The notes below the pieces were generated by a model. It was not told the origin of the DNA. It worked only from the letters and a program-made list of their open reading frames with translations, and ran no database searches. From Mimachlamys varia (lineage: Eukaryota > Mollusca > Bivalvia > Pectinida > Pectinidae), in contig OX392529.1 in the NCBI GenBank assembly GCA_947623455.1, positions 54,331,186 through 54,395,185 on the forward strand: a DNA stretch of 64,000 nucleotides, written 5' to 3'. The position numbers and the translations under genes are program-made. Numbering within the stretch: the stretch's first letter is position 1; each line of letters opens with the position of its first letter. Of the stretch, positions 1 through 64,000 are shown in pieces.

Positions 1-1161
1 TTCCTGTTTCATCTCATAATATTTTCACTATTTTCCGTTATGTATAATTAGAGAAATCATAATTTATTTAAAACATCCAATTTTCGGGACGCCAATTTGA
101 CGTCATTTTGGTAACGTTATATAGAGAAATGGCGTCACACGGAAATTAACAGTGTAGATAATTCTTTATAGCTCCATAAATACAAAACGGAAAATAAAAT
201 AAATATTATGAGAGGAAACCTTGTATATTTCTGTACCAAATGACAAAAAATTGTCAAAATCCATCCATAAACGAAGTCAGGAAAATTCATTGAAATAAGT
301 TGGATATACAAAGAATATATAGCAAAATAAAAAAAAATTGAAAGACTTATGGCACGTAACTGTATGTGCATTTTTCTCTTTATATTAAGCAATTGTATAT
401 ATGGTTATATAATACGAGGATGAGGGATGGGGGTGTCAGTATGTCAATTTATGATGCAGTTCAATTCGTTTTTTCGGCATACTGTATCTACATATGTATT
501 ACTACATTTAAGAGGCGCAGCAAATGTGTGTGTTACGTCATCTTATACAAGTTAAACCTCACCATCTGGAAACACATCCCATTAAAATATTGTAAAGCCC
601 CGAGTTGGTTCCCTACAATTTGGTTCCCTATCAATATCTTGGGATGCTTAAAACAAATTATGTTGATAACGAACTAAGGAGTAAAAAGCATAGCTTTGAG
701 TAAAATATAACATAATTTCATTGTTTTGTCCCGTCATTAATTCCCCTTCGTGGGTTTGGATGTATTTTGTTCAACGTCCAACTAAGTATCGCCTTTTGAG
801 TAAGTCTCAATTGTAATACAATTAAAAGATGCATATTTGCGAAAATTCCCATTGTATGAGTGATATTCCTTATTCTGTCCCCTCCCCTTCGGGAATTTTT
901 AAAAAGTACGATAAAATAATTGCGATACACTTGTAATTGGAGAAGCAAAATGTACGCAATGACCTATTTTGAACCTTGTACCATCCAAACACTAGATATG
1001 GAGAAGTTAAATATAGCAGTTGAACTACAAGATTACTGACAAATGACCAAGTCCAATTCCTAGCTACATTTCTCCCTACTTTTTTCTGGGTCTTCGATCA
1101 CTCCCGAATGACAACTACTTTACAACCTAGATAATGGCACCATGTTTTCAAGTTGTAACCA

Positions 1162-1374
1162 GTGTTTGAAGCAAGAATGGAGAAACTCTTCAATGAATGG
1201 AATAGAAGAACCAGAAATGCATGGCTTGACCAGGATTTCAACCAAGCAGTCAGAGCCGCCAAGACCTCTGGGCGGAAACTTTACCAACCAATTGACCTGT
1301 CGACCAATCGAAAAGCGCTACTTATTACTACCCATTCACTGATTTGCTTCGTATATATACGTGTTAGTCTTTAG
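1162..1374 (+). other. Possible terminal coding exon, unrecognised
   Basis: An open frame reads as an ordinary globular, charged peptide (FEARMEKLFNEWNRRTRNAW near its start, KTSGRKLYQPIDLSTNRKAL further on), unlike the low-complexity frames around it. It follows a plausible acceptor (TTGTAACCAG, just before 1162) and ends at TAG 1372-1374 with no evident donor, so it could be the last exon of a gene entering from the left, or a decayed retrocopy. The family is not recognised, and no companion exon was found upstream in the window. Confidence 0.25.
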
Positions 1375-2199
1375 CTATTACCGCAACTTCTTCATAACTC
1401 CAATATTTGTTGCTCTTTGTCCATCTTTGTCTCATTGAGAAATATTCTGTATCTTTAAGTGATATGAAGATGAGCGTTTTTGAGTATGCTCATTAGTGTG
1501 TTTACTTGTTGTGATTGACAATGATACTCTGTTCTCATTTTGAGAACTTGATGTTTACATGGATGTGACAAAGATTTACATGGCGGATGTCGTCGATGAA
1601 GCAGAAGACGCTTACTCTTCCGGAACAGCTGGTCTTATTCTCTTGTACTTTTACAAGAGTCTTCATGTAAATCTTTCCTTTGTTCATATGTTGCCCCTGG
1701 TTTAATCGATTTTGAGTTTGGATTAGGATTTTGTTAACGCTTCAGTATTCTCTTTTTTATTTCCAATGAGCTTCTATATAGCCTATAGGGTGCTATCTTT
1801 TCAAGTTTATTAATCACTGTTTTGGGCAAATTTTACAAAATGAAATTGCTGAACTGTTGTTATGTATTATTGCTAACCATGAAATTTGCTTTTAACATTT
1901 ATACTGTCTAAGCGTTTGTTAATTTTGGCAAAACATCCGAAAAATCGTATGTTCAAGGAGGGAACAATTAACTCTAGCATATAAGAAATGTAGCCCATAA
2001 CAGCAATATCGTTTATATAAGTGTTTGAATCACACAGTAAAGATTGTTTTGTTTGACTGGATACGTCACTAGCAAAGCGTACACATTGATTCTGTTTTGA
2101 CCTTCAATTGCAAATGGCAGCTATGAAAAGCACTTTTACTCAAATATGCATACTGGGAGTTATTTCAATATTCAATTATCAAGTTAATTTTGGATACTA

Positions 2200-2578
2200 T
2201 TAAAGGCCTAATATACGTAACTTTCGGCAAAACTTGAAGCGAAAATCAAGCCTAATAACTTTTTATATTTATACATTTAGTTCAGATTAACTAATATAAG
2301 CAATATGCAAGATGAATTCTTAAGCGGTTACCGGTACAGCAGCAGTTGAAACTCGGTATTTGTTAACACGCGTCCATTTTGAACTGTCTTCTAGCATCGC
2401 TATGTTGTTGAAGTGGGCCACACCTGAATTATTTTCGATTCTCTAGATTTTTTATCAAGAGTTTCTTAATAGTTACCGCTCAAGTTTACTTCGTTTTAGG
2501 CTTATTTTGCATGGTTACCAGCTGGATTTTTTTCAGAATCACGAAAAATTCCAAAAGTTACGTATATTGGGCCTTTAA
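2200..2578 (+). mobile_element. TTAA-flanked MITE, copy 1
   Basis: The element is bounded on both sides by TTAA, with terminal inverted repeats close to AGGCCCAATATACGTAACTT (the left end here reads AGGCCTAATATACGTAAC). It is 379 bp and non-coding. Three more copies lie at 6908, 27786 and 54237. TTAA target duplications are typical of piggyBac-type transposases; the assignment is inference. Confidence 0.8.
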
Positions 2579-3235
2579 GACTCGGGACATAGTGAGAAGA
2601 TTGTTTTCAGGGCAACTGTTAAAACTGTGGAGTTTGGTGTTTTTTTCTCTAAGAAATCAACACGTTTCGCCCTAAACCCAGCAGTTCAGCTATTTTGTTT
2701 CTGAAATGAGTCTTCTTGGTTATGTTCAGAAGTCTTATTAATCTCAAATAGGAGCAATTCTGGTTATTGAAATACCCAATAAGCTATATTTGTGTGATGC
2801 TATTCACAACAGTCATTTGCATTTTAAGGCCAAAACAGAATCAATATGTATACGCTTTGATAGAATCATTATCTATTGTGTGGTACAGCAACTTAAGAGG
2901 ACCGCAACATTGTTGTTTTGTGCAACATATATATGATCTACATGAGCAAACTTTCCCCCACTGAAACATGCTTATTTACGCATGTTTTGCCAAAACTAAC
3001 AAACGATATGGCAAATTACTGGCCAAAATCATGCTCGTGGTTAATTAGCTATGATACATACCAACAATTGATGGCGTTATTTCTGTTAAATATGCGCGAA
3101 ATAGTGATTCATAGGCCTGTAGAAATATCATTTTATACGCTATTTAGATGACCATTCAAATTGTCTTTCTGTATCTTTTTGTAGTTCTTAAGATTTTTTT
3201 TATTTGTCATAGGCCACGGATCTTAAGGAATATGT

Positions 3236-3336
3236 CAACAACAACAACAACAAAAACAACAACAACAATTACAACAACAACAACAATTACAACAACAGTT
3301 ACAACAACAATTACAACAAGTATTACGACAACAAAA
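3236..3336. repeat. ACA-rich trinucleotide microsatellite
   Basis: An interrupted (ACA)n tract with ATT and GTT interruptions. It produces poly-Thr and poly-Val open frames on the two strands that are not genes. Confidence 0.9.
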
Positions 3337-3489
3337 TAGAAGATACATTTCATAGTAGACATCAGAACTTGAACGTATGTATATAGCACTCTGATAAAAT
3401 CGCGAGACCATCTGTAGTGCGTTGTCTGGCTATTTCAGTATCAATATACTAGCCTTTTACGTCATAACATTTCACACAGGAAGTCTGAA

Positions 3490-4495
3490 AATGTGAGTGA
3501 TAATCTAATTATCGTGTTTAGTGAGGGTGTTTTGTTTTAAAAGGTCGATGTTCGTTCTTGAACAGTTAATACGGTTACAAGACATTTGTGCCAGGAAATG
3601 TGATATTGATTATCAGAATAAGCTCCTTAACCCCTGAAAGACACATCTGAATTCCCCCTATCAAAGTTTGGACGAGTTCTTAATGACATTTTAGGAGTGA
3701 ATGTGTGAAATTTCCTCAGATATTGCAAAATAACATATATAACTTTTTGTGATTTTTTTGACATGGAGCCCCTTCTAAAAGTTAAAGAGAATAAGACCAG
3801 GTATTCCGGAAGAGTAATCGTCTGCTGCTTCATCGATGACAATTGCCACATCTTCATATCACATAAGAATACAAAATATATCTCATAGAAATCAAGATCG
3901 GCGACCATACATCTTGCTCATAGTTCTCATTATATCAGGAAGTCGTTTGCTGAAGATATCTCTTGAGAATTTTTGTAATTCTTAAATTGGTCTGGCTGTT
4001 GTAGAAAAGTACCTCGACATTGACCAAAGTAGAAGGAATATATTAAAGAAGAATTAACATTTGCTCGCAGGCAATGACCTGATCCGGAAATAAAACCCAC
4101 ACATGTTTCACAGATGTTCCATAACGCATGCGTATAAGTCTCCGTATGACGTAAAGACAAGCTAATAATAATACTATACAACATTTGATATAACGCCCCT
4201 AAAATATGTGTGATAATCTATATTATGATCATGCGTAGTCGAGTTTTTTTTTATAAGTTTGATGTTCTTGGGCAGTTTAAACGGTTACAAGACATTTGTA
4301 CCAAGAAATTATGATATTGATTATTTTATTTTATTTTAATCGAATATAAATATAATGATCAATAATGTTGTAAGTAATGTAAACTCCGGCATCCTGAAGG
4401 ACACATCTGAACTCCCCCTATCAAAGTTTGGACGAGTTCACAACGAAAATTTACGGGTGAATGTCTTAATTTTTCTCAAATATTGCAAAATAACA
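3490..4495 (+). repeat. Diverged local duplication, two copies
   Basis: Two related blocks (about 3490-3740 and 4205-4495) share, in order, a TGATAATCTA start, GGTTACAAGACATTTGT, ACACATCTGAA followed by CCCCCTATCAAAGTTTGGAC, and ATATTGCAAAATAACAT. The second copy has a TTTTATTTTATT insertion. Shorter relatives of the 'CCTGAAGACACA ... GGGGTGAATGA' core lie near 35290-35370 and 40893-40975, so the unit is probably a dispersed repeat rather than a single segmental duplication. Confidence 0.6.
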
Positions 4496-4696
4496 TGCCC
4501 CCCCCCCCTTTTTTTTAAATTATCATTCTACTGAATTGCACACAAAAATTAAGAATACCGAAGCCTCAACAAAACCGTAATCCGAACTGAAAATCTATTA
4601 AATTTGGGGCATATCTGAGCAAAGGAAATATTTACATGAAGACTCTTGTAAATGTACAAGGGATAAACCCGGATTGGGCAATCAAGGTAGTGAACC

Positions 4697-4782
4697 ATCT
4701 ACTGGAGTGGGTTATCTACGGGAGTGGGTTATCTACGGGAGTGGGTTATCTACTGGAGTGGGTTATCTACTGGAGTTGGTAA
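4697..4782 (+). repeat. 17-bp minisatellite, about 5 copies
   Basis: The unit is ATCTACTGGAGTGGGTT, alternating with ATCTACGGGAGTGGGTT. It is followed at 4805-4990 by an irregular run of TTCAATTGAA-like motifs. Confidence 0.8.
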
Positions 4783-5482
4783 TATACGTCTATATTGATC
4801 TTCAATTCAATTCAATTCATCTTCAATTGAATTAAAGATAGGTGCAATTGAATTGAAGATAGGTTCAATTTAATTAATGACATGTTATATTTGGACCTAG
4901 GTTCAATTCAATTGAAGATTGTTACAATACAGTTTAAGATCGGTAAAATTCAATTGTATCTTCAATTCAATTATTTGAGGATAGGTGCAATTAATTCAAT
5001 ATATGTTAATTTGGCGTTCCATAAAGCTGACGAATCGATTAAAAAGAGGAGTAATATTAATGGAGTTTTAAGAATTTAAGTCGAATTATGAATTTTTTTC
5101 GACTTTCACACACCCGCTGAGCCTTTTCGAATTATGCGAAATTATGGTTAAAAAATAGCGAGATTTCTAACTACATCTGTACCTGAGTTGAAAGCAGCAA
5201 AATCACATTACATTTAACTTATTGACAGAGGCGTGTATGTAACACAGATGGCTTTTATGTCTGTGTTATTACTTACTGATGAGTAAGAAATATAAATGAC
5301 TTAAGAAACGTATGGATATTTTAATTCAACTTTCAATGCATCATGGAAGTAAAACATACCATCGTATTTTATTTTTACATTAATGATTTGTATAATGATA
5401 CGACCAAATGGCACCATTTGAAGACATACTAATAAATGCTCGCAGGGTTTGCGCATTAAAATACTTCCAGCTACGCCCCTGG

Positions 5483-5571
5483 CAATCGGGAACCGTCGGC
5501 ACTTTCCGTAAACGAGAAAATACTATTTTAGTATTTTCTCGTTTACGGAAAGTGCCGACGGTTCCCGATTG
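5483..5571. repeat. 89-bp perfect palindrome with 9-bp direct flanks
   Basis: Two 43-bp arms (5483-5525 and 5529-5571) are exact reverse complements around a 3-bp TTT loop. The 9-mer CGCCCCTGG lies immediately on both sides (5474-5482 and 5572-5580), which looks like a target-site duplication. Arm ends begin CAATCGGGAACCGTCGGCAC. It is too short to code. It is a tiny foldback element or a hairpin locus; 9-bp duplications are typical of Mutator-like elements. Confidence 0.75.
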
Positions 5572-6907
5572 CGCCCCTGGCAGGCATCATCAGCAACAGC
5601 CCACTTGGCTTTATCACCCCTCTTTTTAGGTCAATGTTTATTTGTCAGGCCATCGTTACCTTGGAAACACTAGCGTTTAAAATGTCGGTCATGTAATGTT
5701 AAGATATTTGAAAAAAAAAAATGGTTTCATGGTTCTGATAGGGAAGTTATTGTGCCAGCACCTACACTTTTCCAATATTTTATGTATAAAATGTACATTT
5801 GATTTCTTAGTTATATGTTGATAGATTTTTATTTTTTTTTTATTTTTGGAAAATGTCATTTAATAACAATAAAAGATTTTGAAAAAATTAAGCAACTGTC
5901 TTCAAAATTAAGTTAAAAAAAATCCCTTCAAAAGCTTGAATAATCGAAAACTGCCATTGATGAGATGTTAACACATTTCAGTTCTTCCAATATTACGTAT
6001 TTCGTTTTTGTACGTAGCTTTGTCAACCGGATGCAGAGGAATTAGGTCTATGTGTTATAGTGGTTTACATGCTTGAGGAACTTCTTGTGACACTAATTTA
6101 TTAAGGAACAAGAAAGATGGGCTGTAAATGTCATAATGAGTACTGACGGTGCGTTAAATAATAATTTAGAAAATAATGTATTTACATGTAGTTTTTATAA
6201 TAGTGTTTGTCAAAAATCCCAAAATAGTTGTTGCGTAGATCTTTTTTTGTCTTCTAATTTGATCTCAGGGTCTGATTACCAAAACCTCCTGATTGACAAC
6301 AGCATTAAACGGGAGAAAGTAAAAACTAGAAATATCTGTGAGACTTAAATGCCCCTGCCCCGTATGAAATTGGTTCTTCATGCTTATTATTTAAGCGAAG
6401 TTTAATGACAATCGGATCAGTAGTTATTTAAATAAACTGGTTACATTACAATAGGACGGGACGGACATGGGTAACACTCTGCCCCCCCCCTCCCTCATTT
6501 CATGGCGAGTAGGAAACTACAATAAATAGCCGAAAACAGCATCTCTCTTTCTTTTGTACTATCTACTTGTTTTTCACACTAGCTTTTACCATTTGTCGTC
6601 CGTATACTTTTAATATTTTCATCTTCTCCAATTCAACCGATTTTATTTGAACAGAATGTTGTAGAAAGGTTCCATAGTCAAAGACAAACAAATATTGCAT
6701 TATAATACTCTTTGATTGTAGGTACCTTACCACCAGTGTCCTGGACTGTTGCCCCCAAAAATCAACATTCTTCTTCTCCAGACACAGAAAAGCTAGAATC
6801 ACACTTATTACTTCGTTGATTAAATTGTCTTCGGTGCTGTATCGAAATTGTGAATTTCATTACCCTTGGGCCACTTTTGTTCGCCTGGGAAAATTAAAGG
6901 GGCCAAA

Positions 6908-7301
6908 TTAAAGGCCCAATATACGTAACTTCAGGACTTTTTTCCTGATTTTAAAAAATTCTGAAAAAAAATCCAGTTGATTACCATGCAAAAATAAGCC
7001 TAAAACGTAGTAAACCTGGGCGGTAACTAACAAGAAACTCTTGACAAAAAGATCCAAAAAATTGAAAAAATAATTCAGGTGGGGCCCACTTAAACAACAA
7101 ACCGAAGGTAGAAGACGGTTAAAAATGGACGCGTGTTTACAAATAGGTGTTTCCACTGCTGCTGAACCGGTAACCGCGAAATAATTAATCTTGAATATTG
7201 CTGATATCAGTTAATCTGAACTAAATCTATAAATACAATAAGTTATTAGGCTTGATTTCCGCTTCAAGTTTTGCCGAAAGTTACGTAGATTGGGCCTTTA
7301 A
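6908..7301 (-). mobile_element. TTAA-flanked MITE, copy 2
   Basis: Same family as 2200-2578, in the opposite orientation: TTAA-AGGCCCAATATACGTAACTT at the left, and its complement followed by TTAA at the right. It is 394 bp and non-coding, and lies downstream of the 3' end of CDC26. Confidence 0.8.
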
Positions 7302-8229
7302 CTAAAGATTATACTAAAAAAAATCTTTAAACCATTTGCTGTTGATTTTTTTTTTACAGATAAATAAGATTCATAGATTAGAATTAGCAACATTTTATTT
7401 ACAGATGGATGAATTTCAAACTTGATAATAAAATCCTTCTTGTGATACTGTACTGTATCGATCCAGTTCGATTTTATGAAAACTCTATTGACTGGTGTGT
7501 ACTATTTTTTACCCATTTACAATGCTTAAAGGGAAATAACTCGTATATCAGTAAGTAAAATTGTGTTGGTTGACAACCCGTATTTTATTATAGTCTGTAA
7601 GCTGCACTAGGCAGATATCATGTTGATGTATCAAGACAAACTTATAAAAGAAGTCATAATAAAATCCTTAATTTTATTAATCGTATGCAGTGACATATAT
7701 ATAAATAAATATAGATCTAATACATATGCCGCTTTAAAACAAATACATATCAATAATATTGTTCATGGAAGAGATAAAAATGTTTTTTTTTCAATGTATT
7801 TCCACGGATCTCAGTCCGTGGTATTTCTTTCGTCTTCCTTTTTCCACTGTCACATTCATGGGAACAAATATGTGTTGAGAACCGTTGATAAATTCACAGC
7901 TCACAATGTTGTGTTTCTTTCGACGATATTATATTAGATGTTAACATAACTCCTCTTCTATTCTTCGCTTACATCGCTGGAGACGGGCGAACTCTTATAA
8001 CACACCTGCACAATCAATGCACCGAAAAGTAGAAAGTAAATCCATTCTCATTTTTCGCTGATTAACACGCTAGATCTACAAGTCCTTCGTCCCTTCTTAT
8101 TTTTTTTTTGTATTATGAAGATACACATTTTACTTTTATATAGACAAATGTGATGGTTGCAGTTCGTGCACACTGGTATGCATGGTCTTCTCTTTGAATT
8201 CACATTGTTTATGACTGTTATATTCTACG

Positions 8230-8457
8230 TCAGTGTATAGGCAAACGTGACGGCTGTGGTAAAGGTTTTGGATCGTAGCCTATCCTTTCGTGGACCATTT
8301 CTGTCCTAGTTCGACTGTCCATGCTTCCTGAGGGAGGTTGGATTTGTTCCAGGAGTTGCTTCTGTTTATTTTGTTCTTCCTTTTCCCTCTTCATTTCAGT
8401 GTATTCCTGAAAATCGTCGAGTTTCAACTCAATTCTCGTTGGGTTCCTTCTCATCAT
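8230..8457 (-). CDS. CDC26: Anaphase-promoting complex subunit CDC26
   Basis: CDC26 is a small subunit of the anaphase-promoting complex (APC/C), the ubiquitin ligase that drives mitotic exit. It binds and stabilises the TPR subunit APC6/CDC16 through its extreme N-terminus. The 75-aa frame begins MMRRNPTRIELKLDDFQEY, which matches the conserved family start (M-x-RR-x-PTR-x-ELKLDD). It then runs into a Lys/Gln/Glu-rich helical stretch (about residues 21-40) and the conserved tail motif RIGYDPKP (human has RIGYKPQP). ATG 8457-8455 is chosen because the second Met aligns as the residue after the initiator in relatives; the stop is TGA 8232-8230. Human CDC26 is 85 aa, so this is a full-length single-exon copy. 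It is divergent to PRPF4, whose start lies 1.1 kb away. Identification is strong from the N-terminal motif. Confidence 0.92.
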   Translation of the reverse strand: MMRRNPTRIELKLDDFQEYTEMKREKEEQNKQKQLLEQIQPPSGSMDSRTRTEMVHERIGYDPKPLPQPSRLPIH

Positions 8458-9557
8458 TTTGATTTTGAAAGTAAGAAATAAACCGGAAAAACATATTTAT
8501 CAGGAAAAGAAAAACCAATACGACTATCAAATCCGGAATAAAAATTAATATAATATCCTTATTGTCAATTTTGTCTTTATGCGATATGGTGACTCAGTAT
8601 GTTGATAAATAATTGATCAATCAATTCTTAAACACAACAAGTCATGCATACCCATTTGGAACAAAATTATAGCAAATAAAATCAATGTGATCCGGAAATA
8701 AAGGATACATGACGGTTTTTATTTTACTAATTGCTAAAATGGCGCCTTCCATGAAGCGTGCAGCACACGCATGAATAAAATATCTGATCTGAGCAATACC
8801 GTCAAGCTTTCAAGGTAAAGTAATTATTCTTTAATAACTTTATGAATATGAATCCATATTTTGTTTATTACACTTTGAATGTGCGATATATTTGTTTGAA
8901 AATACATGTTATAATGTATCCATTGGGTACTTGTACATGTATGTCTACTGTATATTACACATTTTAGCTTAAAAGTACAATGTAATATAGGTCTAGTTGA
9001 GCCCGAGGATTGTGTCTGATAATTTATACAAAACGAAGAATTGTTAAATTCACTGTTTAAGTTATTAATGTGTAAATAAATACTAACTCGATCCACCCCT
9101 ACCATTTATTAAATGCCCATTATATCCCCTTCTCTGTATATTTACCCCCCCCCCCCCGGCCCTCCATTTTGATTCACCATTTATTTACACACTACAGCAT
9201 AGTGGACAGTGACGTCGACGTTTACTGTTCGTTTAGTATACAATATAGTACATAGACACTCTTAAGGTTGGGCATATGGATAATAATTACGCATTTGGGA
9301 AACAGTTACCCATTTAATTGACAATTATGTTACCAATATGGGTAATAAGTTGAAATAAAAACATGCATGTATATAGTTCTTTGATGGGAGTCCCAGGACT
9401 CTTACATTTATTAAATTTGAGTGTCCAATTAAAAACTCTGTCATTTATGTGGTATGTTACAGGTCTACAGAGGTTAACAACATGCAATTAGATTATCAAC
9501 AAAGAGGTGTAAGTTTAAACAAGTAACTCATTGAGAGGCCAAAGAAAGTTAATCGCC
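8458..9557. promoter_or_regulatory. Divergent CDC26/PRPF4 promoter interval
   Basis: This 1,100-bp gap separates the CDC26 and PRPF4 start codons, which point away from each other. It must contain both 5' UTRs and both promoters. It includes a poly-C run (about 9147-9159) and no convincing open frame. No TATA box or specific factor site can be asserted by eye. A shared bidirectional promoter is inferred from the arrangement, which is also that of the human pair. Confidence 0.5.
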
Positions 9558-9732
9558 ATGTCTGATGACGATGAGGATGCTGTTCTCCACTTTCGACCTA
9601 ACAAACCAGTGCTCTATGGAAGTTTGGAAGACAAAGAACGGCAGCGATTGGCTAACATCAAGACTTCAGGATCTTTAGCCTCTGATGCAATTGAAGCAGG
9701 AAAAGCAGCAGGAAACATCGTTATAAGTGATG
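9558..9732 (+). CDS. PRPF4: PRPF4 coding exon 1 (aa 1-58)
   Basis: Starts at ATG 9558 and ends phase 1 in ...GAT G before GTACAT, a weak donor. Carries the acidic start and [12 protein letters not shown]. Confidence 0.85.
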
Positions 9733-10007
9733 GTACATAGGTCACTTCTCACTCTAGGCGAAAAAATCCATCAGCAAAAGTGGCTAAACCCCCATTTTTT
9801 TCTATAGCAAATTTGTCAAATACACTTCTTTTTCTTTAGTAAAAATTTTAGATTGGAGCGTATGCTTCTTCACCTTATCTTCTTATCCTCCCCTGTCTAA
9901 TGACACAAAAAAAGTCAAAACATTTTAAAATATGATGATGATGATTAATTTGTATTTGCAACCACTGTTTGTTATTATGGGGTCTGTTTTTTTCTGATTT
10001 TTAGTTT

Positions 10008-10052
<45 letters not shown>

Positions 10053-13000
10053 TTTTCTTAACCATCAAATTCTCTTTGCAGGGTCCAGGTATGAGATTAG
10101 TGATCATGTTGACCAAACGGAACTGTTGGCAGAGTTAGAGAGGAGGAAAAAGGTGCCGTATTCTATGATTTTATGTGAAAAATTATTCCTGTTCTCTTTC
10201 ATATCTGGATCAACATATACCTAATAATATATATATATATCTACAGTAAAACCCAACTTACTCAAACTTTTGGGGACTTGATCCATAATTTGAGGAATAT
10301 TAATATATGGTATTCCAGTAATCCAAGGTTGGTTGAATATGTATGAACTCGGTTGGGACCAAACACTGGTAACCCTTAAAGGCCTAATGAAACAAACTGT
10401 TCGATGAATGATGGGGTATGCAAGTTAAGCAAGATCAAGTAAGTGGGGTTTATCTGTATTACTTTGTTCCTTTTCCAGATCTATTGCTAAAAATGAGAAA
10501 AAAATATCAATTTACATTTCTTCAAGATTTTCATAGTTAGAATGTCCATGGAAAATTGAAGTTTAACAAAAGACTGTTCAAAATAAAAGTTGTTCATATG
10601 AATGTATTGGATTTTGCAGGCACGCCACATCCATGTGTCTACAGATGACGCTGAGGTGAAAGCCAGTCTACGACAGCTAGCAGAACCAATATGTAAATAC
10701 TTCAACTCATATATCTCAAAGTACTACTTCTTTTTTAAGTAATCAAGAAATACCAGGTTATAACCTGTTCTGTGTCAATATACAAATCTTATTATCTGAA
10801 GAACATGTATACCATATTCACTGCAATTAGCACCCCTCCCCCTATAGTACCCCTCTCCCTCCTGCAGAGGTATTAATTTTATTTAAGTGCTCCTACCAAT
10901 CGTGACACAAATTAAGATTCTTTTTAACTGTACGACAAACCTCGACTCTGTGGGCATGTTTACAAGAAAAAAAACACCTTTAAATATCCGTAATATGTGT
11001 ACAATAGTATCGCACATCATGAGTACTACCCATTCTTGTCATAATACATTGTACTTATTTACTTTATAAAAACAATGTTTTTTGTCATATCCTTATTTTT
11101 TTAATCCCAATAAGCGCATCCTTTGGAATCAATTTTTTAGGCGCACTGGGTGCGAAATACAGCGAATATGGTAACACTGTTAACCATGAAGCCATTTTTT
11201 TTCCGATGGAAAAAGAAAGTTTTTTCATCTTGTGAAGTTCATCGATTTTTCAAATGTTAGTATTAATCACATACTAATTACATCATTCAATATTCAGTAA
11301 AGATCTTATATATGCAGTGATCAATCTAAGTACGAGTCCCGAGTCCAGTACTCATAAAAATATGAAAGGACTCATAGAAATTCTGGAAATGCTTCAATTT
11401 AACGTTGTGGGACCCATTGTTTTCAGCAATGTGTACAAAAAGGACCCATGAAAATAAATTGTAAATTGACCACTGTATATGCGATAAAACCTATTTTGAT
11501 TTGGTGATGTAATTTTGTAAAAGTTATCTCCCTTATTTGTTGTATGCTTGTAGGCTTGTTTGGAGAGGGCCCTGCTGACAGAAGAGAGAGACTTAAAAAG
11601 ATTCTGGCACAGATTGGTGAGGATGCCCTGAAACAAAAGAAAGAAGATGAGATACAACTCAAGAAGAAAAAGGCAGAGGTATGCCTTTTTCATCTGCTGC
11701 CTCCAGAAATATTTTATTCTTTATAACAGCATCCTCGATATCCAGTGGTTACACTCACCTACTCTCTCTACACCCCTGGAATATGTCCTGGCAAAACTGA
11801 AGGCACGCTTAAGTTAAAAATAATCCTGACCTGCAATCGCTAGGCTGATGCCTGTCTTTTGAAGATTACAAAGGAGTTGCAACTGACTTCAAAGCCTGTT
11901 AGTTTTATGTGACTTCAAGATTCTTTTGATGTACATGAAAGAGTCAATCCAGTGCTTTTGCATCATCAACAAGGTGGCACCCATGGAGTCTACAGTTTTG
12001 CCATTACATATTTCAGGGGTGTAGAGAGTGTAGGTGAGTGTAACCCCTGGATATCGAGGATGATGTAACAGATGTGATTGATAAAGTTAACATTGTCTGT
12101 CTAACCCATGTTAGAATTTAAATTCTCAAAGAAATTGAATCTTTGATATTGACTTAACATGGAAACATGTATAGCACTTCAAAACATGTTTGTAATCAAT
12201 TGTGAAAGAATTTTGAAACTATATGCAGATGGACTTTGTTTTCTGCATAAAGTTTTATCAAGAAAATATTTTTTTTTAACTGGTTTGTGATGTTGATGTT
12301 TAAGTAAGACTTTCTCAATGACTTTTTTTGCACAGGAGAATATAACTTGGTACCATGAAGGTTCCGAGAGTTTAAAAGAGGCCCGCTACTGGCTAGCTCA
12401 GTATTCAATACCAAGGTAAGGCCCGCTACTGGCTAGCTCAGTATTCTATACCAAGATAAGGCCCGCTCCTGGCTAGCTCAGTATTCTATACCAAGGTAAG
12501 GCCCCCTACTGGCCAGCTCAGTATTCTATACCAAGGTAAGGCCCGCTACTGGCTAGCTCAGTATTCTATATCAAGGTAAGGCCCGCTACTGGCTAGCTCA
12601 GTATTCTATATCAAGGTAAGGCCCGCTACTGGCTAGCTCAGTATTCTATATCAAGGTAAGGCCCGCTACTGCTCAGCTCAGTATTCTATACCAAGGTAAG
12701 GCCCGCTACTGGCTAGCTCAGTATTCTATATCAAGGTAAGGCCCGCTACTGGCTAGCTCAGTATTCTATACCAAGGTAAGGCCTGCTACTGGCTAGCTCA
12801 GTATTCTATACCAAGGTAAGGCCCGCTACTGGCCAGCTCAGTATTCTATACCAAGGTAAGGCCTGCTACTGGCTAGCTCAGTATTCTATACCAAGGTCAT
12901 AGGTGTTAACCTCTGAAACCTCCACTGAGAGAGATCTCCCTCTTTCCATATTTCAAATGAGAGAGAAAGTGTGTGAATGCGACTGAAGCTGCATTGCTCA

Positions 13001-16000
13001 ATTTGTCTTTCCCTTATATGTATCAAAATAACTTCACAAAGTATTCATTTGATCCAGACACACCTGTTATGGTCATTACACATACTCTGCAGTAACTAGG
13101 AGATCATTTGATCACAGGATGTAGATTTTGAGTGTGTGTGAGTTTGGACTTGGATGAGGGAGATTTCGGGGGAGATTGGTAAATTTTGGTCAAAATGAGG
13201 GAGTCTCCCTCGTAATGAGGGAGGGTTAACTGGTATGCAGGGTAAGGTCCCAGGGATATACATAACACTGTACTCCCAAACTGTTCTTGGTGTGAAAGTA
13301 AGCATGAACTAGAAATATTTCCAGACCTATATAATTATACAGTAAAGCCCAATAACTTAAGCCTGGTTTATTTGAATACCTCTCATTCGTCATACAGTTC
13401 GTTAGGTCCTGACTGAGTCCGTACGTATTCAACCAACCTCAGATTACTTGAATACCATGTATTCCTCGAACTCTTGATCAGGTCTCCTCAAGTTGGAGTA
13501 ATTTGGGTTTTGCTGTATGTCATTTCTGGCAGATGTTCTACATTTGGTTTGTTTCCATGTTTATCTTGACGACAGGGCCAAGAACAGACTGATAGCTCAG
13601 AAACAGACGAAGTTCATACCTACCACTCAGAGGAATGCAATGACACAGGACATACAGAAACGTATAGGAGTAAGTATTGGTGTCTATATGTGCATGTGAG
13701 AAATAAGTTTGGTAGAACCCCTGTAAACAAGCTTAAGTATGCTTGAAATTTAAATGTAGCAGTATTTTACTACAATCTGCTAATTATACCCCCTACTTAG
13801 GTAAGAGGGGTATACAGTAATAACTTTATGATACCGTAATTTCTTGCGTATTATGCGCACTCATGTATAGTGCACGGGTGCTTTTTGGGGTCCAAAAATT
13901 GAAAAAAGAAAGTCGGGGGGGGGGGGGGGGAAGGTCAAGTTGGAATGATAACACCAACCAGGTAAGTCGCCAATTAAGGTAAATGAAACAAATACCTTTG
14001 AATGGAAAACTTCGAAAACATAACACATTGCCTCATTAATATGGCATGACGTTGATTGACACCTCGTACCCCCTTCTTGACACTTTCGATTTTCCCTAAA
14101 AAGTATGCACTAGCTATACGCAAGAAATTACGGTATGTGCGTGCGTCCGCGCTTGCATCCATCCAGACCTTGTGCACAACATATCTTAACAACTCCAGGT
14201 CAGATTTGGTTAATATTCACACCATAGCATTACATGGTGAAGGTCTACACCTGATTAGATTTTGATGGTCATTGGTCTATGTTTATGGTCAAAGGTCGCC
14301 GGTGACCACTTTGGGAACAAAAAGCTTGTGTTCCAAGATTTCTCCTGAACTCCTGGATTGATTTGGTTAATATTCACACCATACCATAAGCATCACACTA
14401 TCAAGTTCTATACCTTATTAGCTTTGGTGGTCATCGGTCAACGTTACACCTCAACAGTCGCACTCAATCACTTTATGGGGGGGGGGTATATCTATGATAG
14501 CCCCTGCTCACAGAAAACTCATGCATTTGATCTGGATTACTAATAACTACTAATTACTAATGGGAGGGTCACTAATAGAGAAAGAGGCGATTACTACCGC
14601 GAATACGGTATTACGAATAAATTGACAAGAGGGAAATATTCTAGTACTAAACTACATTAGTTATACCTTCTAATAATTAATTTTCCATTGATTGAATGCA
14701 GATGCAGCTTTCTAATTGGTTGAGATTTTCTTTTCATACCTCTATGAAAAAAAAATCTGAAAATGGCGTAAAAAAGGTGATGTCACAATATGACAATTGA
14801 CGTTGCATATTGATTTGTCAAAAAGAATCTGTTGTTAGATCTGTCAAATTGTACATAGACATGTTTTAAATTTGAAAATGAGTTTCAAAAATTAATTATA
14901 AGTGTTGATGTCAATTATCTTTTAGTTTCATATGGTTATGAAAAAATGTTGCTTGCAAACTTTTGTAAGAATCTGTTACAGATTCATACAGATCGCAAAG
15001 AAAATTTAATCAATGTTTAAATGGTCCATAGTGGTGAAAGGGGTAAACCTACAATCGAACATTAACATCTGTAGATAACAACTGTTAGATATGAAGACGG
15101 GAGACCTGTAAATTTGTAGGATACATGCTGTTTACATAATGTCAGATTTCTTCTTGCAGGCTGTATCTAATGAATGTAGTCAGATTGGTGACAACCGACC
15201 CCTATCATACTGTAACTTCAGTCCGGACGGTAAAATACTGGCAGTGTCCTCGTGGTTAGTATGGCTGAGTAGTTGTAATGTATTTATGATAACAAATTAT
15301 TATGATTTATTTATTCATAGATCCTGTCAATATTATCTGTCATCTGGCAAGCACCTGCTAGGAACTAAAAGACTGATTAACACTGATTTGACAGTATTTC
15401 TTAATAAATGAGGTTGATTCCTTCATCTATAGCAATAAATACTTAGGTGGAATAAGCGTACACATTTGTTATAATTTCTTGTTATTTTATTACAAAACTC
15501 CAAGTCTTAGTGTTTTAAAAGCAGTTTATTGAACTGGTCCCTTTCTGATCCAAAATTAATTAACTTTTATAGAACATTTCTGTGCCTTTAAACTTGTTCA
15601 ATAAGGATCAACAGAAGCAGCCTAAATGAAGTTTTTATCATCTTTTTAACAGGTCTGGTCTTTGTAAGCTGTGGTCAATACCTGACTGTGGGCTGATTAG
15701 GCAACTTAGAGGTGAGTCAATGGCAACCATATAAAGTTTTATGTTGTTTAGATATCGTGGTTACATAACATTTTTCAGGGGAAGTAAAGATATCAGTTGG
15801 GAGTGAGGTATTAGTCCAGAACTAAAATGTGAATGTATTAGTCAGGAGTTAGGGATAGTTAGGAACTGGGTGTGTTAGTCGGGTAAGAGGGGTGTTAGTA
15901 AGGAGAGGGGGATATTAGTCAGGAGCTAAGTGTATAAGTTCGGGAGAGAGGTGTATTAGTAAGGAGAGAGGAATATTATTAGTCAGGAGAGAAGGGTATT

Positions 16001-19000
16001 AGTTAGGAGCTAGGTGTTTTAGTCAGGAGAGAGGAATATTAGTCAGGAGCTAGGTGTATTAGTCAGGAGAGAGGGATATTAGTCAGGAGCTAGGTGTATT
16101 AGTCAGGAGCTAGGTGTATTAGTCAGGAGCTAGGTGTATTAGTCAGGAGCTAGGTGTATTAGTCAGGAGTCAAGAGTGGGGTATTAGTTAGGAGCTATGT
16201 GTATTATTTTGGAGCTAGGTGTATTAGCCAGGAGAGAGGGTATTAGTCAGGAGCTAGTTGTATTAGTTTGGAGCTAGGTGTATTAGTCAGGAGAGAAGGA
16301 TATTAGTCAGGAGAGAAGGATATTAGACAGGTGCTAGGTGTATTAGCCAGGAGAGAGGGATATTAGTCAGGAGCTAGGTGTATTAGTCAGGAGCTAGGTG
16401 TATTAGTCAGGAGCTAGGTGTATTAGTCAGGAGCTAGGTGTATTAGTCAGGAGCTAGGTGTATTAGTCAGGAGCTAGGTGTATTAGTCAGGAGTCAAGAG
16501 TGGGGTATTAGTTAGGAGCTATGTGTATTATTTTGGAGCTAGGTGTATTAGCCAGGAGAGAGGGTATTAGTCAGGAGCTAGTTGTATTAGTTTGGAGCTA
16601 GGTGTATTAGTCAGGAGAGAAGGATATTAGTCAGGAGAGAAGGATATTAGACAGGTGCTAGGTGTATTAGTCAGGAGAGGGGGATATTAGTCAGGAGCTA
16701 GGTGTATTAGTCAGGAGCTAGGTGTATTAGTCAGGAGCTAGGTGTATTAGTCAGGAGCTAGGTGTATTAGTAAGGAGAGGGAGGGATATTAGTCAGGAGC
16801 TAAACAGTCAGGAGGGAGGGATATGCTGTATCTATTTACAGGACATAATGTGATTAGATGCTGTATCTATTTACATGACATAATTTAATTAGATGCTATA
16901 TCTGTTTACAGGACATAATGTGATTACATGCTGTATCTATTTACAGGACATAATGTGATTAGATGCTGTATCTATTTACAGGACATAATGTGATTACATG
17001 CTATATCTGTTTACAGGACATACTGTGATTAGATGCTGTATCTATTTACAGGACATAATTTAATTAGATGCTGTATCTGTTTACAGGACATAACGGCAAT
17101 GTAGGAGCAATAGTGTTTCACCCTCAGGCCACTGTATCCCTAGACGACAAAGCATGCTGTATGGCTTCTTGTGGTCAGGACGGATCGGTCAAGCTCTGGA
17201 ACCTTGTCAGGTTAGGTCAAAATATTCATTTCAATCAACTTCACACAGAGTTATAAAGTATGGCTTCATTTAGTCAAGACAGATTGGTCAAGCTCTGGAG
17301 CCTTGTCAGGTTAGGTCAAAATATTCATTTTAAACTCCTTCACATAGAGTTATAAATAATGTAACCTAATTATGTTTGATTTGGGGTAAGTTGGAGTATG
17401 TTGTTACGAGAAATGTTTGTCCCCATAAAACTTTTGCCTTTACTGGTAAGAGTACCTGTCCACCCAACGTTAGTATAGCTTCTAAAATGAAATACTGTAA
17501 AGTGATCTAGATTGGCTGTCTAATGATCTACAATCTAGATAAGTTCACCCTCGCTTATTACGCCATACGGAGAGCTAAAAAGACGAAAAATTGTTGAGGA
17601 AATATACGGCTAAAAAAACAGTATTTGAATTAGCTCCTGGCTTAAATACAGGACTATTTGCCATAAATCTGTTTTAATCAAGCGAAAAGAAATATTAAGG
17701 AAAAAATGAAGTATTACTGTAAACATACATATTTTAGCGCTGGATGCATTTTGCTGAACTGATTGCGCTCATTTTAATTTCTGTATATTACTTTTGAAAG
17801 AAAGCCTTATGAGTGGGCCAATTCATCATTGCGCTTATCTGTTTTAATTTTGATATGTGTTAAAATTAGAGTATGCCAAAATAAGTACATTAACACAGTA
17901 TATAGACTATTAAACCTTAAACATTGACACAATACTATAATATGTCTTCACTGTATATTTTTGACGGAGAGTAAATCTGACCCCTGATGTTTGTTACAGT
18001 GAGGAACCTATGGCAGACATAGAGGGCCACGCCCCCTACAGAGTGTCCCGCCTAGCCTATCATCCCTCGGGGCGCTTCCTTGGAACCTGCTGGTAAAGTC
18101 TCTTTTGTATTAATCATCCTTAAAAACAAGGATATGGTTTTTAGTTTGTCCATCCATCTGCCGCATATAGCTGTTTGGAATATAATTCCTTTAAATGTTT
18201 ATAGTTTTCAATTAAGATAATACTCGTAGGCAAGTTAAAAGGAGGAGAGCATCTTTAATTTCTCTTAGTTTAGGTACAGAATGTTAGAATGCAAAAGATA
18301 CTTGTGATACTAGGACGCAGTGGCCGAGTGGTTAAGGTGTCACGACATTCTACCACTAGCCCTCCACTTCTGGATTGCGAGTTCGAAACCCATGTGGGTT
18401 AGTTGCAAAGAACTGGCCATAAGTTGATGGTTTTTCCCCGAGTACTCCGGCTTTCTTCCACCTCTGAAACCTGACTCATCTTTAAATGACTCTGGCTGTT
18501 CTGGCTGTTAATAGGACGTAAAACATACATAAACCAAACTTGTGATATTATATGACCAGAGTTGTCATTGTTGTGGTTACTGTCATTTAAGTCAGTATGT
18601 ATATTGTATTTTGTTGACAGTTTTGATAATTCCTGGAGACTTTGGGATTTAGAGGCTCAGGAGGAGATCCTACATCAGGAGGGACACAGTAAACCAGTGT
18701 ATGATATAGCTTTCCAGAACGATGGAGCTCTGTCTGTCACAGGGTAGGCTTTCAGCTCACGTCTTGTGTGAGAGGAATAATATCGAAAATGTTGTAAATA
18801 CTGTTAAAATGAAATTGTTTGCCCTGTCTTTATTGCACCTACTCATGAAAAAATTTGAATTTACCCTGTGTTGAATATATCCTGTTTTGAATTTACTCTG
18901 TTGAATTTACCATGTGTTGAATTTACCCTGTGTTGAATTTACCCTGTGTTGAATTTACCCTGTGTTGAATTTACCCTTTGTTTAATTCGCCCTTTCAAAT

Positions 19001-22000
19001 GTGTGAGTCATAGCGATACCTGTAATATGAAACGTAAGCTTATGTTTGATCAAATATTTGCCTGGTCTTCAATTTGCCCTTCCATTGCAGGGCAAAAATG
19101 GTGAAAATAGAATGAAGGCAAATATTCCAGTTTTACAGTACTTTAGTGGTTTATTCATAATAATGGAATAATATTATATAGGCAAGAAATATAAGCAAAA
19201 TGTCTTTACCTCCCTTTAATTTATTGTTCATCTACACATACCACAATATTACAGGAAACTCTTGATAAAAATATTGTACATAGTAGACAGGGAATATTTG
19301 TGGGAAATTATGCAGTACTCAAAAGCTAGGTCTACCTGTGATGTAGTATAACCCTCAGGGATAATTCTGACTCTTAAAATATATGGGAGAATTTGAGGGA
19401 TCAGCAAAATATCTATGAGATTTTTCTATATAAAGTAATATAATTTTGAATTTCAATGAGATTTCAGGGAAAATATGGGTAAAAATTCCCAAATCTCGCC
19501 CCAAAGTGAACCCTGATTCCTACTTGGGACGCGCTCACTAGTCCGGCAATATCAAGCATGGCAAGGTACTCCATCCTTGATATACAGGGGTTACACTAAC
19601 CTGTACTTTCTACACTCCTGTAATATGTCATAGCAAAAAAAAATTAAAAAATCAGAGAATACCAAAGCGTCAACAAAACCATAATCCAAACTCAAAATTA
19701 AACTAGGGGCAAATAGGAACAGAGGAAAGATTTACATGGAGACTCTCGTAAAAGCACAGTAATAAGACCAGGTGTTCCGGAAGAGTAAGCGTCTTCTGCT
19801 TCATTGGACGACACCGGCCTTGTCAAAATTGAAGGCTCCGTGTGCGCCACCTAATTGATGAGGCAAGAAGACTTTTGATGTACATAAACAATTTCATGGT
19901 CACATAACGGTAAACATTGACAGGCTTTGTGATATCAGTTGCGACTTCTTTATAATCTTCAAAGGAAAGGTTTCAGCCTTGCTAGTGATTGGTCAGGTTT
20001 TTCTACATGAGACCAATCAAACTGCTATCTTTGTGCCTTCAATGTTGCTATGACATACTCCAGGAGTGTAGCGAGTGTAGGCGAGTAATTCCTGGATATT
20101 GAGGATATTTAGGATGGGCACAGTCATGGATGGGTTACCACTTCTATGTTATGATACAGATAAATCTTATACATTAGGAATAGTCAGACATTGGTACTCT
20201 ATGGACATGTTTACGTATGTTAACACAGAGAAATTGTGTTACAGGGGTATGGATGGATTTGGACGAGTCTGGGATCTACGCACTGGACGCTGTATCATGT
20301 TCATGGAAGGTCATCTGAAAAGTGTGCTGGGTGTGGACTTCTCGCCAGACGGGTAAGTAACAGAAAGAATGAACCGCTATTACTTCTCTTGACATAATAC
20401 ATGTAGGTAGGTCACAGATGCTGTAGTATGTCAAGGCTGCCTGCAAAGGTCACAGATTGTATGTCAAGGTTGCCTGTTAAGGTCGTCACAGATTGTATGT
20501 CAAGGTTGCCTGTTAAGGTCAAGGATAAAATGTCAAGGTTACCTGCCAAGCTCACCGACAGTACGTCAGGGCCTGCGACCAATTCTGGTCTCTTGCATTT
20601 CAAGTCAATATTTTAAATTGCTTTGGTTTGGGAGGGAATTTCCATAAACTGGATTATGTCAAAGTAAGTAAGAGAGTAGAAAGCAGGAAGTTCATTAATT
20701 TAGAAAGTGATAATTAGTCCCTCACCAATACTACCGGAGGGTACCATGGATACAGTCCTTTCAATAATGTTAAATACTTTATTTCAAAAAATAAGAAAAA
20801 CTTTCACAACAAAAACGTTAAATATCGTTTAATTTTCAGGTATCACATTGCAACGGGCAGTGAGGATAACACAGCTAAGATTTGGGATCTCCGACAACAC
20901 AAATGTATCTACACCATTCCGGCTCACACCAACCTGGTCTCCAAGGTCAAGTTCCAACGTAAGTCACAGGGCAACACAAGTATATCTAAACCATCCCACC
21001 GCTCACACCGAATCTTTTCTCCAAGGTCAAGTTCCAATGTAAGTCACCGCCCAACACAAGTGCATCTATACCATCCCACCGCCCACACCAACCTTGTCTG
21101 CAGGGTCAAGTTCCAACGTAAGTCAAAGCCCAACACAAGTGTATCTATACCATCCCACCGCTCACACCAAACCTTGTCTGCAGGGTCAAGTTCCAACGTA
21201 AGTCACAGCCCAACACAAGTGCATCTATACCATCCCACCACTCACACCAAACCTTGTCTGCAGGGTCAAGTTCCAACGTAAGTCACTGGCAAACACAAGT
21301 ATCTAAACCATCCCACCGCTCACACCAACCTTGTCTCCAAGGTCAAGTTCCAACGTATGTCACTGCCCAACACAAGTGTATCTATACCATCCCACCGCTC
21401 ACACCAACCTTGTCTCCAAGGTCAAGTTCCAACATAAGTCACAACCCAAAACAAGTGTATCTATACCATCCCACCGCTAACACCAACCTTGTCTCCAAGG
21501 TCAAGTTCCAACGTAAGTCACAACCCAACACAAGTGCATCTATACCATCCCACCGCTCACACAGACCTTGTCTCCAAGGTCAAGTTCCAACGTATGTCAC
21601 TGCCCAACACAAGTGTATCTATACCATCCCACCGCTCACACCAAATTTTGTCTCCAAGGTCAAGTTCCAACGTATGTCACTGCCCAACACAAGTGTATCT
21701 ATACCATCCCACCGCTCACACCAACCTTGTCTCCAAGGTCAAGTTCCAACGTAAGTCACAACCCAAAACAAGTGTATCTATACCATCCCACCTCTCACAC
21801 AGACCTTGTCTCCAAGGTCAAGTTCCAACGTAAGTCACAACCCAACACAAGTTAGTGTATCTATACCATCCCACCCCTCACACAGACCTTGTCTCCAAGG
21901 TCAAGTTCCAATGTATGTCACTGCCCGACACAAGTTTATCTATACCATCCCACCGCTCACACCAACCTTGTCTCCAAGGTCAAGTTCCAACGTAAGTCAC

Positions 22001-23192
22001 AACCCAAAATAAGTGCATCTATACCATCCCACCGCTCACACAGACCTTGTCTCCAAGGTCAAGTTCCAACGTAAGTCACCGGCCAACACAAGTATATCAA
22101 TACTAAAATTTGGTAGAACCAGACAAAATAGGATATCGATTGACATCAAGTGACCAAGTGTCAAGAAAAGTCGCTCTATGCACGGTTCTATATGTACAAG
22201 GCTGTGTAAGAAGATTGTGGAAAAATTACAACTTCTAGTACCTGTTGGACTTGTAGGATCTTTGCGATAACAACCTTTTTCTGTACAAAATGTGTAAATA
22301 ATATTGTAATTGTTTTGTAGCGGATCAGTCCAGCTACCTGGTAACCTGCTCATATGACTGTACATCAAAGGTATGCTTCACCAATACAGCAGTATTGTGT
22401 TGGGGGGGGGGATTAGTGGAATACTGCAAGATGGTTAGGGTTCTGTGGAATTATATTGTCATCACATAAGGATTGAAATTCATTATTTTAAAAAATTTTA
22501 TAACATCATGAAAATTAAAAAATATTCAAAATGACTTTCAATGCATATATTTACATCTTAACTGTAGAAAATTTGTTTGATTTCCTTCATGTTTTCTCCA
22601 GCAATGAATTTATTATCTGCATTTGTGCGTCATTTAAGCAACATTGGCAGAACAGCCGTTATTTGAATAAAATTGGTGCCAATGATTATCATTTGAGTGT
22701 TTGATGCAGGGGCCTTTCCATGTTATTTGAAACAAAGCGGCAAGACCCAAAATTTGAACAATGTTAATTTATGACATCATAACTGAACCACATATTACTT
22801 GACAACGTCACGTGAATATGCTTTCATACTCATATGAAAAGCATTTCTGTTGGTAATATTCATAAGGTTGGTTGTAGCGCAAATGTAGAAGTATGGTATG
22901 GCAATGGTTTCACTTTCGTAGAATATACTGGTAATTGGTTGTGTAGTTAAATCCAGCTGAGGGTTTTTGTGCGAAGATTCTTTTGGATGAGCTAGTTTTG
23001 CGATTCTACTTTCCACCAACTTTTCATTGCTAGATCTGGGCCCATCCAACCTGGGCACCACTGAAGACCCTGGCCGGTCACGAGGGTAAAGTAATGGCAG
23101 TCGACATCTCACCCGACCGCAAGTACATCGCCTCAGTGTCGTACGACAGAACGTTCAAACTGTGGGCCACAGACAACCAGGGAGGACTATAG
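9558..23192 (+). CDS. PRPF4: U4/U6 small nuclear ribonucleoprotein PRPF4 (15 coding exons, 515 aa)
   Basis: PRPF4 (Prp4, 60K) is a core protein of the U4/U6 and U4/U6.U5 snRNPs; it works with PRPF3 and cyclophilin H in spliceosome assembly. Fifteen exons join with matching phases into 1,548 nt including the stop, that is 515 aa (human 522). The N-terminus ([12 protein letters not shown]) is divergent, followed by [12 protein letters not shown] as in the family. The SFM/PRP4 domain spans about residues 60-120, with [13 protein letters not shown] and [14 protein letters not shown] Lys-rich helix follows, then [18 protein letters not shown]. From about residue 212 a seven-bladed WD40 propeller runs to the end, with GH and WD markers such as [17 protein letters not shown] and [18 protein letters not shown], and ends in [12 protein letters not shown] 9558 (GCCATGT context) is the only good start. 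Oddity: four of its splice junctions are tandemly duplicated (see findings). Confidence 0.95.
10009..10052. repeat. (ATC)n microsatellite in PRPF4 intron 1
   Basis: About 15 ATC units just upstream of the exon 2 acceptor. A short complementary GAT run lies at about 9932-9946, so the two could pair in the pre-mRNA. Confidence 0.9.
10082..10152 (+). CDS. PRPF4: PRPF4 coding exon 2 (aa 59-82)
   Basis: Acceptor CTCTTTGCAG, then [20 protein letters not shown]; donor AAG|GTGCCG, phase 0. The intron just before it carries an (ATC)n tract. Confidence 0.88.
10244..10456. mobile_element. TA-flanked CAGT-ended MITE (PRPF4 intron 2)
   Basis: TA|CAGTAAAACCCAACTTACTC at the left and AAGTGGGGTTTATCTG|TA at the right. 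It is 213 bp, non-coding, with near-inverted ends. TA duplication with CAGT...ACTG-like termini fits pogo/Tigger-type elements. Confidence 0.7.
10620..10692 (+). CDS. PRPF4: PRPF4 coding exon 3 (aa 83-106)
   Basis: Acceptor GATTTTGCAG; encodes [20 protein letters not shown], the start of the SFM/PRP4 motif; donor AT|GTAAAT, phase 1. Confidence 0.9.
10810..11173. mobile_element. Inverted-repeat element, TACCATATTC ends (PRPF4 intron 3)
   Basis: Left end TACCATATTCACTGCAATTA; right end TACAGCGAATATGGTA, an imperfect inverse. The interior is C-rich (CACCCCTCCCCC) and non-coding. Confidence 0.55.
11554..11678 (+). CDS. PRPF4: PRPF4 coding exon 4 (aa 107-148)
   Basis: Acceptor GCTTGTAG; encodes [20 protein letters not shown] and a Lys-rich helix; donor GAG|GTATGC, phase 0. 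Confidence 0.92.
11730..12062. mobile_element. Long-TIR foldback element, copy 1 (PRPF4 intron 4)
   Basis: Ends are ~58-bp inverted repeats beginning CATCCTCGATATCCAG and running through TACACTCACCTACTCTCT and ACACCCCTGGAATATGTC. The 333-bp element is non-coding. Related copies are at 19572-20107 and 24850-25109. Confidence 0.8.
12336..12415 (+). CDS. PRPF4: PRPF4 coding exon 5 (aa 149-174)
   Basis: Acceptor TTTGCACAG; encodes [20 protein letters not shown]; donor AAG|GTAAGG, phase 2. The last 35 nt plus the donor are the first unit of a 13-copy array that continues through the intron. Confidence 0.9.
12381..12900 (+). repeat. 40-bp array, 13 copies of PRPF4 exon 5 end plus donor
   Basis: Units start every 40 bp from 12381 to 12861 and read GCCCGCTACTGGCTAGCTCA followed by GTATTCTATACCAAGGTAAG. 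Unit 1 is the real exon end plus donor (with TCAATA in place of TCTATA). Eleven of the 13 units carry AAGGTAAG; unit 2 reads AAGATAAG and unit 13 AAGGTCAT. Reading through the first donor meets TAA at 12417-12419. Confidence 0.97.
12898..13237. mobile_element. CATA-ended inverted-repeat element, copy 1
   Basis: Left end CATAGGTGTTAACCTCTGAA; right end GAGGGAGGGTTAACTGGTATG, partial inverses of each other, with CTCCCTCAT-type inner repeats. It abuts the last unit of the 40-bp array, where the donor is destroyed. Copies lie near 23646-24134 and 30125-30469. Confidence 0.65.
13340..13515. mobile_element. TA-flanked CAGT-ended MITE (PRPF4 intron 5)
   Basis: TA|CAGTAAAGCCCAATAACTTA at the left and AGTAATTTGGGTTTTGCTG|TA at the right. 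It is 176 bp and of the same type as 10244-10456. Confidence 0.7.
13576..13669 (+). CDS. PRPF4: PRPF4 coding exon 6 (aa 175-206)
   Basis: Acceptor CTTGACGACAG; encodes [20 protein letters not shown], the linker before the propeller; donor GGA|GTAAGT, phase 0. Confidence 0.9.
13831..14136. mobile_element. MITE with ATACCGTAATTTCTTGCGTAT ends (PRPF4 intron 6)
   Basis: A 21-bp inverted repeat (positions 13831-13851 and 14116-14136) brackets 306 bp that include a long G run (about 13914-13931). Non-coding. Confidence 0.75.
15160..15254 (+). CDS. PRPF4: PRPF4 coding exon 7 (aa 207-237)
   Basis: Acceptor TTCTTGCAG; encodes [20 protein letters not shown], opening the first WD40 blade; donor TG|GTTAGT, phase 2. 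Confidence 0.92.
15653..15711 (+). CDS. PRPF4: PRPF4 coding exon 8 (aa 238-257)
   Basis: Acceptor TTTTTAACAG; encodes [19 protein letters not shown]; donor AGAG|GTGAGT, phase 1. Confidence 0.92.
15835..16812 (+). repeat. 20-21-bp minisatellite with higher-order structure (PRPF4 intron 8)
   Basis: The unit is close to GGTGTATTAGTCAGGAGCTA with GGATATTAGTCAGGAGAGA variants, filling about 1 kb. A 324-bp higher-order unit is visible: the rare variant GAGTCAAGAGTGGGG recurs at 16167 and 16491 with the same downstream order of variants. Confidence 0.9.
16823..17102 (+). repeat. 35-bp array, 8 copies of PRPF4 exon 9 acceptor
   Basis: Units start at 16823, 16858, 16893, 16928, 16963, 16998, 17033 and 17068 and read ATGCTGTATCTATTTACAG followed by GACATAATGTGATTAG. 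The last unit is the real acceptor and exon start (GACATAACGG). Unit 2 has lost the AG (TTACATGACA). Confidence 0.95.
17087..17210 (+). CDS. PRPF4: PRPF4 coding exon 9 (aa 258-298)
   Basis: Acceptor TCTGTTTACAG; encodes [14 protein letters not shown] ... [13 protein letters not shown]; donor CAG|GTTAGG, phase 2. Both ends are tandemly copied into the neighbouring introns (acceptor x8 upstream, donor x2 downstream). Confidence 0.92.
17161..17357 (+). repeat. 99-bp tandem duplication of PRPF4 exon 9 end and donor
   Basis: The real exon end at 17161-17210 plus 49 bp of intron is repeated from 17260, including a second CTTGTCAG|GTTAGG donor. The second copy has changes (ATGGCTTCATTTAGTCAAG) and no acceptor of its own. 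The frame between the copies is closed by a stop, so it is not a second exon. Confidence 0.9.
18000..18092 (+). CDS. PRPF4: PRPF4 coding exon 10 (aa 299-329)
   Basis: Acceptor TTTGTTACAG; encodes [20 protein letters not shown] and [10 protein letters not shown]; donor TG|GTAAAG, phase 2. Confidence 0.93.
18311..18540 (+). mobile_element. tRNA-derived SINE in PRPF4 intron 10
   Basis: The tRNA-like head carries an A box (TGGCCGAGTGG, 18321-18331) and a B box (GAGTTCGAAACC, 18379-18390) with a Leu/Ser-like layout. The body follows with TTTTTCCCCGAGTACTCC and the tail with TAATAGGACGTAAAAC. Related reverse copies lie near 35634, 37135, 37472 and 38340. It is not a tRNA gene, because the 3' half does not close an acceptor stem. 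Confidence 0.8.
18621..18743 (+). CDS. PRPF4: PRPF4 coding exon 11 (aa 330-370)
   Basis: Acceptor TTGTTGACAG; encodes [20 protein letters not shown], the most conserved blade; donor GG|GTAGGC, phase 2. Confidence 0.95.
18856..18996 (+). repeat. 16-17-bp minisatellite (PRPF4 intron 11)
   Basis: About nine copies of TTGAATTTACCCTGTG with variants. Confidence 0.85.
19572..20107. mobile_element. Long-TIR foldback element, copy 2, with internal insertion (PRPF4 intron 11)
   Basis: Ends match the 11730 family (CATCCTTGATATACAGGGG at the left, CCTGGATATTGAGGAT at the right). At 536 bp it is longer than its relatives and contains a segment (about 19700-19815, with CCGGAAGAGTAAGCGTCTTC) that also occurs inverted near 1590-1640 and diverged near 3800-3840. 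Confidence 0.7.
20245..20352 (+). CDS. PRPF4: PRPF4 coding exon 12 (aa 371-406)
   Basis: Acceptor TTGTGTTACAG; encodes [20 protein letters not shown]; donor GG|GTAAGT, phase 2. Confidence 0.95.
20411..20553 (+). repeat. Minisatellite, about 4 copies (PRPF4 intron 12)
   Basis: Irregular 31-35-bp units built on TATGTCAAGGTTGCCTGTTAAGGTC, starting about 60 bp after the exon 12 donor. The unit does not copy the exon. Confidence 0.8.
20840..20958 (+). CDS. PRPF4: PRPF4 coding exon 13 (aa 407-446)
   Basis: Acceptor TTAATTTTCAG; encodes [20 protein letters not shown], then [14 protein letters not shown]; donor CAAC|GTAAGT, phase 1. The last ~65 nt plus the donor seed a 15-copy array. Confidence 0.94.
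20880..22096 (+). repeat. 79-80-bp array, 15 copies of PRPF4 exon 13 end plus donor
   Basis: The marker GTTCCAAC|GTAAGT recurs at 20951, 21031, 21110, 21190, 21270, 21347, 21426, 21505, 21584, 21664, 21743, 21822, 21905, 21984 and 22063. The first is the real exon end. Most copies keep GTAAGT or GTATGT; 21426 reads CATAAG. Units at 21110, 21190 and 21270 have also gained CTTGTCTGCAG, an acceptor-like string 14 nt before the donor. Confidence 0.96.
22321..22370 (+). CDS. PRPF4: PRPF4 coding exon 14 (aa 447-463)
   Basis: Acceptor TTGTTTTGTAG; short exon encoding [16 protein letters not shown]; donor AAG|GTATGC, phase 0. Confidence 0.9.
23034..23192 (+). CDS. PRPF4: PRPF4 coding exon 15, terminal (aa 464-515)
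   Basis: Acceptor TTCATTGCTAG; encodes [19 protein letters not shown] and [11 protein letters not shown]; stop TAG 23190-23192. Confidence 0.95.
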
Positions 23193-23645
23193 GTCATAAC
23201 TACTGCTGGTAGTTATGCAGGAAAAACGGTTTGTAGAACAAGACATTCAAGCATGCAGTGCCTGTGCCACTCAACGGACGATGAGTACAACAGGATGTTT
23301 ATATATACACGATCTGTATGTCATCCAAGTGGTGAAAGTATAGCGCGAAATGTTCACAATTTCTATAACAGGATCGATGAGGCCAGGCTGTCATACAATG
23401 AAACAATCTGTGCACATGACATTTACATACATGCATGGCCAATCTGACAGACGACTGAAAGTGCTTGCTATTGCGTGCGTGACAGGATACATACAGCGTC
23501 TGTGTGTCATACAGGATGAAGTAGTGGATGTCAATCATTCATTTTCTTGTATCATCCTTCCCTATATATGCCAGGGGTTAAGCTCATAATCACTCTCTGT
23601 ATACCTGGAGTATGTCATGGTGAAATTGAAGGCTGTAGGCGTGCT

Positions 23646-24134
23646 AATACCTGTTAACCCTCCCTCATTAGGAGGGCAAATGAGAGAGACTCCTTCATTT
23701 TGACCAAAACTAACCAACCTCCCTCAAAATCCCCTCATTTCTTTCCATCCATGCACAAACTCAAAATCTAAATATGGTAGTTAAATGATATCCTAGATCT
23801 CCCTCATTTCATATTTCAAATGAGGGAGAAAGTGCATAAAAATACAACTGAAACTGCATTGCTCAATTTATCTTTCCATTTCTATGTACATGTATCAAAA
23901 TAACTCTAAATTGCATTAGTTTGATCCTGACACACCTGTTATGGTCATTACACACACCATAACAGGTGTGTCTGGATCAAACTTATGCATTTTAGAGTTA
24001 TTTTGATACATAAAAATGGAAAGGTAAATTTTAACCAGGCAGTTTCCATGGTATATTTATGCACTTTCTCCCTCCTTGGAAATCTGGAATGAGGGAGATC
24101 TCCCTCATTGGAAGTTTCAGAGGTTAACACCTAC
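23646..24134. mobile_element. CATA-ended element as an inverted dimer
   Basis: The left half (AATACCTGTTAACCCTCCCTC onward) is followed by an inverted copy of its right part. The arms meet at about 23934-23969, where CACACCTGTTATGG and CCATAACAGGTGTG face each other across TCATTACACACA. Arms extend about 150 bp with many mismatches. Confidence 0.6.
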
Positions 24135-24849
24135 GCATGCTACCTTATGGATGATACAAGTTAGAGTAGTTTGATCCTTTGATGTACGTCACAGTGTGCG
24201 AAAAGATTTTCATGAAGTTCCATAGACAATAGGTTTATGGACATTTCAAATTGCATAGACCCAACGAAATTTCCGTAGACTGAATTTTTCCATCAATGTC
24301 AATAAACCGCTTTATACAGAGTGATCTCCCCTCCTTCAACCGATGTTTGAACGAAATCTGATTTACATGGACAAATTCAGCCAAACAAATCAGCTCCCCT
24401 CCTTCAACTGATGTTTGAACGAAATCTGATTTGCATTGACAAATTCAGCCAAACAAATCAGGAAATGAACAATACACAAGAGAAATGCAATTGATATGAA
24501 TTATTTAAACAGTTTTGATACTTTTTCAACATTCTTAAGCAATTAAATCGCTTAGACATCAGGTCTACCGTACTAACAATTTGCATAGACCGACAGGTTT
24601 TCCCCGAGTCCTCAGTCTATCGTTACTTTCGCACACAGACATCAGAAGGCTAAGAGATGGTTAGGTCAGGCGTCACTGAGTAAAAATATTTTTTGTCTTC
24701 AATTATCATTGACATTTTCCACGAGTACAGATAGAGAAAGTGAGTATAATCCCTAAATTGGTGTATCATTATTCATTAGATTATCATTATTCACAAAACG
24801 TTGCCTTTTTATCACAGTATTGAAGTGTTGTATAGAAATGACATACAAC

Positions 24850-25109
24850 CATCCTCGATGTCCAGGGATTACTCTCATCAATGCTCTCTACACCCCTGGA
24901 ATATGTAATGACAACAGTGAAAACTCCATGTGTGCCACCTTGTTGATGAGGCAAGAAGACTGGTGACAAGCTTTGAGGTCGGTTGCGGTTCCTGTGTAGC
25001 CTAGCGTTTGGTCAGGATTTTTTTACCCGAGCGTGTCTTCAGTTTTGTCATGACATATTCCAGGGGTGTAGAGAGCGTAGGTGAGCATAACCTCTGGATA
25101 TTGAGGATG
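24850..25109. mobile_element. Long-TIR foldback element, copy 3
   Basis: CATCCTCGATGTCCAGGG at the left and CCTCTGGATATTGAGGATG at the right, with the same subterminal ACACCCCTGGAATATGT. 260 bp, non-coding. Confidence 0.75.
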
Positions 25110-27785
25110 TAAACAGCAGGAAGTGAATGATATTGAGGCATTGATAGGTTATGTTAAAAATATACAGGTTCTGTTCATCATAAATTCATTGAATACAAGT
25201 GAATAGCAGACATTTCATTACAACTTTGACTTGTAGATGTATTTTTGGCATCATTCAATATGATGCATGAAAAATAAATGTAATTTTATTTTGTTTGTGT
25301 TGTCTGTTATATATATTTATCTGAAACTCAATTACTTTTTAAAAGTACTTAATTAGTTTCATAACTCCTATTATTGAATATTATTATCCCCCACCCAACA
25401 AAGTTGGTGGGGGAGATGCAAATGGGTTCCGTTCTTCCGTCCATCCATCCATCTGGATTGCTTTCCTCAAGATATCTTTTGAAGGAATGATCAGATTTTG
25501 ATAAGACTTGCTTGGTAGACTTATTATCATAAACCCCTCACTCAAGTTTAATTATCAACTTTTCTGCACATATTTAAAAAACAAGGTCATAGTTTATGAA
25601 CTATTGGTATTCACACCAAATACAAAAAAAAAATGTATGACACTTTATTCATTATACATGGAATAGAAAACAAGACAAAAAACTTCTGCAGATTTTAACA
25701 TAATGTTTTAATTTCAAAGGAATATCATTGTATAATCTTGATGAAATATGCACTTTCTACTAAAATATAAGGCATGACATAGTTAAATATATTATATCCT
25801 CAACGTATTTCCCAGTCTACCAAGTCAGTGAGATGTGTAAGAGTTGCTTCCCTTTACTCCCCGGTATTTTGATTAGTTAGTTTGTACTGATGATATTGAT
25901 TAAACATTTGTTTTGATAAACCCATCCCTATTAGATATATAATCATATATGCAACAGCCTTACAATATTACCATGCTTGCATGTGTATATATTATATCAT
26001 TTATAAATAATACTATCTGACAGACATGTTTGGTGAGTAGAAATATATATATATATTGAATTGCAATGCTTATGGTTGTCACTAGCCTGTCTTCACAAAG
26101 GGCTAAGCTGCTGGAAAGGAATTAAATATAAACGAAAACTTACTACAAGTGTGTAACTAATTCAGATTCAACTCCATTTAAATATAAAACTACTATATGA
26201 TACTTTGGGATATCCTGGTACTCTCTGTGGGATGAAAATATAATAAATCTCTTTATTTTTTCTCTCTCCTTGAAGCGGTAACCATGGAAACTAGGTTGGC
26301 ACGGCACATTAAATTAAAAAAAATCTTTAAATTAAAACCTAATTGAGCCAGTTCAAACTACAATAAACATGTATACAATTCTATAATTATATAGAAAAAA
26401 ATATCAGAACAAAAAGCAAAACAAAAGCAGGTTGACAAATCCACCATTATCTTAATAAATTTTTTACCTGATTATTGTATTTTGAAATCTGTGTTAAAAA
26501 GTTCATAATGTAAATTGCTATAAAGACGTAGATATAGAAATTGATAAACACATTTGCATGACAACACAGGTAGACGATGAATGATCCCAAAGAAAGGCAA
26601 CGATATTCCTTAACACTATGTATCTGGGTGGATTGCTACTGTGATGTATGTGTTTCTACTTAATGCAACCAAGTGTAATATTTATTAAATTATCAACAGT
26701 TAATTTTCTCATATCAATGTCTTACTGGTTATATAAAAATTATGAAAAAGAAAATTGTAAAATATGTACTGTATTGTACTATACATTAAGTTGGATTTTC
26801 TAAATTAATCAACTATTATGTATAAAAAAATAACTAATATGTAATGCTAAATTAATAGAAATTTAAGAAAAGACACTGTGAAGGGTCCATTTGTGAAAGT
26901 TGTTTTTAGGCCCAGCAAGGAATATGGTTCATAATATGTAAAGTGACAATATATGACATAATACTGAAATGATATTTTGTATATTTAACAACATTTATTA
27001 AAAATACCTTTATTTCTATGACTATATACAGCAACATTAGTAAATATATACATGATTCTACATTAAATATATGGATTAGAAAGGTATAAGCATTGAACTT
27101 AAATGTCTGTCTGGTACATCCAACACCACGACTGTAGAACAGTATCCTACACCAAATGCATACGCTACAGTTATAAAACTATAACCAATACACATTATAA
27201 TGAAAATTCTACTGAAAGTACCTTATTCTATAGGGGGTGCTCATTTGGTAATTCTAACAGTATGATTTCATGGAATTCCAATCGAGCAGTCCAAAATTTG
27301 ATTTGGTCAAAATTAAATCTGTTCCAAAATTAGACTTGGTGTGAGTAGTATTAAAGATGGTGGAGCGCCAACACCTTTTATATGTGTGAGGGTTGACTGG
27401 AAATTAACTGTTTTTGGTCTGTTTCGGTCTCGCTCGATTGGTAGAATTATTGGAATATATTCATGTGCTCCAGTTTTACTCGATTAGTAAAAATTTCAGA
27501 ACCACAGGATCTTTATTTCATCACTCCAAACAAGCGCACCCATAGTTTTCTCATGCCTCCCAGTATACATGTATGTCTGATAGAATTTTTTTATCCACAA
27601 GGTCATCAGATGACCTTGGCAAGATCCGAACTCTAACACCTAAATATTTTATCATCTTGACCCAGCTAGACTTACCACATAAACATATAAATATAGGCAG
27701 TGGACACATTGGACAGCAACAGTTACATGTAAAACAGGCATACATAAAAACACTGTCATAGGCCATATATCAAAGACACCGTCAT

Positions 27786-28178
27786 TTAAAGGCCCAATAT
27801 ACGTAACTTTCGACAAAACGTGAAGCGAAAACCAAGCCTAATAACTTATTATATTTATAGATTTAGTTAAGATTAACTGATATCAGCAATATTCAACATG
27901 AATGCTTACGCGGTTACCGGTACAGCAGCAGTTGAAACTCGGTATTTGTAAACACGCATCCATTTTGAACTGTCTTCTAACAGCGGTTTGTTGTTGAAGT
28001 GGGCCCCACCTGAATTATTTTCAATTCTTTGGATTTTTCTGCCAAGAGTTTCTTGTTAGTTACCGCTCAAGTTAACTTCGTTTTAGGCTTATTTTTGCAT
28101 GGTTATCAACTGGATTTTCTTTCATAATTTTTCAGAATCCCGAAAAATTTCCTGAAGTTACGTATATTGGGCCTTTAA
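27786..28178 (+). mobile_element. TTAA-flanked MITE, copy 3
   Basis: TTAA-AGGCCCAATATACGTAACTT at the left and the inverse at the right. 393 bp, in the same orientation as copy 1. Confidence 0.85.
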
Positions 28179-28769
28179 AGGCCAAAAAGTCATTTATAGG
28201 CCAAATAGTCATTTATAGGCCAACAGTCATTTATAGGCCAAATATTGTAAACTGTCATTTAGTCATTCATGAAAAGCTATAATAGTTTTAATAATGGAAA
28301 TATCAAATTACTTCTTTTTCCATGTTGTGGTTTAAATTTTTGCTCAAATGTTACTGAAATAATAAAAATATATGTCTATAATGATGAATCCTACCCTATA
28401 TATTTCATTAACAACGCAAATCTAATACCATCTTCGAATCGGAGGGGCAAAAAGATCCAACATTCTTTAGTTTCCTCGACAACATTGCTTTTGCTAGGGA
28501 CAGCAATATTCTGAACAAGATATAAGGCCTCTTGGTCGAGCACAGTTTCTTTATCGTTGACGTTTCACAGTTTGGTTGGTCCTAAATGGTTTTCAATCTC
28601 CGTAGTACGTTTCTGATATATATATCGACATGAAAACCGGGCATCCTCAGAAAAAAAAGTCATACTGAGTATGGTATGTATCACAGATAGGGGTCAGAGG
28701 TCAAATTAGACATAAGCTTTTGTGTGTTTTTCTATCTTTAAGCTGATGACACGCGTAGCGTTATCAGAA

Positions 28770-28882
28770 CTAAAGCGTGGTTTTTGAGCGGAGAAAGTCC
28801 CCATATGACTGACTTGGATGAGCACACACATTTAAAGATCTTGTCGTGTCTCCGTATGTATTTCCAAACACAAATCGTCGAT
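28770..28882 (-). CDS. CIMIP2B: CIMIP2B-like coding exon 7, terminal (aa 267-303)
   Basis: Acceptor TTGCTTTCCAG; encodes RRFVFGNTYGDTTRSLNV, then SYGDFLRSKTTL; stop TAG 28772-28770. Confidence 0.85.
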
Positions 28883-31800
28883 CTGGAAAGCAAACAAAGA
28901 ATTTCATTTTAGGCAGAGATTTAACATTCTAAAGTAGAATATCATAATGAAATGGGTAATACAAATACATTGTATATTGTCTTAAAATATTCCTTTTGTC
29001 AAAAACACCATGACTATTAAACATATCAGTTATAATTGTATAGAGTCTGACTTTCCTCAATTTTCATTGGCTAGATATGGTCATGTGGAGGTCCATATTT
29101 TGTGGTAATGACCTGCTGATTCTACTTTTAGAAACATAAACTAAATTTTGTGTTTATGGCATCATATTGATCATTGTAACGTCACAGTGCAACACTGTAA
29201 ATTTCATGCTTTATCAAGATAGATATTATGCAATTTTAGATTGCAGACCAATTTTTTATCTAATAAAAAAACTAAGGACCTCTGATTCAGTCAATATGTT
29301 TTTATACTTACTGACCTGGTAGATTCTAAAAAAATTAATTTTGGTCAATATATGATTCTACCAGGTTAGTATAAGAACATATTGACCTCATCAGAGGTCC
29401 ATAATTGATCAATAACACATGATATGTCTGAAATACCAGCCTGGTAGTATCTAAAATATTGACTTTGGTCAATATTTGATTCTTCCAGGTTGGTATAACA
29501 ACATATTGACCTCATCAGAGGTCCATAATTGATAAATAACACAAGATATATCTGAAATACATCCACATTTATCTCGAATATGTCTCATGAATTTAAACAT
29601 AACAAGTTTTTACTAACATGTAGCAAGACAGTACTTTGTAGTATTCATATCTGGTAGGGAAAAAAGTGATTTTCTAGTGCCTGAAATAGCAACAGAACCC
29701 TATTGGTCCCGGATTATGTTGCCTTGGATACTTACGAGGTATATATCCTGTGTATTTGGGGATCATGCCGTCGTTAACATACAGACGTCGGTTGAAGCTT
29801 GGTGGAGCACTCTTCAGTGTCTGGTGAGAAACCCTGAATTGGCCAATATAAATTCAAAGAGTCAACGACATATTGTATAAACATTTTCATTGATAATTAT
29901 TGTATTCCATTGTAAAACATCAAATGAATTTCCTCTCTATCTTTATAGTGACATCATAGATTCATCATTCAACTTCTATTATAAAAACAAGTCAAAATAA
30001 GTTGTTTTATAGATGGGGTTATTCCTACAATATTTGAGGTTTACCACCACAAGACAGTGTTTTAACAGGCCCAGTGAAACTAACATTCACCAATGCAATC
30101 AGGCAGACTTAAATACTGATTTTCATACCCGTTAACCCTCCCTCATTTAGGAAGGAAACTCTCTCATTTTGACCAAAATTTACCAACCTCCCACAAAACC
30201 TCCCACATTTAAGTTGAATCTCACACAAACTCAAGATCTACATCCTGTGGTCAAATGATATCCTAGTTAATGTAGGGTGGGTGTATAATGACCATAACAA
30301 GTGTGTCTGGATCAAATGAATACTTTTTGAAATTTTATTTTGATACATTCCTAATTTGAGCAATGCAGTTTTCGTCGCATTTCACACATCTTCTAGCTCC
30401 CTCATTAAAAATATGAAATGAGGGAGATTTTCCTCATTAGAGGTTTGAGAGGTCAACATCTTTGTATTATATGTTAGAAGGGAGATAGAAAATCTTACGT
30501 AGAGAGGGACTGCGGAAGTACCCCTGTGCTGCGTGCTGCATTGGCTGCGGTCTCTTGTACAAACAGTTCTAGGCCCTTCTTTGTCGTTTGGTTATAACGA
30601 CTGCCCAGGCCCATCTCTGTTGCTTTTATTCTAGGAATGTAACCACGGTAACCGGGAATGGGGGGCTCTGTTAGTCCTCTCTTGTCCTCTGAAATGTGAG
30701 GGGAGCAAACAAAATTAGCTGTCAGTCATCAAAATAGAGGAAGTGCAACTCAATAATTCATTTTGTTAATTTTTTGCTCTTTCTTGAAATGGTCAATTCA
30801 ATATATATATATACAGTCAACTCCACATATAACGAAATCGAGCGGACAAATAAATTTGTTTCGTTACAGACGGTTCTTGTTTATATAGACGATTAAAACC
30901 CACACATCAAGGGAGACAACTCTAACCGCTGGCAAGTTCCTCTGCTTTTGTTTTTAGTATTGGCCCAGAAATTGGTAATCCCTACTAACTTATTTGTTTT
31001 AATGGGAAATAGGATAAAGCAGTTGCTTGTTTTGATTTGAAATCCATGTAAAAATTAGATTTAAATTTCAGCTTTATGCATTAATGTGAACTGTATGTTC
31101 TAGAGATGTTATTATTTAATTGTTCTGAGTCTGTAAATCATCAGTTAAGAGTTATGATATATCAAAATAGTCCTTATTTTAGTATACCCGGGTATATAAT
31201 ATTAAATAAATTTATTGAAGGTACAAGAACAAGATGCAGTTTTCTTAAGAAATTCATGCATATTTTGTCAGTGGTTATTTTATAGAATTGAAGCTAATGA
31301 GTATAGATATAGAAAATGTTGATTCACATTATTATTTGACATTATTTTGTAATGATTATTATATTTGCTGTATTATAATTAGAACTACAAGTTAATCAAG
31401 GTCAATTTCAGTTGGTAGTGGACTCATCAACAGTAAACCAAGATGAATTTCAGTTGATGTGCGATTTAATTTACGAACAATAAAATTAATAATACATGTA
31501 TTTAATATATGTGTATAAACAATAGGCCAAAAATAGTAATCGTACAATGCCAGTATATGTTGTACTAGTAAACATACATTGTCCTGTGGATTGAATGCAA
31601 TGCTTGGTGAATCCGTATTAAAAGAATGAAAATTTGACATAAGATTATATACCCTTTGTTTGACAAGGAAACAGATGTTTTCGAAAGCTCTCAAATTTCA
31701 ATTCCTGTTTGTGTGCAAAATAAACTCAGTATATATATCATTCATACCAAACTGATGAATCTTATTCCTAAGATTATAACGTTTTAAATATGAGTACATT

Positions 31801-34800
31801 TGAACCTGGTTATCACAAAGTCGCCGAGGCTGTCAGAAAACTTTGAATTATCCAAGTTTTCCAGTCAAGTGAGTTTGAATGCTTAATGTTAAGTTTGGCC
31901 AAGAATTAAATGGGGTCTTCCAGTTAAACAACTTTGAGATAACAAGGTTTAACTGTATTGGGTAATTAAAACTGACATTAAACCCAGTTGGGTTCAACTT
32001 GATGGTGAATTTGTGTAGTTGAATTTTGCTGATGATGAATAGACAATGAATTTCCGTGAAGTTTGGTGGTTGACCTACCGACTAAGATGGATTTGGTTGG
32101 ATGCGTATCCCTGTACATGTTGAGCTTTTCCTTGACCTCAGGGTCGTGTGATATTGCAGTAAGCCGTGGATGGCCGTTAATTTGCTGTCGTAGGTCTGCC
32201 TGCTTGTGGTCGTAAACTTTCCTATTTGTCAAATATTCGTCTATGCAGTGATCACAGTCTTCTTTGTATGTGTTACCGAACTTAAAAGGGATCCTTGGTA
32301 TATAACCTGCAATGTTAGGAAAGCAAAGAATTAGTGAAAAAGCTTTTTTTAATGATATATGGAATTAGGATAAAGTTACAAGTTATTACAAATCTCCTAC
32401 ACATATTCTATCAGAAGAGGCATGCTTTGTTTTGTTAATTTAATTGAATTAAGTGTTCTGTTAAGTTCAGCAGTTCAGCCTCAGCAACACCATTCTGAAA
32501 CCCACGGTACACTTCTATATCGTTTGTGTACCGTGGGCTAGAATAGATGGGGAATCTCATTTCCCAAGAAGAAGTCTATTCGGAGATTCAACCAACCAGA
32601 ATGAGCATTTGTCGTGCCATTCAGTTAGATAATTTTGCCTTGGTATATTTCTGTAGGTACAGATGCCAATGTCAATCTCCGGTGGAACTTTATTGTCCCT
32701 TATGTTGTTAAAACACAATGAACAAGTTTTCTTGACAGTTGATATATATACAGTACTTTACTTAATTTCATTTTGTGTAATATTTGTAACGCAATTGAGC
32801 CATGTCACCTCTGTTTACTAGGAATCTCATTGTGCTAGAACAATAATTACCTTGGGTAATATTTGATGTGGTGTTTGAATTCTGGTCAAGCACTAGCTGC
32901 TAGTTATTTTTTAACTAAAAAAACTTGCTGAAAATATTTTGCTTATTCATTTATATTGTTATTTTCCCACTAAATTCTCACAAAATATTGCTTTCAGGAA
33001 TGATTTATCAAATTTACACATGTTGGAAAATGGTTTTCAATTACTAGTAGTTGATACAGTTAATTGGGTTTTAACTGAATTTTAATTGGTTGTTACAGTT
33101 TTAATTGGTTGTTACAGGATTTAATTGGTTTAAAGTTTTTAACTGATTTTTAATTGGTTGTTACAGTTTTTAACAGTGTTCAGACACCCGTAAGGTAGTA
33201 AGCCTACTAAGTTTTGACACAAAAATCATGTTTTTATTTTGAGATTTGTTAAAATGTCTATATAAATTAATCAGTCAATGGTTTTTGTTTGTAACAGATG
33301 AAGATGTTCCTTTGTGAAACCCATCAAGTGAAGTTATGTCTGACAGGGGGATGTTACCTGTGTAGCCAGGGACCATGTTTTTGGTGTATTTGTTGTCTCC
33401 GGTTGCGTCTGGGAGTTGTTTAGGAGGTACGGGGATCGGTGATGCGAGCACAGAGGCGGGATGTCTGTGCTGCACTTCCTGTCAAATAAAGAACAAAATT
33501 TGTTACATAGAAATCGGCAATACGGCAGAATCTGTTAATAACATATCTTATCTGTGTATGTCACTCTTCGGTTATTATCATGTTTTCTTCGTGCACCGTT
33601 TTTCCTGCTACAATTTGAATATACAGGTTTGGCATGAATTCATGCAAAGAAATGGGTGGATGAGGCTTTGTTACAATTTAGTTATATTTTGGAAATGTAT
33701 TTTGACTTTCAAAATTCCATGGTGATCTATAACTACCAGGTTTGGTCATCCTTGTAACTGGGTGACTTATACAAAGGGCATCATAACAATTTGAGGTTGC
33801 TACCTATACAATGGCATCATTTAATTTGGCGGATTAATTGGATGTTGTATTCCAATCTTACTTTTAGATGTAATGAACACCTGAGGTGACTGGATAGTGA
33901 TAGCTACAGAAATATATGAAGACATTACACTTATCCACAGTTTCAAATCAATCTTTAAGAAACAACATGCTACCCTACTGGTTATGATTCCTAACAAAAT
34001 AAATCTTGGGTCTTATTGCTTTGTTGTTTTTTGTGGCACTTGTCACAATAACAATAACAACAATGAGTATAACAAAGGTGTATTTAAGATTAGAGATTTA
34101 GAATTTATAATCCTGTAAAGTATGGGAGTGTTAAAGGCACATAAAGAGCGTATGAATCAAGTACTAGAGGATAATTCTGTACTACAAACACAGTTCTCGC
34201 CTTAAATTCTTACCTGTGTCACCTAGTGTGCCACATAAGTCTTTATACAGGCAAGATTAATGGTTTGAAATAATATTTCAATTATACAGTCTGCCAGGAG
34301 ATTGATTAATTGATTACCGAGTTGATTGATTTCGGTCAAACAAAAGTTATAGGTAATCAAATCAGACACTTGCGTAGTATATGAGTGTATAGCTTTCGGG
34401 CACCAAATATCCCCAAGCGCAGCTCTTAAATGGTAGGAGTGTGTGTGTGTAAACAGGGTTGCTTCCCTTTGCTACATATTGTCATCAACTCTTTATCTGA
34501 ATTTTGGAGTCCTTGATCCGGAAACCGGACACCCGTCACAAAAATGTCATACTCCACCTTCATCAATTTATTTTCTGTAGTTTTGTGAGTCAATGTCTAA
34601 AAAGAAAAATGTAACCTAGCCAATTTAGATAAAAATGTATTTAAAGAACAAGTTGCCATCTAGAACTAAATACCTAATCTGCAAATTCTTACAACATGAT
34701 TATCTCCCTTGATTGTTTAGTGCTGGTTTAATGGAGGATTATCTCCCCTGATGACTTAGCATTATGATGTACAGATTGATCCTTTGGTGATAGACAGGGT

Positions 34801-37800
34801 TTAAGATAAGCTGTTATCAAAAAAAACAACTTTGTCTAGATATTTATAGACATTCATCATAGAAGGGCATTTAAGGCTTTTGGAAAGGGTTATTCATAAA
34901 CATGAATTGGACAGTATTAATGACTCAGTATACATGAATTGATCATTAGAACTTAATGTGAAAGATTTATGATCTTTCTTAAAGCAATATCTATATTCAT
35001 AAGTCATTGTGCATAGTGTTAAAGAGGCTTTTAACTATGTAAACATGGCACATAGATCAATTTGTATTTATGTCAAAAGTTTTACACAGTCTGTAATACA
35101 TGTATAGACCATTACGTGTACAAGTCTGAATCTGTTAACATTACACAATACTTTAGATATCTGAAGATAGTCTGTGACAGATTAACCAGTGTTTAGGTAA
35201 TCCTTGTGGCTATTAATACCAAACCAACTGACCAGTCTGTCTGTCAGACAATTTCGAGGTCCAAGAAGTATAACTTTCTCTTATTCACCTCTGAAGACAT
35301 ATTTAATTTGAACTCTACCAATTCAAAAGTTGGAATAGCTCATTATGAAATTTCAGGGGTGGATGAGTTGATTATGGAGTGTACCAGCTTTTCAAATTCA
35401 AGCCTGATTTAAATTGTCATGCTTGGTTACAATGGGATCTGTTACATCTGAAAATTTATTAAGCTAAAAACTTAATAAAAAAAAAATTTTTTTTGCGATT
35501 ATAAGCAATTAAGAGAGGTCATCAAGAAAACGTAAGAATCACAGCTGAAGTTTGATAGAGGAAGTGAAATGGCTTTTCTTAATGGAATTTGATATGGTTG
35601 ATGTTTCTTTTGTTTTTGTTTTTTTTCGCTATTTATGTCATAGTAACAGTTATGGCCATTTGAAGATGTGCAGTATATCAGTGGTGAAGGAAAGCTGGAG
35701 TTCCCAGAGAAAAACCACTGACCTATGGCCAGTATCTGGTGACTGCCTCACATGGTGGTGGAGGGCTAGTGGTAGCTGACTGTCAGATGCCACAACCACT
35801 TTGCCACCATAGCACCGATATGTTTGACATATTCTCTTGAAATATACGGGGTAAGCATATGTTTCATTAATCAGGCAAGCATTTGTCCATATCATGGAAT
35901 AAATTTCAATATCTGAATCAATTACTTAACATTTAGAATGTTGTATTTTCCAATAACATGGAATAAATTTCAATATCGCAATCACTTACCAAAAATTTAG
36001 AATGCTAAGTGGATTTTGATAGCTCTTTAGCCCTATCATTTACACGCCATGCTACAACCTCTGACCTCTCAGTGCCTGTCATATACCGACCATGCTTGTG
36101 TATCCACACAGAAAAGGGCAGTATTAATCTCATCGATTCTCAATCAAAGCTTGAGCTATCGATCCGTAGAGAGTATATTGACGGTGTGTCATGAACCACT
36201 CTCATACAATTGTATACAGTTGTCGGATCCAGGTAACAGGTAAACGGTTAGGGGAAAACATTAAATAGACCCAAGGCATTGAAACTTAACTTTACATTTT
36301 CTATATCTGTGTTATAGAAAGCTATATGTACATGTTTATATCACAATATTTATCGTTGAGTAAGAAATAAATGTCTTTGTTCAGTAAAATTGAGTGTGTA
36401 CACATGTACATATACACATTATAGTATACCATATATAAAATACACATATCACTATATACAATGTAGTATACTCGCATTAAATTAAACATATATACCTGGT
36501 ATATAGAAAGCTGATCACCTGTTTAATCTTTCCTTTAGCCAATTTGGAATACTCAATGCTACTGTTCAAAAGTACAGATTCCTTTATATATTCTTCGAAG
36601 GTTTATGCTAGTCCCTACCAAGCATAAATAGCTGGCCTTAATGTTCCTGTAATGTCTTATTAAGAGCCATTTTGGTACAGAGGAGAATACAAGGTATATA
36701 GGGCTCTTTGAAAGCAGGTCATATAAAGGGAAACTTCAAAAGGCTTATGTCAGTGCGACCAGTTGATATTCTAATTGAGAGCTATACAGAAGTCTTGAAG
36801 AGGTTGTAAAATCTGGGATGAAATATTTGAAACCTGCCTATATAAATCTTTATCTGAGATAACTTATTGCTAAACAAGTACTCTCAACATAACATTATAG
36901 CCATTGGTTTAAAAGGTAAGAAAATAAATGTCAAGAAGTGTGTTTGTGTTGTAAAATATGTACCCTGAGCCAGCTATGTTTAAATGCTGCACATAATTGC
37001 AGATCAGGCTTACACAAAATAGCTAGCCCACCAACACAACATCTTTGTAACCAATGGCATTCAGGGTAACCCCAGATCATTATTTCTAGACTTGCTTTAG
37101 CCCCACATCTCGTGTGTTGCCGTTAGCCTCTGTTCATTTGGTTTGGTTTATTTTGTTTTACGTCCTATTAACAGCCATGGTCATTTAAGGACATGCCAGA
37201 TTTTTGAGGTTATCTTTTTAACAGGTAGGACAGAAAAACTATTGCAGAACCTGTACCTATATAACAATAATAATTATAATTATAGATTCTTATAAACCAG
37301 TGCTTTATCACAATCTATATGTCTTTCACAAATTATTATCCCTGGTTTTAGGACCTTAGCAACCAGCCAATATCATTATCAACTCCCTGAAAAGCATTAA
37401 CAAGTGCAGCACTGCCATTTTGGCGCTCACAGCTAGCATTTTACAATTTTCAACACTGCCCAACCACGTAAGTATTTGTACTCATTTACAGCTGAGTAGA
37501 CTGGAACAAGCAGAGTAAAATATCTTGCTCAAGGATACAACACAAGTGCTGTTGCCATGACTCGAACTCGCAACCCTTCCATTACGAGTCTGGTGTCCCA
37601 CCACTAAGATCTGACTGTGCCTCCAAATAAATGTTAAATTATATATATCTGGTTCCCTGCTTGAAGCCCCCAACACCTGAAGTTCATATCTATAAAGGAA
37701 ACTGTCAATAATGACGGTAGCGGTAAGTAGACAATTTAAGCGGTTATTGACAATAGATACCACCTCCGCTGACGCTGTGCCGTAATCACTGTGTATTTAC

Positions 37801-40800
37801 CTAACAGATACCCCGATACACTGGCGGTAGTACAGGTACATACACTCAATTCACAGTGTATTTACACTTCTAGATCACCTGGTCACATAGTGTAAACATT
37901 TCATGATTCCTTAAACATACATGTCTCCAACCTACACAACACTACACCCTTATCTTGGGCCCAATCAGGGCATTCGCCTCGCATCTTAAGGGTTTTTCAC
38001 CAAATTAAACGGCAATTACATGGAAAATATACCATATATTTCGCTATGCTCTTTTAAATTAAGTCGTTAAATTTTAAATTGTCCTTCTTGCATGTTCATA
38101 TCATGCCTATTTTACATTCTAAAGCAATTTTATATGAGATTACATTCTGTATTTATAATTATGGGGGAGTTATCACTACTGTATATGCAAATGTCCAACT
38201 TAATTTCACTTCATAGATATACTAATGGATTCTCTATAGAGAATGTTGGTTATAGTGTTCAGGGGGTGGGGAGGTAGCGTTTATGTTTGAAACACTATAA
38301 CTGAATTAATGTACTTGAATCATGCTTGGTTTAAGTTTAGTTTGGTTTATTTTGTTTTACATTCTATAAACGGCAAGGGTCATTTAAGGACGTGCCAGGT
38401 TTTGGAGGTGGAGAGTACCTGGAGAAAAACCACCGAACTACAGTCAGTACCTGGCAACTGCCCGACATAATGGTTTCGAACATGCAACCCAGAGATGGAG
38501 GGTTAGTGGTAGAATGTCAGGACACCTTAACCTCTCGGCCATTGTGGCCCCTAAGGTGGCCGAGTGGTTAATAAGGTATCCAAAATTCTACCAAGTAATA
38601 AAGGACAAATAGTAAATGTTTTGTATAACTCCACATGGTGTATACCAGGTCTAAGACATATATTAAAGCATGGGTACAATTACGACAGGACTAAGACATA
38701 TATATACCTCCTCAAGGACTATGTTTACCAGGTCTATGACAAGTGGTAAATGTTTTGTATACCTCGATAACGTACAGAAACTTGTTATCTCAAGCATGTA
38801 CAACTTGAAAGACCCCATTTAATGCAAAGTATTTTTCCAATCCCGGCCAAGCTTTACACAAGCATTCAAACTTGCATAACTAGAATCCTCGGTTAATGTA
38901 ATGTTTTCCCATCCATACAGTTCCTGCCAACTAGGAGATAACGAGGTTCGGCTGTATTATCGTTCGGATTTGTTCGGTCTATGATGAGTGGTAAAAAGTT
39001 TATTCATCAGGTCTACGATGTTTAGTTACAAGAGGTTCATGTTTTGTCTACCTCTACAAACTCCGGGGAGAGTATTGAAGATTATTTACATATAATCTGT
39101 AGACTGTTTTAAAGGTACTGAATTTTCAGAGAATTTAATTTTATACTCCTATTATACACCTGTAATTTTCCAATTTGGAAGGGTTTAATTTCTGACAACA
39201 ACTATAATGGGGCATGCTTTTGCTGTAAGTATATGTCTTTGTTCCACGGGCAAACATTAGATTCACAATGAATAGAATTTCACGTCTCAAAGCACATTTA
39301 AAAATCATCGTCGGTGGAATTAAAAGATTGTCCACACATAATAAATACCCTACTCAATAACACCAATTATACACTTGCCTTTAATAAAACCTGTATACCC
39401 GATCAGAAATATTTATCTGTAGTCTATTGTCGTGTGAACACACATTCACCTGAATAAATAGGCGAACAATGAGACCCAAATCGAGTATCAAATTCATGCC
39501 AAAAATTGAGAATAATTTGAATTAGTATTTACTTAATAAAGTCCCAATTGCAATTAATCTGCAGGGTTAGGTTTTGTGGTCACCGGTAAAAAAAATAAAA
39601 CTTGTGTATGCCCTGGTACAGAAAGTTAAATTCACAAAAGATATTGTGTTAACATGATGGTATTAAGAAACATTGCATTACGCCTTGATGAATGCATTGT
39701 ACAAGTTGTTTAAATTAAGTATTAGCTAATCCTACATCCAGACAACAAAATTTAATTACCGTGTACGTGCAGGTACCTATTTTTATGGATATACCTGGTA
39801 CATGTGATGTATATGAGTTTCTTGCCAAAAGTACTTGCATGGTTACAATATTTTAATTTACTAGGTATATATTTCATGCATTGTGAGAAATTTTCAATGA
39901 TATTTTATGACTTTTTATTTTTTAAAGGAATTTACTGAAATTTCACAAGCACAAAGAGAATTATTTGCTGATTCCTACGAAAACATTTGTGTCATTAGAA
40001 CAGGACAGACGGCAGAATGAAGGTGCCATGGATTAAAAGTCCAAAAGTTAAAAGTCGCAAGTTTAAATGTTGATTAAAGTATAAGATATATATATTTGCT
40101 CTTGAAAATTAGTTTAACTTAGGTGAAATGGTCTATTTTCAATATGGGTGTACAATGAATGTAATATAGATATGTACATGTCTTTAGTGATAACAATGGT
40201 CATATTCAAAAAGGAACCTTGAAATTGATATTTTTTTTAAAGATGTTGGGTCTTAAATTCGATTACTTTTATAGGGCTATGAATTTTTTATTGAACAGAA
40301 TTTTTTTCAAGTTAATTAATCTCATAGCTTTCAAATCAACTTGAAGTAAACCTTGTTAATTACAAAGTAAAAAACTCTTTTTAGTCTTTGATGGCAGCAT
40401 GCAGGGTGTCAATCATCTGCATGGAGATCATCTTCAGCTCTTAATGTAAGGTTAACCTTATTTAATGCTGTTCTCGATGAATATATTTCCCATTTTTAAG
40501 GTCCATTAATTCGTAAATTTGGTTTGAGATCACAATGAATGTGTAGATGTGTGAATTCGCATGTGTATAATGGTTGCATGTGTCAATAATAACCATATCA
40601 ATTTCATCAATATTTTTTTAACCTTACATACTGTGCGACTAACTATAGAAATAATGTTATATACCTGAATGTGTAATGACAGAGTAATTATTGTTAATTA
40701 TGTGTATATATACGTGTACACCTAGGCATATATAGTAAGTGTCTATTCATAGATCATTATACGATTGTTATCGCCTCTTCCAATAAAAAAAATATTAAAA

Positions 40801-43800
40801 ACGTGTGATATATAGCAACGCCTGGTGACACGCCACACACCATACCCGTTAACAATCCGCGACAATTAAACCACATCCAGTCGGTCGCAACTCATCAACC
40901 CCTGAAGACACAATTGAACCCTACCAATTCAGAGGTTGGAACAGATCATTATGGAACTTAAGGGGTGAATGAATTTTAAAAAGTTATAATACTGCGGCGT
41001 ATATATTATACGAGAGACAGTTAAAGATCTGAAAGTCTTGTTTGGCGAAGTTAAAGATCTGGAAGTTTTTTTTGGCGAAGTTAAAGATCTGGAAGTCTTG
41101 TTTGGCAAAGTTAAAGATCTGGAAGTCTTGTTTGGCAAAGTTAAAGATCTGGAAGTCTTGTTAGGCGAAGTTAAAGATCTGGAAGTCTTGTTTGGCGAAA
41201 CTTGTGTTCTGAGGAAACATTCTTAAGATTGTTTTGGATAAAAAAAATGTACGCACAAATGTAAATACAAATATCGAGATAACTGTTAATTAAAAGGTAT
41301 ACACACAATTCGTCGAGATCTGATAATCTTTAAATGGTTAAAGCACATGAAGGCAGCGCGACAGAGATCATTAAACCACGTAAAATCCTGATTGGTTGAT
41401 CCAGATTAAGGGGCCTGAAATCACACTCCTTGATATGATGTATAGGGCAATAAAATCTTTGATAAAAAACCCATATCAGTTTAATGGTTAATGCCCTACC
41501 ATATATTGGATTTCAATCCCAGTGCTATTTGTGTGGTGATTTCTATCTCAGATTTAAAGATTACAAAGGATTTAAAGTTTAATTAAATGTTTATTTTTAC
41601 GATGTATTATCCTCGCTTCTCATTGGACTGTTTTATTCATTTTGTATACAATATAGCATAGAATATTCTAGAGTTGACAAACAAGAGATTTGTTTACCAT
41701 ACACATTTTTTTTTTATTTAACACATATACTTCATATTTTCAATTATTTTTTTTTATTTTATTTTATTTTTTTTTTTTTTTTTATTTTTCATCAAACCAT
41801 ATTTTCAATTATCATATTAAATAGATTTTAAGTAATTACAATTTTCATTAATCAAGTAGAGACCACATTTATTGTGCCACAGAAAGAAAATCTGCACACT
41901 TTGCATTCAGTTTTATATATACCAATAGATAAATTTTATATCATTCAAATCACTTTTCTTTACTGAAATCTGGAGACATCAAAATCTATATAGCTGTATC
42001 ATAATTCATTATTTTTAACAATTACTTGCCCATCATTAATTTTATTGATGTTTCTACCGTTGATGCTCTCATTTAACCTGAAAATACACTGGAATAAAAA
42101 ATGTTTGCTTTAAAGTGAAATTTACACAACTGAAATCATATAGATCTAGTCATCAATAGAGCCCTAGAGAAGTCACTAGCGTATCGCTAACATTACCGGA
42201 AACTGACAATCTGATATATGTTGTATGTCACTTCCTGTTTGATGACACAGTTAATGATTCGGTCCTATACATGTTTCATTGTCTGTTCAATAACACCCAG
42301 TAATTACAACTCTGCCTATTTACTCTAGACACCTACGACATTGATTATTACGGCAAGAACAGTCGCGTCGATCAATATGTTACACTGGAATATTTACAAT
42401 GAGTTTAATTACCATTTCATCCAAATCGATGCTCCAAAGAATAGACGTACATCATTACTTTTTACAATTAACGCACTCACACACACTTTAGTGTTAAAGG
42501 GTCTAGCTTAAACGTCCAGTTAATTTCAATATAAATGTACCCAGACATTTTTCATACTTGCCAACTGTTTGAAATTTCCATGGGGGAGATTACGCGTGCT
42601 CAGAATTGAAAAACAGAAATATATGTATACATGTACATTCAGAGGAAAAATAACACTTTTAAATGGCTTCTTTTTAGCTTTTCTTTCAGATGAAATCATC
42701 AGATCTTTAAAAATAGGAACAGTTAAGCAAATTCCCAAGTTGAAAATGCAACATTTTAGGGTCCAAAATCGGGAGTCTACTTTTGACAGGCGCCTTGTCA
42801 CACAGTCAGCAAAATCATATCCGATAGAAAAAAGGCCGACAAGCAGCCTTTTATGTTGCCGGAGTAGCTTTAATTTGATGCATACCATTGCATCAAAATG
42901 ATTGACAAAATGGTTAAATAATAATATTAATAATACATTATAATATAATAATAATGGACGCTAGGTTAATGCTTGATTTTGCATATTTAGGCTGATACCA
43001 AGTCAGTAAATAAGCTCATTATTGTCCAGTTCATGATATATTTGTAACTTTAGTTGCAGGCTTCAATATATTGAATTATTATATTCAATAATATTCACCA
43101 TTATAATATAAATATATAAATCAATACAGGTCTATTCTGTACATGCTAAATAATCTCTCAAAGGAATATTCACACTGGTATAATACTATGTAATACCTAT
43201 TTCAATATACATACAACTCAAGTTCTTATCTAAAGTTCACAACCAAGCTGTTTACTTGTCTTACCATTTTAGAAATAAGAGTTTTGAAAAGGTTAATCTT
43301 TAATTTCATTGAGATTGGTCACAAGGACCTCTGCAAATAAAGTCTTGAACATACAAACTGCTGTTGACATGAGGCTTTACTTGGTTAAATTTGTGGACCC
43401 CCCTCCTACCAGTTTTATCTGAGGGCCCCCTTCAATCCCTGACATGTCAAGTTAATGCAGTGTTTGATAGGGTTGATATTGAGAGACTGAGTATAAATTA
43501 TAAATCTTTGTATGAACGATTTGTTTGTTTACTTCATATCAATAGTAATGGTATTTGGGGCTGTATACTGTCAGACATATATATTCATCAAATAAATTGC
43601 AAATGCATTTCATACAGGCAAACCAAACCCTTTACCAACATGCAATTGGATTGCATGCAAACATACAATCAAACTTCTTTAACACAATCTCTAATGTGAT
43701 TCCAAAACAGTTAAAAAAACCCGAATAATTTGATATCTTATACAAAATGGATGTGATAGACATTTCTGAGGAGAGTGTTTTCCTTACTGATTGATTTTCT

Positions 43801-45638
43801 CGTCAAATGGATGGTACATGTATTTTCCTATAAAATACAATGACAGGTTTACAACCAGGTGAGAGGGTGGATCTCCCAGTTTAGTTGTCATGTATAATTA
43901 CAGGTTTACAACCAGGTGAGAGGGTGGACCTCCCAGTCTAGTTGTCAGCTATAATGACAGGTTTACAACCAGGTGAAAGGGTTGACCTCCCAGTCCATTT
44001 GTCATGTATAATTACAGGTTTACAACCAGGTGAGAGGGTGGACCTCCCAGTCTAGTTGTCAGGTATAATGACAGGTTTACAACCAGGTGAGAGGGTGGAC
44101 CTCCCAGTCTAGTTGTCAGCTATAATGACAGGTTTACAACCAGGTGAGAGGGTGGACCTCCCGGTCTAGTTGTCAGGTATAATGACAGGTTTATAACCAG
44201 GTGAGATGGTGAACCTCCCAGTTTAGTTGTCAGGTATAATGATAGGTTTACAACCAGGTGAGAGGGTGGACCTCCCAGTCTAGATGTCAGGTATAATGAC
44301 AGGTTTATAACCAGGTGAGATGGCGAACCTCCCAGTTTAGTTGTCAGGTATAATGATAGGTTTATAACCAGGTGAGATGGTGGACCTCCCAGTCTAGTTG
44401 TCAGGTATAATGACGGGTTTACAACCAGGTGAGAGGGAAAATGTTTTTCCACCAGGAAAGATGATGTGAATAAGTTGTGAAGTTAATGGTACTATTGCAA
44501 CTGTCTAGGCCAAACAAAAATGAACGTGTTAATCTGCTTTTTTTTTTCAAAGTTGATAAACAATGGGAGTGTTAGATACAAATAAAATCCAAAACCATAA
44601 ATTGTTATATGGCCTTATTTTTAGTCAAAGTACAAAAAAATATCCTAATGCAGAAAGGGGATGAAAAAAAATATGTAAACATTATTTCAATTATAATTTA
44701 GAAACAGAAATCATAGAAAATGCATTACCAACACATACATAACATAATTTCAAAAGGCAAAGTATACAAGTGAGTGTTTCAGCTAAACAGCAAAGTTTGG
44801 AATGATACACATCAAGCACTTGTTTCCTAATTAATTGAGGTATAAATCCAGTGCTCCAGGACTGTGGTACCTACCCCTGCTAAGATGTGGGTATCTGTTC
44901 CATAGGTTTTTCCAACTCTGTATTTTATCTGTGGACAATATCCTCGATACCTGAAACAACACTGGAAAAATCAGCAACGAGTCTTGGAGGGTTTAATGAG
45001 TATATATATGGTTTCATGTGGGAATGGATCTATAGACATTTTCATTTGCAACAAAAATATATCTTGACTTCAATTAGTATAAAGATGCTTATTGATAAAA
45101 TAAACTATTTCACTTTCAGTTTAAACATTACATGTTCAAAATTAATTAATTATTACAAAAAACAATTGATTTATTGTGAAACAGAGGTATAGTTGTTGTG
45201 CATTCATAATTATTAAAAAAAAAAAATTAGACAAAAAGAATTATATAGATATATATTTATTTATCATTTTAAAAGTATACAGGTGTGTTCATAATCTTAT
45301 AATCTATGTATTGTTTACAAGTAATCTCCATGTATAAATATGAATGAAATACATTATAAAATACGCATGCACTATATATATGTTAACGTTTAATAGTTTG
45401 GATCTTTCTGATTGTCTGTCATATATTCCATAAACACGGATACCTTTAATAGATAACCTATCAAAGCTGGTATCCGTTCTCATGTCCGCCGTGACAAAAC
45501 AGGTAAGTGTTACATACAGGTGTGAATAACAAGAAAATTACAGGTGACTTACCCAGGTACATGTGTCCCATCCCTGAGGGCAGCGAACGCGCGCCTCTGG
45601 TCCAGGGGTGGTCCCCCTCCGAAAGCTACGGTTGTCAT
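28770..45638 (-). CDS. CIMIP2B: CIMIP2B/FAM166B-like ciliary microtubule inner protein (7 coding exons, 303 aa)
   Basis: CIMIP2 (FAM166, UPF0605) proteins are microtubule inner proteins of axonemal doublets. Seven exons join with matching phases to 912 nt including the stop. The hallmark PGY-x-GY-x-P motif occurs four times: VPGYRGYCPQIKYRVGKTYG (from about aa 27), VPGYTGYIPRIPFKFGNTY (about 90), IPGYRGYIPRIKATEMGLGS (about 181) and IPKYTGYIPHRRFVFGNTYG (about 258). Human FAM166B (about 275 aa) has the same four-motif layout, with a strong first and last motif. The start is ATG 45638-45636 (MTTVAFGGGPPLDQRR) and the stop TAG 28772-28770. Intron 2 is 11.5 kb; an extra phase-0 exon inside it cannot be excluded. 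The gene is divergent to the TRPV gene. Family assignment is good; orthology to B rather than A or C rests on the four-motif layout only. Confidence 0.8.
29736..29833 (-). CDS. CIMIP2B: CIMIP2B-like coding exon 6 (aa 234-266)
   Basis: Acceptor GGCCAATTCAG was chosen because the nearer CTCACCAG would break the frame. Encodes VSHQTLKSAPPSFNRRLYVN and GMIPKYTGYIP; donor CCTC|GTAAGT, phase 1. Confidence 0.8.
30125..30469. mobile_element. CATA-ended inverted-repeat element, copy 3
   Basis: CATACCCGTTAACCCTCCCTC at the left; GAGAGGTCAACATCTTTG at the right. It shares the AACAAGTGTGTCTGGATCAA core with 12898 and 23646, and sits in CIMIP2B-like intron 5, just 3' of exon 5 in genomic order. Confidence 0.65.
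30499..30688 (-). CDS. CIMIP2B: CIMIP2B-like coding exon 5 (aa 171-233)
   Basis: Acceptor CTCACATTTCAG; encodes EDKRGLTEPPIPGYRGYIPR and GLGSRYNQTTKKGLELFVQE; donor TCTAC|GTAAGA, phase 2. Confidence 0.87.
31797..31955. mobile_element. TA-flanked CAGT-type MITE
   Basis: TA|CATTTGAACCTGGTTATC at the left and GATAACAAGGTTTAACTG|TA at the right. 159 bp, non-coding. Same type as 10244 and 13340. Confidence 0.65.
32079..32306 (-). CDS. CIMIP2B: CIMIP2B-like coding exon 4 (aa 95-170)
   Basis: Acceptor CTAACATTGCAG; encodes GYIPRIPFKFGNTYKEDCDH and the linker with DPEVKEKLNMYRDTHPTKS; donor GTCG|GTAGGT, phase 1. Confidence 0.87.
33061..33176 (+). repeat. Short tandem repeat, TTTTAATTGGTTGTTACAG
   Basis: Four to five imperfect copies of a 19-20-bp unit, next to exon 3 of the CIMIP2B-like gene in its intron 3 but not copying exon sequence. 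Confidence 0.7.
33358..33478 (-). CDS. CIMIP2B: CIMIP2B-like coding exon 3 (aa 55-94)
   Basis: Acceptor TTATTTGACAG; encodes EVQHRHPASVLASPIPVPPK through NMVPGYT; donor ACAG|GTAACA, phase 1. Confidence 0.85.
35634..35815 (-). mobile_element. SINE fragment, reverse
   Basis: Carries the SINE body in reverse (AGAGAAAAACCACTGACC, then TGGTGGAGGGCTAGTGGTAG); diverged, without a clear tRNA head. Confidence 0.6.
37472..37624 (-). mobile_element. SINE, reverse, with tRNA-like head
   Basis: Read on the minus strand: GGTTGCGAGTTCGAGTCATG (B box) followed by TATCCTTGAGCAAGATATTTT, a core motif shared by several animal SINE families. A separate SINE tail (TTTTGTTTTACGTCCTATTA) lies at 37135-37200. Confidence 0.65.
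38340..38584. mobile_element. Two SINE heads abutting head to head
   Basis: A nearly complete reverse SINE (38340-38552: tail TTTTGTTTTACATTCTAT, body GAGAAAAACCACCGAACTA, head CTCTCGGCCATTGTGGCC) is joined directly to a forward head fragment (38553-38584, GGTGGCCGAGTGGTTAATAA). Confidence 0.7.
38758..38954. mobile_element. Probable TA-flanked CAGT-type MITE, degraded
   Basis: The right end GATAACGAGGTTCGGCTG|TA mirrors a shortened left end TATACCTCGATAACG. Weak relative of 31797-31955. Confidence 0.4.
41020..41199 (+). repeat. 30-bp minisatellite, 6 copies
   Basis: The unit GTTAAAGATCTGGAAGTCTT + GTTTGGCGAA repeats six times without indels. Because 30 is a multiple of three, it gives an open decapeptide frame (VKDLEVLFGE) on the plus strand and one on the minus strand. 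There is no start context, splice signal or flanking coding sequence. Confidence 0.9.
42553..42790. mobile_element. CATACTTGCCAAC element, right end missing
   Basis: Matches 48128-48391 from CATACTTGCCAACTGTTTGA to GGGAGTCTAC, but lacks the closing inverted repeat. The open frames over it on both strands are shadows. Confidence 0.6.
43838..44437. repeat. 57-bp minisatellite, about 10.5 copies
   Basis: The unit begins ACAGGTTTACAACCAGGTGA and continues GAGGGTGGACCTCCCAGTCT + AGTTGTCAGGTATAATG. Each copy carries CCAG|GTGAG, a donor-like string on the plus strand (antisense to the host gene). 57 is divisible by three, so a 110-aa repetitive frame stays open on the minus strand. Confidence 0.92.
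44875..44950 (-). CDS. CIMIP2B: CIMIP2B-like coding exon 2 (aa 29-54)
   Basis: Acceptor TGTTGTTTCAG; encodes YRGYCPQIKYRVGKTYGTDT then HILAG; donor GGG|GTAGGT, phase 0. Confidence 0.85.
45553..45638 (-). CDS. CIMIP2B: CIMIP2B-like coding exon 1 (aa 1-28)
   Basis: ATG 45638; encodes MTTVAFGGGPPLDQRRAFAA and LRDGTHVP; donor CCTGG|GTAAGT, phase 2. Open frames in other registers over this GC-rich exon are shadows. Confidence 0.8.
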
Positions 45639-46180
45639 TGTACTGCGGTGGCTGAGACAGGTATCCCGAGTTCGATATCCTATCTATACACGTATTACGA
45701 TACTTGTTTGGATATGGCCCTCGGTCGTCTAGGGCGCCTCGAGTTGCTAAGGTGTTACACACCTCGCTGAGCAGCCAATGAAAGGTAGATTAAATGCCCA
45801 ACTCGGCGCTGATATCACGAAGGGGTATACACGCGACACGTTTACCTGTCTTGGAGCAGAGCGCGACTTCATCACAAATGTCCTATAATGGTGTATATGA
45901 TTATGAATGCTACTTTAGTTCGGTCCTCTTTGTCTTAATGTGATATACAACACAAATTGGATGATAAATTGGTACGTTCTTCTGTTAAAATAAAAATAAC
46001 ACGGTAGGTAGTTTACACTGGGAGATGTTTGCTCGTTGTCACACTATTAACGACAGTGTCACCTGTACCAGTTGGGGACACCGGAAGCTCGGCAATACAC
46101 ATGCGTAATTGACTATTTACCTGTGACACAAAAACCAACATGGCCGTGCAGTTTGACAGGTGAGAAGACCAGATAGAAAG
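45639..46180. promoter_or_regulatory. Divergent CIMIP2B-like/TRPV promoter interval
   Basis: 542 bp separate the two start codons. A CCAAT pentamer occurs at about 45774 (AGCCAATGAAA). A short upstream frame, ATG GCC GTG CAG TTT GAC AGG TGA (46140-46163), precedes the TRPV start and is out of frame with it; its CAG|GTGAGA could also be a donor. No clear RFX X-box was found by eye. Confidence 0.5.
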
Positions 46181-46544
46181 ATGGGTAACACGACTGTTGT
46201 CGCCTCCAATGTGAAGGCACAGGGGGACAGCGACGTGAAAAAACTCTACCAGCTTGTCGATCTAAAAGGCGGTGGTGAGCTGATCGATCTCATGAAAAGG
46301 GCAAGATGGAAAAAGAATTATAAAGAAATTGATGAAAAAATACAGACGGACGTCAAAAAATTTCTCTATAATGATGGCGAAGGGAAGAAGGTTCCTATCA
46401 TCGACCTTATCATGACCAGGAGTAAGGAGAGGAGCAGCAACAAGCCCAAAATTAACAAAAACAAACAGGAGAAGGACAAAGAACTGGCGATGATTGACAT
46501 GAACTTCCCTGACGGCCAGGGCAACTACCTTCACAACAAACCAG
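46181..46544 (+). CDS. TRPV coding exon 1 (aa 1-121)
   Basis: ATG 46181 (AAAGATGGG); encodes the pre-ankyrin region ending QGNYLHNKP; donor CCAG|GTAAGC, phase 1. Confidence 0.9.
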
Positions 46545-49500
46545 GTAAGCAGCTGCTGGACCAATGGCGACACGGCTCACTGGTTACGGGACGTTCTTTA
46601 CACGTCAGTGTTATCACAAGTATGGTAGTGAAGCATGTCATAATCACATTGTAGTTAAGGAAAACTTTTACTGTTTGTTGTTTTAACTATTTATGAAATA
46701 CTGTACTTACCAGATTGTGTGTATACTGTATAAATGACATTTCTTTTGATACACAACAGCAAGTAAAAAAAATATGCAACAGCTAAGTAGTTGATTAACA
46801 AGCATGCATTAATTATATTACTTAATTGTAAATATATGTTTATGGAGTTAATGTGTTCATTTAAAATACTTTCTCAAAACAAAATAACTATTTTCTGAAA
46901 ATGAATAATTGACAAGACTGTCTAATTTCTAGTAAAGTGCCGAGTTTGGCAGATTTTACCTAAATTTAATGTGCAAGCAAAGCAAATCAATATGAAAATG
47001 AGCTAAATATTCTACCACAGTATTTTTTGAAGGAAGTGAGCATTAGGCCCAGGGATATAATTTTAAATATGTAAAGTATCTATACGCTTCATTTTCCCAT
47101 TGATATATTAATTAAGCTATAGTGGTATATCCCAAAACAATGTGACTTTGACATCAAATTGGTCTTTGACCTTGACCTCAAGAACTGAATAACTTTCTGA
47201 CCACATTTTGGTTATTGTTCAATAAATAGACAACTGACTTTAGGTAGATGTGAATGACATCAGACAGTAGCTATAGCTACACTTAGGAAAGCATTAATTG
47301 TGTCACAGCATCATAGACATATGAGACAAAACAAGGTCACAATGACCTCCATCTTTGATTTTGAATTCTAAACAATTTTTTCAGGAACATGATCTTAGCT
47401 GAGCTGTTTACTATCATAATGAACTTTGTATACATATTTGAAGGTGCAGTATGACGTGACATTTATAAACTAGGTCATTGTGACCTTGATTTGACCTTAT
47501 ATAAACCAATGACATGTCTTAAAATAGCGTTTTATTTTGAGAATATTCTACCTGGTTTCTGATTCCTTAATGGTCTGCACTATATGTAAATTATAATGTT
47601 AAGATACATCATGGGGGATGTGGTGGTCATGCAGATCCTAAAATAATAAAAATGAGGTCAATGTAACCTCAATTTTATCTTTGACCTACATACCTTTAAC
47701 TATTCCACAAATGGGCTTCAGATATGAGCTGGGGGCACCAGTGAATTAAGTCCTGAGGCTCGGAGCTAAATCTTACTTTTTATTCAGTTACAGAATAAAT
47801 ACTTAAAAGTTAATGAACGTTTTCTTATGTTTCACTTGTATATTTTACTTCTTCAAGTGATGAAATTAAATCAGAAATGTGTAGGGTATATTAAAAACAC
47901 TATTTTATTTTACATTTTGAAATAAATTCTTGCATGTATACATCAGTACACTCATTACGTGGCTTCAAAAATTTGCCAATTGTAACTTTTTACAAAATGT
48001 AACTTTTAAAATTTAACAAATGCATGCCATGTAGTTTCAAATAGATATTTAATATACCAGTTTGTGATGTAGAATAATTACTAATGCTGAATAAAATTTA
48101 TATTTGTTATTTTGCATGAACAAAGTCCATACTTGCCAACTTTTTGAAATTTCCATGGGGGAGATAATTTTTAATGCATGCTCAGAATTTAAAGCATAAA
48201 TAATATGTGTGAATGTACACCAAAAGGAACAATAACACTTTTAAATGGCTTCTTTTGAGCTGTTCTATCAGATGAAAACATCATATCTGAAAAAATAGTA
48301 ATAGTTAAGCAAATTAATTGGCTGAAAATGCAGAATTTTAGGCTTCAAAATTGGGAGTCTCCCTCCTAAATAGGGAGGGTTGGCAAGTATGAAAGTCACA
48401 CATTTGAAATATCTATTATTCACTTTTGTTTGTAACACAATTGCTTTCAGACGGCACTTCACTGCCAGGTATGTATATTGAGGTTGATGGTGAATATTGT
48501 CATATTTGTATGAATTATTATGCACTTCTGTAAAAATATGTTCTTTCCCCCACTATTTGTGTTGTCAGTGGTGTCCTGCAAACACTGAGAGCTTTCTGTA
48601 CACTTTGCATTAAAACCTAGTTGTCCTGCATTCTGTGCTTGCAATGTTATGTACAATTGTACCTATATATATGAGCCAGAGTGTTCCTGCTGTAATGTAG
48701 ATTATTCATTGAGATGATGTCTGCATAATTCATGATATCAAGTAGGTATAGTCGTATATCCATCAGCAATAGCTGTAATATATCAGTGCTACCGTATGGA
48801 CTGTCTTAAATTAATACTGTATTCTGCTGAAAATAGTAGTTGACCAATGCAACAAAATGTGAACACCCAAAAGAAATGCTGTACTGGTTTTTTTTGTTTT
48901 TGTTTTTATATATATATATAATATAAAAGATCTATGACTTAATAGATACAATAAAAATATATTTCTCATTCAGACATCTGAACCCAATACTGTTTCTCCT
49001 GCACAAATCGCATTGCTGTTACAGAAAGCCTTATTACGTACATTAACCCTTCCAAAAAAAAAAAAAAACAGTCTAATACAAAGAGTTTAATTCAGTTTTC
49101 AGATTTACACAGGTTTACATATTCCTTATGGTTCCCTTAAGAACTTTCTATTTACAGTAAAATTAATGTATTTGTATGTGACTATAAGCCTATGCATATT
49201 ATATATGTAACACATAAACATTGAATGTTCATGGTTTTGGTAAAATTTTATGAAGTTGTCTCTGCAATTCCTAATTCTTTATACATGTATTTCATAATCA
49301 ATATCCGTCTACGGTCCAGAAAACTGATAATAAATTAACTTCTTGCTCTACTTATTATGAATAATCTGTTTTGATTAATCTTAAAGCTGACAATGCAAGT
49401 TAAAAGCTTTCAATAAAGATTTGAAAAAAAAATATTCAGATTGTGATTACTCCGAATAGTTCCGAGATGTTCCCTACATTGACCATGTGTCTTCCGGTTT

Positions 49501-52500
49501 TCGTAACCAAGGAAGTGGCAGACATTTTTGATTTATCCTTGCTTGGTAACGTGTGTAGACAACCTTGGGTATAAAAGCACCGATGTTGTAAAACCGGTTT
49601 CATTCCGACACTGCCCTCTCTATGTAGCACGTCTTTTACAGTTACAAATAGTCTGTACACATGACGTTACGGCTCGTTTCGTGTTTTTTTTACGAATATG
49701 GATATTGGAAAGCTATATAATAAATATGAAATGAAATTGTAATAAAAACATCCATGTCCCCATGAAACTTGCAACAAAATAACACAACACAACTATGTAA
49801 TATATGTTGCAAGTGAAACAAACAAATGGCTATTTAACGCTTATGCCTACCTTTTTGATATCCAACTAGTACTAACATCCAGCGTAGAAACCATAATAAA
49901 TCCACATAAGTCCATGAGAATGGTCCAAATATATCATTTCACATTGTTGACTACACACCTGGGTGTGCCGTGTTTTACACGTGTTTGCTTGTCAAGCGTC
50001 TACATGACCAAGACTAAGAGTTTGTACGTGGATGCGATTATATGCACGTGAAAGACCGGCGATATATATTGGATTTATGGAAGTATTTTCAGTGATATAC
50101 CTTTTATTTCGGATACGCAATTTCAAGAATGTGTTATTAGTAACAGCCAGCATGGCAGTATTATGGTTCAAAGTCTAAAGGTGAGTGCGTTTGATTTTTG
50201 ACAGCGGTTGCCGAGTGCGCAGAGCACTGAATGTTGTGACGGTCAGGAGTACTTTGAAAACCGGTTCTACAGGCTATGACCTTTATATACCCATCGGGGT
50301 CCATACTCGTTACCAAGCAAAGGCAAAACTAAAATGTCGGCACTTCCTTAGAAACGATGGTCGGAACAAATAGGGGCGATCTCAAAACCAGAAAAAAATC
50401 CAACTTTTTTTAAAAAATATTAATTGAAAGCTTTTTAAGTTGCATTGTCAGCTTTAAGATTGGTCTTGCGTACTACAGACATGTCATATGACAGGTTTTA
50501 ATTTGCTGTCCTCCAAGGTGTTTAAACAGTTAAGGTTCTCCAGTCTTGTTTATTTCTTCCTGTTGTAACTAACAATTTACAGATTAAATAATTAATAGAA
50601 AAATTACATATAATTAGTCCTAGCAATTATAAGTGGACATTTAGGGGAATTTTGATTAATCCCTCTCTGTATATATATATATATCAATCATGATCTACCG
50701 GTATTTGAAATGATTATTTCAGATATCTAATAACAATAGTACATTAAAAATGAAGGTAACAATAATATAATGTCAATACTATTACATGAAACAGTCAGGT
50801 CATCGTTTGTGCATCAAGGGAGATAACCCATTTTAAATGATGAAGGGAAGATTTCTACCATAGGTTTTACATCTACAGAAATGTTCAGTGTTGTTTTGAT
50901 TATAGCTTTTTCCTTTTGTGTTTTATTGTTTATTTTAAATTTATTCTTTGTTGTGTGTAAATATTTTTATTCTTTGTTGTGTGTAAATGTATAAGCAGTG
51001 TGCTTTGTTTTAAATTAATGACTATAATTGGCTTTAATTATTCATTTATTAATCAGCATTTTGTTTGTTTTTTTTTATGTTTTTTTATTTTTTTCATTTC
51101 TGCATACATACATAAAGTGTATATACTGTACAACATATATATTGTATTTTTTGTGATTCGGCTTGCCAGATTTCCTGTTTCTTATCATAGAATTTCTTTT
51201 GTCTTTCAAAATCAGTTCAACCTAAATTGGACAATATATTTTACTTCTAAACCAACAGGTGAAGTCGTTCACTTATATGTATGGAAGGGTTAATTAAAAA
51301 AAGAAAAAAGTTAAAATTTTGATATTTTGTAGCGATAAGCAAATTTTAACTATAAAATTGTCTTATTAAGTGATTACAGAATATGAATTTGATAATGTAA
51401 TGATATTTTGTTCAGACTGTAAATTCCATAAGACTTGCTGGGTGCTTGATATGTAATGATATTTTGTTTAGACCGTGTATTCCACAAGACTTGCTGGGAG
51501 TTTAATATGTAATAATATTTTGTTTAGACCGTAAATTCCGTGAGACTTGCTGGGACCTAAATGAGAGAGGAACCGTCGGAGAGTCTATCCTCCATCTCTG
51601 TCTACTCAATGCCTCGGCTATCCACGCTGACCTGGCGAAGCGGCTCCTCCAGGCCTTCCCCAAGCTCATCCTCGACATCTACACCAGCGAAGAGTATTAT
51701 GGTATGTATGTCAGGGATACCATAAATAAAGGGAGATAACCCTAATCTGTAATTAAACAGATACTGAGATTACTTACCCATAGACTCCCATGTTATGTAA
51801 ACATATACAGTGTTCGCTCGATTTACCACCACCTTTCGTTCACAGCAATTATGGCAGTATAACGAAGGTGGTGATAGTATCGAATTATGAAAATTATTAC
51901 CAAGAATTAAATTGCATAATAGATTGCATTTCGAACATTTTATTAAAACAAACGTAGTATTATATCGTCATATAGATCTACATTGGCACAAATTTATATC
52001 TGAAAATAGTTATTGATCTACTTTTGCCATATGCCAATCCAAATGGAACTCTTAATATTTCCTCGATCTCCAAAAACAGAACCATGTGGCATTACCGTTG
52101 AGGAAAATGTAAAGCGATTCGGGACATTTGTATTTTAAAGAGTGTGGCGGATGTCGATATGGGAGGGTGGCGAACTTAACGAGGGAATTATATAGAAGGG
52201 AAATCTGCTTTAGAAGTTTAGGTGGCAGTATGCGAGGGTGGCAGTAGATTCGGGTGGCGATAGGTCGAGGGTACACTGTACATTGTAGGTATCAATCTTA
52301 TATCAATGAGTCACCTTACTAAAGCTCAAATATATAAAGATTTATCATGATAATTGTTAATTATATACCTTTTTGTTATAATAATTAACTAAATTAGATT
52401 ATTTTTCTAAGTTCATATAATAACAATTATTGTATACTAGAAAAATTGATTGAGGAACTTTTCAAATTACCTTAATGATGAACAAACCATATTTTTCCGG

Positions 52501-54818
52501 CAATTAGCCCACCCCCAATTTTGACCTCTCCCTTTGCACTGGGGGATGTCTGGTAATAAGCCCACCCCCTTCTTTTGGGCCTCTGCCAACCTGTAATGCA
52601 CATGCACATAAATTTATATGTCAGAAGAAATGTATTGAATTTACATTGTGCCTTTAAAACTGCTTACTTCATAGCTAAAAATTAAGGCTGTAGTGTTCAG
52701 GTCACATGTGGAAATGGCTGATAAGTTTAATCTATTGATGTAGTATAGCAACAGAAGTAATATCTTTTCTTGTGTTTGCAATGTCTTCAAATGTAGATGA
52801 TAATGGATGTGAGACTCGGAGAACAGTACCATAATAATATTAAATATGTTGTGATGGTATATATGGGAAAATCTTCCATTAATAATAATAATAATAATAA
52901 TAATACTTTATTTTGTGAGGGTGACATATTAAGCAAGTGCTAATCTTCCATATGGCCCTCTATAACAACATACAATACATAATATACAAGGATCAACAGA
53001 TAACATGATACCTGAAAATATATACCATACTAAATACAAGTCAAACGAACATGGTAATTATACTGGCATATGCATCATTCTGAAGAACATGAGTTTCTTT
53101 ATAGGGAAACAAGAATAATCATACAATATTGTATCATAATAATGTTTCTAAGTAATAATTCTGTGTGAATAATAAAAACAAATTTTTAAACATATAGTTA
53201 TAAACATGATAGGAAATGGGAGATAATCTGTTTTGAGGATAGTTATTACACAATTCTTATTTATACTTATTTGAAAGTCTCCTATGAGGAATAAGTTGTT
53301 CTGTAGATCAAGTTAGGGTATAATCTGACATCTGTAATTGTCTAATTAATAATATACTGAGCTACAAATCGAGATTGGTTGTTTAATTATGTAAGTACTG
53401 TGCACTCCTCTTTATATCATGTTGCATTTTTCAGACAAAAACATGATATTAACAGGAAAGTGATATTAAAAGAAACATGTTTTTCCACTAAATCTGGTGC
53501 ATTTCCAATCTCCATAACTAAAAGTAAGATATTCAATGTACATATAAAGATGTTTCAATATATAGATAACATTATTTTAATTAAAAATCATTTTTGGAGT
53601 TATTTTTTATTTTCTATGCAAAATTTTGTACAAGTTGCTTCTGAAATCAATGGAAATCACTTCATTTTCTGGATATTTTATGTGATAGGTTAAAAAAAAC
53701 ATGATATTAAGAGGAATTCACTTCAAAATACATGATATCAACCAAATAAAATTGCATAGATTATATAGGGAGAAAAATGCTACTTGGGGAAAAACAATAT
53801 ATAAACAGGGGTGATATTAAGTGGAGTTCACTGTAATAGTAAAGTGTGGGTTGGTACTCCTATCTATGGGGATATATGCATTAGGCTATTCATCAAAAAC
53901 TTAAAGATTGCTGATGTGATATTTTGAACCAATATGGTCAATTATCATCATATAGTTATATTGTGGTCAGTTTTCATCATTGTCAGTGTTAAATTGTGTC
54001 TTTGATGTGCAGGGGAAAATGTGTTACACATGGCAGTGGTCAATGAAGATCCGGCCATGGTCAAGTTCCTACTGGACAAGGGAGCAGATGTCCACGCTCG
54101 ATGTTGTGGTCGGTTTATGTGTCCGGACGATCAGACGGATTCTAGGTCAGACAGTCTCGACCACGAGTGGGTGGATGTTTGTGAGAATACAAACTACGAA
54201 GGGTAAGACTATTAGAAGTTTTCTTTATAATTTGATTTAAAGGCCCAATAAACGTAACTTCAGGAATTTTTTTCATGATTCTGAAAAATTCTGAAAAAAA
54301 ATCCAGTTGATAACCATGCAATAATAAGCCTAAAACGAAGTTAACCTGAGCGGTAACTAACAAGAAACTCTTTACAAAAAAATCCAAAGAATTGAAAATA
54401 ATCCAGGTGGGGCCCACTTAAACAACAAGCCGAAGTTTAAAGACAGTTCAAAATGGACGCATGTTTACAAATACCGAGTTTCAACTGCTGCTGTACCGGT
54501 AACCGCTTAAGAATTCATCTTGAATATTGCTGATATCAGTTAATTTTAGCTAAATCTATAAATATAAAAAGTTATTAGGCTTGATTTTCTCTTCAAGTTT
54601 TGCCAAAAGTTACGTATATTGGGCCTTTAAAGAGCTTTACACACATCAATATTTTATATCACAGACACGTTTACCTGGGGGAATACCCGCTCAGCTTTGC
54701 GGCGTGTCTCGGACAAGAGGAGTGTGTTCGCCTCCTAGTAGCCAAGGGAGCTAATCCAAATTTGCAGGACAACAATGGGAACACCGTAATGCATATGTTG
54801 GTCATCCATGACAAGAAG
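46181..54818 (+). CDS. TRPV channel, Nanchung/OCR type, N-terminal part (exons 1-4, 294 aa; gene continues beyond the window)
   Basis: Four exons join with matching phases and give the cytosolic N-terminus of a TRPV cation channel. It opens [10 protein letters not shown], whose MG-N start is a possible N-myristoylation site also typical of Nanchung. The signature [15 protein letters not shown] and [15 protein letters not shown] match Nanchung/OCR channels. Ankyrin repeats follow: [13 protein letters not shown] (exon 2), [20 protein letters not shown] (exon 3), [18 protein letters not shown] and [14 protein letters not shown] (exon 4). The [20 protein letters not shown] insert is also characteristic. 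The transmembrane and pore exons are absent from the remaining 9 kb, so the gene runs off the right edge. Vertebrate databases would label it TRPV5/6-like. In insects and nematodes these channels act in ciliated sensory neurons. Confidence 0.9.
48128..48391. mobile_element. MITE with CATACTTGCCAAC ends
   Basis: Left CATACTTGCCAACTTTTTGA; right GGGAGGGTTGGCAAGTATG. 264 bp, non-coding. Inner GGGAGTCTCCCTCCT recalls the CATA/CCCTCAT family at 12898, so the two may be related. Confidence 0.75.
49378..50461. mobile_element. 1.1-kb foldback element with long inverted repeats
   Basis: Ends AATCTTAAAGCTGACAATGC and its inverse GCATTGTCAGCTTTAAGATT. The inverted similarity continues inward for about 270 bp with mismatches (left CTTGCTTGGTAACG, GGGTATAAA, AAAACCGGTTT; right shows the complements). 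The ~540-bp centre is unique and non-coding. Confidence 0.75.
51399..51566 (+). repeat. 56-bp array, 3 copies of TRPV exon 2 acceptor
   Basis: Units at 51399, 51455 and 51511 read AATGATATTTTGTTTAG followed by ACCGTAAATTCC and AGACTTGCTGGG. The third is the real acceptor and exon start; the first two sit in the intron and both keep a TTTAG or TTCAG acceptor. Confidence 0.92.
51528..51701 (+). CDS. TRPV coding exon 2 (aa 122-179)
   Basis: Acceptor TATTTTGTTTAG; encodes [20 protein letters not shown] and [19 protein letters not shown]; donor TATG|GTATGT, phase 1. The acceptor and first ~39 nt are present three times in tandem (51399-51566). Confidence 0.9.
51808..52278. mobile_element. TA-flanked CAGTGT-ended MITE (TRPV intron 2)
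   Basis: TA|CAGTGTTCGCTCGATTTACC at the left and GGTCGAGGGTACACTG|TA at the right. 471 bp with internal inverted GGTGGCG/CCACC motifs, non-coding; pogo/Tigger-like ends. Confidence 0.7.
52879..52905. repeat. (AAT)n microsatellite
   Basis: About nine AAT units in TRPV intron 2. Confidence 0.85.
53398..53833. mobile_element. TA-flanked CAGTG-ended MITE, 0.44-kb family, copy 1 (TRPV intron 2)
   Basis: TA|CTGTGCACTCCTCTTTATATC at the left and GATATTAAGTGGAGTTCACTG|TA at the right. The interior shares long stretches with 63241-63680 (ACAAAAACATGATATTAACA, AACATGTTTTTC, TCCATAACTAAAAG). The open frame inside it is not a gene. Confidence 0.8.
54013..54202 (+). CDS. TRPV coding exon 3 (aa 180-242)
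   Basis: Acceptor TTTGATGTGCAG; encodes [20 protein letters not shown] and [13 protein letters not shown]; donor GG|GTAAGA, phase 2. Confidence 0.92.
54237..54630 (-). mobile_element. TTAA-flanked MITE, copy 4 (TRPV intron 3)
   Basis: TTAA-bounded, 394 bp, in the orientation of copy 2. It makes up most of the 462-bp intron 54203-54664; without it and one TTAA the intron would be about 72 bp. Confidence 0.88.
54665..54818 (+). CDS. TRPV coding exon 4 (aa 243-294)
   Basis: Acceptor TATATCACAG; encodes [20 protein letters not shown] to [10 protein letters not shown]; donor AAG|GTAAGA, phase 0. The next exon lies beyond the window. Confidence 0.92.
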
Positions 54819-57650
54819 GTAAGAGTTGTCTCCCCTATGCTTTGGAGTTGTCTCCCTTATGTTTTGATGATATTAAGAATAATATCAGTCATGTTTTCAT
54901 TTTGTTTTTTTTTTATGATGCATATTAGTCATTCAGTTCATTTTGAGAAAAATGGTAAACAATTAAAAACGTTTATGTATGTACACTGTAATATGGTTAA
55001 CTAGTATAGTATGAATATATAACTTCACATACCCTTGTCGTAATGATGTGTTCCAAAGCCCTGCACTGTAATGTGAATCCCAGTGTTTAACACATTAATA
55101 ATAATCTATACACCAACCTTTCTATATTTATCCATAACAGGTTGTTTGTTTGTTAATTGTCTTCCTTATACCTGTCATATCATAGCCGAAATCATACATA
55201 TGAAATCACCTCGTTCATAGTATAATGTAACATCAATTATTTGTTTCAGCATTGGTTAATGTAATGTATACATCACACTACCACAATTGGTATGATATCC
55301 CATTTGGTACATGGTCAGAAAATGATTTGCAATGTTCTTGAAATCAAAATTTATGAACATTTTCCTTTTAACTGTATAGCAAAATAGATATTTGTCAGTA
55401 TTACCATCAAATATTTTTGTTTTCTGGAACAATTTACAAAACTACAGAAAGACATGGAAATAAATATGTCAGAAAAACCAGGAAAAATGCAGTGTGTCAA
55501 CAAATTTTAAATTTTAATTTTAAAATTCGAATTCAGTTATGTTTACATGATGATTTCTGGTCCTTATAACCGAATTATGTCAAAAGTAGATTTGTATAAC
55601 TGTAGTACAGTATGGTATTTATAAAATCAGTTTCTTTTGTTGCAATAGGCACATTCTTTAGTCTAAATAAAAACAAACTCATTAGCCTGTGATACAGTAG
55701 ACTAATTTGGGTACTAATTACGGATGAGAATTAAACAAAAATCATCTAAGGTAATTTTTTTCTGAAAAGGAACCAACAAACATTTAGTTAAAAATCAAGA
55801 AAATATTATTCAAACTATACAATCAGTGTCTCAATTTCTAGATATCACTGAAAAACTGTCAAATTGTACCATTTGTGATAGTGTGATGTTATATGATTTA
55901 ATTGTTACCGGTAATTTACATTAAATTTTGATTTACCTGATGAGCAATATGTTTGTTATGTTAAACCAGGAGAAAGAATTAGATGGAGAGGTTTGAACTC
56001 TTTGACACGTTTTATTCTTTTTTTGAAAAAAAATTGTTTTGTTTTTAATTTTGATATTTTTTTATTGAAAGGTTTTAATTAGACACTTTTCATATCATTT
56101 TATTTTTTGAGAAGATTGTTTCTTCTTTTTTTGATTTTGGATGTATAGTGACAGACTAGATGTCCATTTTTTATGTCTTTTAATGTTTAGAATGTGTTTG
56201 TAAACAGATCTTTAATTGCCATAAATTTTGTCACGAAAATTCCTCCAAACAGATAGTCATTCAATAACAAAAGTATAGTAACGTTTTTATCTTGTCGTGA
56301 CTTATAAAATAAATACATACTTAGCTTACAGATTAATTTGTAGCTGTACTAGGTATTCTAGCTGCAGCTAGGTTAGGAAAACTTTTGAACCAGGTTTTGA
56401 TGAAACTTGTTATGTATTCTTATGTTATGAGTCTGCTGTGATCAGATCTATAGATTGACTGATGGTTTTTGAATGACAAATTTTGAAGGAATTACCATAT
56501 TTCGTAAAATTTGTCTACCATACTTTCTATCGAAGTCCTTATAAAGTTTCCTTAGTCAATTTTTGACACATTTTTTGGATTATAATGAAACTTGCCTGTT
56601 TTAAACATTTTTGCTGAGGGTCTGCATGAATGAAACTATTACAACAGAATATACAATTATAGGCGTATCTCAAAAGTGTTGTTATCTCCCTTGTTTGCCA
56701 TATCATGGCTACATTGGGAAGTATTTTTGAAACCAATTTGCGCCATGAAAGTATGACATCATAATGGGAATTACGTCATCCGATTGTCACATGGCACCAA
56801 ATTATCACAAAAACACTTCCCAGAAGTCCATCTTTAATCCACCATTGTGGCCTATCAAAGGGAATAACAACACTTTCGGGAAAGGCTTTTAGTAAGTGTG
56901 AGATGAAATTATTTTTCAACCCACATGCATTACTTGAAGTATCAAGAGATAATTGACACTTGCCAGGACTTCTATTATCTAAACTTTTACAAGAAATTAC
57001 AATTCTTCCACTGATAATGGCAGAGCATGCATTAGGAAATATCTCCTTGTCTTTAAAACGCAAGAGAGAAGAAACCCTTTAAAGCACTTGTGCTGTGCTA
57101 TCACTTGGTTTTTCTGTGTGTATTTGTTGTCTGTCTGTCTTTGTCTGTCTTCGTCTGTTTGTTGTCTGTCTTTGTCTTTCTCTTGACCTTAGTGTATGAA
57201 GAATTTTGTGTATGTGATATGTTATATGTTGGATATAGGATTGTAGTTGTCTTGTTGAAGTAAGAAGTGATAATTAGCTACCTATTTACCACAGTAAGTT
57301 AAATTAAGAAAAATCATGGAAACACTCTTCCCTTTTCTTTAGTAAATAAGATAAAAATATGCTCTTTTGTGTCAAAGTATAATTAACTAATGAATTTCCT
57401 TTCCAATCAAAATGTGAAAAACAATGGTGACCTCAGTGGGACTAAAACCATAAAGAAATACACTTGATATTAATAATTGCAGAATTTTACTGAAGATAGT
57501 CCAGTTTATGTCAGGACCCTGTTTTTGTCACATATACCACACCTGTGTAACAATAAATGTTTTGTTTTAGTGGAGTGGTTGTGATTATATTTCATCAGTC
57601 CTCATGTCTATGTGTTATTGATTTTACATATTTTGGAACTGCAAAATTTC
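54819..57650 (+). other. TRPV intron 4, part before the retroelement
   Basis: AT-rich intron sequence with no exon, clear repeat or RNA gene that I can support. Confidence 0.55.
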
Positions 57651-57969
57651 TTGAACTCTTATTGTTGATATAAGAGTAGTTTATACACAACACTTAATTC
57701 CTATTTTCATGCATCATAATTATACTGGTAGTTAATATAGAATTATATATGCATGTATTTGTGTTTTTATAGAAGGGAGTGTTGTATGTACTTGTTCATT
57801 TATTTACAAGTATCGCTAATGAGTACCAGGCACATGATTGGTCAACTTGTCACGTGATAATTACAGCAGGTCACGTGACTGGTCACCCAGCTTCATTAGC
57901 TCCGGACAGCGCGCCATTGCTGGTCAGTTTATATACATGTGCAGATTTGATCAATTGCTAGACAGCTAG
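57651..57969 (+). repeat. Split direct repeat A1 (left terminus)
   Basis: 319 bp; begins TTGAACTCTTATTGTTGATA and contains CACGTGATAATTACAGCAGG and a second CACGTG. Holds the right arm of the terminal palindrome at 57680-57693. Confidence 0.9.
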
Positions 57970-58305
57970 AATTCGAGATTTTCCTCATAACTTCGGAACA
58001 CCATTTTTAATATCGTCAACATGGACATATGAAGTTGTGGAATGTGTATAATGGATTTGTGATCATCTCGGATTGATTAGCTTACGATCGATGTGTTAAC
58101 AAAGACAATGGCAGTGCGTCAGTTCAAGTAGGTCATTAATTGACATTTGTACCCGTTTCAAGAACTTATATATATAATTCTCCGATGTCAGTGGATATTT
58201 TATTATCATTGTACACACTTGTGTGATCGTCGATTGTGTTACTAACTTTGAAACTTTTGAAAGTACTGAACATTTCGGTAGGTTCAGAGCCTGACTCGAT
58301 CAATC

Positions 58306-59793
58306 ATGGCGAGCAACCACAGAACAAGACGCTCCACGGTTAGTGTAAATACCAGAGCAAGGACAGTTCCGTATGACTTAAATAATCCTGCCAATTGGAC
58401 GGTTATGCAATTTAGGGAAAAGTTAAAACAGATGGGGATAACGACTACTCCTAACATGCAAAAATCCATGTTAAAATCGCTGTATGAAGTAAACAAAGAT
58501 ATGTCTACTCGGCCAAGAGTGAGCTCCCCTCAACGGGGCCCCATTACAGTACAAAGTGCAGAGAGTGGTTCTACCGACAATAGTACGTCCGAGGAATCAT
58601 CTTCAGATACTACGATGCAGGTTAACGTTTCAACTGAGTCTAATCAACTTAGGAATCGTCAGAATGATGATCGTGTAGAAGGAACTATTTCGCCGTCGCC
58701 TCAGAGGCCTACGCGTATGAATACACCAATTTCAAGTAGGGCGGATGTGACGTCATCCAATATGGCTGCGCCCACGTTGGGACAACAACAAATGCTACTC
58801 ATCCAACAACAAATGGCCATGATGAACCAGCTGATTTCTCATATATCAGCTAAGACGACGGAATCTACAGACAGGACTGAATATACTTTAACAACGGCGT
58901 ATGCAAGTATTCCTAAAGATACAGTAGGAACTAACACATCGTCAGTGCCCGATATGTGGAAACGAAACATGGGACCAAACGGCATGCCAGCTGACTTAAT
59001 TCCACACATGGACATCGTCACACCCAGCCTTCGAAAGGCAATCATTGAAGGTAAGGATGTCAACATGGCATCTTTGTTGATTCCCGGTTTCGAATATCAG
59101 AAAGTCAGGGTTTTACATAATGGGAGTAATGAAGTTATAGATAAAAGACTGACTGATCATTTGACTTTATCAGAATTCATTACGGCTTTTGGGAAATTCA
59201 AAAGGATTATGTCGGAAGCATTTCCGTGTAGGAGAATTGAGCTGGACAAGTATGAAGGGATGCTAGTTGAGTTACATAACACGCACGGTAGGGTGTTTTA
59301 TGACTACCACAAGCTTTTCTCGGCTAAATGTGCAGAACACCTACGACTGACAGGATGTAAAGTCGACTGGGGCTTACAGGATATGAGGATTTATAACCAA
59401 GTCACAGCAGGATTGAGACAACAAACTTGTGAATTATGCTCTAGCATGACCCATACATCGTGGCAATGCCTCAGATTTCTAGGACAAAGTCATCAACAAG
59501 ATGTTCAGAAAACTGAATCACAATTTCCTAGTAGTTCTGCACAGGGGTCTGATACAGGACATCACAACAACAGCTCTAAGGGACAATCTTCCCATCAGAA
59601 TAAAGAACAGGACAGACGCGGACGAAAGAGGTGTTTTGTGGGTGACAAAGAAATACCTTGGGGGCATTTCAGCTTATCAGCTTCATTTTGGCCTTGTCAC
59701 TTATACTTAAAAGACTATTCTTTAAGTATCGTGTATTACCCCCAAGTGGGCATATTTTTTAACTATGATTCATTTACCCGGTTATACAATTAG
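58306..59793 (+). CDS. DIRS-type gag-like protein, C-terminally fused to repeat sequence
   Basis: The single long frame of the retroelement, 495 aa from ATG 58306 (CAATCATGGC). Residues 26-62 (ANWTVMQFREKLKQMGI onward) resemble a SAP-type helix-turn-helix. Residues about 80-140 are Ser/Thr-rich and 155-175 Gln-rich. The central region (about 235-370; GKDVNMASLLIPGFEY, FPCRRIELDKYEG, YDYHKLFSAKCAEHL) has the pattern I associate with ORF1 of DIRS/Ngaro elements in corals, fish and molluscs. A CCHC zinc knuckle follows: C375-x2-C378-x4-H383-x4-C388. After GRKRCFVGDKEIPWG the frame runs into repeat B1 and ends within it, so the last ~34 residues are probably not original. No pol region follows. 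Nucleic-acid binding is inferred. Confidence 0.75.
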   Translation: MASNHRTRRSTVSVNTRARTVPYDLNNPANWTVMQFREKLKQMGITTTPNMQKSMLKSLYEVNKDMSTRPRVSSPQRGPITVQSAESGSTDNSTSEESSSDTTMQVNVSTESNQLRNRQNDDRVEGTISPSPQRPTRMNTPISSRADVTSSNMAAPTLGQQQMLLIQQQMAMMNQLISHISAKTTESTDRTEYTLTTAYASIPKDTVGTNTSSVPDMWKRNMGPNGMPADLIPHMDIVTPSLRKAIIEGKDVNMASLLIPGFEYQKVRVLHNGSNEVIDKRLTDHLTLSEFITAFGKFKRIMSEAFPCRRIELDKYEGMLVELHNTHGRVFYDYHKLFSAKCAEHLRLTGCKVDWGLQDMRIYNQVTAGLRQQTCELCSSMTHTSWQCLRFLGQSHQQDVQKTESQFPSSSAQGSDTGHHNNSSKGQSSHQNKEQDRRGRKRCFVGDKEIPWGHFSLSASFWPCHLYLKDYSLSIVYYPQVGIFFNYDSFTRLYN

Positions 59794-60450
59794 ATGATAT
59801 GTAGATGCTGAAGCCAGTTCAAACGCATGCTCGGTACTGCCGCTGAAGTCTAGACTGAACCGTAGCACTGGGATCCATGCTTGAACTCGGGTGGAACCTC
59901 TGCATACACTAATTCGTTCAGCTACCCACTGTTGATGTTCGATAGCTTTACCGCTGAAGATGCTCTGATCCGTAAAGCTATTTAGCTGACATCACAGGGG
60001 CTCATTTTCATTTACATGCACGAATGTATCTCATGCTCTTACCTAGCATGGTCATGCAATTTCTCAGTGTTCAATAGCCATACTGCTGATGTTTTCTAAT
60101 CCATATGGCTATTAGCAGACACCAACTGGAGTTATCTCCCTTGTTCATAGTTACATACACCTCAAGTCCTTTACATACTGGACTAATTACTATGTCGACC
60201 ATTTATGTAGCTAGATAGTTGACATGCCCCCAAAGGCCAAATATTATAGGTTATCATATATTATGTATATATTTATATGTATCAGTTTAAGAAAGATATG
60301 TCATACAGAATGTGAATGAAAGATCAGAGAATGATGGTACATAAGAGTTGATCCTTTATAGATGTTTACTCATCATTAATTATTTGTCTATTGTGTTAAT
60401 AAATTAGATTAGAAGTGTTCATCTTAATCAGGTGTTGTGTTGTGTATAAA
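59690..60450 (+). repeat. Split direct repeat B1 (internal)
   Basis: 761 bp from GGCCTTGTCACTTATACTTA to GTGTTGTGTTGTGTATAAA. Contains several short inverted motifs, for example ATAGCTTTACCGCTG with CCGTAAAGCTAT near 59942-59980, and AATAGCCATACTGCTG with CATATGGCTATT near 60072-60112. Carries the stop codon of the gag frame. Confidence 0.9.
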
Positions 60451-60493
60451 TTGAACTCTTATTGTTGATATAAGAGTAGTTTATACACAACAC
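60437..60493. repeat. 57-bp two-tier palindrome at the B1/A2 joint
   Basis: Outer 14-bp arms GTGTTGTGTATAAA (60437-60450) and TTTATACACAACAC (60480-60493) flank inner 8-bp arms ACTCTTAT (60455-60462) and ATAAGAGT (60470-60477) around the loop TGTTGAT. The left outer arm is the last 14 bp of B; everything else belongs to A. Confidence 0.92.
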
Positions 60494-60769
60494 TTAATTC
60501 CTATTTTCATGCATCATAATTATACTGGTAGTTAATATAGAATTATATATGCATGTATTTGTGTTTTTATAGAAGGGAGTGTTTTATGTACTTGTTCATT
60601 TATTTACAAGTATCGCTAATGAGTACCAGGCACATGATTGGTCAACTTGTCACGTGATAATTACAGCAGGTCACGTGACTGGTCACCCAGCTTCATTAGC
60701 TCCGGACAGCGCGCCATTGCTGGTCAGTTTATATACATGTGCAGATTTGATCAATTGCTAGACAGCTAG
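60451..60769 (+). repeat. Split direct repeat A2 (internal)
   Basis: 319 bp, matching A1 except at the position equivalent to 57784 (T here, G in A1). Directly abuts B1. Confidence 0.9.
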
Positions 60770-61118
60770 CCACCAGCCACCCCAGCCACACTCCGTGGGA
60801 GTTACAATTTGGTAATAATTATGTATAGCTTTGTCGTATCGCTTGGCTATTGGACTATCTAATATCATGATATGTTATGTGAGGTCTGAGGTTTAATTAT
60901 TGACATCAGAATACGCAGAATATATATATCCGATTTTATATGCTATAATAATATAGATCTGAGTAGAAATCGATAGATTACACAGTCCATAGGTCTGTTT
61001 TAACTGTTACATAATATAGCTTTGAGCAGATATTGCTTGACTTTTAAAGCATACTTACTTAGTTAATCATTTTCATATTGGGGCATTCAATATCTAGCGT
61101 ATGGCCGACTATTCTTTA
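60770..61118 (+). other. 349-bp unique segment between A2 and B2
   Basis: Present once only and unlike the gag-bearing segment. It begins CCACCAGCCACCCCAGCCAC and has no useful open frame. It ends GACTATTCTTTA, a string also present just inside B, which suggests a microhomology join. Confidence 0.7.
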
Positions 61119-61879
61119 GGCCTTGTCACTTATACTTAAAAGACTATTCTTTAAGTATCGTGTATTACCCCCAAGTGGGCATATTTTTTAACTATGATTC
61201 ATTTACCCGGTTATACAATTAGATGATATGTAGATGCTGAAGCCAGTTCAAACGCATGCTCGGTACTGCCGCTGAAGTCTAGACTGAACCGTAGCACTGG
61301 GATCCATGCTTGAACTCGGGTGGAACCTCTGCATACACTAATTCGTTCAGCTACCCACTGTTGATGTTCGATAGCTTTACCGCTGAAGATGCTCTGATCC
61401 GTAAAGCTATTTAGCTGACATCACAGGGGCTCATTTTCATTTACATGCACGAATGTATCTCATGCTCTTACCTAGCATGGTCATGCAATTTCTCAGTGTT
61501 CAATAGCCATACTGCTGATGTTTTCTAATCCATATGGCTATTAGCAGACACCAACTGGAGTTATCTCCCTTGTTCATAGTTACATACACCTCAAGTCCTT
61601 TACATACTGGACTAATTACTATGTCGACCATTTATGTAGCTAGATAGTTGACATGCCCCCAAAGGCCAAATATTATAGGTTATCATATATTATGTATATA
61701 TTTATATGTATCAGTTTAAGAAAGATATGTCATACAGAATGTGAATGAAAGATCAGAGAATGATGGTACATAAGAGTTGATCCTTTATAGATGTTTACTC
61801 ATCATTAATTATTTGTCTATTGTGTTAATAAATTAGATTAGAAGTGTTCATCTTAATCAGGTGTTGTGTTGTGTATAAA
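61119..61879 (+). repeat. Split direct repeat B2 (right terminus)
   Basis: 761 bp, identical to B1 as far as I can check by eye; ends GTGTTGTGTATAAA before host sequence CTTCTTCTTTTAC. Confidence 0.9.
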
Positions 61880-64000
61880 CTTCTTCTTTTACTAATTAGG
61901 AATAATAGCCCAGATTACCTCACAAAATCTCCTTATCTGAGCACCTGTTGGAGCACTTTGTGAAAATGCTTTTAAATATTTTTCTGAATTTTTTTTTTTT
62001 ACTTAGAAGGCATCCCACAAAGTTTCTAAAATTATTAAGTAAATTTATATAAAAAAAGTTGGAAGTCTAAAGACAGAATGGTTAGGGGTTTTGTTGAGAT
62101 CATATTTAGAGCACCAATAGTACAAGCCTTAGAGTGTGTGTATACTGTATATATAGATATAATTTATACACACCGGTTTTATATTATCTTTTGACGGAGC
62201 AGTTGTTGAATTGTACTTTCTGTTTGCCCATACTTTGCTTTTAACTGGTGTTTTATTACTGAACTTTGAAGAATTATTTTTATTATAAGAAGAAAAAACA
62301 TGACAATAATCATTTTTATTTTAGAAAAAAAAAACATGACAATAATTAATTTTTTATTTTAGAAAAAACATGACAACGGCCCTGTCCCTATGACTGTAAG
62401 GTTATAAATAATATCAAACAGTGTTTTGCTGATTTTTAGTAACTCCATACTACTTATATACAGGACGCTGTGTTATAAATTTTGATTTGTCTGTAGCTAA
62501 TTCCTCTTACATAATTCTGTAACTCACTAACCACTATAAAAGACCAAGGGAGACAACCTCTTGTGACAGAATATTTATACAAAATGTTTGTGCATCGATG
62601 TAATTTTAAAAAAAAATCTATAAAATTGATAAACAAAGAAGAAATAATTTTTTTGCTCCTCTTTTTTTAATCAACTAAATATGAATTGATGAATTGATAA
62701 TAAGACATTTACTGTTGAAAAAACATCATGCACAAAAAACTAATTACCGGTAAAGTAATTTGCAATATTTGGTAAAGGAGCGCTAGAAAAAAATCATTAC
62801 TTTACAAATAAAACCATAATCTTTTATGTTATGTAGAATTAATCTCTAGATATTTTTTTTTATTATCTAAAATTAAAGGCAAAAGCAGTCTTTCTGTGTT
62901 TGTAGTAGAATTAATCCAAGAAAGGTTTTTTAATGTTACTTAACAAAATTCAATCAAACTGTTGTGTTTTTTTTTTTGGTTAATAGTGATTAAATAACAA
63001 GAATATACTATATACTTATGATACGTATATGCAGTTAGTGGCTCTTTGTAGAAGTCTATGGTTTTCAATTTCTAATTTTCTCAGTATGTGTGTCTTTTAT
63101 TTTTCTATATATCGTGCAGAATCTATGGTAGTCATATAAAATATACTGTACAGTGTATATTTAAGTGAAATGCTTGTCTGTTAAATGGCAGGAATTGTTC
63201 ACTTCGTACTGATAAACTTACTCTTTATAAATTACTAGTACAGTGTATTTCTCTTAATATTTAATGTTGCATTATGTCACACAAAAACATGATATTAACA
63301 GAAATTTGGCAGTAAGAAAAACATGTTTTTCTACTAGATCTACTGCATTTTCAATCTCCATAACTAAAAGAAAGCTATTCAATGTACATGAAGATAACAT
63401 TAGGTATTTCATCAAAAACATTTTTTTTTTTTCTATTTTCTATGCTATATTTTGTACAAGTTGTAATTGAAGTCACTGGAAATGACATCATTTTCTGGAT
63501 ATTTTATGTGATTGTTTAAAAAAACATGATATCAAGTGGAAATTCACCTCAAAACACATGATACTAACCAAAATAAAATAACGTAATTTTTAAAGAGGGG
63601 AAAATGGTGTTTGTGAAAAAAAGCCTATATAAAGAGGAATGTGATATTAACAGGAGTGATATATTAAGTGGAATCCACTGTATTTGCTATATCGCCTAGC
63701 TATACTTTACAGGAAACATACTTGGAGTCAAATGAAAAATTTCATGTGAGGAACATGTTTTATATAATTGCTGGGTTGCAGATGGTGAATTATATTAAGC
63801 CTTGTAATTGCTAGGTTGTTTAAAGTGACAAATTATCTCAAATCACCTATATTGGGAATTTCCACACCGTCCACTCTTCACTGAAACAGTTACCTGGTAA
63901 TCTTGTATAAGTAATTTATACAAATTTTTTTTTTTTATTATTGTAACCCTGGTAAATACTAGCTGCAATATACCGCTCGGCTAGAGAGATCGGTTGAGCA
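61880..64000 (+). other. TRPV intron 4, part after the retroelement
   Basis: AT-rich, with the 63241-63680 MITE and, at the very edge, a tRNA-like string (minus strand TAGCCGAGCGGTATATTGCA, about 63958-63993) next to a poly-A/T run, perhaps a SINE cut off by the window. No exon found. Confidence 0.5.
63241..63680. mobile_element. TA-flanked CAGTG-ended MITE, 0.44-kb family, copy 2
   Basis: TA|CAGTGTATTTCTCTTAATAT at the left and ATATTAAGTGGAATCCACTG|TA at the right; 440 bp. Second copy of the 53398-53833 element. Confidence 0.85.

Follow-up and report, generated by a model that had tools for sequence, protein, structure and literature searches.

Tandem arrays, probably of the mirage kind, on splice junctions of PRPF4, TRPV and further genes of the scallop Mimachlamys varia

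Why do so many minisatellites in one stretch of scallop DNA lie across a splice junction? The question is raised by a window of 64,000 nucleotides from Mimachlamys varia (contig OX392529.1, positions 54,331,186 to 54,395,185), in which a first-pass annotation had reported five tandem arrays of different period, each including one true splice junction, in two unrelated genes. It had attributed the placing of the true exon in the outermost copy to selection on the coding copy, and held that this does not explain why so many arrays start across a junction. The observation is confirmed and the overall interpretation is partly supported. We think it fairly probable that the arrays are "mirages", as such structures were named in amphioxus, in which the founding tandem duplication chanced to straddle an exon–intron boundary and then expanded.

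Results

Analysis of the window revealed a gene for PRPF4 (U4/U6 snRNP Prp4; 9558..23192, + strand) whose 15 coding exons, with GT-AG introns, join into a single open frame of 515 aa and which holds four of the arrays. The product scores 742 bits against PDB chains named U4/U6 snRNP Prp4 and is 93% identical to a Ylistrum balloti protein. The second gene encodes a Nanchung-type TRPV channel, assigned by matches to Nanchung; its first four coding exons (46181..54818, + strand) match about 290 residues of a protein of about 880, which indicates that the gene extends further. The window junction set numbers 40, including five tentative minus-strand junctions at 30.5–33.5 kb.

All five arrays were found with the claimed periods, and each of them (5/5) has the true exon at its outer end as the first or last copy. 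At the PRPF4 exon 5 donor, a 40-bp unit is present in 13 copies (12379..12897, +); copy 1 consists of the final 37 nt of the exon plus GTA, with the true donor at 12415|12416 (AAG|GTAAGG), and is followed by 12 decoys. The exon 13 donor carries 15 copies of a 79–80-bp unit (20895..22103, +), copy 1 taking in the final 64 nt of the exon up to the true donor at 20958|20959 (AAC|GTAAGT), with 14 decoys beyond it. Exon 9 is affected at both ends. Its acceptor array (35 bp, 7.7 copies; 16823..17093, +) has the true acceptor, 17086|17087, in the last copy and is a weak case, with only 7 bp of exon sequence (GACATAA) in the units; at its donor, a 99-bp unit (17159..17356, +) joins the final 52 nt of the exon to 47 nt of intron across the true donor at 17210|17211 (CAG|GTTAGG), and this "array" is just two copies, with a single identical decoy at 17309. 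In TRPV, three copies of a 56-bp unit (51389..51555, +) end on the exon 2 acceptor (51527|51528), the last copy including about 28 nt of exon 2 and the other two supplying upstream decoy acceptors. Coding constraint forces this polarity, as had been argued correctly, and it does not count as separate evidence.

Three neighbouring arrays were scored as misses. A 20-bp array in PRPF4 intron 8 (15901..16802, +) and a 33–36-bp array in intron 12 (20426..20555, +; 74 bp beyond the exon 12 donor) span no junction, and a 57-bp array bearing CCAG|GTGAG (43839-44437) lies 1.7–2.3 kb upstream of the TRPV start codon, where it may provide a candidate donor of an untranslated exon. Ungapped 40-base self-comparison of the remaining window junctions gave no diverged hidden mirages beyond the five (5/40).

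Junction-spanning arrays recur in the same genome at 4/65 junctions of five further genes chosen without regard to arrays. COMMD9 has them at the exon 2, 4 and 5 donors (the three arrays being 46 bp × 75, 25 bp × 24 and 59 bp × 12), and an SDR gene has a 66-bp array of 2.7 kb at its last acceptor. Together with the window this makes nine arrays, six at donors and three at acceptors. With hits at 3/10 junctions in COMMD9, 4/28 in PRPF4 and 0/36 in SEC23, the arrays seem to cluster by gene, which uniform seeding would not predict. The genes were chosen by eye from coding-score lists and five were modelled; the 65-junction set excludes coding-looking segments of stretches L008, L015, L019, L020, L027, L028 and L029, among others. 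SEC23 and ZEB-like junctions were set at the GT/AG nearest to match ends or ORF-list ends. Stretches L022–L025 were added to extend recognised genes, and L026 was added as the 46-bp array continued into it; L030 gave no recognised gene. Across 24 stretches not chosen for arrays (240 kb, one a contig end), 69 tandem arrays with a period of at least 20 make up 27% of the sequence. A 75-bp array in stretch L002 holds ACAG|GTAAG; it is a candidate only, with no gene identified, and was left uncounted.

Most decoys are intact. At PRPF4 exon 5, 10/12 (nos. 2–11) have a 9-mer identical to the true donor, decoy 1 lacks GT and the final one is weak; the splice signal is kept by 11/12 decoys at exon 5 (GT), 13/14 at exon 13 (GT) and 6/7 at the exon 9 acceptor (AG). 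In the COMMD9 array of about 75 copies, all 64 pattern-matched copies read CAG|GTAAGG. The suggestion that decoys are tolerated because they weaken with distance was not borne out: by eye, U1 duplex energies show no evident trend, with exon 5 decoys 2–11 matching the true donor and the 64 COMMD9 copies identical. Exon 5 has a strong outer donor (−10.0); in the last copy, which borders on the outer intron sequence, the donor is weak (−4.1).

Use of a decoy would nearly always bring in a premature stop. Such stops follow from all 12 decoys at PRPF4 exon 5, from 7 at the exon 9 acceptor, from the 1 at the exon 9 donor and from 13/14 at exon 13; only two decoy isoforms are free of them, using a decoy of PRPF4 exon 13 (+159 nt) and a decoy of COMMD9 exon 2 (+48 nt). 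The genes thus appear to require their outer sites.

In amphioxus mirages, copies are homogenised within the cluster and the boundary copies are left out; the scallop copies give a mixed picture. Variation among 11 exon 5 decoys is equal in the exon and intron parts (0.029 and 0.030), a weak check on selection given that the intron part has only 3 positions. True copies of PRPF4 exons 5 and 13 differ from the decoys at positions that the decoys have in common. COMMD9 copy 1 equals its exon across 31 nt, and the next 28 copies among those listed match at 65–87%. Reseeding of the array from the exon was found at COMMD9 exon 2 and is absent in PRPF4 exon 5 and COMMD9 exon 5.

The size of the enrichment at junctions depends on the null chosen. 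Among the 27 TRF arrays in the window (period at least 15, score at least 50; 14 intronic, 22 non-junction), 5 include a junction within their outer unit when all 40 junctions are examined. Circular shift gave a mean of 0.56 (fraction 0.0004); permuting units within both genes gave a mean of 0.70 (P 1e-4), and permuting whole arrays gave P 0.02–0.07. When arrays were seeded at random in array-stripped introns, the stricter null, 5/14 intronic arrays were observed vs 1.25 expected (P 0.002). These window P values are optimistic because the window was picked for looking like this. The five hits hold at a required overlap of 1–3 bp, falling to four at 5–7 bp and three at 8–10 bp. Local-repeat coverage counts against enrichment: junctions (5/40, 12.5%) are not above PRPF4 positions (25%) or gene positions (15%), all positions being at 9%.

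Over all 105 junctions, circular shift gave 9 observed vs 1.67 expected. The first-pass annotation had proposed enrichment of arrays at exon boundaries genome-wide as the test; on the small set of 65 independent junctions the answer varies with the null, P being 0.017 by circular shift and 0.13 under the stricter seeding null (4 vs 2.09), or 0.23 there without the COMMD9 exon 2 array (3 vs 1.72). The pooled seeding null gave 9/34 intronic arrays vs 3.34 (P 0.002), five of the nine coming from the pre-picked window. The L014 gene is not part of this null, for which overlapping TRF rows were hand-merged in SDR, SEC23 and COMMD9; before merging, the figures were 4/24 vs 4.61 (P 0.79) for the independent genes and 9/38 vs 5.86 (P 0.06) for all. 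AGGT-driven array birth was considered as a separate candidate and rejected: in the 12 of 22 non-junction window arrays tested, the motif is not enriched by presence (5/12, P 0.11).

Discussion

A mechanism is proposed in which tandem duplications of about 25–100 bp would arise throughout a genome rich in minisatellites, to be removed where they fall within coding exons and retained where they fall in introns. Junction-crossing duplications would be retained because the outer splice site stays in use, and since every expansion then puts decoys on the intron side, no directional process is needed for the polarity. The introns are short without their arrays, so that chance alone must place a good part of the arrays on a junction, amounting to between a third and a half of those observed; in PRPF4 intron 13, with 217 bp left once its array is taken out and a unit of 79 bp, the probability that a randomly placed seed crosses a junction is 0.39. 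In a genome of about 27% tandem arrays, with selection protecting the exon, between a third and a half of the anchoring may thus come from random seeding and selection. The claim that so many starts across junctions are unexplained was therefore overstated: among 34 intronic arrays 3.3 are expected to cross a junction and 9 do, five of these in the pre-picked window. The residual two- to three-fold excess is unproven in an unbiased sample; if real, it could reflect a constrained exon copy that keeps old arrays recognisable, rather than a junction hot spot.

A possible but doubtful alternative is that scallop minisatellites are truly born at exon edges more often than elsewhere, for example by fork stalling, at R-loops or nucleosome edges, or from microhomology of the AG-rich splice consensus. 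About one junction in 10–15 would then carry a decoy row, with up to 64 identical donors, mostly 46–48 bp apart, of which only the outermost is used. The window and pooled counts favour such hot spots and weigh on chance seeding, as both exceed even the strict null, and the clustering by gene is a further difficulty for seeding. MAGGTRAG also occurs in 3/69 array units of the 24 stretches vs 0.6 in shuffles (P 0.02), two of the three being from COMMD9. The independent genes alone do not sustain this excess under the seeding null, and the number of AGGT motifs is likewise above expectation in the window's non-junction units (12 vs 3.4, P 0.0003), which argues that the motif is not junction-specific. 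A chance cluster or assembly artefact confined to one window picked for its odd look is scarcely credible, given that two genes elsewhere in the assembly, on stretches not picked for arrays, hold four more of them, and that the copies differ by substitutions, not to be expected if a single piece of read had simply been repeated.

Retention for a splicing function, with spare sites aiding exon recognition or decoys feeding a nonsense-mediated decay switch, appears unlikely. It would suit the presence of four arrays in a core splicing factor, the premature stops from nearly all PRPF4 decoys and the contrast between the strong outer donor and weak last copy of exon 5; yet at each of exons 5 and 13 one decoy donor has lost GT, one exon 9 decoy acceptor has lost AG, and TRPV, COMMD9 and the SDR gene, which also have arrays, share no known splicing role. 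Very improbable, too, is Rogers-type intron gain under way from duplicated AGGT-containing exon ends, a bearing that the first-pass annotation had suggested. Several duplicated units do contain AG|GT, and amphioxus and potato papers tie such duplications to new introns (PMC3087553, PMC4974935). In such gain both splice sites of the new intron come from the duplicated piece of exon, whereas in 9/9 cases here the array does not reach the second true splice site of its intron; the intron is thus not built from the duplicate, and these look like existing introns that expanded. Gap-free collinearity of the 515-aa window product with the Ylistrum PRPF4 protein also speaks against gain. That protein, likewise 515 aa, has no insertions, which bears on undisturbed splicing in Ylistrum only. 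On the reading that we prefer, chance straddling followed by expansion, the arrays would lengthen existing introns, with no sign of new-intron creation.

Provided that splicing keeps to the outer sites, PRPF4 and COMMD9 are ready-made tests of splice-site choice: PRPF4 offers eleven identical donors, ten of them decoys, spaced by multiples of 40 nt, COMMD9 offers 64, and in both series the true donor is the farthest from the acceptor. A neutral expectation for junction-crossing arrays is now given, against which any hot-spot claim is to be measured.

In a single human gene, the interferon-induced 6-16 minisatellite is a tandem repeat that gives the end of an exon multiple splice donors. More broadly, human variable internal tandem repeats at exon–intron boundaries are described as minisatellites (units of about 30 bp on average) that overlap splice boundaries, as here; they change how transcripts are spliced and, in recent paralogs, can give rise to new introns, whereas the scallop outer site seems to be required (PMC2812944). 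A duplicate in potato RdRp likewise crosses an intron–exon boundary, but one duplication there is reported to have made a new intron (PMC4974935), and the scallop arrays lengthen existing ones. Among molluscs, abalone TSSK1-like intron 3 contains a minisatellite of 27-bp units, with no exon contact stated in the portion of that report consulted (PMC6905558), and the literature searches made here turned up no mollusc case of junction-spanning mirages. The structure itself is already known from amphioxus, and the scallop arrays are of the same kind. Amphioxus mirages in Adh3, the globins BflGb6 and BflGb9 and PGBD5 are described as minisatellite-like tandem duplications over 5' or 3' exon boundaries, with units of 10 to 160 bp, AG/GT signals retained in many of the copies though not in all, and no disturbance of splicing (PMC3087553, PMC3902484). 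Length instability between alleles or somatic cells is a further trait of the amphioxus mirages. Boundary-spanning units (in the five window and four other arrays), both boundary types and partial AG/GT retention are all found here. Unlike the amphioxus cases, the scallop arrays reach about 75 copies, with up to four arrays per gene, and are known from the DNA of one assembly; with a mollusc host, they extend a lancelet structure to a second phylum, where more than one gene of the genome carries it.

Unit-by-unit listing and TRF bore out the five junction-spanning arrays of the first-pass annotation, with the periods it gave and the true exon as the outermost copy in 5/5. Four lie in PRPF4 (9558-23192, +; 15 GT-AG exons in a single 515-aa frame), residues 16-509 of which align with PDB chains named U4/U6 snRNP Prp4 (742 bits). 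Among the best 120 of 1641 relatives, the closest is that of the scallop Ylistrum balloti (93% identity, 515 aa, without gaps), and the second named mollusc reaches 77%. The fifth array lies in a gene with exons 1-4 at 46181-54818 (+), which is assigned as a Nanchung-type TRPV because of its match to Nanchung (E-value 1.9e-107).

All five arrays are on the forward strand. The PRPF4 exon 5 donor array (12379-12897; 40 bp x13) starts 37 nt inside its exon, while the exon 9 donor array (99 bp x2) and the exon 13 donor array (79-80 bp x15) start 52 nt and 64 nt inside theirs. The exon 9 acceptor array (35 bp x7.7), the weakest of the five, ends 7 nt inside exon 9, and the TRPV exon 2 acceptor array (56 bp x3) ends about 28 nt inside exon 2. 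Decoys, the splice-site copies inside an array, had been suggested to weaken with distance, but U1 duplex energies, our yardstick of donor strength, showed no such trend by eye. Ten of the 12 exon 5 decoys carry the true donor sequence AAG|GTAAGG (-10.0 kcal/mol), the exceptions being decoy 1, which lacks GT, and the final decoy, AAG|GTCATA (-4.1); with the true one, eleven equally strong donors stand in this array. The exon 9 decoy donor is identical to the true one (-8.0), and GT is kept in 13/14 exon 13 decoys. Decoy use is predicted to give a premature stop for exon 5 (12/12), exon 9 (8/8), exon 13 (13/14) and TRPV (2/2). Variation among exon 5 decoys is 0.029 in the exon part and 0.030 in the intron part, a comparison that says little because the latter has only 3 positions. 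The last exon 5 copy, which carries the outer intron flank, reads AAG|GTCATA where the outer donor reads AAG|GTAAGG; should this flank represent the ancestral state, duplication would have strengthened the true donor.

Several other features were observed in the window. CDC26 (8233-8496, -; Pfam ANAPC_CDC26) lies head to head with PRPF4 at 9558 (+), and the two are likewise neighbours in the human genome. The segment 29677-33481 (-) contains exons, tentatively modelled, of a gene for a ciliary microtubule inner protein, with SPMIP5 above the Pfam cut-off and a CIMIP2B-like match below its own. Each unit of a 57-bp x10.5 array at 43839-44437, 1.7-2.3 kb upstream of the TRPV start codon, contains CAGGT three times, one of them in the context CCAG|GTGAG; the array could be the donor array of an untranslated exon. 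A 503-aa ORF (58282-59790) in a TRPV intron is surrounded by split direct repeats that together span 57646-61934: repeat A at 57646-57986 and 60446-60786, repeat B at 59679-60505 and 61108-61934. A Pfam search of 58306-59790 gave no match. The A1-ORF-B1A2-B2 layout resembles that of DIRS/Ngaro-type elements.

A junction falls inside the outer unit of 5/27 window arrays. For the 40 junctions examined (five, on the minus strand, tentative), circular shifts gave 0.56 expected (fraction 0.0004). Permuting the units inside the genes gave 0.70 (P 1e-4), and permutation of whole arrays P 0.02-0.07. Local repeats contain 5/40 junctions (12.5%). They take up 9% of the whole window, 15% of its gene positions and 25% of PRPF4, so the coverage measure reveals no excess in genes. 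The window signal is the placement of arrays, not repeat coverage.

A second sample consisted of 10-kb stretches of the same assembly, touching 18 contigs of 40-66 Mb each. Of these, 24 stretches were picked irrespective of arrays and total 240 kb, including one contig end; 27% of that sequence lies in 69 arrays with periods of at least 20. This agrees with the tandem-repeat richness of the scallop A. pleuronectes, in which tandem repeats are reported to be the largest repeat class, 21.7% (PMC10225492). Five genes were modelled: SEC23 (36 junctions), a BDH1-like SDR (9), COMMD9 (10), a COMMD-like gene (2) and a ZEB-like gene (8). The six COMMD9 exons form one 198-aa frame that matches PDB COMMD9 (2.5e-38; query without exon 4). 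The SDR gene body matches DHRS9 (1.2e-12); its last exon, without clear alignment, is presumably BDH1-like, judged by eye. The COMMD-like and ZEB-like genes are assumed to be such on the same grounds, and SEC23 from a human query. A large ZEB-like coding exon holds an in-frame 51-bp x2 tandem duplication (L025:177-279, -). Elsewhere, a 75-bp x27 array (L002:3283-5359, -) whose unit contains ACAG|GTAAG is a possible donor array.

Arrays with the true exon outermost were found at 4/65 junctions of these genes. Three span COMMD9 donors (L026+L016; G000 C13, about 20.995-21.009 Mb): exon 2 (46 bp, about 75 copies), exon 4 (25 bp, 24 copies) and exon 5 (59 bp, 12 copies). The fourth (66 bp, 2.7 kb) spans the last SDR acceptor (L004+L023; G000 C2, about 8.0066-8.015 Mb), and the last SDR intron is almost entirely this array. 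All 64 pattern-matched exon 2 copies read CAG|GTAAGG, which makes 64 equally strong donors; full frame is predicted to be kept by 1/63 exon 2 decoys tested (+48 nt) and by 0/20 and 0/11 exon 4 and exon 5 decoys. The intron upstream holds a fragment with four copies of the 46-bp unit (joined L026+L016, 6215-6402). Three of the four arrays lie wholly within stretches sampled before these arrays were known. The exon 2 array came to light in L016, and its exon lies in L026, a stretch added because of that array.

Circular shifts gave 1.13 expected against 4 seen in the independent genes (P 0.017) and 1.67 against 9/105 junctions with the window added, a count reached in 0/20,000 draws. Array-bearing junctions seem clustered by gene (COMMD9 3/10, PRPF4 4/28, SEC23 0/36), which the nulls used do not model. 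Because arrays lengthen introns, each intron should be treated as a target of its array-free length. We therefore seeded a unit p at random in an array-free intron N with at most one unit of exon overhang, so that a junction is crossed with probability ~2(p-6)/(N+2p): 0.39 for PRPF4 intron 13, and 0.37 and 0.25 for introns 2 and 5 of COMMD9. With overlapping TRF rows merged, the window has 5/14 intronic arrays against 1.25 expected (P 0.002) and the pooled set 9/34 against 3.34 (P 0.002). The window was selected, however, so the one unbiased figure is that of the independent genes, which falls short of significance: 4/20 against 2.09 (P 0.13), 3/19 against 1.72 without the COMMD9 exon 2 array (P 0.23), and 4/24 against 4.61 before merging (P 0.79). 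A hot spot would raise these counts, but selection holding the exon copy constant would also keep a junction array recognisable for longer, an effect in the same direction.

A literature search on mirages, exon-boundary minisatellites and scallop minisatellites, with most subscription papers outside reach, found no mollusc case; the accessible part of an abalone report describes one intronic minisatellite without a statement of exon contact (PMC6905558). In amphioxus, the accessible parts of two reports describe mirages as tandem repeats spanning exon boundaries at both exon ends, with AG/GT kept in the copies and regular splicing (PMC3087553; PMC3902484), and the former puts them forward as a possible origin of new introns. 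The first-pass annotation had likewise seen a bearing on intron gain by tandem duplication. In 9/9 introns here, the other splice site lies outside the array, which gives no sign of intron gain. By structure, these arrays can be assigned to the amphioxus mirage kind.
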